A stretch of 64,000 nt of DNA from Romanomermis culicivorax (taxonomy: Eukaryota > Nematoda > Enoplea > Mermithida > Mermithidae), in NCBI GenBank assembly GCA_963922205.1, contig CAWUHX010000009.1:1674001-1738000 (forward strand), given 5' to 3'. The translations under genes were made by a program, and so were the position numbers. The notes beneath the pieces were generated by a model. It was not told where the DNA came from and made no database searches. It saw only the letters and a list, made by a program, of their open reading frames with translations. Within the stretch, counting starts at the first letter, position 1. The number at the start of each line of letters is the position of its first letter. This document shows, piece after piece, positions 1 through 64,000 of the stretch.

Positions 1-429
1 GCAAACTAGTTTATCATTAAAAGTTGATTCTTCCGGACAAAAGTGTTTCAATATAAATGGAAGTTTCATTCTACGAACCCAGTGATATAAAAAGTACAAG
101 CAATAAACACCACAAACTGAACTATCCCAACCCTGCAAGCGCACAGAGTTATAATTTTGCACTTTACTATTTCGATTCATGAAATCAATATATTCTTGTA
201 TATATGGGCACATACCATAAGAGTCAAAATAATCAATGTGTCCATTCTGATCAAAGTACATTGCGATCCAATGCTGCCCTGGTTCATTTGACATATCTGT
301 ATTTGCAATAATAGCTGCTGGATATCTAGTTATCGTCCAATTTAGCTGATCTCTAGCAAATACACCATGAAAAACCTTCTTCAGAAATGCATCTCTCTGA
401 ATTAGTTGAACAATCTCGTAGGAGTTCAT
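1..429 (-). CDS. PRO: Polinton adenain-like cysteine protease (PRO), N-terminal 143 codons
   Basis: Maturation protease of the Ulp1/adenain fold found in Polintons. The frame starts at ATG 429-427 and stays open to base 1, so the C-terminus lies outside the window. Landmarks in order are PGQHWIAMYF with the presumed catalytic His at about residue 53, IDYFDSYG with Asp about 69, a Gln at about 99 in RLQGWDSS, and the nucleophile Cys about 106 in SSVCGVYCLYF. This is the His-Asp-Gln-Cys order of the family. Its ATG overlaps the integrase stop in an ATGA arrangement, which is compact packing for an animal genome. No stop or frameshift is seen in the visible part, unlike its neighbours. Family assignment is firm; activity cannot be judged from half a gene. 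Confidence 0.88.
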   Translation of the reverse strand, partial: MNSYEIVQLIQRDAFLKKVFHGVFARDQLNWTITRYPAAIIANTDMSNEPGQHWIAMYFDQNGHIDYFDSYGMCPYIQEYIDFMNRNSKVQNYNSVRLQGWDSSVCGVYCLYFLYHWVRRMKLPFILKHFCPEESTFNDKLVC

Positions 430-1505
430 TGCAAGTCGTTTTCATTAATCCATTCATTGAACTTATCTGGGTAACCACTCCATTTGACAAAAAGCTTCAC
501 AGATCCATCAATGAGCCTTTTTCCTTTTAAAACTTTTTCAATTTTGAAGGTTTTTGTGTTATCAAAGACAACTCTTTGCAATTCTTTTGCATAAAATGTA
601 CCCTGTATTTCTTCTCCTTGTAGATCTTTGATTTTATATAATGGCTGAGTAGTACGATTCATTACTTTATATACACAAAAAATTTCTTCTGTCCACTGTG
701 GTAGATAACCTTTATCAAAGTGCGGACGAAATTTAGAAATTTGTACATAGTCATTTATTTGTAGAGTTGGATGTTGTGAGCTGTTTCTTGGGTATAGGCG
801 ATTTCTAATTTCTGATTCATTTTCATAAGTGACATTCACAGGCTTTTCACCAATTGAACGATGAGTAGAATTGTTGTATGCTCCAACCAGTTGTTGAAGT
901 ATATCTATCCATTTGAATGTCTTTCTGTCAGTGAAGTATCTCCACATTTTTGATTTTAAGGTACGACTGAACCGATCCACAATTGAACATTTCACATCCT
1001 CATTTTGAGAGGTAAAAAACTGTATCTCCTCCGAGTTTAGAAGCTTTTGAAATTCGTAATTGACAAACTCTTTACCTTTATCTGTGTGAATACACCAAGG
1101 CTTCCTCCTGCTTGATATAATGTCTTTAAAAGCTGTACATACAGATAAGGCACCTTTATTTTTTAGTGGTCTTACCCATGCAAATTTGCTAAAAACATCA
1201 ATACAGCATATCATATACTTTTGTCCCTTGTTGTACTCGCTATATGCTTGCATATCAACCAAGTCAGCCTCCCATTGAGCATCAATGCCACTGACCTAAA
1301 TTCTATTACGTTTAAACTTTTTATAGGCCTGCTTATGTAATGTGTAAGGATCCTGTTTTTCTAGCCAATTCTTCACATCATTTAGAGTTTTACTTCTGTC
1401 ATACTGCTTTGCCTGCTTGTACAGCTTGCGAACACCACCCTAAGATCCAGAAGCCCCTATATCTGTCTACAATGTTTTCAGGACTGCTTCTTTAGAAGTC
1501 TTCAT
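426..1505 (-). pseudogene. INT: Polinton integrase (rve core plus chromodomain), three in-frame TAG codons
   Basis: Retroviral-type DDE integrase of a Polinton. The ATG at 1505-1503 opens a frame that matches the family throughout: an N-terminal helical region with GGVRKLYKQAK, then QWEADLVDM beginning the catalytic core (first Asp), HTDKGKEF carrying the second Asp, and a C-terminal chromodomain near FVKWSGYPDKFNEWI. The frame is broken by TAG at 1467-1469, 1440-1442 and 1296-1298; after the third, 278 codons are open to the TGA at 426-428. The start overlaps the end of the upstream PX-like gene by 14 bases and the stop overlaps the protease start. The third metal ligand of the core was not pinned down by eye. 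The gene is almost certainly dead, unless amber codons are read through. Confidence 0.88.
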
Positions 1506-2256
1506 ACTTCAACTTTTTCTTTTTACCAGACTTTTTATCATTAGAAAAACTTAATCGCTTTTTAACATCAACATTATGAAATGGAGAATTGTTGATTGTT
1601 TCGTCAGTTTTATAGTGATTAATGAGCTTTAAGTGATTTGGATTTCCAATATAGGCTTTGGGTACATTAAGCTTCACCAAATGTTGCGCAAATTCTTGAT
1701 AACCTTCTGGAGGTGGAGCTGTAGGTCTGTCTCTTATAAAATCATGTAATAAATCTATGATATTGCTGTTGGGTACTCTAACACCATTTAAAATAACTTC
1801 ACTTTGCTTGTTTACATCAAAATCACTTTTATTGAGCACTTCTAGAAGCATTTCAGCTTGCTTGACTTTAGCTCTAGGTAAGCCTCTCAACCAGACTCTA
1901 CCATCATCTGAAGATTGTTGTTCATTTTTTAGCTGTCTCTGATTAGGTGTAGATGATTGTTCTTCATTTTTCATTTGCTCCTGATGTAGGTTATCAATAT
2001 CTACCGATTGTTGATATGTATCATTCAGCTTACCATCTTTTAATTCAACCTCAATCAGCTTTTTACTCTCCTCATCGAGCTTCAAGTATCTGTGAGAAAG
2101 TTGTTCATATAGCTTATATTGAAGTTCTGCAGACATATCATTATTTTTCAATATGCGTTCAAGCTCCATTTTGAAATCGGACATTTGCTTTCTCAAACCA
2201 TTATTAGAATTTTGGAAACTTTTCTTGTCAAACATGTCTTGCAGAACAATAACCAT
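1492..2256 (-). CDS. PX-like Polinton protein with N-terminal coiled coil
   Basis: A 254-residue protein starting at a true ATG (2256). Residues 1-75 are rich in Glu, Lys and Leu and look helical (LQYKLYEQLSHRYLKL). A Gln/Glu/Ser-rich linker follows. From about residue 120 comes a compact conserved part: LRGLPRAKVKQAEMLLEVL, then VILNGVRVPNSNIIDLLHDF, then an IGNPNHLKLINHY tail ending in a Lys-rich stretch. From memory, this second part occurs as a stand-alone protein in many animal Polintons, next to the integrase. No enzymatic motif is visible; the basic tail fits nucleic-acid binding or a core-protein role, which is inference. The reading frame is intact and its 3' end overlaps the integrase start. 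Confidence 0.72.
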   Translation of the reverse strand: MVIVLQDMFDKKSFQNSNNGLRKQMSDFKMELERILKNNDMSAELQYKLYEQLSHRYLKLDEESKKLIEVELKDGKLNDTYQQSVDIDNLHQEQMKNEEQSSTPNQRQLKNEQQSSDDGRVWLRGLPRAKVKQAEMLLEVLNKSDFDVNKQSEVILNGVRVPNSNIIDLLHDFIRDRPTAPPPEGYQEFAQHLVKLNVPKAYIGNPNHLKLINHYKTDETINNSPFHNVDVKKRLSFSNDKKSGKKKKLKYEDF

Positions 2257-2270
2257 TTTACTAGTGTATT

Positions 2271-2618
2271 TCAGGTTCTGATAACTTTGGGTAAAATTTC
2301 AGCAGCTAGTGCTAGCAGAGAGGGTAGAAGTATAGGTAAAAATCCACCACTTTGTATAATTTGCTGCTTTTTTGCTCTTAAGTTGATCTTTTGCTTTGAT
2401 GCTAAATGTCTTATAATCTTGCTATATTTAGCAAGCTTTTTCTTCTTTAGGATACTTATAGGAATATTTCCTTTCAGCAGGTTGTGACAAATTTCACATA
2501 AACAATGCACAAATTCATCTGGCAAAGTTTATAATAGTGCACTTCTTTGTTTCATATGATTACTGCAGCAATTTAAGACATGTAGATGGTGAATGTACTC
2601 TCGCAGCAACTTTGACAT
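2271..2618 (-). pseudogene. Small Polinton protein with basic middle and hydrophobic tail, broken by TAA
   Basis: The ATG at 2618-2616 starts a short helical N-terminus. After 29 codons it meets TAA at 2529-2531. The same frame then continues for about 80 codons: a Cys-containing segment (VHCLCEICHNLLKG), a strongly basic stretch with repeated Lys/Arg, and a Gly-Gly hydrophobic tail (QSGGFLPILLPSLLALAA). This layout of a basic segment followed by a GGF-type hydrophobic module is common in small proteins encoded near the integrase of animal Polintons and resembles small virion core proteins. A structural or membrane-active role is inference. With no ATG after the TAA, the downstream part would not normally be translated, so it is called a pseudogene. 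Confidence 0.65.
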
Positions 2619-2684
2619 GGCATTCTATTAGAAATTCAAAATGAATAATGAGACATTTCAGATAGCAACAGGTATATATACATT
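2619..2684. other. Short spacer between Polinton genes
   Basis: Sixty-six bases between the small basic protein and the secreted cysteine protein; no coding sequence or RNA motif is recognisable. Confidence 0.6.
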
Positions 2685-3383
2685 TCAAGCTGGGGGTCGT
2701 CTATCATAGAGTGCATCCATCAGAACTGATATTTCATTGTTATCATACAGATTCAAAGCATTTAACATTACACTCTGCAATGTTTCCTGCCTACAGCACG
2801 CATGTGTTTGATGATCTCCAATCAAAGTTGGACAATATTGTGTATTTGTAAATTGTCCTTGTCCAGGCTTACACCATATGGCATTTCTAAGAAAGTTTCT
2901 TAAATGTACCGCTTCATGTTTGTTATATGAAGTAATAAAACCAGCTCCTGTGAAACTTTTGTAAGTTATGATTACAAACTGACGATTCTTTATATTCTTG
3001 TCATCCTCGAGATCAATACTCTCAATTTTTTTATTGAGTACATTGAGTAACGAGGGTACCATATGCTTGCTAGTGTTGAATGTAGGTGCCCTAATATTAT
3101 CAAAATTATTGCTCATGTCACAACAGGCATAGAGATTGCCATTGTGGGGTATTTTTGTTGAACATCTTTCAGAATTAGGATGAAATAAACTACCCGTTTT
3201 GTTGCAAGTTAATGCTCTCAATAGGAAATTTCGGAAAGATACTTGTGCAGCAAGAGCAGATCCATAGGACCTCATCAAAAAGAGATGACTGTAAGAAAGA
3301 TCATCTGCACTTTTGAATCTCGAGCAGACAGCTAATATCAAAGCCGCAAGAAAAGTGAAACACATTGTTTTATTATAAGCCAT
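2685..3383 (-). CDS. Secreted protein with two CC-type cysteine modules (novel cargo candidate)
   Basis: Not recognised as a known family. The first true ATG is at 3383; an open GTG-started extension to 3401 exists but is less likely. Residues 1-20 form a signal peptide or anchor (CFTFLAALILAVC). The rest contains two copies of one module. Copy 1 runs from FRNFLLRALTC through SERCSTKIP to LYACCD and ends near VPSLLNVL. Copy 2 runs from LRNFLRNAIWC through QYCPTLIG to HACCRQ and ends near ISVLMDAL. Each module has four cysteines spaced C-x(11-12)-C-x(10-11)-CC, then about 25 residues and a Leu-rich helix. A third copy lies in the gene at 3977-4477. The frame is intact inside an otherwise decaying element. 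An extracellular or virion-surface role is inference. Confidence 0.6.
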   Translation of the reverse strand: MAYNKTMCFTFLAALILAVCSRFKSADDLSYSHLFLMRSYGSALAAQVSFRNFLLRALTCNKTGSLFHPNSERCSTKIPHNGNLYACCDMSNNFDNIRAPTFNTSKHMVPSLLNVLNKKIESIDLEDDKNIKNRQFVIITYKSFTGAGFITSYNKHEAVHLRNFLRNAIWCKPGQGQFTNTQYCPTLIGDHQTHACCRQETLQSVMLNALNLYDNNEISVLMDALYDRRPPA

Positions 3384-3469
3384 CACCTGAGAAACAACCA
3401 CTCACCACCAAAATACAAATACAAAACTGAATATTATAACTCACACATTGCTTATATACAATAAATGGT

Positions 3470-3922
3470 TCATGAAAAACTGGAGATTTCATTTTGTAGT
3501 ATCCCTAAATATAAAATGTTTCTATCACATACACTGCTTTGATTGATCAACATGAAGTAGAACTTGTCTTCTTGGCTCGACCCGGCAAACAGGTCATGGA
3601 TATACTGCACATCTATGCATCTTTTTCTTAGTTCTCCAAAGAGCTCCAAGGTGAAGAACCAAAATCCAGTAATTTAATTTTTCCTTCGTTTAATTTGATG
3701 AAATTCATTATATTGTACAGCCTTTAACTTGTAATCTTCTTTCCGATTTTGGCTGAATCTTAACCATAAAACATCAGCATATTGAGCTTGCATGTGCTTA
3801 ATGATGGGTACCCCTTAAAATTACATATACAACATATTTAATTATAAATAGGTGCACATTATATTACCTCTAATTTTTGCCATAAGTCGTATTAAAAATA
3901 ATTCAAATGATGCTGGAGACAT
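3470..3922 (-). CDS. Candidate two-exon small Polinton gene, in-frame TAA in exon 2
   Basis: A weakly supported gene. The ATG at 3922-3920 starts MSPASFELFLIRLMAKIR. A 54 bp AT-rich intron (3814-3867, GTAATA to TTTTAAG) then joins in phase to GVPIIKHMQAQYADVLW. The frame reaches TAA about 65 codons in, then continues open for roughly another 60 codons to TGA at 3470-3472 (FFTLELFGELRKRCIDV and onward). The intron matches the 50-59 bp introns of POLB in size, and the gene sits between two intact Polinton genes on the same strand. I do not recognise the product. The continuation after the TAA could mean a broken longer gene or chance. Confidence 0.38.
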
Positions 3923-3976
3923 TGGAAATAGGACTGCTTGTCTACAGGTACTGATGAGTGAATAAGAGCTGGAAGA

Positions 3977-4477
3977 TTATTCTTTCAAGAGTTTGAGAAA
4001 GGAATTTACAGTTTGTTTATTCAGCTCAATTGTTGCTAAATTTAGGCTCTTGAATTGACCATCTTCATCGCAGCATGCACGTATGTCAGCATTTAATGGT
4101 ACTGATTTCTGACATAGGGGCCAATATTCATGCATTTCATGTAGAGGGCATAATAAGTATTTTTCAATAAAGTGTGCTACATTCTGTCTACTACTGGCAT
4201 TGACTGAATACATTGTGATTTCATCATTCTTTATTTGCATCAAAATGAATGATTTTTCCTTCTGAATAGAAAAATTGCTTGTGAAAGCGGGTGCCCTGGT
4301 GTCATGTAGAATTGACCAAGAAAATCCTCCGAGGAACAGCATAAAACATATACTGGATGCTATTTTTCCATATGTCTTGTTGTCAAACATTCGGATTAAA
4401 AGGCATTGTGGAGGCGGACATGGGAGCATACCATTTAATGCATTATATACCCTTTCAGTTGTTGTATCAAACTCCAT
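3977..4477 (-). CDS. Membrane-anchored protein with one CC-type cysteine module
   Basis: Unrecognised protein of 166 residues from ATG 4477. Residues 1-34 are a short Pro/Cys-containing head (LPCPPPQCLL). Residues about 37-56 are a single hydrophobic segment (IASSICFMLFLGGFSW), a likely signal anchor. The remainder carries the same module as the gene at 2685-3383: HFIEKYLLC, then WPLCQKS, then IRACCDEDG, then a Leu-rich end (VNSFLKLL). Cysteine spacing is C-x(10)-C-x(12)-CC, close to the neighbour's. Upstream, an in-frame ATG at 4503 is followed by TAA, so translation from there would fail and 4477 is chosen. Two separate genes sharing a module, one apparently secreted and one anchored, suggest a duplicated cargo family specific to this element's lineage. 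Confidence 0.58.
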   Translation of the reverse strand: MEFDTTTERVYNALNGMLPCPPPQCLLIRMFDNKTYGKIASSICFMLFLGGFSWSILHDTRAPAFTSNFSIQKEKSFILMQIKNDEITMYSVNASSRQNVAHFIEKYLLCPLHEMHEYWPLCQKSVPLNADIRACCDEDGQFKSLNLATIELNKQTVNSFLKLLKE

Positions 4478-4504
4478 TTCCTCAACAGTGCGTTAGTTAT
4501 CCAT

Positions 4505-4800
4505 AATAGAAGCAACTTATCAGTAGATGTTTATAAAAGAAAATGATCCAAGCTGACAAGTTGAAGTGGTAGTGGAGGCTCTTATAAGTTTAGGATTGGA
4601 GACTTGGGTAGGATCTCCTGAGGTACATGCCAAGGTGTTCTGCCTGAGGTTTGGTGAAAGTTCTGGCGAGTATCTGGTGAAATGTCTGAGAGAGTTTTTA
4701 GTTTATTGTTTTTGTTAGCCTGTGGTCAGAACTGTTGCAACTTCCTTTGTCTAAACCCAAAGGCCAGTTACATCATCTTGACCCCACAGCTGCCTAACAT
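4505..4800. other. Intergenic stretch, nothing recognised
   Basis: Lies between the anchored cysteine protein and the ATPase. Both strands were read; only short open frames without family resemblance are visible. Confidence 0.5.
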
Positions 4801-5442
4801 TTATCGTGGTACATATATAATCATATCCGCGTCAGTTGGAAAGATATTTGTCCTGAGTCTAAATTTATCTGATGTGTCTTGAGTCAAATCAATAATCAAA
4901 TAGCCGTAAGATGACCCAGTGGCATCTTCAAAGGCTTCTATAAAGTGTTTAGAACCTGGAAAAATTTGCCTTCCCAATGTCTGTATCTGTAGTCTATCTG
5001 CTGGATTTTTCATTAGCACCAAATATTGAGCATTTATTCTACTTGTCCTCATTCCTTCAGAAAAAGCATTTTGGACAATGTGTATAACTGATAAATTCCA
5101 GTGTTGAGAGCCTCTTGTAAACAACTCATTGAGCCTCTTGTCAGTTTTCATTTCCTGCATCATGTCATCTAGAACTAATAATGGAGGCTGTTGTTTGAAG
5201 CTTTTCAGAACCTCAATAGATGGTAATCTATCGAGGAAAGAAACATTGCTACATTTGTTTTGCAAATCAGTGTAAGTATTCTGCCATTCAGTATAACACC
5301 ATATGATTCTCAATGATACTGGTTCAATCATTTGTTTGGCGAACAAGATTAGTTTTTTCACAAGCTCAGTTTTTCCCGATTTGGTAGGAGCTGAGACAAT
5401 ACAATTGAAAAGATGCTTCCAAGCGAAGTTGAAAGTAGCCAT
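4801..5442 (-). CDS. ATP: Polinton packaging ATPase (FtsK/HerA-like)
   Basis: P-loop ATPase of the A32/FtsK-HerA group that pumps DNA into capsids. The start is placed at Met 5442 (MATFNFAWKHLF), because the 11 codons before it are not family-like while residues from here match the usual start. Walker A is VSAPTKSGKTE at about residues 16-26, with Lys in place of the more usual Gly before SGKT. Walker B is PLLVLDDMM at about residues 86-94. The downstream motif around FTRGSQHWNLSVIHIVQN includes the polar residues expected of the sensor strand. At 213 residues it is slightly shorter than typical Polinton ATPases. No stop or frameshift is seen. Confidence 0.9.
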   Translation of the reverse strand: MATFNFAWKHLFNCIVSAPTKSGKTELVKKLILFAKQMIEPVSLRIIWCYTEWQNTYTDLQNKCSNVSFLDRLPSIEVLKSFKQQPPLLVLDDMMQEMKTDKRLNELFTRGSQHWNLSVIHIVQNAFSEGMRTSRINAQYLVLMKNPADRLQIQTLGRQIFPGSKHFIEAFEDATGSSYGYLIIDLTQDTSDKFRLRTNIFPTDADMIIYVPR

Positions 5443-5491
5443 TTGATTAAGCATATAGAACAAATGAATAAGCAAATTAACACATCAATAT

Positions 5492-8400
5492 TTATACTTT
5501 CCATCCATAAGGTACAGTTGTAAAATCTTTTACAATAATGTGTTTATCATATACAACTCTAAATTTTTTTTGTACAGGTCTAATTACAACAGTATGGTCC
5601 CGTTTTCTATCAATTCTTTCAGTAACAACATTAATTTCTTCTGTATCATTAGATATAATGAACGATTTTACCATTTGTTTTAAAGTTTCAAAGTTTACTT
5701 GTTTCGCTACTTTGTTATTTAATGTAATACCACGAACTTTTGTTACATGATGCAGTTTCTCGTCCTTTATACTATATACACAGTAGGAGTAGTTCTTCAG
5801 ACCACCACTGATAAATTCCATAATGTAAGATCCCTGACCATAATCCTTTAACTCATCCGTCATTTCGCCCAAAGACCATCCAATTGGTACTTTATATTCA
5901 TTGGTATCGCTAATGTTTGAGAAATAAATGACACTATCTGTGTCAAAATATAAAACATGTCGCTCCAACTTTTCGATATAAGAGTAAAGTGTTAGGGGGG
6001 CTTGAGTTGTTGTATAAGCTGCTATCACAGGGTTGACGTACAGCAATGTTAAGACAAAGTCTTCTTTCTCTGTGTAGCTGACAGCAATCAGAGTTTCACT
6101 AATGATTGTTACACTCTGAATAATTGCTGATGGATCAAATATAAGGTCGAAATAATGCTGCAGATTTGTAAAATAAACTGTCTTTGTCAAATTATTTCAT
6201 TGACCAAACTGAAAATGATATGACAGATTATAAGAACCATGTTTACAGTCTTAAAAATTCTTACTTTGCCCCAAAACGAATTTAGCATCAGCTTTGCCAA
6301 AGCCCATTTGCCTGGATTTTTTCAATTTCTGTTCTGTCCAGTGTTATTCCTTCACGCTCCTCTATATTGCTCAAGTATGCCTGCCTAGAGGCATCATTGC
6401 TACAATGCACCAGCCAGCCTTCCGCTTCCTACAAATCACAATAATATATATATATATATATATAATAAGACTTAATGTTTGTTTTACCATCTTCATTTTC
6501 ATAAAAGTTTTCACGTGGCTGGTGAATAAACCGCCATCTGGGTTGGAAATTTGATCATATCTATCCACAGCTTCGTAATGCCAAACTTCAAAGACTTTCA
6601 AAACCTGAAATTGGTTCTTGGTTAAACAGAGCTCACATCAGCTTATCAAATATTACCTTGTAGCCTTTATCTAGAGCTTTGTAAAGTTCCATTGTTACCC
6701 ACGTTCCCAGCAAGGCTTGATCTTCTTCATTTGAATGTGTACACTTGGGTAGCTGTAAGTCGGTGCATTGTCGACATAATGGAAATGTTAATTTACCATT
6801 TGAACAATAGGGTAAAATGGGGTGATAGAGATCTTGCGGAGGTAAAACGAGGCACTTGATCAAGCCTTCATATGGTTTTTCATTGACGTCTTTGAAGTTT
6901 TCCGTAATTAGCAATGGATGTCCGATTCGATATACACCATACTTGTTTGTGTATGGGTACAAACTACAGACATCCACATAATTTATCCTCTCTGTTTCCT
7001 CAATCTTGTGGTACAGCTTAATGGCATTTGTTCGACCACCGTAGAAGGCTACAAGAGTGAAACTTAAAAAAGAAACACTTGACACAAAAAGATCTTACCA
7101 TCTTTCAGACTCAAGGGTTCTACCGGTGCCGATTTCTTGAAAAATTCAGCCATCTCAAGATTGTTTGCAAGCAAGATGTTAAGTTCACATTCTTAAAGCT
7201 CAATGAGCTGATATCCTAGTTGTTTTAGATGTTGTCGATGTGCCATTGTTCTCATGTAGGTGTCCCGGGCAGTTGAAACTTGACCCGCTGTGAGATGGTT
7301 CCTCTGCTTCATGCATTTAGGACACCCATGCCATTAGCATCCATAAAACTCGTAAATTGTTCCTCCATTGATTCCATCTACCTTGTAAGAACTGACCCAA
7401 ACTTCCTTACCATTCAAAGCATGTTGGATATGCAGGTTGTTTTTGACATTCAACCACTGAAGCCATGTAATGGTCTTTACAGATTGTTTCTCTTTGCCAT
7501 CGTATCCATTATGTGGTACTAAACCTATCGTATCTTTCTTTAAAAAGAACTTACGATACACTTTATTGCATGCTCCAGCAATGGTGAGGGATTTTTCGAA
7601 TGGATCCACAGTTGTTTCACACATGAATATGTTTCGAAACTTGTGGCAGGCTTTGACGAGCACATCTACATCATTTTCGCAATATTTAATAAGCTCTTCT
7701 TGGAAATTGAACACCTAAAGATAGTGATAATGTCAAGTTATTGTACAATTATAATTTTATATCAACTAACCTTTTCTGTTTGCTGATAATACCATCACAT
7801 AAATTTGTCATGACTTTCCCCCTTCATCGTGTCTGGTGAATAAAAATGCACATCTGGCCATTTCCCAACGTAATTCCATTTTTCCTGTCTGTTGAACAAG
7901 TGGGGAAAGTAGCCTTTACAGAGCTCATCAATTTCAAATGCTCTTTGTAAAGTGCTGAGTGGCATAGGCAGAAAATTGAACGAATCTATAACTTTGATGC
8001 TGTCGACTGTCAGGGAAATGATGTTCAACCCTGAAGAAGCAATGTATTTAGTCATTTATACAATCAATATCAAATCTCACCTTTTGCGACAACTTTTGGA
8101 GCAATGCCTTCTTTATAGAAATATCCTAAAAGGAATTGTGAATCAAAGCCCTTGGCGTTATGAGCGATTGCAGTTGTATTTTTCATGGATGAGTTAAACA
8201 GAAATCTACAAAATTTGTCCAAGCAATCCTCTCCGATGAATGTTCGTTTTCTTGGTCCCCATTGGTGGCACACAGTATCAGAATCCTGATTTTGACATCT
8301 ATCACATATTACATGTGCTATACATAAATTGGGCACATGCTCCAGCTCTTCACCAAGCTGAGTCATCCTCAATACACGCTCTTGAGTGGTCTCAAAATGA

Positions 8401-10111
8401 AAGAAAACAAAACCTGGTATGATTTCTAGCTTTTCCCGTTTCAATTTTGATTTAGCACATGCAGATTGGTCATCCAACAGACTGTCTCCATTGCAGGAAT
8501 CCAAGACTACTGACTTCTTCAGTATCAGAGTCCCCTTCAACATCTATCCTTTGCATGTAGCATTGGTGACCTATAAGCAAGAGATTAATAAAAAGCTTAT
8601 CCGATAGTAAATTGACAATTCTTACCTTTTATCAAGACTTCCTGCTTACAAATTCGGCATTTAGTGTAACCACACTTGTGTTTTAATAAACCACTTTTAT
8701 GCACGTGTCTCTTGCATGACCTGCATCGGTGAATCTTATCACAAATCGAGACAGTCTTTGTACGCTTTGTCTTGGATCCAGTAGATGTGGCATCATACTC
8801 TCTTAGATGGTTGTTGTAGCAAAATACGCTTTTGAAGTAGGGGTTGCATTCTTTGAAAATTATAATTTCAACCTGTTTGCGAGGTGGATGATGGTAGCAC
8901 GAAGTGCACTTGTTGATGCATCGATGATCATATTCATTCACACCAGTAGGATTGTGAAAAAATCCTGGCATAGAACTAATGACAGTGTAGTGCTGGTCAT
9001 GATAGTACAAATGGATAACTTTTTCAGCATCATTATACCCTAAATGATTCAAAAGTTGCATTATGACAAAGAAGCAAAATACAAACTCACCTTCAAAGAT
9101 GATGGCGCAATAGTGCTCCTTGCTAAACAGCTTGATTTTGTAGTCAGGCAAAACATCTTGAATCTTCTTGAGCTCCTTGATGCTGCATGGACCATGGTGG
9201 TTGGATAAGCCAGCTTCATCCATCAGCTCCATAGCTTTTTGTTTTTGCAAGGTATGGTGGTCAGAATCTCCTTTAGGAATACTGTTCCATAAGTATGTTG
9301 GATTCTCCTTGTTGAGTTGGGCTATGGCTGTGACAATGGCTCTCGGAAGGCATAAGTTGTCTCGATTGTTTATATGTACAAAGCATCCACTTTTTCCTCG
9401 ATATAAAAACTCGTCGTGAGTAAAAACCCTCCATTTGTTATGCAAACCAGCACCTTGCACTTTCTTTACTGTCACCAACTTTATTGCTGCTGCCGGATCT
9501 TCTAAGGTGATCTGCTGATTTGATTGAATGACACGCTCGAATAAATCAACCATGATGCTTCCGTTGAAATTTATGTGAGGCCGAAAATGTACGAGAATAG
9601 GATTGTCGAGGTTAGGATGGTAAAAAGCTGCTCTGACTAAATCATCCTCGTGTATATCAGTTGTCATTTGATCAATTGCATGATCAAAAATTATAGGTAG
9701 CTGTTGGTATAAATTGTTGCACTGTTCGAGGTTCGTCAAGAAGAACTGTCGCATCTGCCCCCTCATTCGGAATAACTGTACTCTTTGTTCTGCACTTTGG
9801 CCGAGGTAATAAAAGTGTTCAGGTGGAAATTCAACATTACCACCCTGCTGATTCAATTCATCTACATCATGTGCAATATATTCATCCACAGTTGTAATTT
9901 CCCAGTCTGATGAATTGTTACTATTGTCCAGTAATTCTGAAGTGCCTTCATCAGCACTGGGTAGAGTCCCCTGTCGATCTTCATTTTCGGCATCTTCTAA
10001 TGAACCCCAGGTATTGTCAGCTGGATCGAGAATCCACTCCAGAAACGAATCGTCCACATTTAAGTAGAATATGTAGGAATCACTAAAATCAGAATCATTA
10101 GAGTCACCCAT
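5492..10111 (-). pseudogene. POLB: Protein-primed DNA polymerase B of a Polinton, nine exons, several disabling changes
   Basis: Exons on the minus strand: 10111-9091, 9039-8626, 8570-8081, 8030-7771, 7714-7099, 7048-6657, 6604-6488, 6428-6265 and 6208-5492. All eight introns are GT-AG and 50-59 bp. The first two exons hold an acidic N-terminus and a Cys/His cluster (CRSCKRHVHKSGLLKHKC). The exonuclease follows: Exo I FFHFETTQ, Exo II AHNAKGFDSQFLL, Exo III YCENDVDVL. The polymerase has motif A VDVCSLYPYTNKYG, motif B LAKLMLNSFWGK and motif C YFDTDSVIY. Damage seen: TGA 7795-7797, TAA 7334-7336, TAA 7193-7195, TGA 6197-6199, a frame change in the T-run 6317-6322 (an A-run in coding sense), a further frame change between about 8480 and 8545, and His instead of the first catalytic Asp in Exo I. 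The first ATG is 10111. Confidence 0.92.
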
Positions 10112-10446
10112 TTTCAAAATAGACACACTGAGAAAAATGATTCTCTGGCAGTGTTTAAGAACTTTTATAGTCCTTTTTGTCTATGTGTTAGCTATCTGCT
10201 TGAGCAAATTTACTTAGAGCAGTTTCTTTTTTTATCATTCTATTTATACACTGTCTGGCCAATCTACACATAGAAAAGTTTGGATTTCGCTGAACTAGTT
10301 TCTTCATCTCCTAGAAAAATCTGGTCATTGAAAAACAACATTTGTTTACTATTTTATTTTATCAGCTATGTGCATTGATACTACCATTGGCACTGTAACA
10401 AGCTAGTTTTCATGCACACTGGGAATGTTTCAAAGAAATTACTTTG
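10112..10446. other. Upstream region of POLB, no gene
   Basis: Non-coding, AT-rich sequence before POLB. The stretch TTTTATAGTCC near 10164 could be promoter-like, but nothing decisive is seen. Short words such as CTATGTG and AGCTAGTTTTC recur and may be diverged relatives of the subterminal repeats that follow. Confidence 0.4.
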
Positions 10447-10708
10447 TCAGTATTTCATCAATTGCCTATGTGAGATTTATATAGGAGAACTAGTTTACAG
10501 TGCATTAAGAAAAAACAAAGCACACATTGATGCGAGCTGAAAAGTAAATATCAAGTTTTCGGAGAAATCTATTTTTAGAACAGGCAAGAGGCAGAGGCTA
10601 TACTTTATCAGTTTGTCTATGTGAGTTTTATATACAAGAACCAGTTTGATATGCACTAAAAAACAAAGCACGCAAGCTGAAAAGTAAACATCCAGTTTTT
10701 AGAAAATG
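10447..10708. repeat. Two imperfect copies of an about 110 bp subterminal repeat
   Basis: Copies at about 10447-10568 and 10602-10708 share in order CTATGTGAG, TTTATATA, ACCAGTTT or ACTAGTTT, AAAACAAAGCAC and AGCTGAAAAGTAAA. They lie directly outside POLB, where Polinton subterminal repeats are expected. Whether they belong to the element or to flanking DNA is not settled. Confidence 0.55.
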
Positions 10709-11879
10709 CGTGGGTGGCGGGTCTGAAGGGCCCAAAGGTACTACTTCGGCTGTCTAAATGTAGACCGGTCTATAAACTTTAGCCCATTAGAAAAAAACTT
10801 GTAGAAATTGTGATATTACTAATAGAATCAAATATTAGTAGCCATAACTCTTTGAATAATTAAGATATAACTTTTTGAAAGAAGTTTTCCGCTTGGTCTC
10901 AGGGAGATCTACATATTGATGCCCAGTTTGCCACATTCTGGGACAAAAAAGTCAATATGCCCAAAAACAAGGTTTCCCTAACCATAAATTTATATGCCAA
11001 ATGTTCAAATATGCGATAAAGAGAATACTAATAATTCCTAATTGCTCAAATTTTATCATCATTATATCACCAAAAAACTTTTATATGCGATAAAATAGTC
11101 ATTGCCTCACTGATAAGTATTCACAATAATGTTGCTATTTGTAAAAAATTTCACTTTCAATCAATAAAGAGAAAAAGGAGTCAATAAAGAGAAAAAAAAA
11201 TTATATGCCCTTCATAACTATAAATGAAGCATAGACGTAAAAAATACTTCAAAATATTATGTCAGTCACTGAACAAAGGGCATTAGCGTCGCTATGCTTC
11301 GCCTCCAAGTTTGAATAAATTGTTAAAAATTGCAGCTGATCAGGAAGCAATGATCGTTGCAATGTACTCAGAAAGAGGGAGATGATAGGGGGGATTTTCC
11401 TCAACTTGCACAAAGACAAAGAAAAATAAAGCTTGGAACGATATATTAAGGGCTTTGAACTACTGTGTCACCAATTATAATTGGAAATGTTCCACAGGAA
11501 TAGTTCGATTTCTCTGTGTCGTACTTTCAATATCTCCATGAATCAATTCAGTAATGTTCAATATACCTTGATGATCAAAACGAAATTCTTGCATAAGTTT
11601 CGTATCAGACAAAGCTAAGGGATCTTGTATACCTCAAAAAATTCTTTCTCGCCTCAACGCCCTTTGACATTCAACACCCAAATTTAAAAAACAGTCATTT
11701 CTATGAAAAATTTTGGTCTAAATACATTTAGCCCGCTAGGGTAGCAGGCTAAATTTTTGGTCTAAAAGTCGACCGATTTAGACAGACTTTTAGACTTTAG
11801 ACTTTTTATGAATACCGTTTTTTCCCAATTGGTCTATAGACCCGTCTATAGACATAAGCCTTTTTATGAATACGGCCCC
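10709..11879. other. Non-coding stretch with fragments of an unclassified repeat
   Basis: No gene seen. At 11700-11880 the words TTTTTATGAATAC and GTCTATAGAC or GTCTAAA occur repeatedly, and 10730-10790 holds related words (GACCGGTCTATAAACTTTAG). This suggests ends of an unclassified DNA transposon, but clean terminal inverted repeats could not be aligned. Confidence 0.4.
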
Positions 11880-12038
11880 AGAAGCGCGAAAACCCAGAAG
11901 GGTTCTTAAGTGTTAAAGGCTCACAAGCGTGGAAACGTTATTCCTATGCTATTACATTGAAACTGCCTGTGAGAAAGGGTGTATAATATGCAAATGAAGT
12001 CTCTACTTTTTGAGTTAAAAATATAAACAAACAATATA

Positions 12039-12782
12039 CAGGGTGGCCCACTTATCTATTTCCAATTTATTTTTTATATAGATTTGGCAATTTTTGTGAT
12101 GTGACCACGAAACTTCTCACAAACAAGCTTCATACATCCAAGTTTTTATTCGAAAAAAAATTTCATGATAAGAGCACCACTATGCGTTCAACCACGCGTT
12201 TCAACATGAGCACCATGATTTTCAATAATTTTGTACAAACGTTCTTTATATTCCAAAAAGACTTTCAATAAGATCTTAGAGGGGTGCCATTTTAAATCTT
12301 TCAAAATCCTTTGAATAGTCGTTCGACTAATTCCTAATGAATTTGAAGCACGTCGAGTAGAAGAATGCGGGTCTTCTGTGAAATGTTCCTGCACACGATG
12401 GGAATTTTCGACAGAGCTGGCTGATCAACTCCTCTTCCTTTTCATGTCACAAACTGATCCAGTTTCATCTAAAAGCTTGTGCCATTTACGAATGCTAGGG
12501 GCTGTTGGTGCATCATATCGGAATTCAGTTCGAAACTTTCTTTGGACCATAGTAACACTTCCAGTCCACTCAAACCACGCAGCAACTTTTGCACGTTCCA
12601 AAATTGAGTAGGCCATGAACAAAGTTACGTAATTTTTCCAATACACAAGATAAAAAGATTACACTTTTACTGATGAAATTTCTATGTTTACTTTACATTC
12701 TGTGAAAGTTTTGTCGTGTTTGCACAAAAACTTCGAATTTTGCAACAAATTTAAATTGGAAATAGATAAGTGGGCCACCCTG
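12039..12782 (-). mobile_element. mariner/Tc1-superfamily deletion derivative, 744 bp
   Basis: Terminal inverted repeats of about 30 bp begin CAGGGTGGCCCACTTATC at 12039 and end with the reverse complement at 12782. Both ends are flanked by TA, the target-site duplication of this superfamily. The interior holds only the two ends of a transposase gene, so this copy could at most be mobilised in trans. Confidence 0.9.
12188..12646 (-). pseudogene. Transposase remnant: N-terminal helix-turn-helix fused to C-terminal tail, DDE core deleted
   Basis: Read on the minus strand from about 12646. The first part (YSILERAKVAAWFEWTG through SIRKWHKLLDETGSV) matches the N-terminal helix-turn-helix seen in a group of animal DDE_3/mariner-like transposases. 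An in-frame TGA at 12422-12424 follows, then a second helix-turn-helix (STRRASNSLGISRTTIQRIL). The frame next passes straight into LEYKERLYKIIENHGAHVE, which resembles the extreme C-terminus of the same proteins. The roughly 200-residue catalytic domain between them is missing, so the gene is an internal deletion plus one nonsense change. Confidence 0.8.
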
Positions 12783-13086
12783 TACATCTAAGAACCTTTC
12801 GCGCTCATGAGCCTTTCACAGTAGAAAAGATAGTACACACTTGAATATATACCATTTTTGGGCTTATGAGCCGTTGGCTCTATTGGGCTCATTCATTGTT
12901 ATGGGCCGTCCGCGCTTATGAACCCCAACCGTTTCGAAACGTTTTTGAATAAAAAGGCCGGAAGGCAAATATTACACCATTTAACGTTTTTTCTAAACCA
13001 TGCAGGATTTGTGCCCTTACTCAACTCACCTTTAAAAATTTCTTCAGTGAAAAATTTCATGCAGAAAGCTGCGCACAAAGATTCAG

Positions 13087-13772
13087 TCCCATTAATTCTA
13101 ATGTCCTGTTACTTTTAATAATGCCAAAAATCTCGTAACTTCTAACTAATGCAATCGAACATAAAAAATCCTGTTACTTCTAATGTTCCGTTACTTCTAA
13201 CACAGAAAACATTCTAGCTTGCACGAAACTAAAAAATCTACCAATAAAGCAATTTTTTGCTTTTTATTACTTATATTTTTTGCAAATATGATTCAAATAT
13301 AAATTAGTCACTTTGAAGATATTATTTCTGACTTTCTTGCTTCCTTGATCATTGTGTCAAGTCTCCTAATATCTGCATTGTTGCTTTTTCGTCTGTTACA
13401 AATTAGTAGTGTTTTACTTTGCTTAATTCATGCTGATTTCTTTAGGCTAAGGCTTAGGCTTAGGCTTAGGCTTAGGTATAGGCTTAGGCTTAGGCTTAAG
13501 CTTAAGTTTGCATGCTGTGTGATGCTAGAAGCTACCCGTGAGAACCGAATTATGCAAATTTGTTTTTCAAGCTTTTTGATCTATCACATTACAGTGTAAA
13601 AGTATAGTACTTTTTTATACTGCATTAGAAGTAATGGGACCTTAGAAGTAACAGGACCTTAGAAGTAACGGGATGTTAGAAGTAACGGGAAATTTTGTTT
13701 ACTGTCTTAAGCATTGTCACAAGTAACAACACGTGAGAAGTAACAGGATGTTGGAAGTAACAGCACACAATG
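13087..13772. mobile_element. Array-ended element, unit like GGACATTAGAAGTAAC
   Basis: The left arm at 13087-13202 carries CTGTTACTTCTAATG units; the right arm at 13622-13772 carries the inverse (TTAGAAGTAACGGGATG, at least six copies). The interior of about 420 bp has no gene and includes a TTAGGC tract. Target duplications were not identified. Confidence 0.65.
13444..13507 (+). repeat. Interstitial (TTAGGC)n tract, about nine imperfect units
   Basis: Runs of TTAGGC with a few variants (TTAGGTATAGGC, TTAAGC). TTAGGC is the telomere repeat word of nematodes. The tract lies near the centre of the array-ended element at 13087-13772. Shorter matches occur near 34573 (inverse) and 41893. This could be telomere-derived or a simple-repeat coincidence. 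Confidence 0.75.
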
Positions 13773-14692
13773 ACACAAATTTTTCGAATTTAATTTGTGA
13801 ACATTTTATAAAAATGGCAATTACATCTGAAAATTTTCCCTTGCAGGTGTAGAACCAACGTTACTTTACAAAAGAGTTTTCTATTGATGTTATTTTCTGA
13901 CTTCAGACTTCAAGCCAAACGTTCTTTTGATTCATGCTTTTGACACATAATGGAAACGGCAATTAATCTTTTCCTTGCCTACTTATTATCTAATCAATGT
14001 GGTAAGAAAGGAGATGACTGAAATAGTCGTGAAATTTTTTATTACCTTACTGTACAAGATTGATCCTCAAAATCTAAAAATGTTTTCGTCATTCTTTGAG
14101 ACTATTGAACGATATTCTGTTCCATAACTAAAAAACATAATGACCCCCATGTTTCGATGTCCTCAGCAAATTTATCAACCTATGATTCGGTTTTTGATGG
14201 ACAGTAATCCCTGAAATCTGCAGTTGAGGATTCGAAAGTTTTTGTGTTCGTTCAAAATTTTGGACAAGTTTTTTTGAACCTGTGGTGATCTTATTGTATT
14301 TACAATTCTCATAATAAATCCAACAAATATACCATTTCAAGAACGGGTTAAAAGTTACTACTGTCATCTTTGCTCTCTTTGATATTCCATTTTTGCAAAA
14401 CTACTACTGTCTAACTTGGTTCAAAAAACTTTATTCGCTTAAGGACGAAGGGGAAAGCTATAGTAGTCACAAGATGAACCAACTCCAATTATTTTTTATT
14501 TTACGAGTACATATCAAGAGTCGTCTTTACCAATGCTGAAAATAGTCAAGGTTTCCTTGATTGGATCATTGTGGATCAATCTTCTCAGAAGACGATCTTT
14601 TTGTGATAGTTATCATCCATTTTGTAGGAAATGCTTGTCAATTGAAAAATGACAAAAGTTTAATTTTTCCCCTTGAAGGAAAGGGTAAAGTT
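13773..14692. other. No gene seen
   Basis: AT-rich sequence with only short, unrelated open frames on both strands. Confidence 0.5.
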
Positions 14693-15698
14693 CATAAGTG
14701 CAACTGGTTCAAAAGTGCAACTGGTTCAAAAGTGCAACTGGTTCAAACGTGCAACCAGTATTTCAAAAGTGCAACCAATAGTATTGGTTCAAAAGTGCAA
14801 CTAATACTGATAAATTAACATTTACGAGGGTCAAAAGCGCAACCCAATATGCCTCACAAATAGATCAAAAGCGCAAACATTAATGTAAGTCAGACAGTTG
14901 TTGGGGATGCACTTACAGTAGCAGGCATCCCATCCATGCAAATTGTGAAAGTGGCGAGAAGGCGTCCTTATGTGGGCATGACTGCCTTTAAAAGGAAATG
15001 TGTGACATGTGATGATAATCATTCTCATAGTTTACGTGTATTTTGTGCAAGCCGCTCGTCCACCATAATTTTGTTATTGTCATTTTTATGTCAGTAAAGT
15101 GTGGTGGCCAAAGTGGCATTTGTTTATCGATTCTTTATTGGCCATTGAGATTTATATTGGGTCACATATTCTGCTACAGCAGCGTCTCACATCTCCAACT
15201 TTTATGAGAACCATTGGGTAAGGTTCTCTGGAGCATTCTGGTAGTTTTTCAGGTGCAAGCTGTTGGATTCCAGTTGCTGAATAGTGACTGAAGGTTGTGT
15301 TTAGGTCTGCTAAAGAACTGTTGCACTGTATGAGCCTTTACCAATAGGAATCTCATTTGAGTGACCTATGGTAGCTAGTTTGGTACAAGCCAATAGATTC
15401 TTTAATCATATTTCTGACGTCTTGGGACCACAGCAGAGAGACCTCTAAACATAACACAGTGACAATAAAAGCATTGAAATAACAGTAAAGGTGTTCAAAT
15501 TTTCCAAAAATAATGGAATATTTGATAGAAGTCCCCAGTCCAAAAACGCATATCATTATAAAAAGCATCTTTTTTATGTACATGAAGCATTTCCAAAAAT
15601 AGGCAATCTGTGCACATGCAAGATCACAAAGGGCTTTTTGTCATGGTTGAGTTTTGATTATTTGAAAATCGTTTTTGTGCATCTGGGCTAAATGTAAA

Positions 15699-17815
15699 AT
15701 GAATTTCCGCAAAGCTAGCTATGTCTCAAACCATTCATTAAAAGCCAGAATTTTCACTTATGCAAATCGGTTTAATTCCAATAACATCTACCAGTTCTGG
15801 AAAAAACTGCAATGGATTCTTCGATCAACAGGGGAACTTAACGAACACTGGATATGTCTAGAATGCAATAAAATTTACAAAAGTTGTGGTAGAGAAGAAA
15901 ACAAATCATATGTGTTGATTACCGTTTTAAATGGCACGATATTGAGAGACCCTGTTGACGGACATCACAGCAATTGTGAATACCGTAATTTTAGGGCAGT
16001 GCATGCAAAGCCATTAGATTGTGAGGCTAGAGAAAAATGTGCCAAAAGGCACAAACGTCCAATGGAAGCACATGTTGACATGAATTCAGAAGTTAATTGA
16101 CGATTTCATGAGATTCGTGAAAGTGTTGCAGTTGAGCAAAATTTACCAGAATATAGTGGAATGAAAAGTGGATTACAGGGTTGGTTCCAAAAAGGTCGAA
16201 TTGCAATGCCTGACTTGTACAATTTGTCTCGGGAGTACGTGACAACAGAATGTGGCTGCTATGCCAAACCTGATGCCCTGTATTATGGTGATAGATGGCT
16301 TCTGTGCAGCAACCAAGACCACAGGGTATTGGCGTATTCCTTATATCTTGCCACTAACTTTATTTCGAGAAGTACTCGTTTGATCATGGATGGCACCTTT
16401 AAGGCAAGTTCTAAATTACAATTTGTATCTAGTTTCAAACTTCGAAAAATTTTCTCAGCTGAGGACCAGACGGGCCCTTGTCCTGCATATTAAATAAGTT
16501 GAACATAAAATCTGTTGTTTCAACTTGTATACTATCATTTTTTGGAAAGATTAGGGAAAACATTTTAAAATTGAGTAAAAAACTGCTATTGAATTAATAT
16601 GTATGAAAAATGTTTAAAAACCCTCTTGAATGCTAAATTTTTTGGACAAGGGATCCCACTCTGATTTTGAAAAAACTAAAGCACCCTAAGTATTGGTCCA
16701 AAAGCCCAATAGTGCATTGCATAAGTGGTACATAATGTTTCCTAACCTGTTTCTACAGGGTCTTCTACTAAAGAAATGATGTATACAGGGTGTACCAAAA
16801 TATTACTTTTCAAGCCCCCAGAACATTACTTTTCTAAGCCCAAAAATATTTTTTAAGCCGCCTACTTGCTGGAACTATTTCAGGTAGCCCCCAACGATTT
16901 TGTGCAGCTTTATACCATTCATGCATGCAGTTGCTTTCTATTTGGAGCCATACCCGTGTGTCACGCTTTGATGCAATCTGAAGACATGGCATCATATGTT
17001 TTTCTTTTCACCTAATTGCGTCAAAAACACATCGAAAATCATGGTGGTTTAGGCGCATGGATCACGATTCACACAGACTTTGAAATAGCTGCCCATGCAG
17101 CAATCAGGCAGGTTTTTCCAGAAATTTCAATAAAGGGGCATGTTCCATTTTTCGCAATCTTTGAATCGAAAATTAAATGCTCTTAGATTATCTAACATCT
17201 GGGTTGACCATGGGGGCATTTGGAGAGTGGATCGGATGTTGCCAGGCTTTGGCTGTTTTGCCACTGCCACTTGTCGTACCCAGCTATGGAGCTATTTTGT
17301 GTAATATTCTGCTAGTTGATGATCCTGTTCGGGCTGCAAAGCTTGAAGAGTTTCGAATCTATTTCCAAAATACATGGATTTTTGGCCAACAGTTCCCATT
17401 AGCAGTTTGAAATCATTGGGACAACGGAGGCCTGCGTACAACCAACCACGCTGAAGGGTACCACAAAGGCCTAAACCTAGTTCAAATTCGAGAAGTGCAC
17501 TTGGCCATTCGCAATTTTCTGCATCTATTCCAACTGCTACACAACAGAGATCAAGTACGAATTCAAAATCTAACTGCTCACATTTACCAACCAAAGGCAT
17601 GGGATCAAACATATGAAGAACTAGATGGTAGCATATCTGCGTCCAAGATCCGTTTCTACGAGACAAAAGGAAACCTGTGGGACTATCCCCAGTTCAATAT
17701 TCAGAGAATGCCCCCTTTTGCATTTCAATTTTTGATGGGTGAAATTCATGCGTTCCTTTGTTACATTCGCAACTGTATGGGCAAAAAACCTCGCGTTGTT
17801 ATGCATAATGAGTAG
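15699..17815 (+). pseudogene. MULE transposase with FLYWCH-like zinc finger, disrupted
   Basis: From ATG 15699 the frame encodes an N-terminal Cys/His segment (EHWICLECNKIYKSC, then DPVDGHHSNC) resembling a FLYWCH finger. It continues past an in-frame TGA at 16098-16100 into STRLIMDGTFKASS, the first catalytic Asp motif of MULE transposases. The gene is then interrupted at about 16440-16895. It resumes with VQLYTIHACSCFLFGAIPV and HTDFEIAAHAAIRQVFP (second Asp). After further frame changes it shows RIYFQNTWIFGQQFP, a TGA at 17408-17410, and LRTTNHAEGYHKGLN. The last 100 codons to TAG at 17813 are open. The motifs are in the right order and spacing for a Mutator-like element, so the family is firm and the copy is dead. 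Confidence 0.85.
16494..16895. repeat. Insertion inside the MULE transposase, with one Tc1-like end
   Basis: Family homology stops near 16440 and resumes near 16895. Within this segment, TATACAGGGTGTACCAAAA at 16783-16801 looks like a single Tc1/mariner terminus. No matching opposite end was found, so the insertion is truncated or rearranged. Confidence 0.5.
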
Positions 17816-17989
17816 ATATGTAGTGTTGTTAGCTATGACATCAGTAAACTAAAATGGTTGTGCAAAACAGCGGGCTTACCTTATAAATTTATGTAGTTAT
17901 TGAGAAATATAGAAAAAAGCACTCTGCATGAGAATTTATCAGTACTAAAGGCACAATTTCTAAGATCATGAATTTTAAATGTGTGCCTA

Positions 17990-18230
17990 AATAGGATGAT
18001 CACCATACATGGGCAGCACCAAAATTCTGCGGGAGGGGGTCAAATCCGAATTTTTGGTCGAAAAAAATCGAAAAAACTCCAATTTTTTCCAAAAAATCGT
18101 CAAAATTTCGATTCTGTGTGGGGGTCAGCGGGGGGTCAAAAAGATTCTGCAGGGTTTCCAGACCCTCCGCAAAGCCGCCGCACGCCCATGTGTGATGATC
18201 ACCACAAGAGATTTTACTGATACGGTGATA
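17990..18230. repeat. G-rich unclassified repeat fragment
   Basis: Contains CACCATACATGGGCAG, runs of GGGGGTCA and CCGCCGCACGCCCATG, flanked by inverted words GATGATCACCA and TGATGATCACCA. Probably the body of a small inserted repeat; similar GGGGTCAAA words recur near 19507-19545. Confidence 0.4.
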
Positions 18231-18451
18231 ATTAGCACAGGAAGCGAAATTAAAGACCAAAATATTACTATGCTAATAAATGTACACATGGGAGTAGTAG
18301 TAGTTGCGCTCTTGAAAATTCAGTTGTGCTTTTGAAATATATGGTTGTGCTTTTGGGGCAGTTGCGCTTTTGAAACATTTAGTTGCGCTTTTGAACCAGT
18401 TGCGCTTTTGAACCGTTGCACTTTTGATCCCCAATCGAACGAAACGGGTAG

Positions 18452-20548
18452 GGTTCGAAAGTGCAGTGGGTACAAAAGCACAGCAAAAGTTTCAAAAGTG
18501 CAGCACATGCAAAAAGTCCAAACGCGCAGCTGTGCCAACCATACATGCACATAGGGAGGTAGGGGAAACCCCCATACCAGAGAACCTGGACACCCCTCCT
18601 AGCCCAAAAAGTCATCGAACACCCCCCCCCCCAACTTTTTTCGACAGCTTTTTTGATGATTTTTTTGCATATTTTGTATGAAAAACAAGCTTTTAGAACT
18701 TTTTTTGTTTTTTTTGCTCGCCCACCCTCCTACTCCTCTGGATAAAAAGTCCAAGGACTCTCCCCCTGGAAAATTCTTGCCGTGCATGTCTGGTGCCGAC
18801 TATATCCTAGAGCTAGAAGGTTCAAAAGCGCAGCCAATGGTGGAAAAGCATTTCAAAAGCGCAGTCAGGTATGAAGTTTCATTTGCTATATACTTCCTAA
18901 AAGATATTATTAAAAATTGTCATTGACTTGACGAAGAAATCACTTCAATGATACTCATACATATACTACAGTTACAGAGTTTTCAAATATCTAACAAAAA
19001 TGAACGCATCTTATTTAAATCGAAAAAATTTTCGGCGTCTATCGTGACTCCAAAAATAAACTTTCTGCAAATTAATTTCTGCCTTTCCGAAAGGATTTTT
19101 TGCAAACTCCACTAAAATTTTGTGAAAGTACTGTGAAAACCTTAAAATGACTAGGTAGATTATAATCCATTTACTTATTTGCATGCATGCACAGCATAGA
19201 AATTCTGCTGGAAGTCAGCCAGGACAGGGGGTGGAATACAATTTTTTTTCATTGTTGATAACGAAAAAATATCTTGGATAGGTCTCCCAACATCCAAGCA
19301 GCATATTCTTCATCTTATATTAGTCAGATATGTGAAATTATTTGCTTATACAGCACTTTTTAAAGTTTCAATGTTACTTTTTTGGAGTCAAGTATGCTTT
19401 GTTTAGAAAAATTGTTGAACTACAGCATCATTTCCATTTTCATGATGACTTTCTCTTCTCTCTTGCTCATTTTCCTCCGTCATCTTCTCGATCATTGCTG
19501 TGGTAGTCAAATCTGCTGGGGGTCAACCAAAGTCTGCTGGGGTCAAAATTCTTAACCCCCCACGTGCATGTATGCTTACTTGAAATGGCAGACGCAGTGA
19601 TAACCAAAAAAAAGTAGGTTCAATTTGTTGCCCAATTTTCACGGAGTGAGAAGCGTAGTACTGTAGAAAAACGCTAAATTTTTTCCATGTTAAAGGGAAC
19701 GCCTTAATCATAGAAAGACGACGCATCGTATCAACTTTTGATTTCCATAGAACTATGTTTGACACCTGGAACCGGTTTAATCAAAGAGACTGCTGCAGCT
19801 TAAGCTGTATGTAGATCAAGCCCCGTCTATATTCCTAGAGGAGCTTAGGAATGCTTAGCGGCAAGTTGATTCCTGAGTATATCAGCAGAGTCCATGCAAA
19901 TATATTCATGGCACTATGTTATACTGACGACCCTCTACATGAATATGTAAAAAATCGCAACTTTTTCATTCTGTGCGAATTCCGTTTGGGACACCCGAGC
20001 ACCGCTAACGAGTTTAGACGGGGTTTCAGGGTCAAAACTTGGGATTTACTTTTTTTATTGCTGTTAACATGTTTTCTATTTTATTATATTTTCATCCTTC
20101 TTTCTGTGTTGCCCTATTTCTGTTTCATTTCACCGTCTTTCTGCTTTTTCTTTTCCGTTTCATTATTCTACTACATCTTTTTTGAGTTACTACAGAACTT
20201 GATTTTCGTCCAATTGTTCAACATTCTATGCAAAAAAATGTTTTTAAAGCCTGTAAAAAGGTCCTGAAAAAATATCATCTAAAAAAGGGGTCTCGGAACA
20301 TCCCTATAGTCAAAATCACGTCCAGTACAGATATTTTCAAAAGAAACTAAATGACGACAGAATTTCACAAGCTTTTATATTCATGACGTTAACAAGTCGT
20401 CTTTAAGACATCCTGTGTCATTAACTAGTAAGTCCACGAAGAACAGAAAACAAAAAAGGCTGACAATAAACTTGCTGCGCTTTTGAAATTTTCGGCTGCG
20501 CTTTTCAAACACTGCCTGCGCTTTTGAACCGACTGCGCTTTTGACTCC
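18452..20548. mobile_element. Array-ended element(s), unit like GGTTCAAAAGCGCAGC
   Basis: Forward units occur at 18452-18537 and 18818-18868. The inverse set lies at 20472-20548 (CTGCGCTTTTGAACC and variants). The unit differs from that of the neighbouring MULE mainly in having GCGCAGC for GTGCAAC. No transposase is visible inside. Two forward blocks facing one inverse block suggest overlapping or nested copies, so the left boundary is ambiguous. The interior includes the dispersed repeat at 19190-19580. Confidence 0.55.
19190..19580 (+). repeat. Dispersed repeat, copy 1 (pair at 63276-63690)
   Basis: Collinear similarity in direct orientation with 63276-63690. Shared landmarks in order are ATTCTGCTG, GCAGC with CATTCTTC or TATTCTTC, ATATGTGAAA, TCAAGTATGCTTTGTT, TTAAACTACAGTATCAT or its variant, CGTCATCTTCTC, and TCTGCTGGGGGTC or TCTGCTGGGAGTC ending CATGTATGC or CGTATGTATGC. 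No coding potential is seen; class unknown. Confidence 0.7.
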
Positions 20549-21198
20549 CATTCAAAAAACAAGGGATATGCTAATACGGATTGCACAAGCTGAAAGACCT
20601 TTGATTATTTGTTCTTAAAAGTTGTGAAAAGGGAAGTTCTAGATGAATCATACTGCTTTCATCAGAGCAACTTTCATCAAAGCATTTTTTTCCGTCACAT
20701 CTTCTACTTTTCTTTGTTATGTTTTTTGTTATGTTATGTTATAGTACCTTCTGCATAAACGTTCGTACGTTTCGATTAATTCCTCCGCACTGTTTCCAAT
20801 ACGTATTCGATTTTTCCGTACATACTTCGTTTTAATTCACTTACTTTTTTTAGCTTGATCTCCTGTATCTTAAATGTTGCTCGTAGGTCTCGCTGATTTC
20901 CCTACTTTTAAAAAATTCGTCCATTTTTAATTCGTTTGCGAAGTTCTACCATGTGCCAGTTTTTTACAAAAAAAACGTGATTGATGATGTTGTCGATTCC
21001 ATCGAGAACCGATTCGCAGCTGAAAATTGACGGCAAATTACAATGTAATAAAAACAACATAAGATGACCTATTTTTGATCCCAGAAAATCAAAAATATCT
21101 CAATATTTTTTCTCACCATGTCTCATAGATTACTCTGTGAAAAATCGCTCACGTTCGTTCAAAAAAATTATACTCTTTTGTGGTTCACCAAGATTGCG
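20549..21198. other. No gene seen
   Basis: AT-rich spacer with a short TTATGTTATG simple repeat near 20718-20742; nothing else recognised. Confidence 0.45.
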
Positions 21199-22105
21199 GA
21201 GCGCTACGTTTCGGTGCCGCTATTTCGGCGCCGCCGTTTCGCACCAGCCAGTTCGGCTACGGGCCGTTACGGCGCTAGCCATTTCGACGCCAGCCATTTT
21301 GTTGCCAGCCGTTTCGGCGCGCGTTGGCCATTTCGGCGCTATTTTTCTTTTGCTTTCTTTACTTACATTCTTTTTTTCATCTCATTCCTTCTCTATTTTA
21401 TATTTTTCTTTGTGTTTTTGCTGTCGTCTACCAATTGAGCAAAAAATAAAAAGTTTGTTTTTTTGGGTTGTCGGAAAACGACAGCAAAAGCTTTGAAATG
21501 AATCCGCGATTATAATTTGTTTTTGACTGATTATTTTCATGTATGGAAACAAAGCTCGTTTACCCATAGTCTGTTTTTTATAAAGTGCTTGTAAAGTGAA
21601 TATTGAGAATAGCATCGTCGTTGAGATCGTTTACTGAAACTTTTGACTAGGTATGAAATTGTTCCACAAGAAATAGCTAAAGGTTAGTTGACTATGCTCA
21701 CAGGTTTTCGGCGCTATGTGACATACGGTCTGAAAATCTTAGAAAGTCCGAAGTAGTACTTGCTTTCCACTCTCATTATTTGAAAGCATTTGAAGAAAAA
21801 AGTCTATAATTAGCTATTTTTGTATTTGTTGCACTTTATGGGTATGCTTCCTGTAGCATCACTTTCGACCAGTAAAGAACGTCTTTTTTCATTTTATGAA
21901 ACCATTTTTTATTTTTGCAACTCTTTTCCTGCCTCTTTTTTTTCTTCCTCTCATTAGTGAGTGGAGAAATAGTGCTGAATTTTTATTATTTTGTTTTTGC
22001 ATATGAAATTCTATAATGTCATGCTCCGAAATGGCTGACGCCGAATAGACTGGGGCCGGAACGGCCTGGCGCAGAAATCGCGGCGCCGAGACATCCCGTT
22101 CTGTG
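21199..22105. mobile_element. Array-ended element, unit like CATTTCGGCGCCAGC
   Basis: The left arm (21199-21345) is a GC-rich series (CATTTCGACGCCAGC, GTTTCGGCGC, TATTTCGGCGCC). The right arm (22025-22105) has CCGAAATGGCTGACGCCG and related inverse words. The interior includes a TATAGTCTG-ended MITE (21566-21808) and no gene. The arms are more diverged than in other members. Confidence 0.5.
21566..21808. mobile_element. TATAGTCTG MITE, short form
   Basis: Starts ATAGTCTGTTTTTTATAAAG and ends GAAGAAAAAAGTCTATA. The interior (TAAAGGTTAGTTGACTATGC, GTAGTACTTGCTTTCCACT) matches the copies at 24250 and 51702. Non-coding; a mobilising transposase is not apparent in the window. Confidence 0.7.
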
Positions 22106-24249
22106 CTGAAAGTAGTACTTTTTGAAATTTATGAAATTTAAAAATATTTTACAGGCTATATTGATGTTATATGACCAATTTGGAAATTTGAAATGATACT
22201 ACCGAAGAATCATTTCTGTAAAACGTTTCCGATAGTGCTTCTTGTAGCAGTCGAGACAATAAAAAAATAAAGCAGGCAGCTGAAGAAACAATCGCTAATT
22301 GTTATGAATGAGGCGAAAACTCGGGTAAAAGTGTGCAATCGCCTTTTCAGTACAAAAAAATCCTCATTACTATATGGAAAAATCGTTTATCCAAACGCCG
22401 AAGTAAAGAAGTTTTATGCATACGCAAAAGGCACATGTGGCATTATAGCTTAATACATATCTTGTATATGTAGCATATGGTTAGCACAGCTTACTATACA
22501 TAATATAGCACCAATATCAGATATAGAGCCTCTGTTCGTGGAAAGAAAGGTATCATATCGATCCGAAATGAGCATGAGTTGCACTTGGACTCGACAAGAA
22601 GCTTTGCCGTCCAAACGTGCTGCAAAAACTAGGCTTACATGTTTCTTTGGCTCTCTCTTTCCGTGTCTGTCCTCCACTGCTAAGGGCTTTTTGTACATAC
22701 GGCTGATTCCTTTTTACCATGCATGTATTTGTGTGCTATACGCCATCTCATATTTTTCGCTGGATCCATGAATGTCTACCGCTTTCCTCTATACATTTCC
22801 AGACTTGAGCTTTTTCTCCCTTCCGCAATCTACCATCTGTGTATACTGGAATGAATCAAACTTGAGCTCATTGTTTAGTATGTATATGTGTGTGTGTGCT
22901 GGCTTTCCATGTCCGCGTTGTTCTGGCTCGTTCGCATAACTAGGAGTTGAAACGTTACCCTGTTGATAAATTGTCTTCTTGTCCTGCATATGGCTTCCAT
23001 AATCGAGAATAGTCGGGATGAGTGGGTTGAGGAAGGAAGCACTTAGGAGTGGGTGTATGAACACAGATGCGGCTCGAAATTATTTTCTGGTCGGCTGTGT
23101 CATTTGGCCTTTGATCATATTTGCAACGCATTTCATGAGGACTGGTCTGCTTGAACTTTAATACTGACTTGTATCAAGTTTTTCCAACATTTTGTTTTGC
23201 CAAGGATGATTGATCAATTTCACGTTATTGCCAGTAACCTCGGAAATATTCTTCCTATAGTCAGTTTTTTTTAAATGATTGTAGCGCAAAAATGCTGAAA
23301 GTAAGTACGCATGCAGAATGAACTTTATCAGGCTATATACCGATTCTTGTTTGAATCATTGGCTGGACGGCCTTAAAGCTGAAAACATAAACTTTCAGAC
23401 AATTCCAAAACAGGCTTCCTTTGAATTCACATAATGAAACAATTTTGATCATTTTTGGAATTGCTTGCTTGCTCTACAAACTCATTCCAGAATTTTTAGG
23501 AGGCCTCCATAATTTTTTTCGTACACCACTTACTTTGAAGATCCTCAAAATCTTTGTTGGTTTGTTTTGCAATTTTTTGAGATAATGCAGATAGAGATAT
23601 GGTGCTGGAATGAAGTCAGCGGTTACAACCCAAACGGATGTTTTTATTATAGCCCATCTAATTCTAAATGACAACTTTTTATGGAGTGGAAAACTTTGTA
23701 CTGTAGCAAAACGCTGAATTTATCCGCGAAAGTGGGAAGACCGAAATCATAGAAAAAAATCGTGCTTATCAAATGTTGGTTTGGACGGTACTGTTTCGAC
23801 AAATTTTGACCAATATAATTTCCAGCTATTCTGCTTGCCGCTCACTGATGAGAAAATTTTTTCATCGGTTACAGTAATAAGTTTACCTGTCTTTTTGTAT
23901 TGAGCTTCACTTATGGGATCGCTCCATCAATCATTTCAAAATAAAAAGAGTATAGTACTAAGGAACTTTTACCAGGTTGAATTTCTGACCCTTCGGTCTG
24001 AAGTCCTCCAAAATTCTTTGCAGAAACAGCAAGCGCTTTTACTTAAATTATTGAGTACATTTTCCAGGGTTGACCAACTCAGACGAAATCAGCGAAAACA
24101 GGAATTGCTTCCACGATCCCATTGACTAATATATTATTTTACTTGTCCTGCAACATGTTGGGGAATACATTGTGAACAAAAATACTTGAAAAGAAATTGT
24201 TACTGCTGCATTCTGTCCAATATGACTGTTGAGCCATATTAAGATCATC
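22106..24249. other. Repeat fragments, no convincing gene
   Basis: About 23257-23325 (TATAGTCAGTTTTTTTTAAA, then GAAAGTAAGTACGCATGCAG) is the left end of the long-form MITE seen at 59879. The stretch 23690-23760 shares GTACTGTAG and AATCATAGAAA words with 19655-19715. A plus-strand open frame at 23913-24125 has a Leu/Gln-rich segment but no supporting context. Confidence 0.45.
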
Positions 24250-24498
24250 TATAGTCTGTTTTTTATAAAATGCTTCCAAATAGAAAAGTGACACAGATCA
24301 GTACTGTCGTCAAAATCGTTTTCATAAAGCTCTTATCGTAAAATTTTTCACTCAAAAAATTGTTAAACATGAGGTCAGTATGCTCACGAATTTCCAGCTC
24401 TATACGATATTTTGTTTATCAGAAAATCGTGAAAATCTGACATACTACTTGCTTCCCACTTTCATTATTTAGAAGCATTTCAAGAAAAACAGATTATA
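24250..24498. mobile_element. TATAGTCTG MITE, short form
   Basis: Left end CTATAGTCTGTTTTTTATAA, right end AAGAAAAACAGATTATAG. The interior (GTGACACAGATCAGTACTG, TCGTCAAAATCG) is nearly collinear with the copy at 51702-51949, about 250 bp in both. Confidence 0.8.
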
Positions 24499-25064
24499 GT
24501 GTAGGATTATAGGCTTGAGATTTTGCAACAAAATCTCATATCGCAATAAAAAAATTTAACAGTTTAGTCCCATTTATCCATTGTGTTAAAAAAATTTTAC
24601 GTGCGTTTTGTAATACTGGTCGAGTAATTTTCATACGCATGTGCTGAACGATAGAATTAATGTATTTAATGTTCCTCAAGCACTAAAGCTGATACAGACA
24701 CAAGAAAGGGGAGTTTGACCAGGCTCTCCGATACCTGTAAAATATCTTTATAGTTAGATTCACAAATGCATTCGAAGATTTTTACAAATTCAGTTTTCTA
24801 TAAAAAAAGATTATGATTAATTATTTATAGTGCTATTCGATCGTCGGAGATCATGTGATACTTGGCTGTTATTTCCAATTTTCATGCAAATTTTATCGTT
24901 CTGCGCGGAAGAAAATTAATGTGTGGCACTAAACTTTGGGCTATCAAACACATTATATGTTGTATTATTTTAGAATTTTCACCAATGTCAGGTTCCGTAG
25001 GATTTGAGCGTAAATGCTTCTTATTGGTCAACAATTTCCACGTGTTAATTGAGCTCGTTTAAAT

Positions 25065-25280
25065 TGAAAAAAACAAAAATCTATTATGCCATCAAAATCG
25101 CGAACACAAAACTTTCGTTGCAGGATTTTAGATTCAAAAAACTGTTGAAGATTAATTGAATAAGCTCACAACTTTTCAGTCTCACGTGACGAATGGAATA
25201 ACAGAAAATTGTTAAAATTTATAATAGTACTTGCTTTCCACTATCATAATTTAGAAGCATTTCAAGAAAAACAGAGTGTA
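25065..25280. mobile_element. TATAGTCTG MITE, degenerate copy
   Basis: The right half is clear (AGTACTTGCTTTCCACT, TTTAGAAGCATTTCAAG, AAAAACAGAGTGTA). The left end has lost the TATAGTCTG word and is placed by weak similarity only. Confidence 0.5.
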
Positions 25281-25985
25281 CACTCCAATCTTATTGAAAT
25301 GATCGATGCAGCGAGATGCAAACTTTTATCGATAATTATGGAAGGCTCATTGACTAATCAATAAATTTTTCTTTCTTAATACAGGGTCTTCGATGATCAC
25401 TCTTTGCAATCATTTCAAGATTATCGAAGTAATTTGCTGATCTCTAGTAAGGCTGTGTTTGCCGAAGCTCCACTCGCTGCATCGATCATTCCAAGATGAG
25501 TGGAGTTTAGTAGATTAGTGTCAATGTGAAACCTGGCTCCGTAGATCATCCCAAGTGAGAAAGTCAGATCAGAAATTGTACTCGAAAAAATTGATTACTG
25601 ATATCAGTTGTGCAGAAGTAAGTACACTATTTTTATTTACTCCACGTAGAAAATTTGACTCAAAGTTACTCGAAGATTAAACATTTTCCAGAAAAGGCAC
25701 GCCAAGTTTGAGTGAATACTTCTGCTCTCTGTGCAAACTGACCACACTTTTTTGAATCATCGAAGGTCAGATTTTACGTTTGAGAGGAAGTGTCGTAAAT
25801 GTAGATACCGCTCAATTAAGCTCGATGTAGCGTTACTTGTATATCTGCCTCCGCCCTATAATTCGAAAAGTTGATTAGGTTGATGTTTAGAATTTTTAAT
25901 CCTCCTCAATTTTACGAGTTCTCGGTACCGCGTGTATATTATATAATAAATAGGTATTGGGGCTCGCGATGCTCGCATTAAAGAG
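25281..25985. other. No gene seen
   Basis: Holds a few short inverted words (CGATGCAGCGAG near 25301 and CTCGCTGCATCGATCATTCC near 25471), the possible ends of a small about 200 bp inverted-repeat element. No coding sequence recognised. Confidence 0.4.
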
Positions 25986-25994
25986 TCATATTAT

Positions 25995-26056
25995 ATATAT
26001 ATATCATATCTTATGTTATAACATATCTTATGTTATAACATATCTTATGTTATAAC
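25995..26056 (+). repeat. Minisatellite TTATGTTATAACATATC, left part
   Basis: About three units of a 17-18 bp repeat whose unit is itself partly palindromic (GTTATAAC). It continues on the far side of the hAT-like element at 27640-27915. Confidence 0.75.
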
Positions 26057-27639
26057 TAGGGTTGTCCCGGGGCAGAAATTTTAGCCGGGGCCGGGGCCGG
26101 GGCAGACATATAACATATTAACATATACGTCACTAGTGGTATCATACTTCATGTATCACATCGAAAAAATTTTAAGGTGATTCTTTTTCTTTTTATTTCA
26201 TGCCAGCTATGATACAGCATTGATTGATAGGTTAGATAGGGTCTGATGCAGACAAAAAAATTAAATTTTTAAGATAATTGTCATTACTAAAAATTAGGAA
26301 ACTCATTCTTTTCCCGAAGAAACTGCATTGCATACATGAACTTGTATCGATTCATCTGCAGGGTTTTTTAGCATGGTGCTATCGATCGTAATCACCGTTT
26401 ATTAGCATAGGTAATCGTAATAATAAACAGTCTATTCTGATCAATGAAACCACGAGAATTAAGGTTGCAAAAAATTCAGCAGCAGCTTTCAATCTTTTAG
26501 TCGAAAATTTTTCAAATTTCAATGTTCTAGAATGCAGGAAAATGTATCTTTCTCAACATGTTCAATACAAAAATTATGCACGCACCCAATAGTTTAGATT
26601 CCCCAAACAGATGAAATACATCTGTCATTTTTCTGCTGTGATGATGTTTGAATCATATTTCAAATGGGAAGTTTATGTTCACAAAACAGTAAAATATTCA
26701 AACACTGCAAAAGGATCGAGAAAAATCTTGATTTTTTTCGACTATGTCAAGAAACAATACAAGATTGAACATCATCCACGAGATAGGACGACATTTTTCA
26801 ACCGTGAACCAGAACCAACATTCAAAATTATAAACCATTTGAATCCGGCGCAAAGCGCCGGAAAATTTTCAGGAGTTTTTGTTTTAAAATGCATGAAAAT
26901 GTCTTTCCAGACAGGAAATCCTATGACGTAATCAAAAGAATCGTCAGGCTTTAGGTTGCACTGTGTATCAAAAAATCTGTACAGTAGGGATCCGTGCCAG
27001 CCCAAAAAAACTCCGTCTGGTACGGAAAAAACCCTGACTGGAGGGGAGAAACTTTTGAAAAATGCTCGAGAAGAAAGTTGGAGATATCAACAAATTGTGG
27101 TGAAAAATCAAAAATCACCATTTTCCCAAATAACAACTTTGTCAAAATCTTCATTCTCTTTGTCACTTTTGCATAGTGAATGACTGTGGCGCGAATGTGA
27201 ATTCGCTTCAGCTCTAACTTCTTGGACACTACTTAGGTAATTTGAAAACATGTTTTGACATGTATGCTGAAGTTTAGGCAAATCAGTAATAATGAAGCTA
27301 ATATAATTGTACGTTTTCTGAAAAAATCAATTGAAGTTGAAGTGCAGTTCCGGATATAATGAAAACTTTTAAACTTTTATCCAAATAGAACATGAATTTA
27401 GTGATTCCTAAAAGTATTACTGTAAAACTAACTACTGAATATTTACTTGTCACAGTCTAAACTTCAATTTTATTATAAATCGAGCTTGTTATACTATCAA
27501 AAATACTAATTTTTTGTAGTCTTGCCCCGAACCGGGGCAACCCTTGCCCCGAACCGGGGCAGCCCTTGCCCCGGCCCGGGGCCGGGCAGCTGCCCCGATG
27601 CAGGGGCCGGGGCCGGGGCCGGGGCTTGGGACAACCCTA
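26057..27639. mobile_element. hAT-like DNA transposon, 1583 bp, GC-rich subterminal repeats
   Basis: Ends are TAGGGTTGTCCC at 26057 and GGGACAACCCTA at 27639, flanked on both sides by GTTATAAC (26049-26056 and 27640-27647). This fits an 8 bp target duplication and the hAT consensus end. Because GTTATAAC is also the array unit, the duplication could partly reflect the target. GGGGCCGGGGC repeats lie just inside both ends, with CCCCGAACCGGGGCAACCC units at the right. The interior is AT-rich with no recognisable transposase, so it is non-autonomous. Confidence 0.75.
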
Positions 27640-27915
27640 GTTATAACATATCTCATGTTATAACATATCTTATGTTATAACATATCCCACGTTATAACTT
27701 ATCTCATGTTATAATATATCGCATGTTAAAACATATCCCATGTTATAACATTAACCACATTGTAGCATAACCGACATTATAACACGTTCCGTGTTATTTC
27801 ATATCCTACGTTATTACGTATCTCATGTTATAACATACACTATGTTGTGAAACATCTCATTTTATAACATACACTGTGTGATAACATACCCTGTGTAATA
27901 ACATTGCTCCTGATG
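27640..27915 (+). repeat. Minisatellite TTATGTTATAACATATC, right part, decaying outward
   Basis: About 14 units. Identity falls with distance from the insertion, from near-perfect CATGTTATAACATATC to variants such as CCGTGTTATTTCATATCC. Confidence 0.75.
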
Positions 27916-28492
27916 TTATAATATTTTTCCACAATTGAGTATTTTTTCAGTTTTTCTTCTTTTTCTCCCCTTTTCTCTTTTGCTTATTTCACTTTTCTTA
28001 GTTTTTCCGTCTCGTATTTTTATGTAATATATTTTTTCGCTTTGTTTTCATTTTCTTATGTTTTTTCTCGTTTATTCTTTTATGTCACATTCGTTTGTTC
28101 ATTCTCTCATTACTCATATTTTTAGGTCTTTTTATTCAGTCGCTCAAGTGGGACCTCTAATCCATTTAAAAAAGCACTTTTTGAGTAGATAAACGACGAA
28201 ATAAATACTCGTTCGAGTTGTTAGTAAAAAGATGGGGTGTTCAAATCTTTCATACAAAAGTTGAGAGAGACACAAAAATCGCAAATATTTCACCTTTGAA
28301 TCAAATCGCTTCATTTTGTTATTTTCGAATTCATCTTGAATTTCTAACTCAGATTCAGAATGACACACGCAGTTTCTTGTCAACTTTTGAAATAAAGCTG
28401 CTTGCTTAATATTTTTTTCATGCTGACAAACAATTCAAAATTCGCGTTCATTGCAGACCAGGGAACGTTGGCCCGAAAAAATCAGTTTTTCC

Positions 28493-28632
28493 AAATGCAC
28501 TCTAATGTCCCTGCGCTCTAATCCTGCGCTGACCCTGCACTCTAATGTCCCTGCGCTCTAATCCTGCGCTCTTATGACCCTGCGCTCTAATGTCCCTGTG
28601 CTCTATTGTCATGCGCTCTAATGTCCGGCCAC
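28493..28632 (+). repeat. Solo array, unit like CTGCGCTCTAATGTCC
   Basis: Roughly eight units of a 14-17 bp repeat (inverse GGACATTAGAGCGCAG). No opposing arm was found in the window, so this is a solo arm, a broken element, or an element whose other arm has decayed. Confidence 0.7.
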
Positions 28633-31600
28633 TCTGAAAGTCATATGAAAAGACGTAGAAGTTCTATTGTAAACAACCTTTTCACGAAGAAATAATGAAA
28701 AGAACCGGTTGTTGACCATGTACCGAAAGCATACAGGAGCTCGGACTGAAACCTACAACCATCTTTTCCATCGCCTTAAAGCCAAGCTCGGATTTAAAAT
28801 ATGATCATTTTTAATATAACAGGAAGTGTTCAGATAAATTTTGGGATCGATTTTATTTTCCTTTTATTGCAAAGCCTAATTCAGAAGTGAAAAATCCTAG
28901 GATTTTTGTCGCCGAGTAAACAGTAATTATGAGGACTGTTTGAGTACGGTAATAGTTGATAACTATGAATTTCAATGGTGCTTGGATAGCATCAAGTTTT
29001 TTTGTTCTGTTTTCGTACCCGAAAGATCCTCTGGCTGGGATCATTAGCAACTTTTGAGAATTTCTCAAGTATTCGAATATTAACAATGTGTTACAGTACA
29101 ACGTAAGCTTCATAATTCTGAATGAACAATGGGAACATCAAATCGCTTCTTTCCTCAGATTAAAATTAAACATCAGTTTCTCGATCAAATGCGTGGAATA
29201 CAATATGGGATGTGTGTAGAACTCAAAACCAACCTTTTGCATATTTGACCTAATGTCTTTCCAAACTGTCTTTTTATTGTTTTTTTACGATCCATTTTCG
29301 CTATTCTTCAATTTAATTTTTTTTATTTTGCCCAAGGTCGTTTAGGCATCCGTTCGTCGCCCTTCTCTCTCTCTCTCTCTCTTTCTTCTCTCTCTGAAAT
29401 TGTGTAGGATCAATCATCAAGTGTATGAACTGATTCCTTCTCCCTGAATCCAGTAAAAATGAGCCGCCCCGCAGTCGCTAAAGTTTTGGGCGTGTTTTAC
29501 TACAACTATACTATACGTTGTATGTCTCGTGCAGTTGGCTGTATGAAGCTAGATTTCAGATGGCTATAAAATTTCCTCGTAAAACGGATCAAAAGGTATG
29601 CATAGCATAGCTGAAGCATTAGCCTAGCAGCAGCCTAGAATAGTTCGTTTTTCAACGCTACCCGCACACTGTTATAGTTCATTTCTGCACTTACAGTGCG
29701 AATGTGTTTTCATTGATCATAACTGGAGAATATACGAACATTTTTTCTTGCCTATAAATATCGAAAATTATTGATTTCCATGCGCACAACGCCGTTTATC
29801 AACATCATTTTTTCTCGTTTTTCCTCCATTTCTTTGTTTTTGATTGATATTCAAATTAAGACGGCGTGGATCTGCCTATGGCTAAACGTGTCTGTCTGCG
29901 TGATCGGACTCAATTTTTTTAACACCGGCGCAGGCTTTTGTTGATCTCTATGGATTTGATGCGATTTTTAGATTCGTGTGTGTTTTTTCAAGGTTTTATA
30001 CATACAATCGTATCTTTTTGTATCTTTCGGTGCTAGAATATCATCTGTCCGTAAAAAATTGTTTCGAAAGATGCGGTTGTATGATTAGAATGTTTCATCT
30101 CGAAACATGCGGTCAAAAAACACTTGAAGAAATTTCACTACATTTTTTCAAGTCAGAGACATATTGAGATGCGGAATTCTGGAAACGAAATTCCAAAAAG
30201 TTTTCACTGAGTCAGAGTTTCAAGTAGCTTTTACACTTCGGCTGACTAATCCAAGTAGGACAATTTTTCAACAAAAATATTCTTTATATGCGTTGTAATA
30301 AACTGCTTCAAATATACTTGTTGACATACGTATAACATCAGTGCATCAGTGTGCAGATGTAGAGTCACCATACCAAGGTAGTAAATTCATTCGATATGCA
30401 ATTTTATTTGTCCGACAAGTTGCTTGTCATAGAATACATCTTTATGCGAAATTACGGCAAAAAGACTATGTTTAACTATCGAAATCAGTAAATGTCGGAA
30501 TAATTGATTCTGAAAGCTCGACATGGCACCTCTGATCAATCAAGCTTTCATCTAAAAATTGTCAGCCAGTCAGATTTTACAGTAGTCAAAATCGGTAATT
30601 TTACGTCTGCAAAATCACGTTCATTGTGCCACTCTCATAGCAGAGTGCAGCTCATGGACGAATGTCGAAAAATTGTTTATCTAGATTTTGTAAGTGGAGA
30701 TGTTGAACATATGATTTCTTCAAATTTCTATATCAAAACGCAACAAATAAATCAAAATTAAAGAAAGATCGATTTTGATAAGTGTGACTTTTATACCGAC
30801 GGTTGCAGCACTCTTTGCAATAATCTTTAGGTACAGATTAGATGTTTTGGGTTATTGTTTACAAAAAACTTCATTTTTAGTTCTTCCGAGAGATGTTGAG
30901 ATGGGTAACTTTTCTGGACCATAATGCCGTAGAATGATTACCGATCTATGTTCATTTGTACTGTATCATTGAATCAGATTTGTGATAAAATTAGTATCTT
31001 TTCATTTTAGTGCAACTCAGCACAACTCTATAGCCTGACCGATATAGAATAAATTCTTCAGGTTATAATTAAATAACTTATTCTGCATATATGCTATAAA
31101 TTATTAGCACATTCTAAATTTTTAGCCAAGCAGGCTTGGATAGAATCGAATTTTTCATCAACTTTTACTGCACTCCTACCATTCTTCATTCAAAATTTTA
31201 AAGATACGAGTAAAAAACTTTCCTTGTTACAGTATACCTCGATAATGCTTGACAATCTCAAGGTTTAAATCATTGATTGAATTTATCAGAAAAATTATTT
31301 TTTCCATTGCTAATAAATTGCAAATAAAATCATTGATCTAGCTTGAAAGGCTAATATCTGAAAGTTCACCTTCCTGAGTATACCTGCTTCTGTCACTTGT
31401 CTACAACCTTTCACGGAAAACTAAAGTTAAAGTGTTACAGTATCGTCATTCACGACGATTTTGGCTTTGACTTGAGACTAATTTTTCTGTTATGTTCAGT
31501 CTCAATGCTATGCTTAGTAATGCCCGTGACAATATTCAATGCACTTTGATGTAGTTTTTTTCATTTGAAGACACGTCAAGTTCAACAATCAGCACAAAAA

Positions 31601-32108
31601 TTTTAATGGTCTTATTCTATCCTTTTTTGTTAGAGCAGGTTTGGCAGTCGGAAACTTATCACAGGTTGGAAAATCATTACTACGATCTCAGAGCCATTGT
31701 AAGAAATCGTTATGAAAGGTCATACTCACATACATACATAAAAAGTCTCTCAAATATTTATCCCTCTATTTTGAACAGAACTTCGATTGCGTATGTCATT
31801 TCGAGATAGTTAGACGATAGTATTAGCACTTTGATTTAAATGAAATCATGTCGAAATTTGGGCAAAAAGCTGCACAAATCAACAGTGAAGACGAAATACG
31901 GCAAAAATTAATATCCTCACGAAAAAATAAATCGATGAATATAAAGTGTTTTTCATTCTGCCAATCGGAAAGTGCATTGAGCGCCAAAGAAACCCATCCC
32001 ACCATTTTCATAATTTTTTCCCTTTTTCCATTGAGCCCCTTGATTTGGATGCTAAAGTCGCATTAGACAGCATTTCCAGTGACGTCGAAATTTGGTTTCC
32101 TGTTCGGT
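28633..32108. other. Long stretch without a recognisable gene
   Basis: AT-rich sequence. A CT microsatellite lies at about 29366-29395. Open frames up to about 85 codons occur on both strands but lack family features or a splice context. Probably intergenic or intronic DNA. Confidence 0.5.
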
Positions 32109-32109
32109 G

Positions 32110-33093
32110 GATTGTGTGCCGGTTGGCCGAACGTACCGTTTGGCCGAATGTACCTGTTGGCCGAACGTACCTGTTGGCCGAACGTACCGTTTGGCCGAAT
32201 AGTGATGTAAATTCCCGTTTGGCCGAGCCTATGCTATGTTTCTCGTAATGTTAAAAAAGTACTATTTGGCCGACCGTATCTGTTGGCCGAACGTACCTGT
32301 TGGCCGAACATATTGTTTGGCCGAATAGTGATATAAATTCCCTTTTGGCCGAATCTACGGTATATTTCTCGTAATGATAAAAAAGTACCGTTTGGCCGGA
32401 TGTACCGCTTGACCGAATAATGATATAAATTCTTCCTTAGCCGAACATATTGTGTTCCTATAGTTGTTTAGTATGTGTCATCTTCATTTGGAAGGTATGT
32501 AATCAACCGATAACCTGCAATACACAATAAAAATTGTTTTGTTGAAGTCGATTGAAATTATTGCATTCAAAATTATTATTGCATTCAAAATAATCATAAT
32601 TTGAGCCATCGTGCAAGTGAACACTTTTTTTTGAATAGGAAAAAAATGATTCAGAATAGCCTGACTTTCACAAACTAATAACGTAGATCTTCTAAATTTC
32701 GTTAAAATAAATTTAGCTTCACCAAAATCTTCCATTTTAAAGATAAAAATATACTTCAGCAGGATAAAAAACAAACGAATCTCTTATACTCAGATACTTT
32801 GCATTGTGTAAATTAGAAATCGATTGACACTGTGTAAAATAGTGGGAAATAACGAAAGTGTGTAAGGGGAAAAGAAAATTTCAAGGCGTTCCGTCCAACA
32901 GATAGGTTCGGCCAAACGGTACATTCGGCCAATCGGTTCACAACAAATTTTTCAACACCTTTCGGCCAACCGGTACGTTCGGCTTACTGGGAAGTTTATA
33001 AAAATTCATATATCGTTATTCGGCCAAACGGTACGTTCGGCCACCTGGTACATTCGGCCAAATGGTACATTCGGCCAATCGGCACACAACCGT
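32110..33093. mobile_element. Array-ended element, unit like TTCGGCCAAACGGTAC
   Basis: The left end reads ATTGTGTGCCGGTTGGCCG and the right end CGGCCAATCGGCACACAA, so true terminal inverted repeats lead into the arms (32110-32450 and 32896-33093). Flanks GTTCGGTG and GTTCAGTG, seven of eight identical, are a candidate target duplication. The left arm also shows a longer-period repeat of about 140-150 bp: TTTGGCCGAATAGTGAT, then TTTCTCGTAATG, then AAAAAAGTAC, recurring. The interior carries a decayed ORF on the minus strand. Confidence 0.8.
32560..32745 (-). pseudogene. Decayed ORF shared with the element at 48 kb
   Basis: The translation shows FGEAKFILTKFRRSTLLVCE followed by a HFFPIQKK segment. 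It aligns with FEEARFILSLHGQMLIFVCE and HFYLLKKK in the element at 48049-49297. The shared pattern is E-A-[KR]-F-I-L, then V-C-E-S, then H-F and a Lys cluster. It may be the N-terminal FLYWCH-type part of a MULE transposase, which is inference from weak resemblance. No downstream catalytic domain remains. Confidence 0.45.
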
Positions 33094-36000
33094 TCAGTGT
33101 TCTCAAAAGGATTTGGGCCGACAGTGCTTTCTTACTTTTCTTATTTATTTCCTTTTTTATCATGTAATCTTTATTTTTGCAGAAGTGTCCCCAACTTTTC
33201 TGATTCGTTGCTCAAGAAAATTAACCCACATGAATTATTTCGTACGTCGCAGTTTGAGTTGACATAAGATAGCACTTTTGATTACGACTTTATATACTTT
33301 TTAAAAGATAGAACTAATTGGGTTCCGGTTTTGACCGTTGACCGATTCTTAATTCAATTTCAAGGAAAAATCATCACACGTTACTCCTGGAACGAAATAT
33401 CTTGTAGTGGATTTGGTAGCTTATTGCGACCTGAATAAGGCTTGACTAACCATGCTCTTCAAGTTGAACATTAACGCTTGAACTCTAAAACATGATTAAT
33501 AATGATAAAGTCGCCTATACGAGGGATGATTAGAGGGTTCAAAGATTGGCTCTTTGATATGAAATATTTTTAAAAGCAAAAACTAAACAGTAAGCATTTG
33601 CAATGACGAGGCCATTTTGTTGTACACACCAAAAACGAAGTAGAAATAACGTTTCAATCGCTGATGCCTTCATTCATCCAGTTCTTCAGAATGTTGAAGC
33701 ATGACTTTAAAACCGTCAGCGAAATGAACAAACTCATCTGATCGTGAGTGGTCTGACAAAATTTGACGATGTGCGATTCAAATTAACTTTCAGCTGTTGA
33801 AGTTTATATATTTGACTTGATTTTATTTAATTATTAATTTGATGGAACATATGTAATATATTGAATGTAATAGCTCAATTAGATCATTATGATACAATTT
33901 CTGAGAGATTCGACCTTGTGCTCCATTGACCTATAATAAGTTGAAAATTGATAATATCTGAAAATCAGATATTTTGAGTAGTTCTACACGCTGAGTATCG
34001 TGTCTGTATCCAATCCGCATAAAAGTCAAAATCCGCATAGCTACGGTATCCCGAAGTTTGGAATTAGCATATTTTCTGGTGTTTTTCGGCCTGTGTAGGT
34101 GTTTCAAAATATTACAGCTCAAAAATGATATGACCGCGTAGCCAAATTTTTCACTTTTTAGGCCACTTCAAGGTGTCAAAAAGGAGTCGAAATAAACTGA
34201 TGAACTTGGAGCTTTTTTTGGTAACCCCATAAGATGCTGCAGAACTTTTTATTGATTTCTGTAGAAATTAATGTCCAACATATTGTGTTAAAATCTCGGA
34301 CCTTTTTAACAATTTTACCCCCACCGTTTTTTTTTTGTTTTTCACGATTTTCCTGTGTAGGAAAGGACAGAAACTTAGGAAAATTTACGTAGCAACCGGA
34401 ATCGAAGTCAGAATCTGGTGTTTCAAAGGCAAGTGTCATATCCACTCGACCAAGCAGGCACAACTAAACAAGACTGAAAATAATCATTTGACCTACCCTT
34501 GATACTATTTAAACTAACAACTTCATTTGGAAGAGCCTCAACAGCGCTGCGCCCTTCGGGTTCAGATGCTGTACGCTAAGCCTAAGCCTGAGAAAAATTT
34601 TAAAGGAAAAACAAATGCCTTCTCACTAATCACAGAAATCGATGAAAATCGAAATTATTAAAATAACTCAGTAATGCCATGGGAAAAAGCAATGATGAAC
34701 TGAATGAAAGCAAAAAATGTTTACAATTACTCTCAGTGTACACAAAGAACAGGAAAAGCGTGAAAACAAAAAAAAACGATGGGGGTAAAATTGTTAAAAA
34801 GACCCAAAATCTCAATCAGATTTGCGTACCGTTTTGGGGATTGTAGGTATCTGCATTTACTGCAAGTTGACACAAAAATGCTGATTGATAAATAACTATG
34901 CCATCAACGAGATGTAGGAAATATTGAAAACGTTCAGATTGGACGAATAAAAAGAAAAGATGTGGACCGAATTACTGGCACAATTATTCGCAATGGCTGT
35001 GTAACAAGGTGTCCCGAAACAGATGCAACAAAAATTGCTCCCTACAGTAATTTAATGTGAAAAAACGAGGCTGCGAGTTAATGTTACAACATAAATGTCG
35101 GCTGTCTGAGTCCGGTTTGTGTTATAAGCTGTGAGAAAGTACTCTTTAGTGAAGGAGTAGATGAAAATAAACCGAATAATAGTCGATTCTTTGCCGTTTT
35201 CCTGTGAATGGATTTCAAACAATCTTCTGAAATTTAATAAAATTCTCAAATCCATAAAAAGTTAGGAGGGATTCGAGCCACATTTTTTCTCCTCATGTGT
35301 CAGGTAAAGACGAATCCTGTATTCTCAGAACTTTATTGGCTTATCTTTACTTATAGATTCCAAAACATATTTAGATGACAGAGCAGTGTGCGCAAATCTC
35401 TGCAGTTCCCAACACGGTACACAAATCGGACTGAAATTGTGCCGCAATATGTTAGACATTAGCGAGTACAAAATTAAAACAAAGAATTCCGCGGCACCCT
35501 AAGGGAAAGTACGTGCCCGGAAAGAGCACCAAATGACTTTTTTGACTTTTTTCTACATCTTTTTTGACTTTTTAACATGGCCGTCGAAGATGTAGAGTAC
35601 GATATTAGAAAAATTCTTTTGTACCAAATTATATGCTTCCCGCACATAATGAATGTTTCACTGTAGAATTATGTCGTTTCTACCATTTAATATTTTGAAT
35701 CACGTGTACGTAACACAAAATGCTAAAAAAATGGGAAATTCCAAAGTTTAGGAAACTGCAACCCCGCGAATTTTGTCCTTCATGCAAAATAAATTCCGGA
35801 ACGATACTCAGCATGTTATATTATACAATGTATCTTATTTTTGCATAGGATTAATTTTTGGCTCATCATAGTCAAGGTCGAATTTCTCAGAAATTTCGTT
35901 AGGCATGAAACACTCTCGGAGTCATCATGGATGCCCCTGTGGTGAAAATTGGTAAAAATCTGTTCCCAGCCTAGGAGCACCTTCTATGCTCTCCAAAATC

Positions 36001-37106
36001 AGTCGTAATGCACTGTAATTCTTGAGATAAAAGTAGAAAAGTTCAGAATACTGGTACAGCAGTTTCTTGGCAATGTCTGCTACAGTTCGAAAACTGTGAT
36101 AGCATTGTGCCAAAACTCGCAAATCCTACTCATTTGTTTCTATCCTCGTCGAACAAATTTCTTTCTGGGCTGCCAACAAAAGCTGCAACATTTCTGATAT
36201 TGCGAATATAAGGCAAAGGTTTTTAAATTGAATAGAAACTGAAATATCTTGAAAGTCTCAAGCTTCATTGCGTATCCACTTGGGAGTTGGGAGCATTTAA
36301 AATTTGTGCTGCGATGAGAGCAAAATTTCAGTTTGTTATTTGCTTCAAAAATGTTTACTCAAATCTCGGCCATATAAAAATTTTAAACCTGCTGTCGCGA
36401 AACTTTGCAACAAAACGAGCTCAGGTGAAAGGGCTAGATATGCTAAAGTTTCACGATTTTTTATCAATTCAAAGAGGCCAGGTGAAGGCAAACCTCTCAT
36501 GGTTTCATGTCATTAATGCCGGGATATACGTGGCCAACGAGAAATTATGCTTGGTCAGGTTGCTACGGGCTTTTGAATGCGCTGCAGAATGTGTAATTCC
36601 AATATTTCAATTATTCATTGATTGTAAAAGACTACCGTTGACAGCTCATTCCAATCTTACGAGATCCTGTAGAGGCAGTCTCTTTTCCATTTCTTGCTCT
36701 TTCGCCTACTGTATGAACACCATAGACTTCGACTGTCAAAGTTCCATAAATTATGCAGGATCGCCTTTCCTCCGGCTAAACCGCCTTGAAAATATATATC
36801 TTTCATAATTTGATAAGAAGAAAATGTGGCATCATTGAAGGCCGGTCTGCTTTTCTCCTAAAAGTTAGAGGAAAGCTTTTCGCTCCACTTATAGCTACAG
36901 TAAAAGGTACATATGTTTCCGACGCCTGAACATTCAATTGGGATAGTCTGTAGTTTAGAGTCTAATTTGTGTCCTTGCTCATCGTATGGAAAATTGTCCA
37001 TTTTCCGATGCGCAGGCCCATAATTGGTCGAAGTGTATAAGTCAAAAATGTATGCTAATTAGCTTTTGGATCCACCCGCTCCTTTTGTCTATATTTCTTC
37101 TTTCAG
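33094..37106. other. No recognisable gene; repeat fragments
   Basis: Includes the dispersed repeat at 34494-34640. A plus-strand open frame of 173 codons (36287-36808, alternative start codon) has no signal, domain or splice context I can recognise and is left uncalled. The 3' end of this stretch (37080-37106) is a polypyrimidine tract leading to the splice acceptor of the first visible RIM-BP exon. Confidence 0.5.
34494..34640 (+). repeat. Dispersed repeat, inverse partner at 41838-41985
   Basis: CCCTTGATACTATTT, AACTTCATTTGGAAGAGCC, CAGCGCTGCGCCCTTCGG, AAGCCTAAGCCT and AATCACAGAAATC appear here in order, and in inverse complement at 41838-41985 with roughly 90% identity. Both copies include a short TTAGGC-type tract. 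Class unknown. Confidence 0.75.
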
Positions 37107-37668
37107 GAGCTACTCTTCAACGAAAAATCGTGGAGTTTTCTCGATAATAGTAGTGCTCATAATAATATATACGACCACGATCGCCACCAAAATATCTTAT
37201 TGGACGCTAACCACAATAGAATAATACGTATTAGTAGTAATTTAAAACCTCATTTGCATATCGTATCGCAACTTCCTTATTCCTATGATCGTCGACGAAT
37301 CCAAATCCAAGGTAGCACAAGCGGCGAATTACCCAGTTATAAATCTGATAAAATCGTCTTGTCGCCGGCTCCCTCGAGCACAAATAATAATAATTATTCG
37401 CCGGCGGCAAGTTTTGTAGGATCGAAAGCGGCGAATTTTTTTCCCCCACAAAAATCGCCAATATCAGGGAAAAATTTCGGCGTTTCAATTTCATATTCTC
37501 CTGCTTCTTTTTCGAAGTTGGATCGGAAAATACAAACCAGTCCGTCGACGAAATTAAGCGTACAAGGAGCAAGAGGAGCGGCGCAAGGGTCGTTCCTGCA
37601 CGGCAACAACCCTAGTCACCAAGGGTACGTGAGGACGGAGGTGGAAGATTTAACGCACCAAGGGGCGG
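37107..37668 (+). CDS. RIMBP: RIM-BP exon A: low-complexity region before SH3-I
   Basis: Acceptor TTTCTTCTTTCAG before 37107; donor GGTAAGG at 37669. It encodes 187 residues in phase 0 and leaves one base (phase 1). The composition is disordered, rich in Ser, Pro, Asn and Gln (SSTNNNNYSPAASFV, FFPPQKSPISGKNF). It joins in frame to the SH3-I exon. Assignment to RIM-BP rests on frame and order, because disordered sequence gives no homology by eye. A different upstream exon joining to SH3-I cannot be excluded. Confidence 0.7.
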
Positions 37669-40600
37669 GTAAGGAAAATTTTTGATTAAAAAAGTATATT
37701 ATTGGACTAAAACGAAAAGTGTTCATTTATTTTCAAATGAGCCACGAGAAGCAAAATATTTCGTAGAAAACGATGAGCACACAATAAGCCTGCGTCGTAG
37801 GCCGGAATTTTTTTTCTCGATTTGTTCGTATAATTACTGCAGTCAACAGTGTCCGTACGCACTGTTTGTTTATTATTTGCGTGAACATCTTTCTCTCCGT
37901 CAAGGTTCTTCAGGAACGAGATCAAATAGATGATCTGAATCAACAACTTTCAACAATTTTTTCAAATTTCTATTCATATTCAAATTCAAAACAATTATTT
38001 GGCAACAAAAATCAGATTCAAAATTAATGGACTATAAAATGTCTTTTGGTTATTTTTTCCTTTGGAGTTCTCATATTTTTTAATGTGAAAATGAAATTTG
38101 GTATATCCTTTGAATCAGCATTACTTCCGGAAGTAGAGATATTTCTAAATGTGGTTTTGTTTATATGAATCAGTTATCAATTTTAGAAGAATTTTCTTCT
38201 AGTCTTATCATAGCCCTGACCTTACGAAATTTTAGAGCAGAGGGACATCTTCCGCAGTAAAACCATCAGAAACGTAGCTTTTAGCTGAAAAACATGATCC
38301 GTTTCCAAACGAATTACTGTCCGGTAGAAACAGATTGGGTGATATTCCAGTGCAAAATTTAAAGGAAAATCAGGAATATTATCTGTGTCTTGCACACCCT
38401 GTTGTGTTCTGAGCATAATTATATTCGCGCACGAACCATATTCTATTACAGAGGTACTCCAAACATTACTCGTTTTTCATTGGAACACACAGTATAAAAA
38501 TAACTAATCGTGGCCGATGTGAATTCCATTGATCTCACAAAATGAAGTTTTTCCGCGAAAATCTAATTTAGTATAATTGGATGATACATTATATTGAGGG
38601 TTAAATATTTTAACGCGAGAACGCAGGACCGTTCTTAGGGGGGCGAACTGGGCAATCGTCTAGCGCCGCTAAAAATCTTCTAGTGTGTTCTTGAAAAATG
38701 TATTTTTTTATAAGCCGTCAATAAAATTTTCTGTTTTTGTATGCAAACAGTACAAAATTCCGACAAACACAATTTTGGTGCCAGTTTCTTAAATTCATTT
38801 TCTCTTAGCAGAGTGTCCAACAGCCTGGAAAAACTGTAAAAATCAGCGAATTTTGATTTGGATTGTATTTATCTTTATTGCAAGATAACCCCGAATTATT
38901 TCATGACAAACCAAATTTGCATTTTAAAAGTCCAAAACCTCAAAATGTTTACTGCGCTTCGCACCAGTTTTAAGCATTAGTATCATTATTTATCTGGCTT
39001 TGGCTAAAGTTTACTACATAAGAAGTCAAGGATCATTACTCAATCAACATCGTTTAGTGCAGCTGTAGTTCTATTTCGTCTCTAATTAATATTGAACGTT
39101 TTTTTGGAGAGTAATTGGGATTTTAACTTTTCTGCTGATATTATTATGTTTGCCAACTTGATGATTGTTAAAACTTTATCGTCAAGGAATATTAATAAAC
39201 ATTTTTGAAGCTTAGTAAAAGTTACAATTTCATGATACTGAGACCTACTAATGCAATGAGATTTTGTTCTGATCGAAGAACAGCTAAAGTATAATACTCC
39301 TATGATAGATGCTTTATATGACAACTTCTTTGTACGTGACGAAATTGAAACGAATTTCAGAAAATTCTGTTTTCCTTGGTTTTGAAAATTTTCTATGTTA
39401 GGTACATACAGTGCATTGAAAAAAGGATTTGAGAATAAGAATAAAATATTATAATTATAACTGCATTACAAAATGGAACAAAGGAAATTAGAAAAATAAA
39501 TCAAAAAGCCAATAGTGGGCGGTATATAGATAAATCATGCAAATACTGTACATTTCATATCAGAATTTCATATTTAGCTGTGCATGGTCAAAAGGGCTAG
39601 TAAATTTATATTCGTCCGAAATAATTTTTTTTGCTAAAGCTTTAAATGCCTGATTATTACTGACAAAAACTATGGGAGGTTTTGTTTCAAATGTTGACTG
39701 TTCTGCTTATGGAAGAGAATTTTTGGGTATCACTTTTAGTTTCGAGTTGTTTCCTGATCTGTTGGTCTACTGCACGATGGCGTAGAAGTCTTCCAACTTC
39801 AAAACAGTTTTTCAAAAATTTTAAAAAGATATTTTATATAACATGAAATTATGATTTAGGAATCTCTTTTTTCAAAAGTATCTAGTTTCAGAATAGCATT
39901 CTCTCTCGGGATAACAAGAATCTAGTGAATTTATGACCCTCTTTGAGAAATATTTTTCTATTTTGTCAACCGTTAGGTAATGACAGATTTAGTCGAAATT
40001 CTGATGGCTATTTGACCACTAGATTCCGATTACACTATGTTTTATAGTCTGTTTTTTTCTCAAATGCTTGAACCGAAAAAAGATGAAATGAAGTATACAT
40101 GCTTGTTCAATTACCGCGCATGCGCACACTATGCTGTATTACGGGAAAAATGCGGCAATTAAAATTTGTCGGGATAGAAGGCTATTTGTTAGGAAAAAAG
40201 TTGGAAATGAGAAGAAAGGCGCTATGCCGTTAGGACGCAAGACATTAGGACGCAGACATTAGGACGCAGACATTAGAACGCAGGGACATTAGGACGCAGG
40301 ACATTGGGACGCAATACATTAGGACGCAAAGACATTAGGGCGCAGGACATTAGGACGCAAGGACATTAGGACGCAGGACATTAGGACGCAAGGACATTAG
40401 GACGCAAAGGCACTAGGACGCAGCACTTTTAACATCCGAGGACGTTAAAACATATAATCGTGTCACAAAATAATCGAATTTATTGCTGCATGGAAATTTT
40501 TCCCAGCATTAATTTTATTATATGAAAGATATGTGTTAATAATGTACTATTTCGTGTTCATGATTTCATTTTTTCTAATGCGAGAAAGTGACACTCAAGA

Positions 40601-43600
40601 AAAATCGAGCCCTTGTCTTTTCGAGATCCAGTGACACACTTGATCCATTTGCATGTCCAAATGCTAACATGAGAGAAACAAATATTAATGATATTTTACA
40701 ATTCTAGCACTTTCTGTTATTTTTTGGCTCCCACCAAAATTTTATGGTTCCCTATTATTTTGCAAAACAAACTGCTCGTAAGACTTTTTCTATAAGACTT
40801 CAGGATGTGGCGTTTTGGGACTTTTCCAATATCGTACTTGTGGCTTAAATAAATAGATATTCTATCGTTGTACCATGTCTGAACTGACACTGCTTTTCAA
40901 ACTCATTCGAAAACAGAAAAAGTTGCAATGTGGGAGGCATTCAAGACTCTTCAGTTTCTTTTTACCCACTTCTAAGTGAGCCTCCAGAACAGTGAATAAT
41001 ACCCTTCAGATTGACTTTCACAAATTCTGGGGTAAATTTATGCGTCCTAATGTCCTTGCGTCCTAATGTCCTGCGTCCTAATGTCTTTGCGAGTTCAGTT
41101 TAGAGTTTAGACACAGGTTTCCGCCGCTGGTTAATCGATTCCTAACATACAGTCAACAACGATATTATTTCGACACGAAATTATGCATACGTACATACTT
41201 TTAGCATTTTCTCGTTACAAGCATTTGAAAAAAACAGACTATAGATACACTACTCAAAATGCTTATACAATAAGTATCAATGGTTCTAACTTGTACACAA
41301 AAACTGTATAAGCTTTTTTGAGCATAAACATGTTTTATAGAAATCTTTACCATTCGAGAAAAAGTTTGGGAGCTTTACTGTCTATACCGTTATGGAATGT
41401 GCTTCCGATCGCACAAATTCTACAATTGTGTAATGCACCTGTTTTTTCCGTTGTCCCCTTACCCCGACCATCCCGTTACCCCGACTGTCCCTTTATCCCG
41501 ACCATCCCTTTATCCCGACCATCCCGTTACCCCGACTGATGCATTAAATTTCCGATATTCCGATCAATGCAAAATTTCATGAAAGGCTCCTCTTTTATAA
41601 TAATCCCGTTACCTCGAGTGTTGTTTTTTGCAAGTCTGTATTTACGTTGTAATTTGGAACTTACAGATTTACATTCTTTAGTGCAAAACAAAATTAATGA
41701 ATTGATTATGAAAAATGATATTACAGGTACTACAACGTTTCTGATTCATTTATTTTTTATTTAATTCAGACCAAATCAAAAAAATAAATACGGCCTTCAG
41801 CCTAATTACTGTATATGAGTTGTTTGTTAATTTTGAGCATGGATTTCTGTGACTAGTGAGTAGGCATTTATTTTTCCTTTAAAATTTTTCTTAGGCTTAG
41901 GCTTAGGGTACAGCAGCTGCGTCCGAAGGGCGCAGCGCTGTTGAGGCTCTTCCAAATGAAGTTGTTAGTTAAAATAGTATCAAGGGAGTCGGGGTAACGG
42001 TGGTCGAGGTAAAGGGACGGTCGGGATAAAGGGACGGTTGGGATGAAGGGATTTTTTGTATTTCACTTTTAACATTAGTCGGGGTAACGGGATGGTCTGG
42101 GTAACGGGATGGTCGGGGTAAAGGGATGGTCGGGATAAAGGGATGGTCGGGGTATCGACACACAATCGTTTTTCCACTCTGCTCTTCTTTGTACCAAGAG
42201 TGGCAAACGACAGCCACCCTCGACACAAAGAAGCCATCAAACATGTGGCTGCTAAATTTAGATGGTGAAATACTGACGAAAATTTATCTTCGGAAAAAAT
42301 ATTGGGCTCACGCATCGCAGAATCTTAGAAAATGTTATTTTAAAATCAATTTCGTAGAAATTTTGATCATGTCTGCTTTATAATATTATACATGTTTACA
42401 GCTGGGCAATGAAAATAGTTTTTCCTGGTCAAAGAATCTCTTTTTTTTATGGCGGTTGTCTGATTTCTGAATTTTACTTGCTTTTTTATGTCCAAATGGT
42501 CTGATTCGATTTCTGTTTTTTCAACCATATTTATCAAAAATGGTTGATTTCTGGTTGACGTTTTTGGTTTTCTAGTTCGTTGGCGGCGGTTGAAAATATC
42601 AGCACACTGCCCAGGTTGTACGGTACACACTTTCCATCATATTATGTAGCAATTTGAATTCTGCTCCGAAAAAAAACCTGGAAAATTCTGGAAAAAAGAC
42701 CTGCGAGACCTTGAAATTTCGTTTGGAAAAACCGATGTACTCTTTATCCTGGGTGTTTTATTAAGGTATTATATTATTAAGACGTTTCATGACGGATAAG
42801 GTATATGGAATGAGCATTCAAAGAGTTGGAAAACCTTTTGTGGTCATTCAACCGGTTCATAAAAGTGAATAAAATCATGTAATAATGGAATCATGCGTCG
42901 TTTTTAGATATTCTAAAGTACGTAAAGTAGTGCACTATCTATTATCTAAAAAAGACGCGGTGTATACTAATTATTGAAAAAAGTGAGGGCTGCTAAATCT
43001 GAGTTCGCCCAGTGCCGCTAAAACCTTAAGAACGGACCTGCGAGAATGTAACTACTGATCTGCTGAATTTTGATACTGAATGCTTATGAACCGATCTGCT
43101 AATTCAAGTTTTCAAAAATTCTATAAACTTGAAAAAACAGAACTGACTTTGGAAATTAGAAATTTAGCAAAAAAATCTTGACCAGTGAGTGATCTTCGGA
43201 TCAATATCACGGATATCAACCCGCTTCTTGTCGGACTCAGTGATGAAAAGTTTTTTCTATTGCTATCAAGTTGATTTGTTGTAAAAGCTCTCAGAAGTCA
43301 TGAAAACTTACTTAGTAATCCTTAAATGGGGAAGTGCGCAATGGAGATGAATGCTTCGGCATAGGAAGATCACAAAAGCTCTTACAATGATCTGTCAAAT
43401 GTATGCATTGTGACAGTATATAGGTACTACTTCGGTTGCTGTCATCAGTTACACATGAAAATGTTATTATTGAACACATCCATGAAAATTCACGTGCTTT
43501 CTGTTCCTTGTGATTTTAATTTTATGAAAATCATCCCATTTCATTGCATAAGAAGATTGCAAGCTAAGTTAGTTTCTTTCCAAGAAATGTGGTATTTTGA

Positions 43601-46600
43601 AATGATTTTGCTCCTTTTTCGAAGTTTTTTTCATTAACGTGCAAAATTTTTGTTTCCAGTAAAACAACAACCGCTTTCACAAAAGAAAATTTCTTCCAAA
43701 TCGGAATTGAGCCATTGGGTGGCCACGAGACCCGGTTGTCGGCTCGCCCGCGCCAAATATAATTACAAACCGCTGCGGGATTCGCCCAACGACAACCCAG
43801 AATTGGAGTTATGCCTGCAGCCTGGCGACTATGTCATCCTTTTCGGAGAAATGGACGAAGATTATTTTTACCACGGGGAACTTTATAACGGACAGCAGGG
43901 TTTAGTGCCTTCCAATTATATTGAAATCGTTCCAGGTATCCAAAATTTTGATTCATTGTGTAGTATCCTTAAAGTTAAGTATCACATGTATCGAGTGGGT
44001 GCCTTCAACTTCCCTCTAAGCATTGCTCTCGTGGAAAACTTAGTCTCCCTGCATATCATCATGCATTGACCACTTTTCACCTGATAGAAAAATTCAAATT
44101 CAAGTTTCCTTTGTTTTTAAGAAATTCTTGATTTGAGTGCATTGATGCTGTGATTTACATGCAATGCTGCATGGATATGTGAAAACCGGAGCACAGTTGA
44201 AGGACTTGATTGTGCGAACTTTACTGTAGTCATAAGGAATCATGAATCAAGTCAAGAGGCTTCCTTACAATGTCTGAAAACTGATAATCGGGAATAATGA
44301 AATTCAGGCCAGCAATACGGCGGGTGAGTTTCGGATACTTTCTGCCCCCTGGATGTCACACTGTCAACCAAAAGTGGCATTTTTACTCAGCAAATTTGTT
44401 TTTCGCAAATTTCTCGATCAATTGTCCCAAAACGTTTTGACAGCACAAGAAATGTCATATATTCGTAAAATATACGTAAAAGAAGTTGAAATGCTTAGGC
44501 ATTCCGATTGGACAGGTAGTTTCCAATATTTCTATCATTTCTATAGCAGGAAACTCGAGCAAAAAGTCAGAATCTATCACTGATGCCCGACACATACGCA
44601 CTCGTGGTGGAGCTTAGGAATCCTTAGCGACAAGTGCTGAGTATGTCAGCAGAGTCCAAATTTCTTTATTTACCTCAAGCGTGATCTTTTTTCAATAGAG
44701 AATTACTGTTGATTTGGGTTTTCTGAATTTGCAGTGGAAACTGGAATTTTTTGCTTTTGATATTGAGGGAAGCAAAGAAGAAAATCGCTAGAACCCCAAT
44801 AAATTTATATTTAATGGTAAATTTCAAACCGACAAGATTCTTAGGTCTAGGTCCACAATCCACTTCAAGTGTGGGTATTTATTTTTTATGTTTAAATTGG
44901 ACAAGGTGGCTTTATTTTTGCATCAATTCGGCAATTTTTAAGGTAGAGCCACGAAATTTCCGATTACTAAGCTTTATTAATCTGAGTTTTCATTCATAAA
45001 ATTTGGTGATACATTGCTGGATGGGTAGACGAATGTAAATCTTCTGTAAAATGTTGTTTGTCTACTCGATAGGAATTTCCTGCAGAATTAGCTGCAGTTC
45101 CTTTTTCTTTTCATGTCATAAACTGATTCACTGCCAAAAAGATGTGACCTTCAAGAATGTTATTGGAAACCTGTTGATCATAGCAGAATTTAGTCCAACA
45201 TTTTGTCCCAACGAGGATAACATGGTAGTTATACGGCACCTAAAGAGGGTGCACAGAAATTATCCACCTTATAAGTATTGAGCCAACAAAGGCAGCATAT
45301 ACTGTGTGGGGCGATACAAGAAGCTTAGAGAGTGTAGGTAAGTGTGAAATTCTAACATTCCTGGTGATACATGAGGCATAGGAATTATGGTTGTGGCTTT
45401 AATGTTTGAAACTCCACATCACTGTAGAAAATATGATACAGAATTTAACATGTGCAGATCTTATAAGCATACCATAAAATATATAAATGGTTGAATATGG
45501 TATGGATATAGGACCCCGCCTTGACAATCCTCCATCCCCTGTCTATAACAGGGCATCATTGATACTTATATGACTGAATTTAAATATACACAACCAATGA
45601 AAGTCATAGTCTTCCCAGTAATAAAATGAATAAAGATAACATTTTTTAAAATACAATTGTAGTATATAGTTGGTGCAGTTCGCAGAAATCACCAAATGCT
45701 TCTAGAAACATAAGGATGCAAATGCGCAAACTTTAGTTTTACCATGTCTTCCTCTTCTTTTCTGCTGCATTCCAGAGATACTGTCACTAAATCAGTGTAA
45801 TCATTTAATTTCCTTTGGCAACCTTTTCATGAGGTCCCAGGTTATGCTTATGGTTTCATATGTTTTGTATCTTTTCTAGCATGTAAAAATAAAACAAACT
45901 AGAAAAGCCTCACTTGTCTGACTATATTGTATGTCAGTTTTCTGACTGTACAGTAAAAACCATTGATTTTTCCTGCCTGTGAGACAAAATATAGTCGTAA
46001 TTTTAATCCTTAGATATTTCACATACTTTTACAGTTTTTGAGCTGGATTTTTTTTAATGAATCTAATATTTTGGTAGTCCACAGAGGTCTGAGAGTGCCC
46101 ACTTCCAGTAGTGAGCCTTCAAAGGTCTAAAATTTGGAAGATTCATTTACGTACATTACATGTTGACTCTAATAGAGACATTGATAGTCATAGTTTTCAT
46201 TTTTCTACATTCTGAACGTCTCTAAAAAACACGCTTACAATGCAAAAAGCAAAAAACATGCATACAATTGCTCTTTTTGACTAAAAAGTTTGCATGACTT
46301 TTATTGTCTATTGCGTGACAGTGTAGTAGTCACACTTTGATACAGTATGAACCCGTTAAAACAATAGTCCGTGATTTACAGACTCCTTATCATTGTAGCA
46401 TGGTAATTAGACAATTTTTGACCCGGCTGATCAGTTTTGATGGGTCCTATGCATATGCATATAATAAAGAAAGAGGACTGAATGGTCATGCTCTCCGTAT
46501 TTGCACCCTACCAATAGAGGACCGTTTTTGTAAGTAATAGCAAAGGGGTTTAATTCGAATAAGTAAAACAGTAAAATTTGAAATTTTGAACTGTTAAAAA

Positions 46601-49600
46601 CTTTGTTTCATGGTCACTTATACGCATTTTTTAAATTTTTATGCAAATCAGTGTTCAATTTTGTTTTCTGTGTACCATAAAACTTAACAACACTAGTGGT
46701 TAGGGAACAAGCTTGTAAAATAATACTATATGTCCGGTTTTCAATTACACTATTGCTGCTATCTGTTTTTACAATGTGTTGGTTCATGCACAGATTATAA
46801 TGTATTCATTGATCGGTCAATATTTTTTATTAACTAAGCAACCTTTTGTTGTCTGTGTTTATTGGTCCTGTTAATATTTTGCCAATTTTGACTGTGGTAG
46901 TAAGCTCGACATCCTAATCTGCTTTGACTTGACCAAAAATTTACTCATTTCGATTGTTTTATAGTTTGTAGGGTGGTTGGTTCATGCATGGACAGGTCCA
47001 ATTTGCTGTGGTGAGCCAACTTTTTTATCAACTGAATAACCTTTTTATTTTAGTATAGTTCGACCTGAATAGAAAGTCTGCATGCATTATCATCACTTGC
47101 ATAAAATCTATCCATTTCAATTTTTTACAGTTTATAGGACAGTCCATTTAGGTTCTGTATTTTGATAAATATTTTGCAAATGTGTCTACAATTTTGAATT
47201 TTACGATATAGAACCATATAACCCTAACACATCAGAAGAAAATAGGCAAGCTATGGGCTTTAGGGTTTTATGGTTTACATTTTCATTTTAACATTTCACA
47301 AATTTGCATAAAATTTGATGAACCTTTGAAAAGTGGAACTGTAAAACTGTAAAACCCATAGCTTGTCCATTTTCTTCTGAAACTTAATGGTTTTACAGTT
47401 TTATGTTTCGAATTTTTAAAATTTTAGAATTTTAAAATGCAAAAAATGAGTGATACCATAAACTTTAAACTTTAGAAGAAAATGGACAAGCTACGGATTT
47501 CACGGTTTTACCCATTTTTTGCCTTCCACAATTCTAAAATTTTGTACAAATTTCTATTTGGGAGACAACTTTAGTTGATTTCCTATGCTTAAGCATTGGA
47601 TTTAAGACACAACTTTTGTTGTCGGCCTTGAGTCAACTTTTTCTGCAATTTGGTCGATGTCGACCTTCACTGTACCTTTAATGATGAAGTGTCGAATTCT
47701 GCATGCTAAATCCATTGATTTGATTTTGGCCCTCCCTTATTATACTTTCCTTAGTGATGTGGAATTTCACATGTTCAAATCCCTACCATACCTTCTACAG
47801 CAATATGGAATTTCACACTTAATACCATGACCATATTTTTCTTTCTATACCCCCTGTATGGGCTCGAAGGTTATAACAAATTTGGATAGAATTTCATGCT
47901 GGCCTGTACTTTCTAGACTCCATATATTGCCCCGCACAGTATGTGCAGCCTTTGTTGATCTTATACTTATAATATTGGTATCTTTTTTGTACCTCCTGTA
48001 CCGGCTGGTGCAACTACTGAACACCCACTGCCAATTTCAACCGGTACAGTCTCACTTTGGCGCCCAGTCTGACATTGGCGCCCGTCTCACATTGGCGCCC
48101 ATCTCACTTTGGCGCCCGTCTCACATTGGCGTCCATCTCACTTTGGCGCCCGTCTCACTTTGGCGTCCAACGTTGTAGGCGCCAAAGTGAGACTGCTGTC
48201 TTACTTTGGCGCCCGTCTGACTTTGGCACCCATCTCACTTTGGCGCTCATTGTTTAATAATGACTTTTCTTGGATATCCTAACCTGGCGTCCGTCTCACA
48301 CTGGCGCCCGTCTCACTTTGGCGCCTGTCGCACTTTGGCGCCCATCTCACATTGGCGCCTTATCATAGTCTACTTTTCGGCATTCATGCTGATCATTTAT
48401 TTGGGTGAATCATCATTCCCCGAAATTCCTCTTTCCCCGAAGAATGCTTCAAAGCTTTTTCTCGAAAATTCCTATTCCTCAAACTTGTCGAATCCCGTTT
48501 CCCCAATAATAGACGAAGGCTATTTTTATATTGCATTATGTTAATTGCTAATTTTCTCAGAGAACATAGTAAATTGTAGGATTTCGCCTAAAATTCGCAT
48601 GGTAATAAAAATTAGTGAAAAATTGGAAAAAAATAAAAAATGATTTCACGTTTGATATGCTTAGCTTCAATTTCGGACAGATTAAGAGGCATGCAATGTG
48701 AATTGTGACCGTGATCCGGATTTGATTGCATCCTGCGCTCATGATCTGTATTATGATCCATGGGATTCCCATGAATGTTGCAAGATATGCATTCGAAGTA
48801 CATGACTTCACCAACAATGGCTAATCGTTTCATTTTCTTTTTGAGCAAATAAAAATGATCCGGATTAACTCTACTTTCACAAACAAAAATTAACATTTGA
48901 CCATGCAAAGATAGGATAAAGCGGGCTTCCTCGAAAGCAGCTATTTTAGTTTTATGAAAAGTGTTTTTATCAAGTGAAGTTTAGCAGGATAACTGATTAT
49001 TTTATTTTCCACCATTTAGAGAGAGAGCTATTCAGGGTGGCCTGAGCTATTTATAGCCATTTGTAAAACTGCGCGTAAAATTTGCATAGATGAAGACACG
49101 TTGCTTGTTTATTAGGACATACAATGCGCCAAAGTAGGACGGGCGCCAAGATGAGACGGGCGCCAAAGTGAGACTGGCGCCAAAGTGAGATGGGCGCCAA
49201 AGTGAGACACAGTTTGGGCGCCAAAGTGAGACGAGACACCAAAGTGAGACGGGCGCCAAAGTGAGATGGGCGCCAAAGTGAGACGGAATCTGTAAATAAA
49301 TCTGTCCAAGGCTCCACATCGTTTTAGAACATGCTGTCATGTGACCAGCCTACCGAAGCCATCCCATGTATATATGTCATGACTGTACCCAGAATTGTAC
49401 AATCCAAAACGTTTTTCGAAAAAGTATCATTCAATGTTCATTTTTTATTCATGTAGAAGACGAATTAGCAATCTCAGTTTCAAGGATCAAGTCTTCGATG
49501 CGCGCCTTACCAAAACCCCAAGATAATCCACCGTCAAAAATGCAAAACAAAGGTTATACTGCAGCTTGTATTTTTTGTGTGTTCTTCAGCTTTCTCGTTT

Positions 49601-52600
49601 TTTCACCGTTATTCCTCCTCCAGCATCCTCCTCTTGCCCGATGTTTTAATGTTGAAAATACCATCAAATCAATTTACCGTTGATAAAAGCTTAAGCATTT
49701 TTGTTCACGTGAACCACCAGCGAACTGGGTCAATAAAAACGTGATATGTGCCTCCAATTCTCCAAGTCTTTTTGTCTAGGAAAGAAACTGATAGATCAAG
49801 GGCTATGTGAACTTTTCCTTTTTTCTGGGATATCTGTCTCATCCGAATCTTCTCGTTTTTCGTCCATCCATTGATTTGTCTTCCTTTTGTATATGATAAG
49901 ATACTAGTCATCTGTGGAGCGTATTCATGCAAGTTGATGGTGCTTTTTTCTCTCTCTAGGGAACAAAGATAATATTGGCGGTATGGACCCCACGAAATTT
50001 AGGCGAACGGCGACAACGTCAATTTTAAGTGATTTGCAGGCATCGTCGAACATAGTTCAATTGTCGAGGAGAGGTTTGTAGAATGATTTGCGTTATCTCA
50101 ACACACTTATGAAGTAAAAATATGAGATGTTACCTCATGTGTGTGATTTCACATTAGTCTTGCTCATGTGCTTTTAAAGGCGGAATAATAGGGATCAGGT
50201 TACTCAATGTATCATCGATAGCGTAATGGTCTCATCTGTTTCTCCTGGTACTCAAGGAAATGGCCGTTTTCTAGTAAAAATTCCACTATGGAAGTATTAT
50301 AGTGCTACACTAGTCGTCCTTCCCAATGAATGACCTTATTGACACTATAAAATTTTCATGAATGAGGTCAGCTGTGATAACTTGGTCTCATCAGGCAAAC
50401 AAATGCAAATCATTCAAATTCATTCCATCGACAGGTATTTGCTGATGAGAACTCTAATATGTTCATGGAACCTGCTCTTCATATGTAATATTCTACGAGA
50501 TGAACAACTCCGAATTTTAGCCAAACTCGAAACCCTTATAGATTGATAACGGTATGAGATCCTTTTGGGAGCACAAGAGTACTTCTAAAGTTCAGTAAGT
50601 TCTACAGGATGCATACTACTTTTGTGATCAATAATAGTTAGAAGTTACCATTGCCAAAACCTTTATGCAGATTGTAATGTAAATAGAGTCTATTGACAAG
50701 AACAACTGGTGTAACATTACTCAGCTTGCTCTGGGATATCAAATGCACCGCACTCCATTTGTCTTAAAACGAACACAGAATGCAGAAAAATGCAGAAAAA
50801 TGCTTGGACAAGATCGTTAGTGTGGCAAGATAACACAAACTATGCTCTGTTTTTCTCAATATTATTTTTGCACCATTCATATGTGCGAATTATGTGTTTT
50901 ATAAAATGGTTGCAAATTAAAAAATGCCAAAAATCAAATTGTTGTTTAATGATTAACATAAAGCTTTCACTGTGGAATTTCTTCCCAAATATTAATAAAA
51001 GTTAGTTGAGTATCCTCACAAATTCACAGTCCTAAGTGCCATAGGGTTTAGTAAAAAATAGTAAAAAATAGTGCTCGCTATCCAGCTTCATTCATTAGAA
51101 GCATGTAAGAAATAGTCTGCCGGTAATGAAGTTTTTCAAATCAGTTTGTTGACAGTACCCAACTCTTTTAAGAACTTTTATTTAATTTTTATTTAAGATT
51201 TTAAGAACAGTAATATGCATTTTATAGGGTCATTGTCGGCACTTACACTGCCTGATTCCTCATGCCCATACCCTTCAGTCGACGTGAGTGGAGTTTCTGT
51301 CTTCGAAGTGCGACAGCCCGACGGCGTCAGAGGTTAGTTAAACGCAGTTGAAGATTCCAAGATCGTCCATATATTTCCGCATTTTCAAGAAGGCCGCTCC
51401 CGTTGAATCCAAATAAAATGCCATTGTAACTTTCCGAAAACACAAACAGTATTTATGAGGTAGATTTGGCCCCACACAGACTAATTTTCCTGCTTGCGAA
51501 GATGTAAGATGTCTAAAGGCGTATTTATACTTCGCTCGAGGAGGCCTCCTCGAGGAGAAAACAATCAGAATGCAGGAGTACTACGCGTCATGGCTTCCTT
51601 CCTCAAGCAGAGTATGAATGCAACTCTGGCGAGCATACTCTCGACGATGAATCAAGTATGAACGTACTCTTTCAACAAGCGTATAGGCTGATCGAGGATA
51701 CTATAGTCTGTTTTTTGCAAGTGCTTATAAATAGAAAAGTGACACAAATCAGTACTGTCGTCAAAATCGTTTACATAGAACTGTTTCTGTGAAACCTTTT
51801 ACTCGAAAAATTGCTAAAGGTTAGGTCGGTATGCTCACAAGTTTCCCGTCCTATACGATATATTGTTCATCAGCAAATCCCAATAATCTGAAATACTACT
51901 TACTTTCTACTTTCATTATTTAGAAGCATTCCAAGAAAAACAGACTATAGTCTACAATCCGGAGAGGACCGCTCGCATGCGCTTGGTATATTTTGTGTGC
52001 TAAGTTGGGGAGAAGTGCCCTAAAAACGGTCCGCTGTCCACCACATCGTATTTCTAGCTTTTTGGTTGAGGCAACCTGTTCCCGCTGCTCGGGGCTTCAG
52101 TAAAAGTTAGCCTCGGTCCGGGACTTGAACCCGGGACCTTGCGGCTACCGTCCGCACGCTCTAACCAACTGAGCCAACCGAGCAACGGGAAAGGTGCTCT
52201 CTTTTTTTGCAACAATTCGTAGTTGAGGTGGTTGCTGTGACCACTCTCAACATCCCTCCGCCGTCGAGTTTGACGGACCGTCAGAGGCCACCAGTGTTCA
52301 GGCAACCTGTTCCCGCTGCTCGGGGCTTCAGTAAAAGTTAGCCTCGGTCCGGGACTTGAACCCGGGACCTTGCGGCTACCGTCCGCACGCTCTAACCAAC
52401 TGAGCCAACCGAGCAACGGGAAAGGTGCTCTCTTTTTTTGCAACAATTCGTAGTTGAGGTGGTAGCTGTGACCACTCTCAACATATTTAGTGCCACTCCG
52501 ACGGCTCCCAGTGCTTCCCCCCCCCCCGCCGCGTCGGAAATTCCTATAAAATGGTAAAAATGATAGTCTACAGGTTAAAAATTGTCCGTTTTTCGTTAAA

Positions 52601-54832
52601 ATTACTAAAAATGTCGGAATTTTTCGGCGCTTCGCGCTAGAATCAGCAATTTTTACGAGTTTTCTAAACGAACCTGCTATTTCTTGGGCTTACTTTTTTT
52701 GGAAAAAATTTTAGACATTTACTTCACACTCGAGGACTCCCTGAAATTTGGTCAGCTTACCAAGACGGCGCTTTTAAACCCAGTTCTTAGAATTATGACG
52801 ATAATTAAAAAGACCAAAAAACTTGAGGACTCCTGGATTTTGGTCAACTTGATTTTTTAATCTAAAAATCAAATTTATTTTATTAATTTTAAAAAGTTAA
52901 TTTAAATTTTTAAAATTAATAAAATAAAAATTTAATCGCAATTTTAAAAAATTTGTTTTCAAAATCATGAATTTCCTTATAACTAATAAATTTAAAAAAA
53001 TTTTAAAAATTAAAAAAAGAATTTAAATTTAAAATTTTTAGAAAAATGCAAAAAATTTAATTAATTTCAAAAAAATTTAAAAATTTAAAAAAAAATTAGA
53101 AATTTAAAAAAAAAATTTAATTAATAGAAAAAATTTATTCAAAATTTTTTTTTAAAACCGAAAATTTCTTTTAGTTTTTTGAATTTTAATTTTTTTAAAA
53201 TTTACCCGCGCACAATTTTAAAAATCTTCAAAAATCCATCAAAAAACCCAATTTCCGCCAAAATTTTTGACAAGCTTTTTTTGTTTATGGGAGCTAAAAA
53301 CATGCGTTCAACAGCTGAAATTTCACGCATGTACACGAACAATACGTTTTATTTCATAGTTCTTGTATCAAATGCAGTGAAATTTTCACTTCAAATGTGA
53401 CTGGAAAGGTTCAGATATAGTGCTGAAATGCGGAAGCAGAAACAGCGACGTAAAAAAATCTTCGGAAACGAACGAGCAATTTTTTCCCTCTCAGCGCTGT
53501 TGTATTAGCCGAAAACAGAGAGCATCTTTGAGGAGCACATACTCTCCTCTTTGCTCTAAATCATCCTCGAGGAGTCCTCCTCGTGCACTTCTCCTGGAGG
53601 AGCTGTCCTCGAGCGAAGTATAGCATGACATGCGCCACTATCCGGGATAATTTTTTCGTTGATGAAACATTCTGTTACTTTGGTTGAAAACAAAATCTAA
53701 CTATGGTCATTTACGATTATAAAAATAACGCCGCAAAAGAATGAATGTCTGCATCTGTCAAATCTCAACGTCTTTGTTATCAAGAGTGTTAAAACACCGT
53801 CAACTTCCAGATGCTGCTTGTTCGAATGATTGTAGAGGCTTACGTAATAGTAAAGTGACTCCTAGGTGGTGTTGTAGCTCATACCCCAAGCCACCGTCGA
53901 GGTAGGTATACCGTCCCGAGACAAGAGTTAACAAAATTGACCGGTGTCCAGAACCTGAGCAATGGGGCAAACATTTATTTTAAGGGAGGAATGCTTGTGC
54001 GAAAATCAATAGGGGGGAGTCGTGAACACACATCACCACCAGCAGTGTAAAGCTGGGGTAGGTTAACCAAATCTTCACCAAACTTTAGCCACCTATAACT
54101 CCGTCAAAACCGAAGTTACACCCTTTTAAATCATGTTTCTGAATATATCTCCACGGAATCACCGATCGATACCCAATTTTTAGAGTTTTCTACGAAAAAA
54201 AAATCCTGATCGCCTTGTAAAGCTACTACTAAGGTGGGGTCAAACACGTATCTGGTTCAGGTCGATTCCCACCATCCCCACGTCGATTAACGTTGTTTAC
54301 ATGAAGGCGTTCAAGTGTGCAAACTGTAACATCTTGTGAACATATTTCTAGTGTGAAATTTAATGACTGAACCGATGGTGAATTGACAGCTTTATATGAT
54401 TTTGTCATGACAGATATGCTCGAATAGTTCTCGGTTTTTCTGCCACCCACCAGATCATTATTATTATTGGCATGCATTGGCGTTTCCTACACGTTTACCC
54501 TTACCTCTTCCTATAGTGCCATGTCCTCGTGACTTATTGGTCGAAAGACAATTAGCCAAAAGTATACTTATATCGTGGTCTCCGCCTCAAAACCCCCTCA
54601 TACCAGTGACGCATTACCACGTTTGCGTTGACGGGACAGTCAAATCCGTCATACCCGGTTCAAGCAAAACAAAGGCCTTAATCGAGGACGTCGACTGTCT
54701 CAAAGTAGGGCGTTGGGATGATGATAAATTTTTTTTATAAATTTGTGTTTCAGGAGCACAGGATTTCAGTTCGAGCCGTCACTGACCAAGGGCATTCTTG
54801 TGATCCTTCTTGTACGGTTACGGTAGGGAAAG
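37107..54832 (+). CDS. RIMBP: RIM-binding protein (RIM-BP) gene, seven internal exons
   Basis: Scaffold protein of presynaptic active zones that links RIM and voltage-gated calcium channels through SH3 and FN3 domains. Exons: 37107-37668, 43660-43935, 49457-49552, 49960-50073, 51228-51332, 54517-54704 and 54754-54832. All junctions are GT-AG and the phases agree across every join (phase 1 five times, then phase 0). The order is a low-complexity segment, SH3-I, a Ser/Pro-rich linker, and the first FN3 domain, as in animal RIM-BPs. The first visible exon starts at an acceptor and the last ends at a donor (phase 1), so the gene extends past both: N-terminal exons upstream, and FN3-2, FN3-3, SH3-II and SH3-III downstream, most likely outside the window. 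No stop or frameshift is seen. Confidence 0.88.
40043..41243. mobile_element. TATAGTCTG MITE, long form, split by an array-ended element
   Basis: Left end TATAGTCTGTTTTTTTCTCA, right end AAAAAACAGACTATA. Both flanking portions align, in inverse orientation, to the uninterrupted copy at 59879-60416: 40043-40225 matches its right part (GCGCACACTATGCTGTATTA, GGCTATTTGTTAGGAAAAAA) and 41100-41243 its left part. The middle, 40228-41094, is an insertion. Confidence 0.82.
40228..41094. mobile_element. Array-ended element, unit GGACATTAGGACGCAG, inserted in a MITE
   Basis: The left arm (40228-40427) has about 12 units of GGACATTAGGACGCA(A/G). The right arm (41041-41094) has three inverse units (TTGCGTCCTAATGTCC). 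The interior of about 610 bp shows no gene. Comparison with the empty MITE at 59879-60416 defines it as a discrete insertion. Confidence 0.8.
41454..42160. mobile_element. Array-ended element, unit like GGTCGGGGTAACGGGAT
   Basis: The left arm (41454-41540) alternates CCCGTTACCCCGAC and CCCTTTATCCCGAC; the right arm (41985-42160) is the inverse. The interior contains the dispersed repeat copy at 41838-41985, with a TTAGGC-type tract, directly abutting the right arm. No gene. Confidence 0.72.
41838..41985 (-). repeat. Dispersed repeat, inverse partner of 34494-34640
   Basis: See the partner copy for landmarks. Here the repeat ends exactly where the GTCGGGGTAAC array begins. Confidence 0.75.
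43049..43659. other. Intronic sequence before RIM-BP exon B
   Basis: No gene or repeat recognised; ends in the polypyrimidine tract and acceptor of the SH3-I exon. Confidence 0.5.
43660..43935 (+). CDS. RIMBP: RIM-BP exon B: SH3-I domain
   Basis: 276 bp, phase 1 in and out, with acceptor TTTTGTTTCCAG. The SH3 domain runs from about residue 31: AKYNYKPLRDSPNDNPELEL carries the ALYDY-type motif and the RIM-BP-specific DSPN-NPE-ELEL insert. GDYVILFGEMDEDYFYHGEL supplies the acidic RT/n-Src residues, and GLVPSNYIEIVP is the C-terminal SH3 motif. This insert distinguishes RIM-BP SH3-I from generic SH3 domains. Confidence 0.93.
44876..45250 (-). pseudogene. Diverged relative of the mariner derivative at 12 kb
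   Basis: Aligns collinearly with 12050-12560: GCAATTTTTAAGGTAGAGCCACGAAA-like sequence, GAATTTCCTGCAGAATTAGC and TTTCTTTTCATGTCATAAAC correspond to GCAATTTTTGTGATGTGACC, GGAATTTTCGACAGAGCTGG and TTCCTTTTCATGTCACAAAC. Terminal repeats are mostly lost. This shows the deleted structure itself was propagated or arose in a common source. Confidence 0.65.
45251..46745. other. Intronic sequence, no feature seen
   Basis: Between RIM-BP exons B and C. AT-rich; no coding or clear repeat structure recognised. Confidence 0.45.
46750..47160. repeat. Imperfect tandem duplication, about 210 bp period
   Basis: Two diverged copies share, in order, GGTTCATGCA, a ...AACTAAGCAACC or AACTGAATAACC word, TCGAC(A/C)T, TCATTTCGAT or CCATTTCAAT, and TACAGTTTATAG or TATAGTTTGTAG. 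Non-coding. Confidence 0.5.
47215..47520. repeat. Three alternating inverted copies of an about 45 bp word
   Basis: AGAAGAAAATAGGCAAGCTA then GGGCTTTAGGG at 47236; the inverse CCCATAGCTTGTCCATTTTC at 47358; forward again AGAAGAAAATGGACAAGCTA at 47473. Neighbouring copies could pair into a hairpin in DNA or intronic RNA. Confidence 0.65.
48049..49297. mobile_element. Array-ended element, unit like GGCGCCAAAGTGAGAC
   Basis: The left arm (48049-48362) has about 15 units of CTCACTTTGGCGCCCRT, with one inverted pair near 48177. The right arm (49128-49297) has about nine inverse units. Unit length is 16-18 bp. The interior carries the decayed ORF at 48740-48945 on the minus strand. Clear target duplications were not found. 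Confidence 0.8.
48740..48945 (-). pseudogene. Decayed ORF shared with the element at 32 kb
   Basis: Translation gives FEEARFILSLHGQMLIFVCE, then HFYLLKKK, then VMYFECISCN and a His-rich stretch (MDHNTDH). The Tyr-Phe-x-Cys-x-x-Cys spacing with following His is reminiscent of a FLYWCH finger, as found at the N-terminus of animal MULE transposases. Similarity to the 32 kb relic is visible; the MULE link is inference. Confidence 0.45.
49457..49552 (+). CDS. RIMBP: RIM-BP exon C: linker
   Basis: 96 bp, phase 1-1, between ATTCATGTAG and AAAGGTTATA. It encodes an acidic start followed by a Ser/Pro/Lys-rich linker (VSRIKSSMRALPKPQDNPPS). No domain; position and phase place it directly after SH3-I. 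Confidence 0.8.
49960..50073 (+). CDS. RIMBP: RIM-BP exon D: linker
   Basis: 114 bp, phase 1-1, preceded by the strong acceptor TTTTTTCTCTCTCTAG. Encodes MDPTKFRRTATTSILSDLQA and neighbouring residues, a basic/Ser-Thr linker. Symmetric, so it could be skipped without changing frame. Confidence 0.8.
50074..51227. other. Intronic sequence with a degenerate MITE end
   Basis: Between RIM-BP exons D and E. At about 51005-51118 the words GAGTATCCTCACAAATTC, TCATTAGAAGCATG and AAATAGTCTG match the right half of the TATAGTCTG MITE family, strongly diverged. Confidence 0.45.
51228..51332 (+). CDS. RIMBP: RIM-BP exon E: linker
   Basis: 105 bp, phase 1-1, acceptor ATTTTATAG, donor GAGGTTAGT. Encodes LTLPDSSCPYPSVDVSGVSV and a short end with VRQPDGV. 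Symmetric linker exon. Confidence 0.78.
51702..51949. mobile_element. TATAGTCTG MITE, short form
   Basis: Nearly perfect ends TATAGTCTGTTTTTTGCAAG and AAGAAAAACAGACTATA. The interior is collinear with 24250-24498. The best-preserved short-form copy in the window. Confidence 0.85.
52111..52183 (-). tRNA. tRNA-like sequence (SINE head), nominal anticodon GGT
   Basis: 73 nt cloverleaf: acceptor GCTCGGT with ACCGAGG (first pair G-G mismatched), D-arm GCTC-GAGC, anticodon stem TGCGG-CCGCA with loop ACGGTAG, T-arm CCGGG-CCCGG. The A box TGGCTCAGTTGG and B box GGTTCAAGTCC are intact. Position 33 is C instead of the near-universal U, and no discriminator supporting a working Thr tRNA is evident. Most likely an RNA polymerase III promoter of a SINE, not a decoding tRNA. 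Confidence 0.55.
52342..52414 (-). tRNA. tRNA-like sequence (SINE head), second copy
   Basis: Identical to the copy at 52111-52183, including C33 and the acceptor mismatch. Confidence 0.55.
52850..53215. repeat. AT-only low-complexity island
   Basis: About 360 bases almost entirely of A and T (AAATTTAAAAAAATTTT-like), inside the CTCGAGGA-ended element. Confidence 0.8.
53625..54516. other. Intronic sequence before RIM-BP exon F
   Basis: No gene recognised. Contains a short segment of TE-like appearance at 54040-54240, but no terminal repeats could be matched. Confidence 0.4.
54517..54704 (+). CDS. RIMBP: RIM-BP exon F: first part of FN3-1
   Basis: 188 bp, phase 1 in and 0 out, acceptor ACCTCTTCCTATAG. 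Opens the first fibronectin type III domain: PRDLLVERQLAKSILISWSP has the FN3 core Trp and the QLAKS word typical of RIM-BP FN3-1, followed by THYHVCVDG and TKALIEDVDC. The donor at 54705 is followed by a 49 bp intron. Confidence 0.88.
54754..54832 (+). CDS. RIMBP: RIM-BP exon G: end of FN3-1
   Basis: 79 bp, phase 0 in and 1 out. It completes the FN3 fold with EHRISVRAVTDQGHSCD and the final strand CTVTVGK. Donor AAAGGTAATATT. No following exon was found up to 64 kb. Confidence 0.85.
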
Positions 54833-55314
54833 GTAATATTTTGTATTCTATAAAAATGTTACTACTTTTTTGCTACCTACAGTTAACTTCATCTCTCTGT
54901 TAGTGAGCATCAAAAAATGATGAAATTCTGGCAGGAGAAACTCAGAGAAGATCTGGTGTCAATTATAGATATTCACACGTTGCAGTATTTTCGACAGCAC
55001 ATTGGCACGCGAGTACTACACTAATCTTTGTTGCCCTTAAATCATTTTCACACTAAATTTTGCATAAATGTGGCCAGCAGTGATAGATCCGCCCATGTCT
55101 AGACAGGCAATGGTGAGCACTACAGTATGTCTATTAAAAAGGCGTTCATTTCTAATATCTTATAACTTTGATGAAGTTCAAGAGCACACAGATCGAAAAT
55201 AGTGCGATAAAAGACTGCCTCCCTGTGAGAAACTTTTTTACGTCAGCAAACTTTATCGAGTATGATTTTTCACATGCCAATATTTGTTATAGTTGCCGAG
55301 ATCATAAATATATA

Positions 55315-56250
55315 TATACAAGGCCGCATTTAGGGGGAGGGGGGGAACGGGGGCGACCGCCACCCCCTTGGGACTTTGTCATCTGTCGATTTTGTGTCTA
55401 TCACAGAGAAAAATCTCAAAATTTTGAGTATAGCAGTCATTCTTTTCTATCAGCCACGGCCATTAGCATATCTACTTCGGCTTACTAATTAACCTTCAAC
55501 AGTTTCAATCAACTGAATTACCTCATCTCTTTTTTTATTAGTTACAAGACAAAATTTGGGCATGGTTCTCATTGTGGTAGAACTTTTTTTAAATTTCAAA
55601 ACCGAAATGATGCGTTTTGGTAAACTTCAGAAGGTCAAACCCTCAAAATTTGCCGGCGCTTCGCGCCGGTCCTGAGTATAATAGTCATTGTTCCCTATCA
55701 GGCGCGGCCATCAGCTTCCACTTACTGACTAACTTTAATCAGTTTATATCAACTGATTAACTTCATCTCTTCTTTTACTAGTGAAGAGCCGATATTTTTC
55801 TGATAATTGTGGTTTCCGATCACTTCTTAAAATTTTATTCTCCTACTTCGTTTAGAGTTTTCCAAACGTTTTGAAACGTGCGCCTTGGCAATCCGCATTG
55901 AAAACTGATAAAAACGTAATTTTAAGACTGTAAATTTAGAGCTTCTATCTAGGAATAATTGTTGTGAACGTTCATTTTCCAGTATTTTGGAACAAAAATC
56001 CGAAAATTTTCTCGGCGCTGCGCGCCGAAATAACAAAAGTATTACGATTAGTTTAATTCCAATTTATTTTCATTGCTATGAAGATTAATTTTCCAGCCTT
56101 TTGGCGTGTAAAACCTGAAAATTTTCCCGGCGCCGTGCGCCGAAAAAATTTATTTTGCTCGGTCCGCCCCCCTGAAAAAATTCCTGGCTATCACAGGTGG
56201 CGCGACAGCGTCAATCTATAATATACTTGGCCCCCAAATTTCATGTCCCC
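55315..56250. repeat. Unclassified repeat with GGCGC hairpins and an internal duplication
   Basis: Starts with a G-rich end (TTTAGGGGGAGGGGGG) and runs to a C-rich end (GTCCCCCCCCCTC). A block with GAGTATA(G/A)(C/T)AGTCATT, GCCATTAGC or GCCATCAGC and TCATCTCT...TTAG occurs at about 55426-55551 and 55671-55791. Hairpins GGCGCTTCGCGCC (55655), GGCGCTGCGCGCC (56013) and GGCGCCGTGCGCC (56130) are spaced along it. No ORF. Confidence 0.5.
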
Positions 56251-56669
56251 CCCCCTCTAGAGCCAAAACGGTAAAAGATAGAACCTTCGGGTTTTTTGCA
56301 TAATATCGGGCATAGGGGCAAACTATGGGGTGCCTTTTGTCATTTCGCCTCTATCTGAAAGTGGTGCTCGGTGGCGCCCCAAAAACAGGTAAAAAACGCA
56401 CTTTTTAAGGCCCCCCAGTTCCACCATGCCCAGCAATCGGTGTGCCATATCCAACCTCCATACTTCGGCCTAAGCATCTTGGGGGTGTAATCTCAAATGC
56501 GAATTTTTTTTTTGTTTGAAATATGGCCTCAATTCAATTATATGGTTGTCCAAAGTCCCGGAAAACGCCAATTTTCCCAATTTTGTTATATAATACTCAT
56601 GGGTTCAAAAAAAATTTTTTTTGCAGCGTAATGCACTACCAATTTTTTTGCAGTTTCAAATATACCTGT

Positions 56670-57420
56670 AGCCTTATTGGGATTTTTGGGCTGCAAGGGT
56701 TTTCGACTATTGGGAATTTGGTGGACACGGTTACTTTACACGAAAAATTATCCCGGGTGTAAACAAGCGTATTTCCGTGATTTTACAGTGGAGGGAGTTT
56801 TCGACCGCGGGGAATTCAATGAATGTGATCACTTTACACCAAAAATTATCCCGTTTGTAAACAAAAGTATTTTCGTGATTTTTTGCTGGAAAGGGTTTTC
56901 GACCACGGGGACTTTGATAAATGCGATCACTTTACACAAAAACTTATTCCAGTTGTAAACAAACGTATTTTCGTGATTTCCCGGTGGGCGGGGTTTTCGA
57001 TCACGGAGAATTTGATGAATGCGATCATCTTACAAAAAAAAACTATCGCGGGTGTAAACAATCGTATTTTCATGATTTTTATGGAAGGGGTTTTGACTGC
57101 GGGTAATTCAATGGATGTGTTACTTTACACAAAAAAATTATTCCGGATTTAACCAAGTCTGTTTTCGTGAGTTTTTTGTGGGAGGGGTTTTCGACCACTG
57201 GGAATATGATGAATGTGATCACTTTACACACTAATTCATATTGAGTGTAAACAAATGTATTTCTGCGATTTTTGAGGGAAGATGTTTCTGACCATGGGGA
57301 ATTCAATGGACGGAGTCAGTTTACATGAAAAAAGTCATTTGTGTAAACAAAGCTATTTCTGCGATTTTTTGGGTTGAAGGATTCTAAACCATGAGGAATT
57401 CAATAGATATGGTCACCTTT
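56670..57420 (+). repeat. Tandem array, about 110-120 bp unit, about seven copies
   Basis: Each unit has GGGTTTTCGACCACGGGGA-like sequence, GATGAATGCGATCACTTTA, ACACAAAAAATTAT, GTGTAAACAAACGTATTTT and CGTGATTTT. Within each unit TTTACAC and GTGTAAA are inverted words about 20 bp apart. Copies are diverged; open frames follow the periodicity but are not conserved. Confidence 0.75.
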
Positions 57421-57607
57421 CAGTATTTTTACAACGTTTTTTAAGTAATATGCGGTTTACACATCCTTTACTTTTGCCGGAGGTGAGAATTTGTTGCTTG
57501 AAGTTTTGTTTATTGTTTTTTTGAAGTGCAGATGACCAAATTTAAGACTTCAATGTGCTTCTATGAAAGTTTTCGTGCATGGTTGAGGCCCACTAAAAAG
57601 AGGCGAA
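57421..57607. other. Spacer, nothing recognised
   Basis: Short AT-rich spacer between the tandem array and the long-TIR element. Confidence 0.4.
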
Positions 57608-59246
57608 CTAGTTTATTAGAAAATGCCCCGATGGGGCAGAAAAAAGGAGAATATACTTGCTTCGACAGTTGCCATGGTAGAAAAAGAAGTGGACTAGATT
57701 TTTGAGAACTTGGGCCAAAGTTGGAAAAAATTCACTTCCTTTATATTGGATTTTCATTCTTTCTCAAAAAATTGTCTATATCTGTGAAAAAGTATATTCT
57801 GCAGCTGAGTGCATCAACACACTTTCCAACCAAGCATGTGCATCTCTGAAATTTTTAGGAGGGTACAGGCGTGGACCTTAATGTTTTAGCATTTTGTGAG
57901 ACAAAAAAGTGACCAAAAAATTTTTTGCATAACAAGTTTTCCAGTTTCAAAACCCTTGTGGAAGTTTATACCCCCATGTCCCCTCTCACACATGTTTGCT
58001 TCCAACTGTGTTAAACATTTTTACTGAATTTGGTGTCAACAAAAGGAATCAAATGAGGGAAAGTGGCACATAAAGTCCCATTCAGCTTTTTTTAGAAAAA
58101 AGAGCTCCAGCACAAAGTCCTTTAAGAACTAAATTGATTGTGCAAAATACGTTTCATTCACTCATTTTATATAACATATCATTATAGAATTCACTCCGTA
58201 AGTTCTACTGATTACAAGCTACAAACAAATTTATTCTCTTCTATTTAACTATTGAACAAAATAGCATCCTTCACAGTTTTTGGATTTAAACGGAAATTTG
58301 CAGAAAGACCGCTTTTTGCGGGATTGCAAATGGGAAGCAATTTCACCCATCTTTGTCGCTCTGATTAGAGTCGGGGAGAACCGGATACGGGATTTGGTGC
58401 AGACCCCTAATATATGCATGGCTGAATCCCATTTACAGATCGGTGCCCAATCACTGTAACCAAATGCCAGTTGCACTAAAGGGGTCTGAGCTCAAGCTCT
58501 AGGTAATCTCGAACAAAAAGGCCACTCGGTTTGATTTCAAGTTCGGTATAATTTGAATGTCATCCGGATCATAACAAGCTCAATGTCGAGATTATCCCCA
58601 GCTCGAGCTGTTGGGTTGCACTAAAATTTTCGAATAATTTTCTTATCTCTAAAGCAAATAAATATAAAAACTTCTGCAATTCCCAAAACCGAACTTAAAC
58701 CTCAGTTTTAGTTAATCCTGAAGTGAGTATGATTTGTGCATTGGAAGAAAATAATTTGGACATTGTGAATAGCTTAAACTCAGGATCATCAATTTAATCC
58801 CGATGTTGAGATTGTCCTCATGTTGGGTTAGTGCAACGAACCTCAGGTTCCTTTATAGTTCTGAAAATGACTATAATATCTCCCCTCACTATTTTTCAGC
58901 TAGTGTGAAAGGCAGGAGTTTTGAATTGGTCGGGAGTTAGAATCCTATCGGTCTACCATTTCTTTACACTTGAAGTCAGGTGCATATAATTTTCATATAG
59001 AAAAATTTTACTGTAGTTGATGCCAGTTGAAGGACAAAATGCACGATGCTGCAGAATATACTTTTTCACACACATAGACAATTTTTTTGAGAAAGAATGA
59101 AAATCCAATATAAAGGAAGTGAATTTTTTCCAACTTTGACCCAAGTTCTCAAAAATCTAGTCCACTTCTTTTTCTACCATGGCAACTGTCGAAGCAAGTA
59201 TATTCTCTTTTTTTCTGCCCCATCGGGGCATTTTCTTATAAACTAG
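57608..59246. mobile_element. DNA transposon-like element with about 210 bp terminal inverted repeats
   Basis: The left TIR (57608-57815) begins CTAGTTTATTAGAAAATGCC and the right TIR (59030-59246) ends GGCATTTTCTTATAAACTAG. Similarity is high over the full length, including GAGAATATACTTGCTTCGAC, CCATGGTAGAAAAAGAAGTG and TCCAATATAAAGGAAGTGAA. ACTAG or CTAG may be a short target duplication. The interior has one minus-strand open frame (58249-58476, IRFSPTLIRATKMGEIASH) that I do not recognise. Class unassigned. Confidence 0.75.
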
Positions 59247-59268
59247 TATATATATATATATATATACA
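59247..59268. repeat. (TA)n microsatellite
   Basis: Eleven TA dinucleotides directly at the right end of the long-TIR element. Confidence 0.85.
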
Positions 59269-59878
59269 TATACTTTCTACTGTAGAGGATATTCATGCAA
59301 ATTTTGTTGTAAAAAAGGCCGATGGGCGAAAACGGCCAGTGTAATACTAATCAGGTTGATGTAGGTCATCGAAGGCACTTATGATTTTAGAATTTATACT
59401 TGGCGATCTTCCCATGTGAAATCGTTACTTCTCACCTCAGATATTACTGTAATTAATTAATAGTACTAATATTACGCCGACAAGGATATTCGCTCAATAT
59501 TTATAATTCATGTTAGTTGAAATTAAAAGTTAAAGATAGTGTTAGGCAAGGATAATTGTTGTATTTTTCTTCAACTATTCGTGAACTCGCTTGAGTTTTT
59601 TATATAAATTCTGTAGAATATCAATGTTTGAAAAATACGTACACGTAAAAAAACATTTACCCACGATTATCTCACGAGGGTAAATTTTCCGGTAGAATGC
59701 TTATATCTAAATCATTACGGAGGATTTAATAGTCCGAAGCGAGCTGAGAAATGTGATCTGAATCTTTACTCCCCCAGTTTACCTTATTTACACCAAAATT
59801 TGTAGAAAAGTGGTTTCTAATGGTAAATACACCTAATCTTGATATTAGCTACTATACCGATACAAACGTGCAGGGAAT
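59269..59878. other. No gene seen
   Basis: AT-rich spacer between two mobile elements. Confidence 0.45.
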
Positions 59879-60416
59879 TATAGTCTGTTTTTTTTCAAAT
59901 GCTTGTAACCCAAAAATACTGAAAGTAAGTACGCATGCAGAATTTCGTGCCGATCGTTGTTGACTGTATATGTTAGGAATCGATGAACCGGTGGCTGTAA
60001 ACTGTGACTAAACTCTCAACTTGGCTCGATAGTTCTTTTAAAAATCATTTCCGTCCTATGCGAGAAATGTTCAAAAAAAATTTCGCATGGCTAAAAAAAT
60101 ATTCGCTCCGCGAGAAAAACCTAAGCAAATGATCAGTGCTGCCCCGGATTTTGAGATTTCAACTTTCCAAAGCACACCAATTGTATCACGATCATAACTC
60201 CCAAATTTTTTCATTAAATGAGAACGATGTGCAAAATTTTTTTCTCCTTTCCAACTTTTTTCCTGACAAATAGCCCTCAATTCTTCAATAACTTCAATGA
60301 ACGCGTTTTCTCCCGTAATACAGTATAGTGTGCGCACGCGCGGAATTTAAACAAGGAATGTGTACTTCATTTCATATTTTTTCGATTACAAGCATTTCAA
60401 AAAAAAAAAAATTATA
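59879..60416. mobile_element. TATAGTCTG MITE, long form, uninterrupted
   Basis: The left end TATAGTCTGTTTTTTTTCAA leads into GCTTGTAACCC; the right end is GATTACAAGCATTTC, an A-run and TTATA. It serves as the empty-site reference for the copy at 40043-41243 (inverse orientation). 538 bp, non-coding. Confidence 0.8.
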
Positions 60417-60420
60417 CATA

Positions 60421-61506
60421 TAAGAGTCAATTTCTGTAAGGACCACTCAGACTGAGGATAAGTCAAAATTTTATTTTTCCTCATTCGGGCGTATATTGAA
60501 CAACTTCTTGCGCTGATTTCGAATCAGATGAGCTTTTTGCAAAAAACTTTCATTGAGCTATCGTGGTGTAAAGTTTTCAAAAATCGCATATGCAAATAAC
60601 TCCATATTACCACTTATATTTTCCACAATTCTAAATATTTTCAACTGCGGATTTCCTAAATCAATGGTAGATTGGACACGCTTTTGAAAACTTACAGGCA
60701 GTTGTCTCCACGGCCGTTAGTTTTAATACGGTGAAGTCAAAAAAATTAAAGTTTTACACTTGTCAATTTTTTATTCCTTAAACATCACAACTCGGGATTG
60801 GTCAAACAAAATCAAACCCTACCGTAACATGTACCGACCAATTTGGGAATATGTAAATTAAACCCCAGTTTTGCATGTCCGTTTTTACTCCAAATTATTG
60901 TTTACGTCTCAGCCAATTTCCGACAATGTTTCAAGGAATTTTTTTTGAACGATAATATTTTAATGTGGCTAGTTTCAAACGGTTGTTTTAGTGGCTTTCT
61001 GGACTTTTAGTTCCACTACAACATGTGATGAAATTTTAAAAAATCAAACTGTTACTCTTGACAATTTTTCGCTTTAAACATTACAATTCGGGTTTGGTCG
61101 TATAAAGTCGAACCCTAATTAACCAAACCACAACCTGTACCATTTGTGTGCCTGACTGCATTGAGAAATTTCACAACTACACGAAATTCTCTGACCAACA
61201 TTAGCATACACCAATCAAACCACGGTTTTAGATTGGTTCAAATTATCATTCATATATCATTCAATTTTCGACAATTTTCTTTAAACGATAATATTTTATT
61301 TGTATCCGCGACTTTTGAACACTTGACGAAATTCAAAAATATAATTTTTTTACACCACGATAGAAAAAAAATTTATGCGGATTGCTTATCAGATTGGAAA
61401 TCAACGCAAAAAGTTGTTCAATATATGTCCAAACGAGGAAAAGCAAAATTTTGACTTATCCACATTGTTCTAAATCTAGGTGATTATTTCAGACATTGAC
61501 TCTTAA
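60421..61506. mobile_element. Element with about 150 bp TIRs and an internal direct duplication
   Basis: The left TIR (60421-60570: TAAGAGTCAATTTCTG, GATAAGTCAAAATTTT, TATTGAACAACTT) is the inverse of the right TIR (61340-61506: AAGTTGTTCAATATATGTCC, AAAATTTTGACTTATC, ACATTGACTCTTA). Inside, a segment starting near 60770 (TTAAACATCACAACTCGGG) recurs about 296 bp later near 61066 (TTAAACATTACAATTCGGG), including AACGATAATATTTTA. Class unassigned; no transposase. Confidence 0.7.
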
Positions 61507-61795
61507 TAGACCGCACCAAGGTCTGAAAATTACGTCCGATGCTCAAGTGTGGATCTCAGGTTGTTTCCAATGTAGAGGTTTATAAATTTTGCTGAAATTC
61601 AAGCTCATGTATCTTGGAGAATGTTACTGGTGGAAAGCCGATAGTATGAAAAATATTAAAGTGAAAGACCTTCCGATTGAATGCATTTTGCATGTTCTAC
61701 CTTTCTTTGGTTGCTGAGGTCATGTATAGATTGACCTGCCATTTGTCGAGTATTTTTATGCAAATTTTAGTGTAAAAAAGATCCATCGAGAAGTA

Positions 61796-62432
61796 CAGGG
61801 TGTTACATAACCTTTTGACCGGGGGCCACGGCAAGACTGGTAGTACTTGATACAACATAGGATATGCTATAAGAAAGCTCATCAAAATCGAAATTTATTG
61901 ACACTAATTGGAAGCCGGTGTGTTTGCCTTGAGAATCACGAACAGCTTTCAAATGCACGGAGTAAGGACGTAACAAATCAACAAAAAGTTCAGTTCGATT
62001 TTCAAGACTTTCTAATACTAAATTTAAATTTTTGATCAACGTTTCAATTGAATATCGCCAAGGGCCTGCTTCTTCCAACATTCTAGCTTCAACTCTGTCC
62101 TTGATAATCGCTCAAATATCTTCAACGGCGTTAAGATCAGTTTCCTGGCCAAACAACATTGCTTCAAAATTGCCTGAATTCCATAATTTTGAAAGCTTGG
62201 TTTTCTTAAGAACTAGTATGAGGGCGCCAAGTTGAGAAAATCTTGACCATTTGAAAAAACGATCCTTTGTTGTTCAGAGTCGCATATTCCAGCCATTTTT
62301 TGACAAAAACCAACACAAAATAGCTCAATCGATTCCGTTTTTAATGCCCTTTCGTAGGGTGTAAACTATTGCTTTTTTAAACTTACTGTGATTGTTCTAA
62401 CACCGCCGGTCGAAAAGTAATGTTACACCCTG
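61796..62432 (-). mobile_element. Tc1/mariner-superfamily remnant, 637 bp
   Basis: Left end CAGGGTGTTACATAACCTTT, right end AAAAGTAATGTTACACCCTG, both flanked by TA. The inverted repeats extend about 27 bp to GACCGG and CCGGTCG. The interior holds only the C-terminal part of a transposase gene. Confidence 0.85.
61803..62190 (-). pseudogene. C-terminal Tc1 transposase fragment
   Basis: Translation on the minus strand gives FGQETDLNAVEDI, the equivalent of the DDE_3 segment that carries the last acidic catalytic residue (the NPIEN-type motif). A TGA then stands where Trp is normal, followed by AIIKDRVEARMLEEAGPW and a tail. The catalytic N-terminal two thirds are missing. Confidence 0.75.
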
Positions 62433-63275
62433 TATGACCAGTGTGGCATTACTCGGCCCGCTTTGAGCTATCGAATGCACTAAACATCAGTGTTTCCGCC
62501 GGAAAACGTCCCCTGGTCAATTTTGCTTGTAACAGAGTAGCCAACAAATTTGCTTTTCGAGGACGGTAACTCAGAGTGTCTACACTGAATATGTAAATAT
62601 CCACGATTCAATACTGATCGGGTTTCCAGCCAAAACAAATTGGTTACTTCTCAAATCACCATAGAATCAATTGAAAAAATGAGTAGGAACAGTATCAGCT
62701 GTATGGATAGGAGACACTACTTTACTTCTTCGTTATAAATTGAAAAGTTCGATTATTGATATTCACTTCGTTCCACTTTACCTACAAAAATTTCGTACAT
62801 TTCCTCTATTAACGTGAAATCGGAAACCAAAATACTGATTCTAGTTAGCAAACTGTAGAATTTGATTGACGAAAACTTTTTACACGGAACTTCAACTTAT
62901 TTCAATGGTATGCCTATCTTTTAAAACAATCAGTCATTTCTCCACTGGATATTCATGACCACTTTTTTGCCATACTACCACATCAAAATGCATTGTAATG
63001 TGTGAGCCATGGACTTATTCGACAAGTGGCTAGCTCTGTCGTCCTGAAATATGAAACATGTGTGTTGTCTACTGGAAATAAGGATTAAAATTTTTCTACC
63101 GACTCTGAAATCTATAGAAGGTCATTGCCGTACTGAAAATTGAATGTTTTTGTCAGGATCCTGATGCTCTTTTTATGCTCATTTCTGTTAAACGATAAGC
63201 CTTGTTGCAACGGATAGAAGAGAAGTAGTCATCCTCTTTTCAGAGCAATGTGTTGAAATCAACTCAGCATATAAA
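62433..63275. other. No gene seen
   Basis: AT-rich sequence; short open frames only. Confidence 0.45.
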
Positions 63276-63690
63276 TTCTGCTGAGTGTCAGTCTGGACAG
63301 GTGTGTGCTATAATTTTTTCTTTCTTGATATCGAAAAGAAAGGTCTTCTAATATCCAGGCAGCACATTCTTCAATCTATGTTAGCCAAATATGTGAAAAC
63401 TTGCTCAGTACTTTTAAAGTTTTAATTGTACTCCTTCGGAATCAAGTATGCTTTGTTCAGAAAAATCGTTAAACTACAGTATCATTTTCATTCTTATTAC
63501 GACTTTCTTTTCCCTCGCTCATCTTCCTTCGTCATCTTCTCTCGCTCATCTTCTTTCATCATCTTCTCGATAAATGTTAGACGTCGAATCTGCTGGGAGT
63601 CAGCAAAAATCTGCAGAGGACCAATCAAAATTTGCCGTTGTTCAATACCCTCGAACTTCCACACGCGTATGTATGCCGGTAGTCCCTTTG
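63276..63690 (+). repeat. Dispersed repeat, copy 2 (pair at 19190-19580)
   Basis: Collinear with 19190-19580 in the same orientation. This copy has an extra CTCATCTTC-type duplication near 63515-63560, so the two differ by small tandem expansions as well as substitutions. Confidence 0.7.
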
Positions 63691-64000
63691 ATAATCTGTG
63701 ATTCATTCAAGAAAAGTGAAAGTTGTACATTTGAAAAAGTGTGTTGATTTTCCATGAAAGTGCAGTCTTCCACAAAGCATGTGCTACGTTAGAAATTTTG
63801 GTTTAAACGGTTTGAGCACCCGTTTTATTCTTTTCATTCGGCACGTTAGATCAATAAATGATATAATATATTAAATTAGTTTTAAAAAAGGCTGTTTGAA
63901 AAAATGGAAGCCATCAAAATTAAATAATTATTCGAACGGAAAATGTCTGATTTATCGGGAATGTTAAGGTCACGTAAGTTACTATCAGATTTGCATAAGA

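What the first reader, a model, noticed from the sequence alone, without database searches (positions are those of the whole stretch)
11880..53624. A recurrent element architecture: opposed arms of short tandem repeats, with different units in each element
At least eight elements share one layout: a left arm of about 14-20 bp degenerate tandem units, an interior of 0.4-3.7 kb, and a right arm of the same units inverted. Arms lie at 11880/12787, 13087/13622, 14693/18302, 18818/20472, 21199/22025, 32110/32896, 40228/41041, 41454/41985 and 48049/49128. The unit differs from element to element but is matched between the two arms of each. This is not the usual single-copy terminal repeat, and the number of independent units in 40 kb is striking. 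One element has a MULE transposase, suggesting a MULE clade whose transposase reads tandem subterminal sites and whose arms turn over quickly. I do not know of a description of this as a single family.
Basis: partly seen in the sequence, partly recalled or inferred. Interest (0 to 1): 0.88.

Follow-up and report, generated by a model that had tools for sequence, protein, structure and literature searches.

The report
Nematode Mutator transposons with repeat-array ends
These are jumping genes of the Mutator type in a parasitic roundworm, whose two ends are stacks of a short repeated sequence that differs from family to family; the design is already known from mosquitoes and other nematodes, but here the link between repeat type and enzyme family is unusually clear.

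Summary
Eight of the nine listed elements have opposed arrays of a matched unit; the ninth (11880/12787) is a decayed one with a mariner-type insertion. I read 32 of 122 listed MULE-domain loci of the same genome. In the tree, 25 fall in groups with FLYWCH or RYYR-CCHC-like members: 21 of these lie between two opposed tandem arms and 4 have one arm. The 7 SWIM/PHD-group loci show none. Of the 21, 16 have an 8-10 bp target-duplication candidate (about 5% in swapped-flank controls). Unit type follows transposase clade. E3 holds a broken RYYR-CCHC-like MULE; E6 and E9, with other units, hold remnants of that group's N-terminal exon; E8 has the unit of another such MULE, and E6 and E8 share its terminal motif. 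The plan is not new: foldback-type MULEs with short subterminal tandem repeats are published for Aedes (Muta) and Meloidogyne (Tm1). Added here: a mermithid host near Romanomermis culicivorax, a RYYR-CCHC-like transposase group, ten transposase-linked unit types, and evidence that units change fast. Genome-wide array counts and a random-region control could not be run.

The parts
11880..12928 (.). E1: decayed element; arms about 11880-12036 and 12785-12928, interrupted by a mariner-type insertion 12037-12784
   Evidence: right arm 67.7% identical over 127 bp to the arm of MULE locus L030
13080..13772 (.). E2: opposed arms 13085-13200 and 13625-13767, 17-bp unit; right terminus reads CATTGTGTGC on the minus strand, close to the GATTGTGTGCC terminus of group D1 (by eye)
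   Evidence: unit resembles E8's (score 5.0, shuffle p 0.01)
14688..18431 (+). E3: opposed arms 14688-14877 and 18303-18431, 17-bp unit TGGTTCAAAAGCGCAAC; interior carries a broken MULE transposase
15666..17812 (+). E3 transposase, interrupted by stops and frame changes: RYYR-CCHC-like N-terminus 15666-16097, MULE domain hit 16947-17132, C-terminal part 17411-17812
   Evidence: placed in group D2 in the tree
18819..20547 (.). E4: left arm 18819-18869 (2 units), right arm 20470-20547 (4 units); unit related to E3's; a further array at 18452-18535 may be part of the left arm
   Evidence: 20340-20544 is 79% identical to a stretch of L039
21209..22095 (.). E5: opposed arms 21209-21320 and 22017-22095, 15-bp unit
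   Evidence: no transposase remnant found
32110..33091 (.). E6: arms 32116-32418 and 32906-33085, 17-bp unit; terminus GATTGTGTGCC left and GGTTGTGTGCC right; candidate 8-bp target duplication 32102-32109/33092-33099 (7 of 8)
32506..32783 (-). E6 interior: remnant of the N-terminal transposase exon, split over two frames
   Evidence: 66-69% DNA identity over 162-173 columns to L036, L037, L038; by protein profile only E 0.21 and 0.45 for the two frames among 7,311 ORFs, above the inclusion threshold
40224..41091 (.). E7: arms 40224-40422 and 41041-41087, 15-16 bp unit; 40230-40721 is 92.6% identical to a second copy in L038
41442..42175 (.). E8: arms 41454-41620 and 41986-42160, 17-bp unit as in MULE loci L036-L038; right terminus GATTGTGTGTC; weak target-duplication candidate 41442-41449/42168-42175 (7 of 8, T-rich, not symmetric about the arms)
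48049..49286 (.). E9: arms 48049-48360 and 49124-49286, 17-bp unit GTCTCACTTTGGCGCCC
48615..48980 (-). E9 interior: remnant of the RYYR-CCHC-like N-terminal transposase exon
   Evidence: profile built from L024, L029, L030 and E3: E 5.2e-07 among 7,311 ORFs
28496..28627 (+). Single array of an E7-like 16-bp unit with no partner arm found within 9 kb

Best explanation
The elements are cut-and-paste MULE transposons and mostly their non-autonomous derivatives, of foldback type. Each end has a short terminal motif next to an 8-10 bp target duplication, followed inward by a tandem array of a 14-18 bp unit; the two arrays point towards each other. Shown: the layout, the link to MULE transposases of FLYWCH and RYYR-CCHC-like groups, target duplications at many transposase-bearing copies, one unit type per sampled transposase clade, and shared transposase exon sequence in elements with different units. 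Inferred: the N-terminal zinc domain of the transposase binds the units, arrays lengthen and shorten and are kept alike in both arms by recombination or conversion, and drift of the unit is followed by the matching transposase, so that families become isolated. E2 and E4-E9 would be old short elements once moved in trans by such transposases.
Confidence: 0.88

Rival explanations
1. The arrays are unrelated minisatellites or satellite remnants that happen to be inverted, and only E3 is a transposon.
For: Tandem arrays are common in the window, and one opposed pair (26006/27640) is an artefact of a palindromic unit. Most window elements lack target duplications.
Against: 0 pairs in 20 resamplings; among 258,000 bases of other loci, clusters of the window units appear only in L036-L038 and L039; E6 and E9 interiors carry transposase exon sequence; E7 has a second copy.
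Confidence: 0.04
2. Some short elements belong to other transposon superfamilies that reached a foldback structure independently.
For: The Tm1 and Tetris authors note that foldback structures arose in different lineages, such as Galileo with a P-element transposase. E5 and E7 show no MULE remnant and no target duplication.
Against: E6, E8 and E9 are tied to MULEs by exon, unit or terminus. That the arm-bearing loci read all have MULEs is by construction, since they were chosen by the MULE domain.
Confidence: 0.12
3. The arms are kept for reasons other than transposase binding, for instance slippage, hairpin formation or satellite seeding.
For: Tetris of Drosophila virilis seeded satellite DNA from foldback arms. 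There are no binding data here.
Against: Unit likeness tracks transposase identity in one reading direction only; no arms at the 7 SWIM/PHD-group loci.
Confidence: 0.15

Closest known systems
Muta MULE families of Aedes aegypti (PMC5225508, passages seen)
   Same: 14 families with 8-9 bp target duplications; 10 of 12 long-end families with 9-15 bp subterminal tandem repeats; FLYWCH domain in 13 of 14; many non-autonomous derivatives; Muta1 called a type 2 foldback element and shown to move in yeast
   Different: Another host phylum; units 14-18 bp here; additional RYYR-CCHC-like transposase groups; activity untested here
Tm1, Mutator/Foldback family of root-knot nematodes (PMC3169594, passages seen)
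   Same: Nematode; arms of 13-15 bp tandem units in variable number, short asymmetric terminal motifs, mostly 9-bp target duplications, MULE transposase in one class and many MITE-like copies; its end motif CCTACCC also ends L024 and L029
   Different: One unit consensus given in the passages seen; ten transposase-linked unit types here; the transposase there is FLYWCH-type, in groups D1 and D2 here RYYR-CCHC-like
Tetris and other foldback elements of Drosophila (PMC4079207, passages seen; FB/NOF recalled, Galileo as cited there)
   Same: Inverted arms with internal tandem repeats; 8-10 bp target duplications for Tetris
   Different: Tetris units are about 220 bp and its transposase is unknown; Galileo has a P-element transposase
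Phantom and Rehavkus groups of the MULE survey (PMC6446971, passages seen)
   Same: Animal MULEs with 8-10 bp (Phantom) and 9 bp (Rehavkus) duplications; minisatellites noted in both
   Different: There the minisatellite is placed after the transposase ORF (aphid Phantom) or in the C-terminus (Rehavkus); Rehavkus has a PHD finger

Membership tests
Mutator-like elements (MULE superfamily) | MULE-type transposase domain (PF10551) | tested here: met
   E3: 31.7 bits against a cut-off of 27.6, with one stop inside; L024, L030, L034, L011 over the cut-off
Mutator-like elements (MULE superfamily) | 8-11 bp target site duplication at transposase-bearing relatives | tested here: met
   16 of 21 loci score 8 or more
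Mutator-like elements (MULE superfamily) | 8-11 bp target site duplication at the window elements | tested here: inconclusive
   E6 7 of 8 at the boundary its relatives define; others weak or none
Foldback-type MULE (Muta, Tm1 plan) | Inverted arms made of short tandem repeats inside a short terminal motif | tested here: met
Phantom/Muta | FLYWCH zinc finger N-terminal to the MULE domain | tested here: met
   Met for L034 (33.4 bits) and for the L016 piece (48.5 bits), outside the window; the other FLYWCH-group loci were assigned by the tree only
Phantom/Muta | FLYWCH zinc finger in the window's own MULE (E3) and its group | tested here: not met
   E3, L024 and L030 give RYYR-CCHC below the cut-off and no FLYWCH; so E3 is not filed as Phantom
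Phantom/Muta | Transposase falls in the Phantom clade of the published MULE tree | not tested
   Reference transposases of that tree were not at hand
Tm1 (Meloidogyne) | Terminal motifs CGGTTAA and CCTACCC with unit CGATTCAGTATCCGC | tested here: not met
   CCTACCC ends L024 and L029, but unit and other motif differ; compared by eye only
Rehavkus | PHD finger in the transposase | tested here: not met
   Of 8 pieces scanned, PHD was found only in the armless locus L025; E3's pieces gave none
WRKY-like DNA-binding fold for the RYYR-CCHC-like N-terminus | Structural match to WRKY domains | tested here: inconclusive

The most novel reading that the evidence does not exclude
In this nematode the arm arrays act as a fast-changing recognition code: within one MULE radiation the unit in both arms is replaced together while the terminal motif at the cleavage site stays, each transposase's zinc domain follows its own unit, and families so become isolated. 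E6 may even combine arms of one family (unit closest to L035) with an interior of another (exon closest to L036-L038).
Probability: 0.35. Interest if true: 0.7.

Novelty: new member of a known kind. Interest (0 to 1): 0.42.

Why it matters
A genome with many related MULE families, each with its own tandem unit and its own transposase, is a natural series for testing how a transposase and its binding sites change together, and how an array is rewritten in both arms at once. It also warns annotators that such arrays can be transposon ends and not ordinary minisatellites. The basic architecture is already published, so the gain is in comparison and not in a new kind of element.

Tried and rejected
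Pair 26006/27640 was rejected as an element of this kind: palindromic unit, and an inserted element with matching CTAGGGTTGTCCC ends. A single ancestral unit for all elements was tested and not supported. Target duplications for the window elements were sought and not clearly found. A random-region control could not be fetched; the masked loci served instead and are not a random sample. The search for homologues of the N-terminal domain found one protein, from Romanomermis. Foldseek on the PDB gave nothing at E 0.001.

Selection and dropped rows: the 32 loci are 32 of 122 listed MULE hits, themselves a lower bound (150 of 248 candidates scored). L009-L028 are 20 of the first 24 on that list; 6 were picked from lower down and 6 for a hit pattern like E3's, so the share with arms is not an estimate for the whole genome. 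L001-L008 were left out of all counts; seven of them overlap L009-L015 and one (L007) was not otherwise read. L031-L033 were read in 4-5 kb stretches, so distant arms there could be missed. Under the looser rule L027 and L028 give scattered 11-12 bp matches on both strands, which I did not count as arms. L029 (2 and 3 units) was counted from the looser rule; the other 20 two-armed loci meet 3 copies in each arm. Transposase types were tested by Pfam for L011, L016, L024, L025, L030, L034 and E3 only; the rest were assigned by the tree. For clade A (L011) Pfam gave the MULE domain but no FLYWCH. In the Mantel test the L010 protein stood for L014's unit.

Papers: searches. PMC3169594, PMC5225508, PMC13359780, PMC6446971 and PMC4079207 were seen as passages, all others as listings only. 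No title or abstract start in those listings is about MULEs of Romanomermis; most subscription journals are missing from that library. Names of the Polinton-like ORFs, the telomere motif, the host's biology and statements on FB/NOF are recalled.

Full report
The window lies on contig 9 of a 359-Mb, 595-contig assembly. Of ten protein relatives of the L030 MULE domain, three are named Romanomermis culicivorax, one of them 92% identical over 35% of the query, so the host is probably a mermithid nematode at or near that species. The window holds exons that look like a RIM-binding protein (SH3 domain at 43638-44066; weak fibronectin and RIMBP2-like matches at 54411-54737).

The observation. In the unit scan nearly every match in a left arm is on one strand and nearly every match in the right arm on the other; exceptions are one reversed unit in E9's left arm (48177) and a block at 18452-18535 next to E3. 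A strict rule gives 8 opposed and 2 same-orientation pairs; one opposed pair is an artefact of a palindromic unit, leaving E2, E3, E5, E6, E7, E8 and E9, with E4 just under the rule. Resampled windows give none in 20 tries. E1 is decayed and interrupted by a mariner-type element.

The MULE link. A Pfam MULE search of the assembly lists 122 matches, E3 among them. I read 32 of these loci, chosen and not random. By tree position, with Pfam tests of some members, 25 belong to groups with FLYWCH or RYYR-CCHC-like members and 7 (L025-L028, L031-L033) to a SWIM/PHD group. Opposed arms flank 21 of the 25; L013, L015, L018 and L037 show one arm; none of the 7 has arms under the strict rule. Target duplications next to the termini, read by eye, include CCCTCTGCC (L012), ATCAGAGTC (L022), ATCATAACT (L020), ATAATAAAC (L014), TTCCTACTT (L016) and TCGACTTAG (L023). 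In an automatic test 16 of 21 loci score 8 or more and 12 of 21 score 9 or more; the figures for 300 swapped-flank pairs are about 5% and 0.7%. In that test the best hits of L020, L021, L022 and L035 are not symmetric about the detected arm ends; for L020 and L022 the termini read by eye fit, for L021 eight bases fit, for L035 they do not. L009, L010 and L017 gave no hit there; by eye L017 shares eight bases at its termini.

Units and clades. FLYWCH group: ACGACAATTGGGTGA (nine loci of clade A), AATCCGTCCCCCAC (L010, L014), AATTGCTCGCAAAC (L016, L017, L021, L023), and an AATTCGTCCCC type (L034). RYYR-CCHC-like group D2: E3, L024 with L029, and L030, three units. Group D1: L035 with L039, L036-L038, and L040, three units. 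The tree separates these groups: E3 falls in D2 (100/99), D1 is 95/94 and the 16 FLYWCH-group loci 99/99; the joining of D1 and D2 is weak (86/64). Unit likeness rises with transposase identity when units are compared in the same reading direction (r 0.44, p 0.003) and not when one is reversed (r 0.11, p 0.18). Yet transposases 57% identical can have unlike units, and over all 17 units same-direction likeness is no commoner than opposite-direction likeness (16 and 18 of 136 pairs). So closely related families tend to have related units, and the signal is soon lost.

The window elements. E3 is a broken RYYR-CCHC-like MULE. E9's interior ORF matches the N-terminal exon profile at E 5.2e-07 among 7,311 ORFs. 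E6's interior matches the same exon of L036-L038 at 66-69% over 162-173 columns, weakly by protein profile (E 0.21 and 0.45), while its unit is more like that of L035. E8's unit forms clusters in L036, L037 and L038 and in no other locus. GATTGTGTGCC with up to one mismatch occurs three times in the window, each time at an arm end of E6 or E8 (0.74 expected, and 5 of 100 shuffles reach three), and exactly in 2 of 40 loci, at arm ends of L037 and L038. E7 has a second copy in L038 at 92.6%, and part of E4's right end recurs in L039 at 79%. E5 remains without a link. The window copies lack clear target duplications, as would be expected if they are old; E6 has a 7-of-8 match at the boundary that its relatives define.

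What is known. The Muta1 paper reports 14 MULE families in Aedes aegypti, 8-9 bp duplications, 10 of 12 long-end families with 9-15 bp subterminal tandem repeats, and FLYWCH domains in 13 of 14. The Tm1 paper reports a nematode foldback MULE family with 13-15 bp tandem units and mostly 9-bp duplications. The finding is therefore a new member of a known kind: the host, the RYYR-CCHC-like groups and the number of unit types tied to transposase clades are the additions. The listings show no paper on these elements in Romanomermis or on unit and transposase co-divergence in MULEs, within the limits of that library and of title and abstract starts.

Noticed in passing
window 426-10180, minus strand: ORFs that look like a Polinton/Maverick element (integrase with chromodomain, ATPase, polymerase pieces); names from recall, ORFs only listed
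   Followed up: no
window 13442-13504: 10.5 copies of TTAGGC, the nematode telomere motif (recalled), inside the interior of E2
   Followed up: no
window 12037-12784: Mariner-type fragment (DUF4817 and HTH matches) with 33-bp perfect inverted ends and TA flanks, inserted in E1
   Followed up: partly
window 26057-27639: Element with matching CTAGGGTTGTCCC ends inserted in an array of a near-palindromic 17-bp unit GTTATAACATATC
   Followed up: partly
window 52110-52183 and 52341-52414: Two tRNA matches of equal score within a 231-bp tandem duplication
   Followed up: no
window 57607-57814 and 59039-59247: 209-bp inverted repeat pair at 95.7% identity, probably another element
   Followed up: no
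window 56733-57308: Tandem array of a roughly 98-bp (or 194-bp) unit
   Followed up: no
L014 129-196 and 8265-8325: Arrays of a further unit (CTGTATTGAGAATCG, resembling that of L018) on both sides of the clade B MULE, suggesting nested elements
   Followed up: partly
L038: Three arm-type arrays side by side: E9-like from 61, a D1 MULE at 201-3495 and an E7-like copy from 3681
   Followed up: partly
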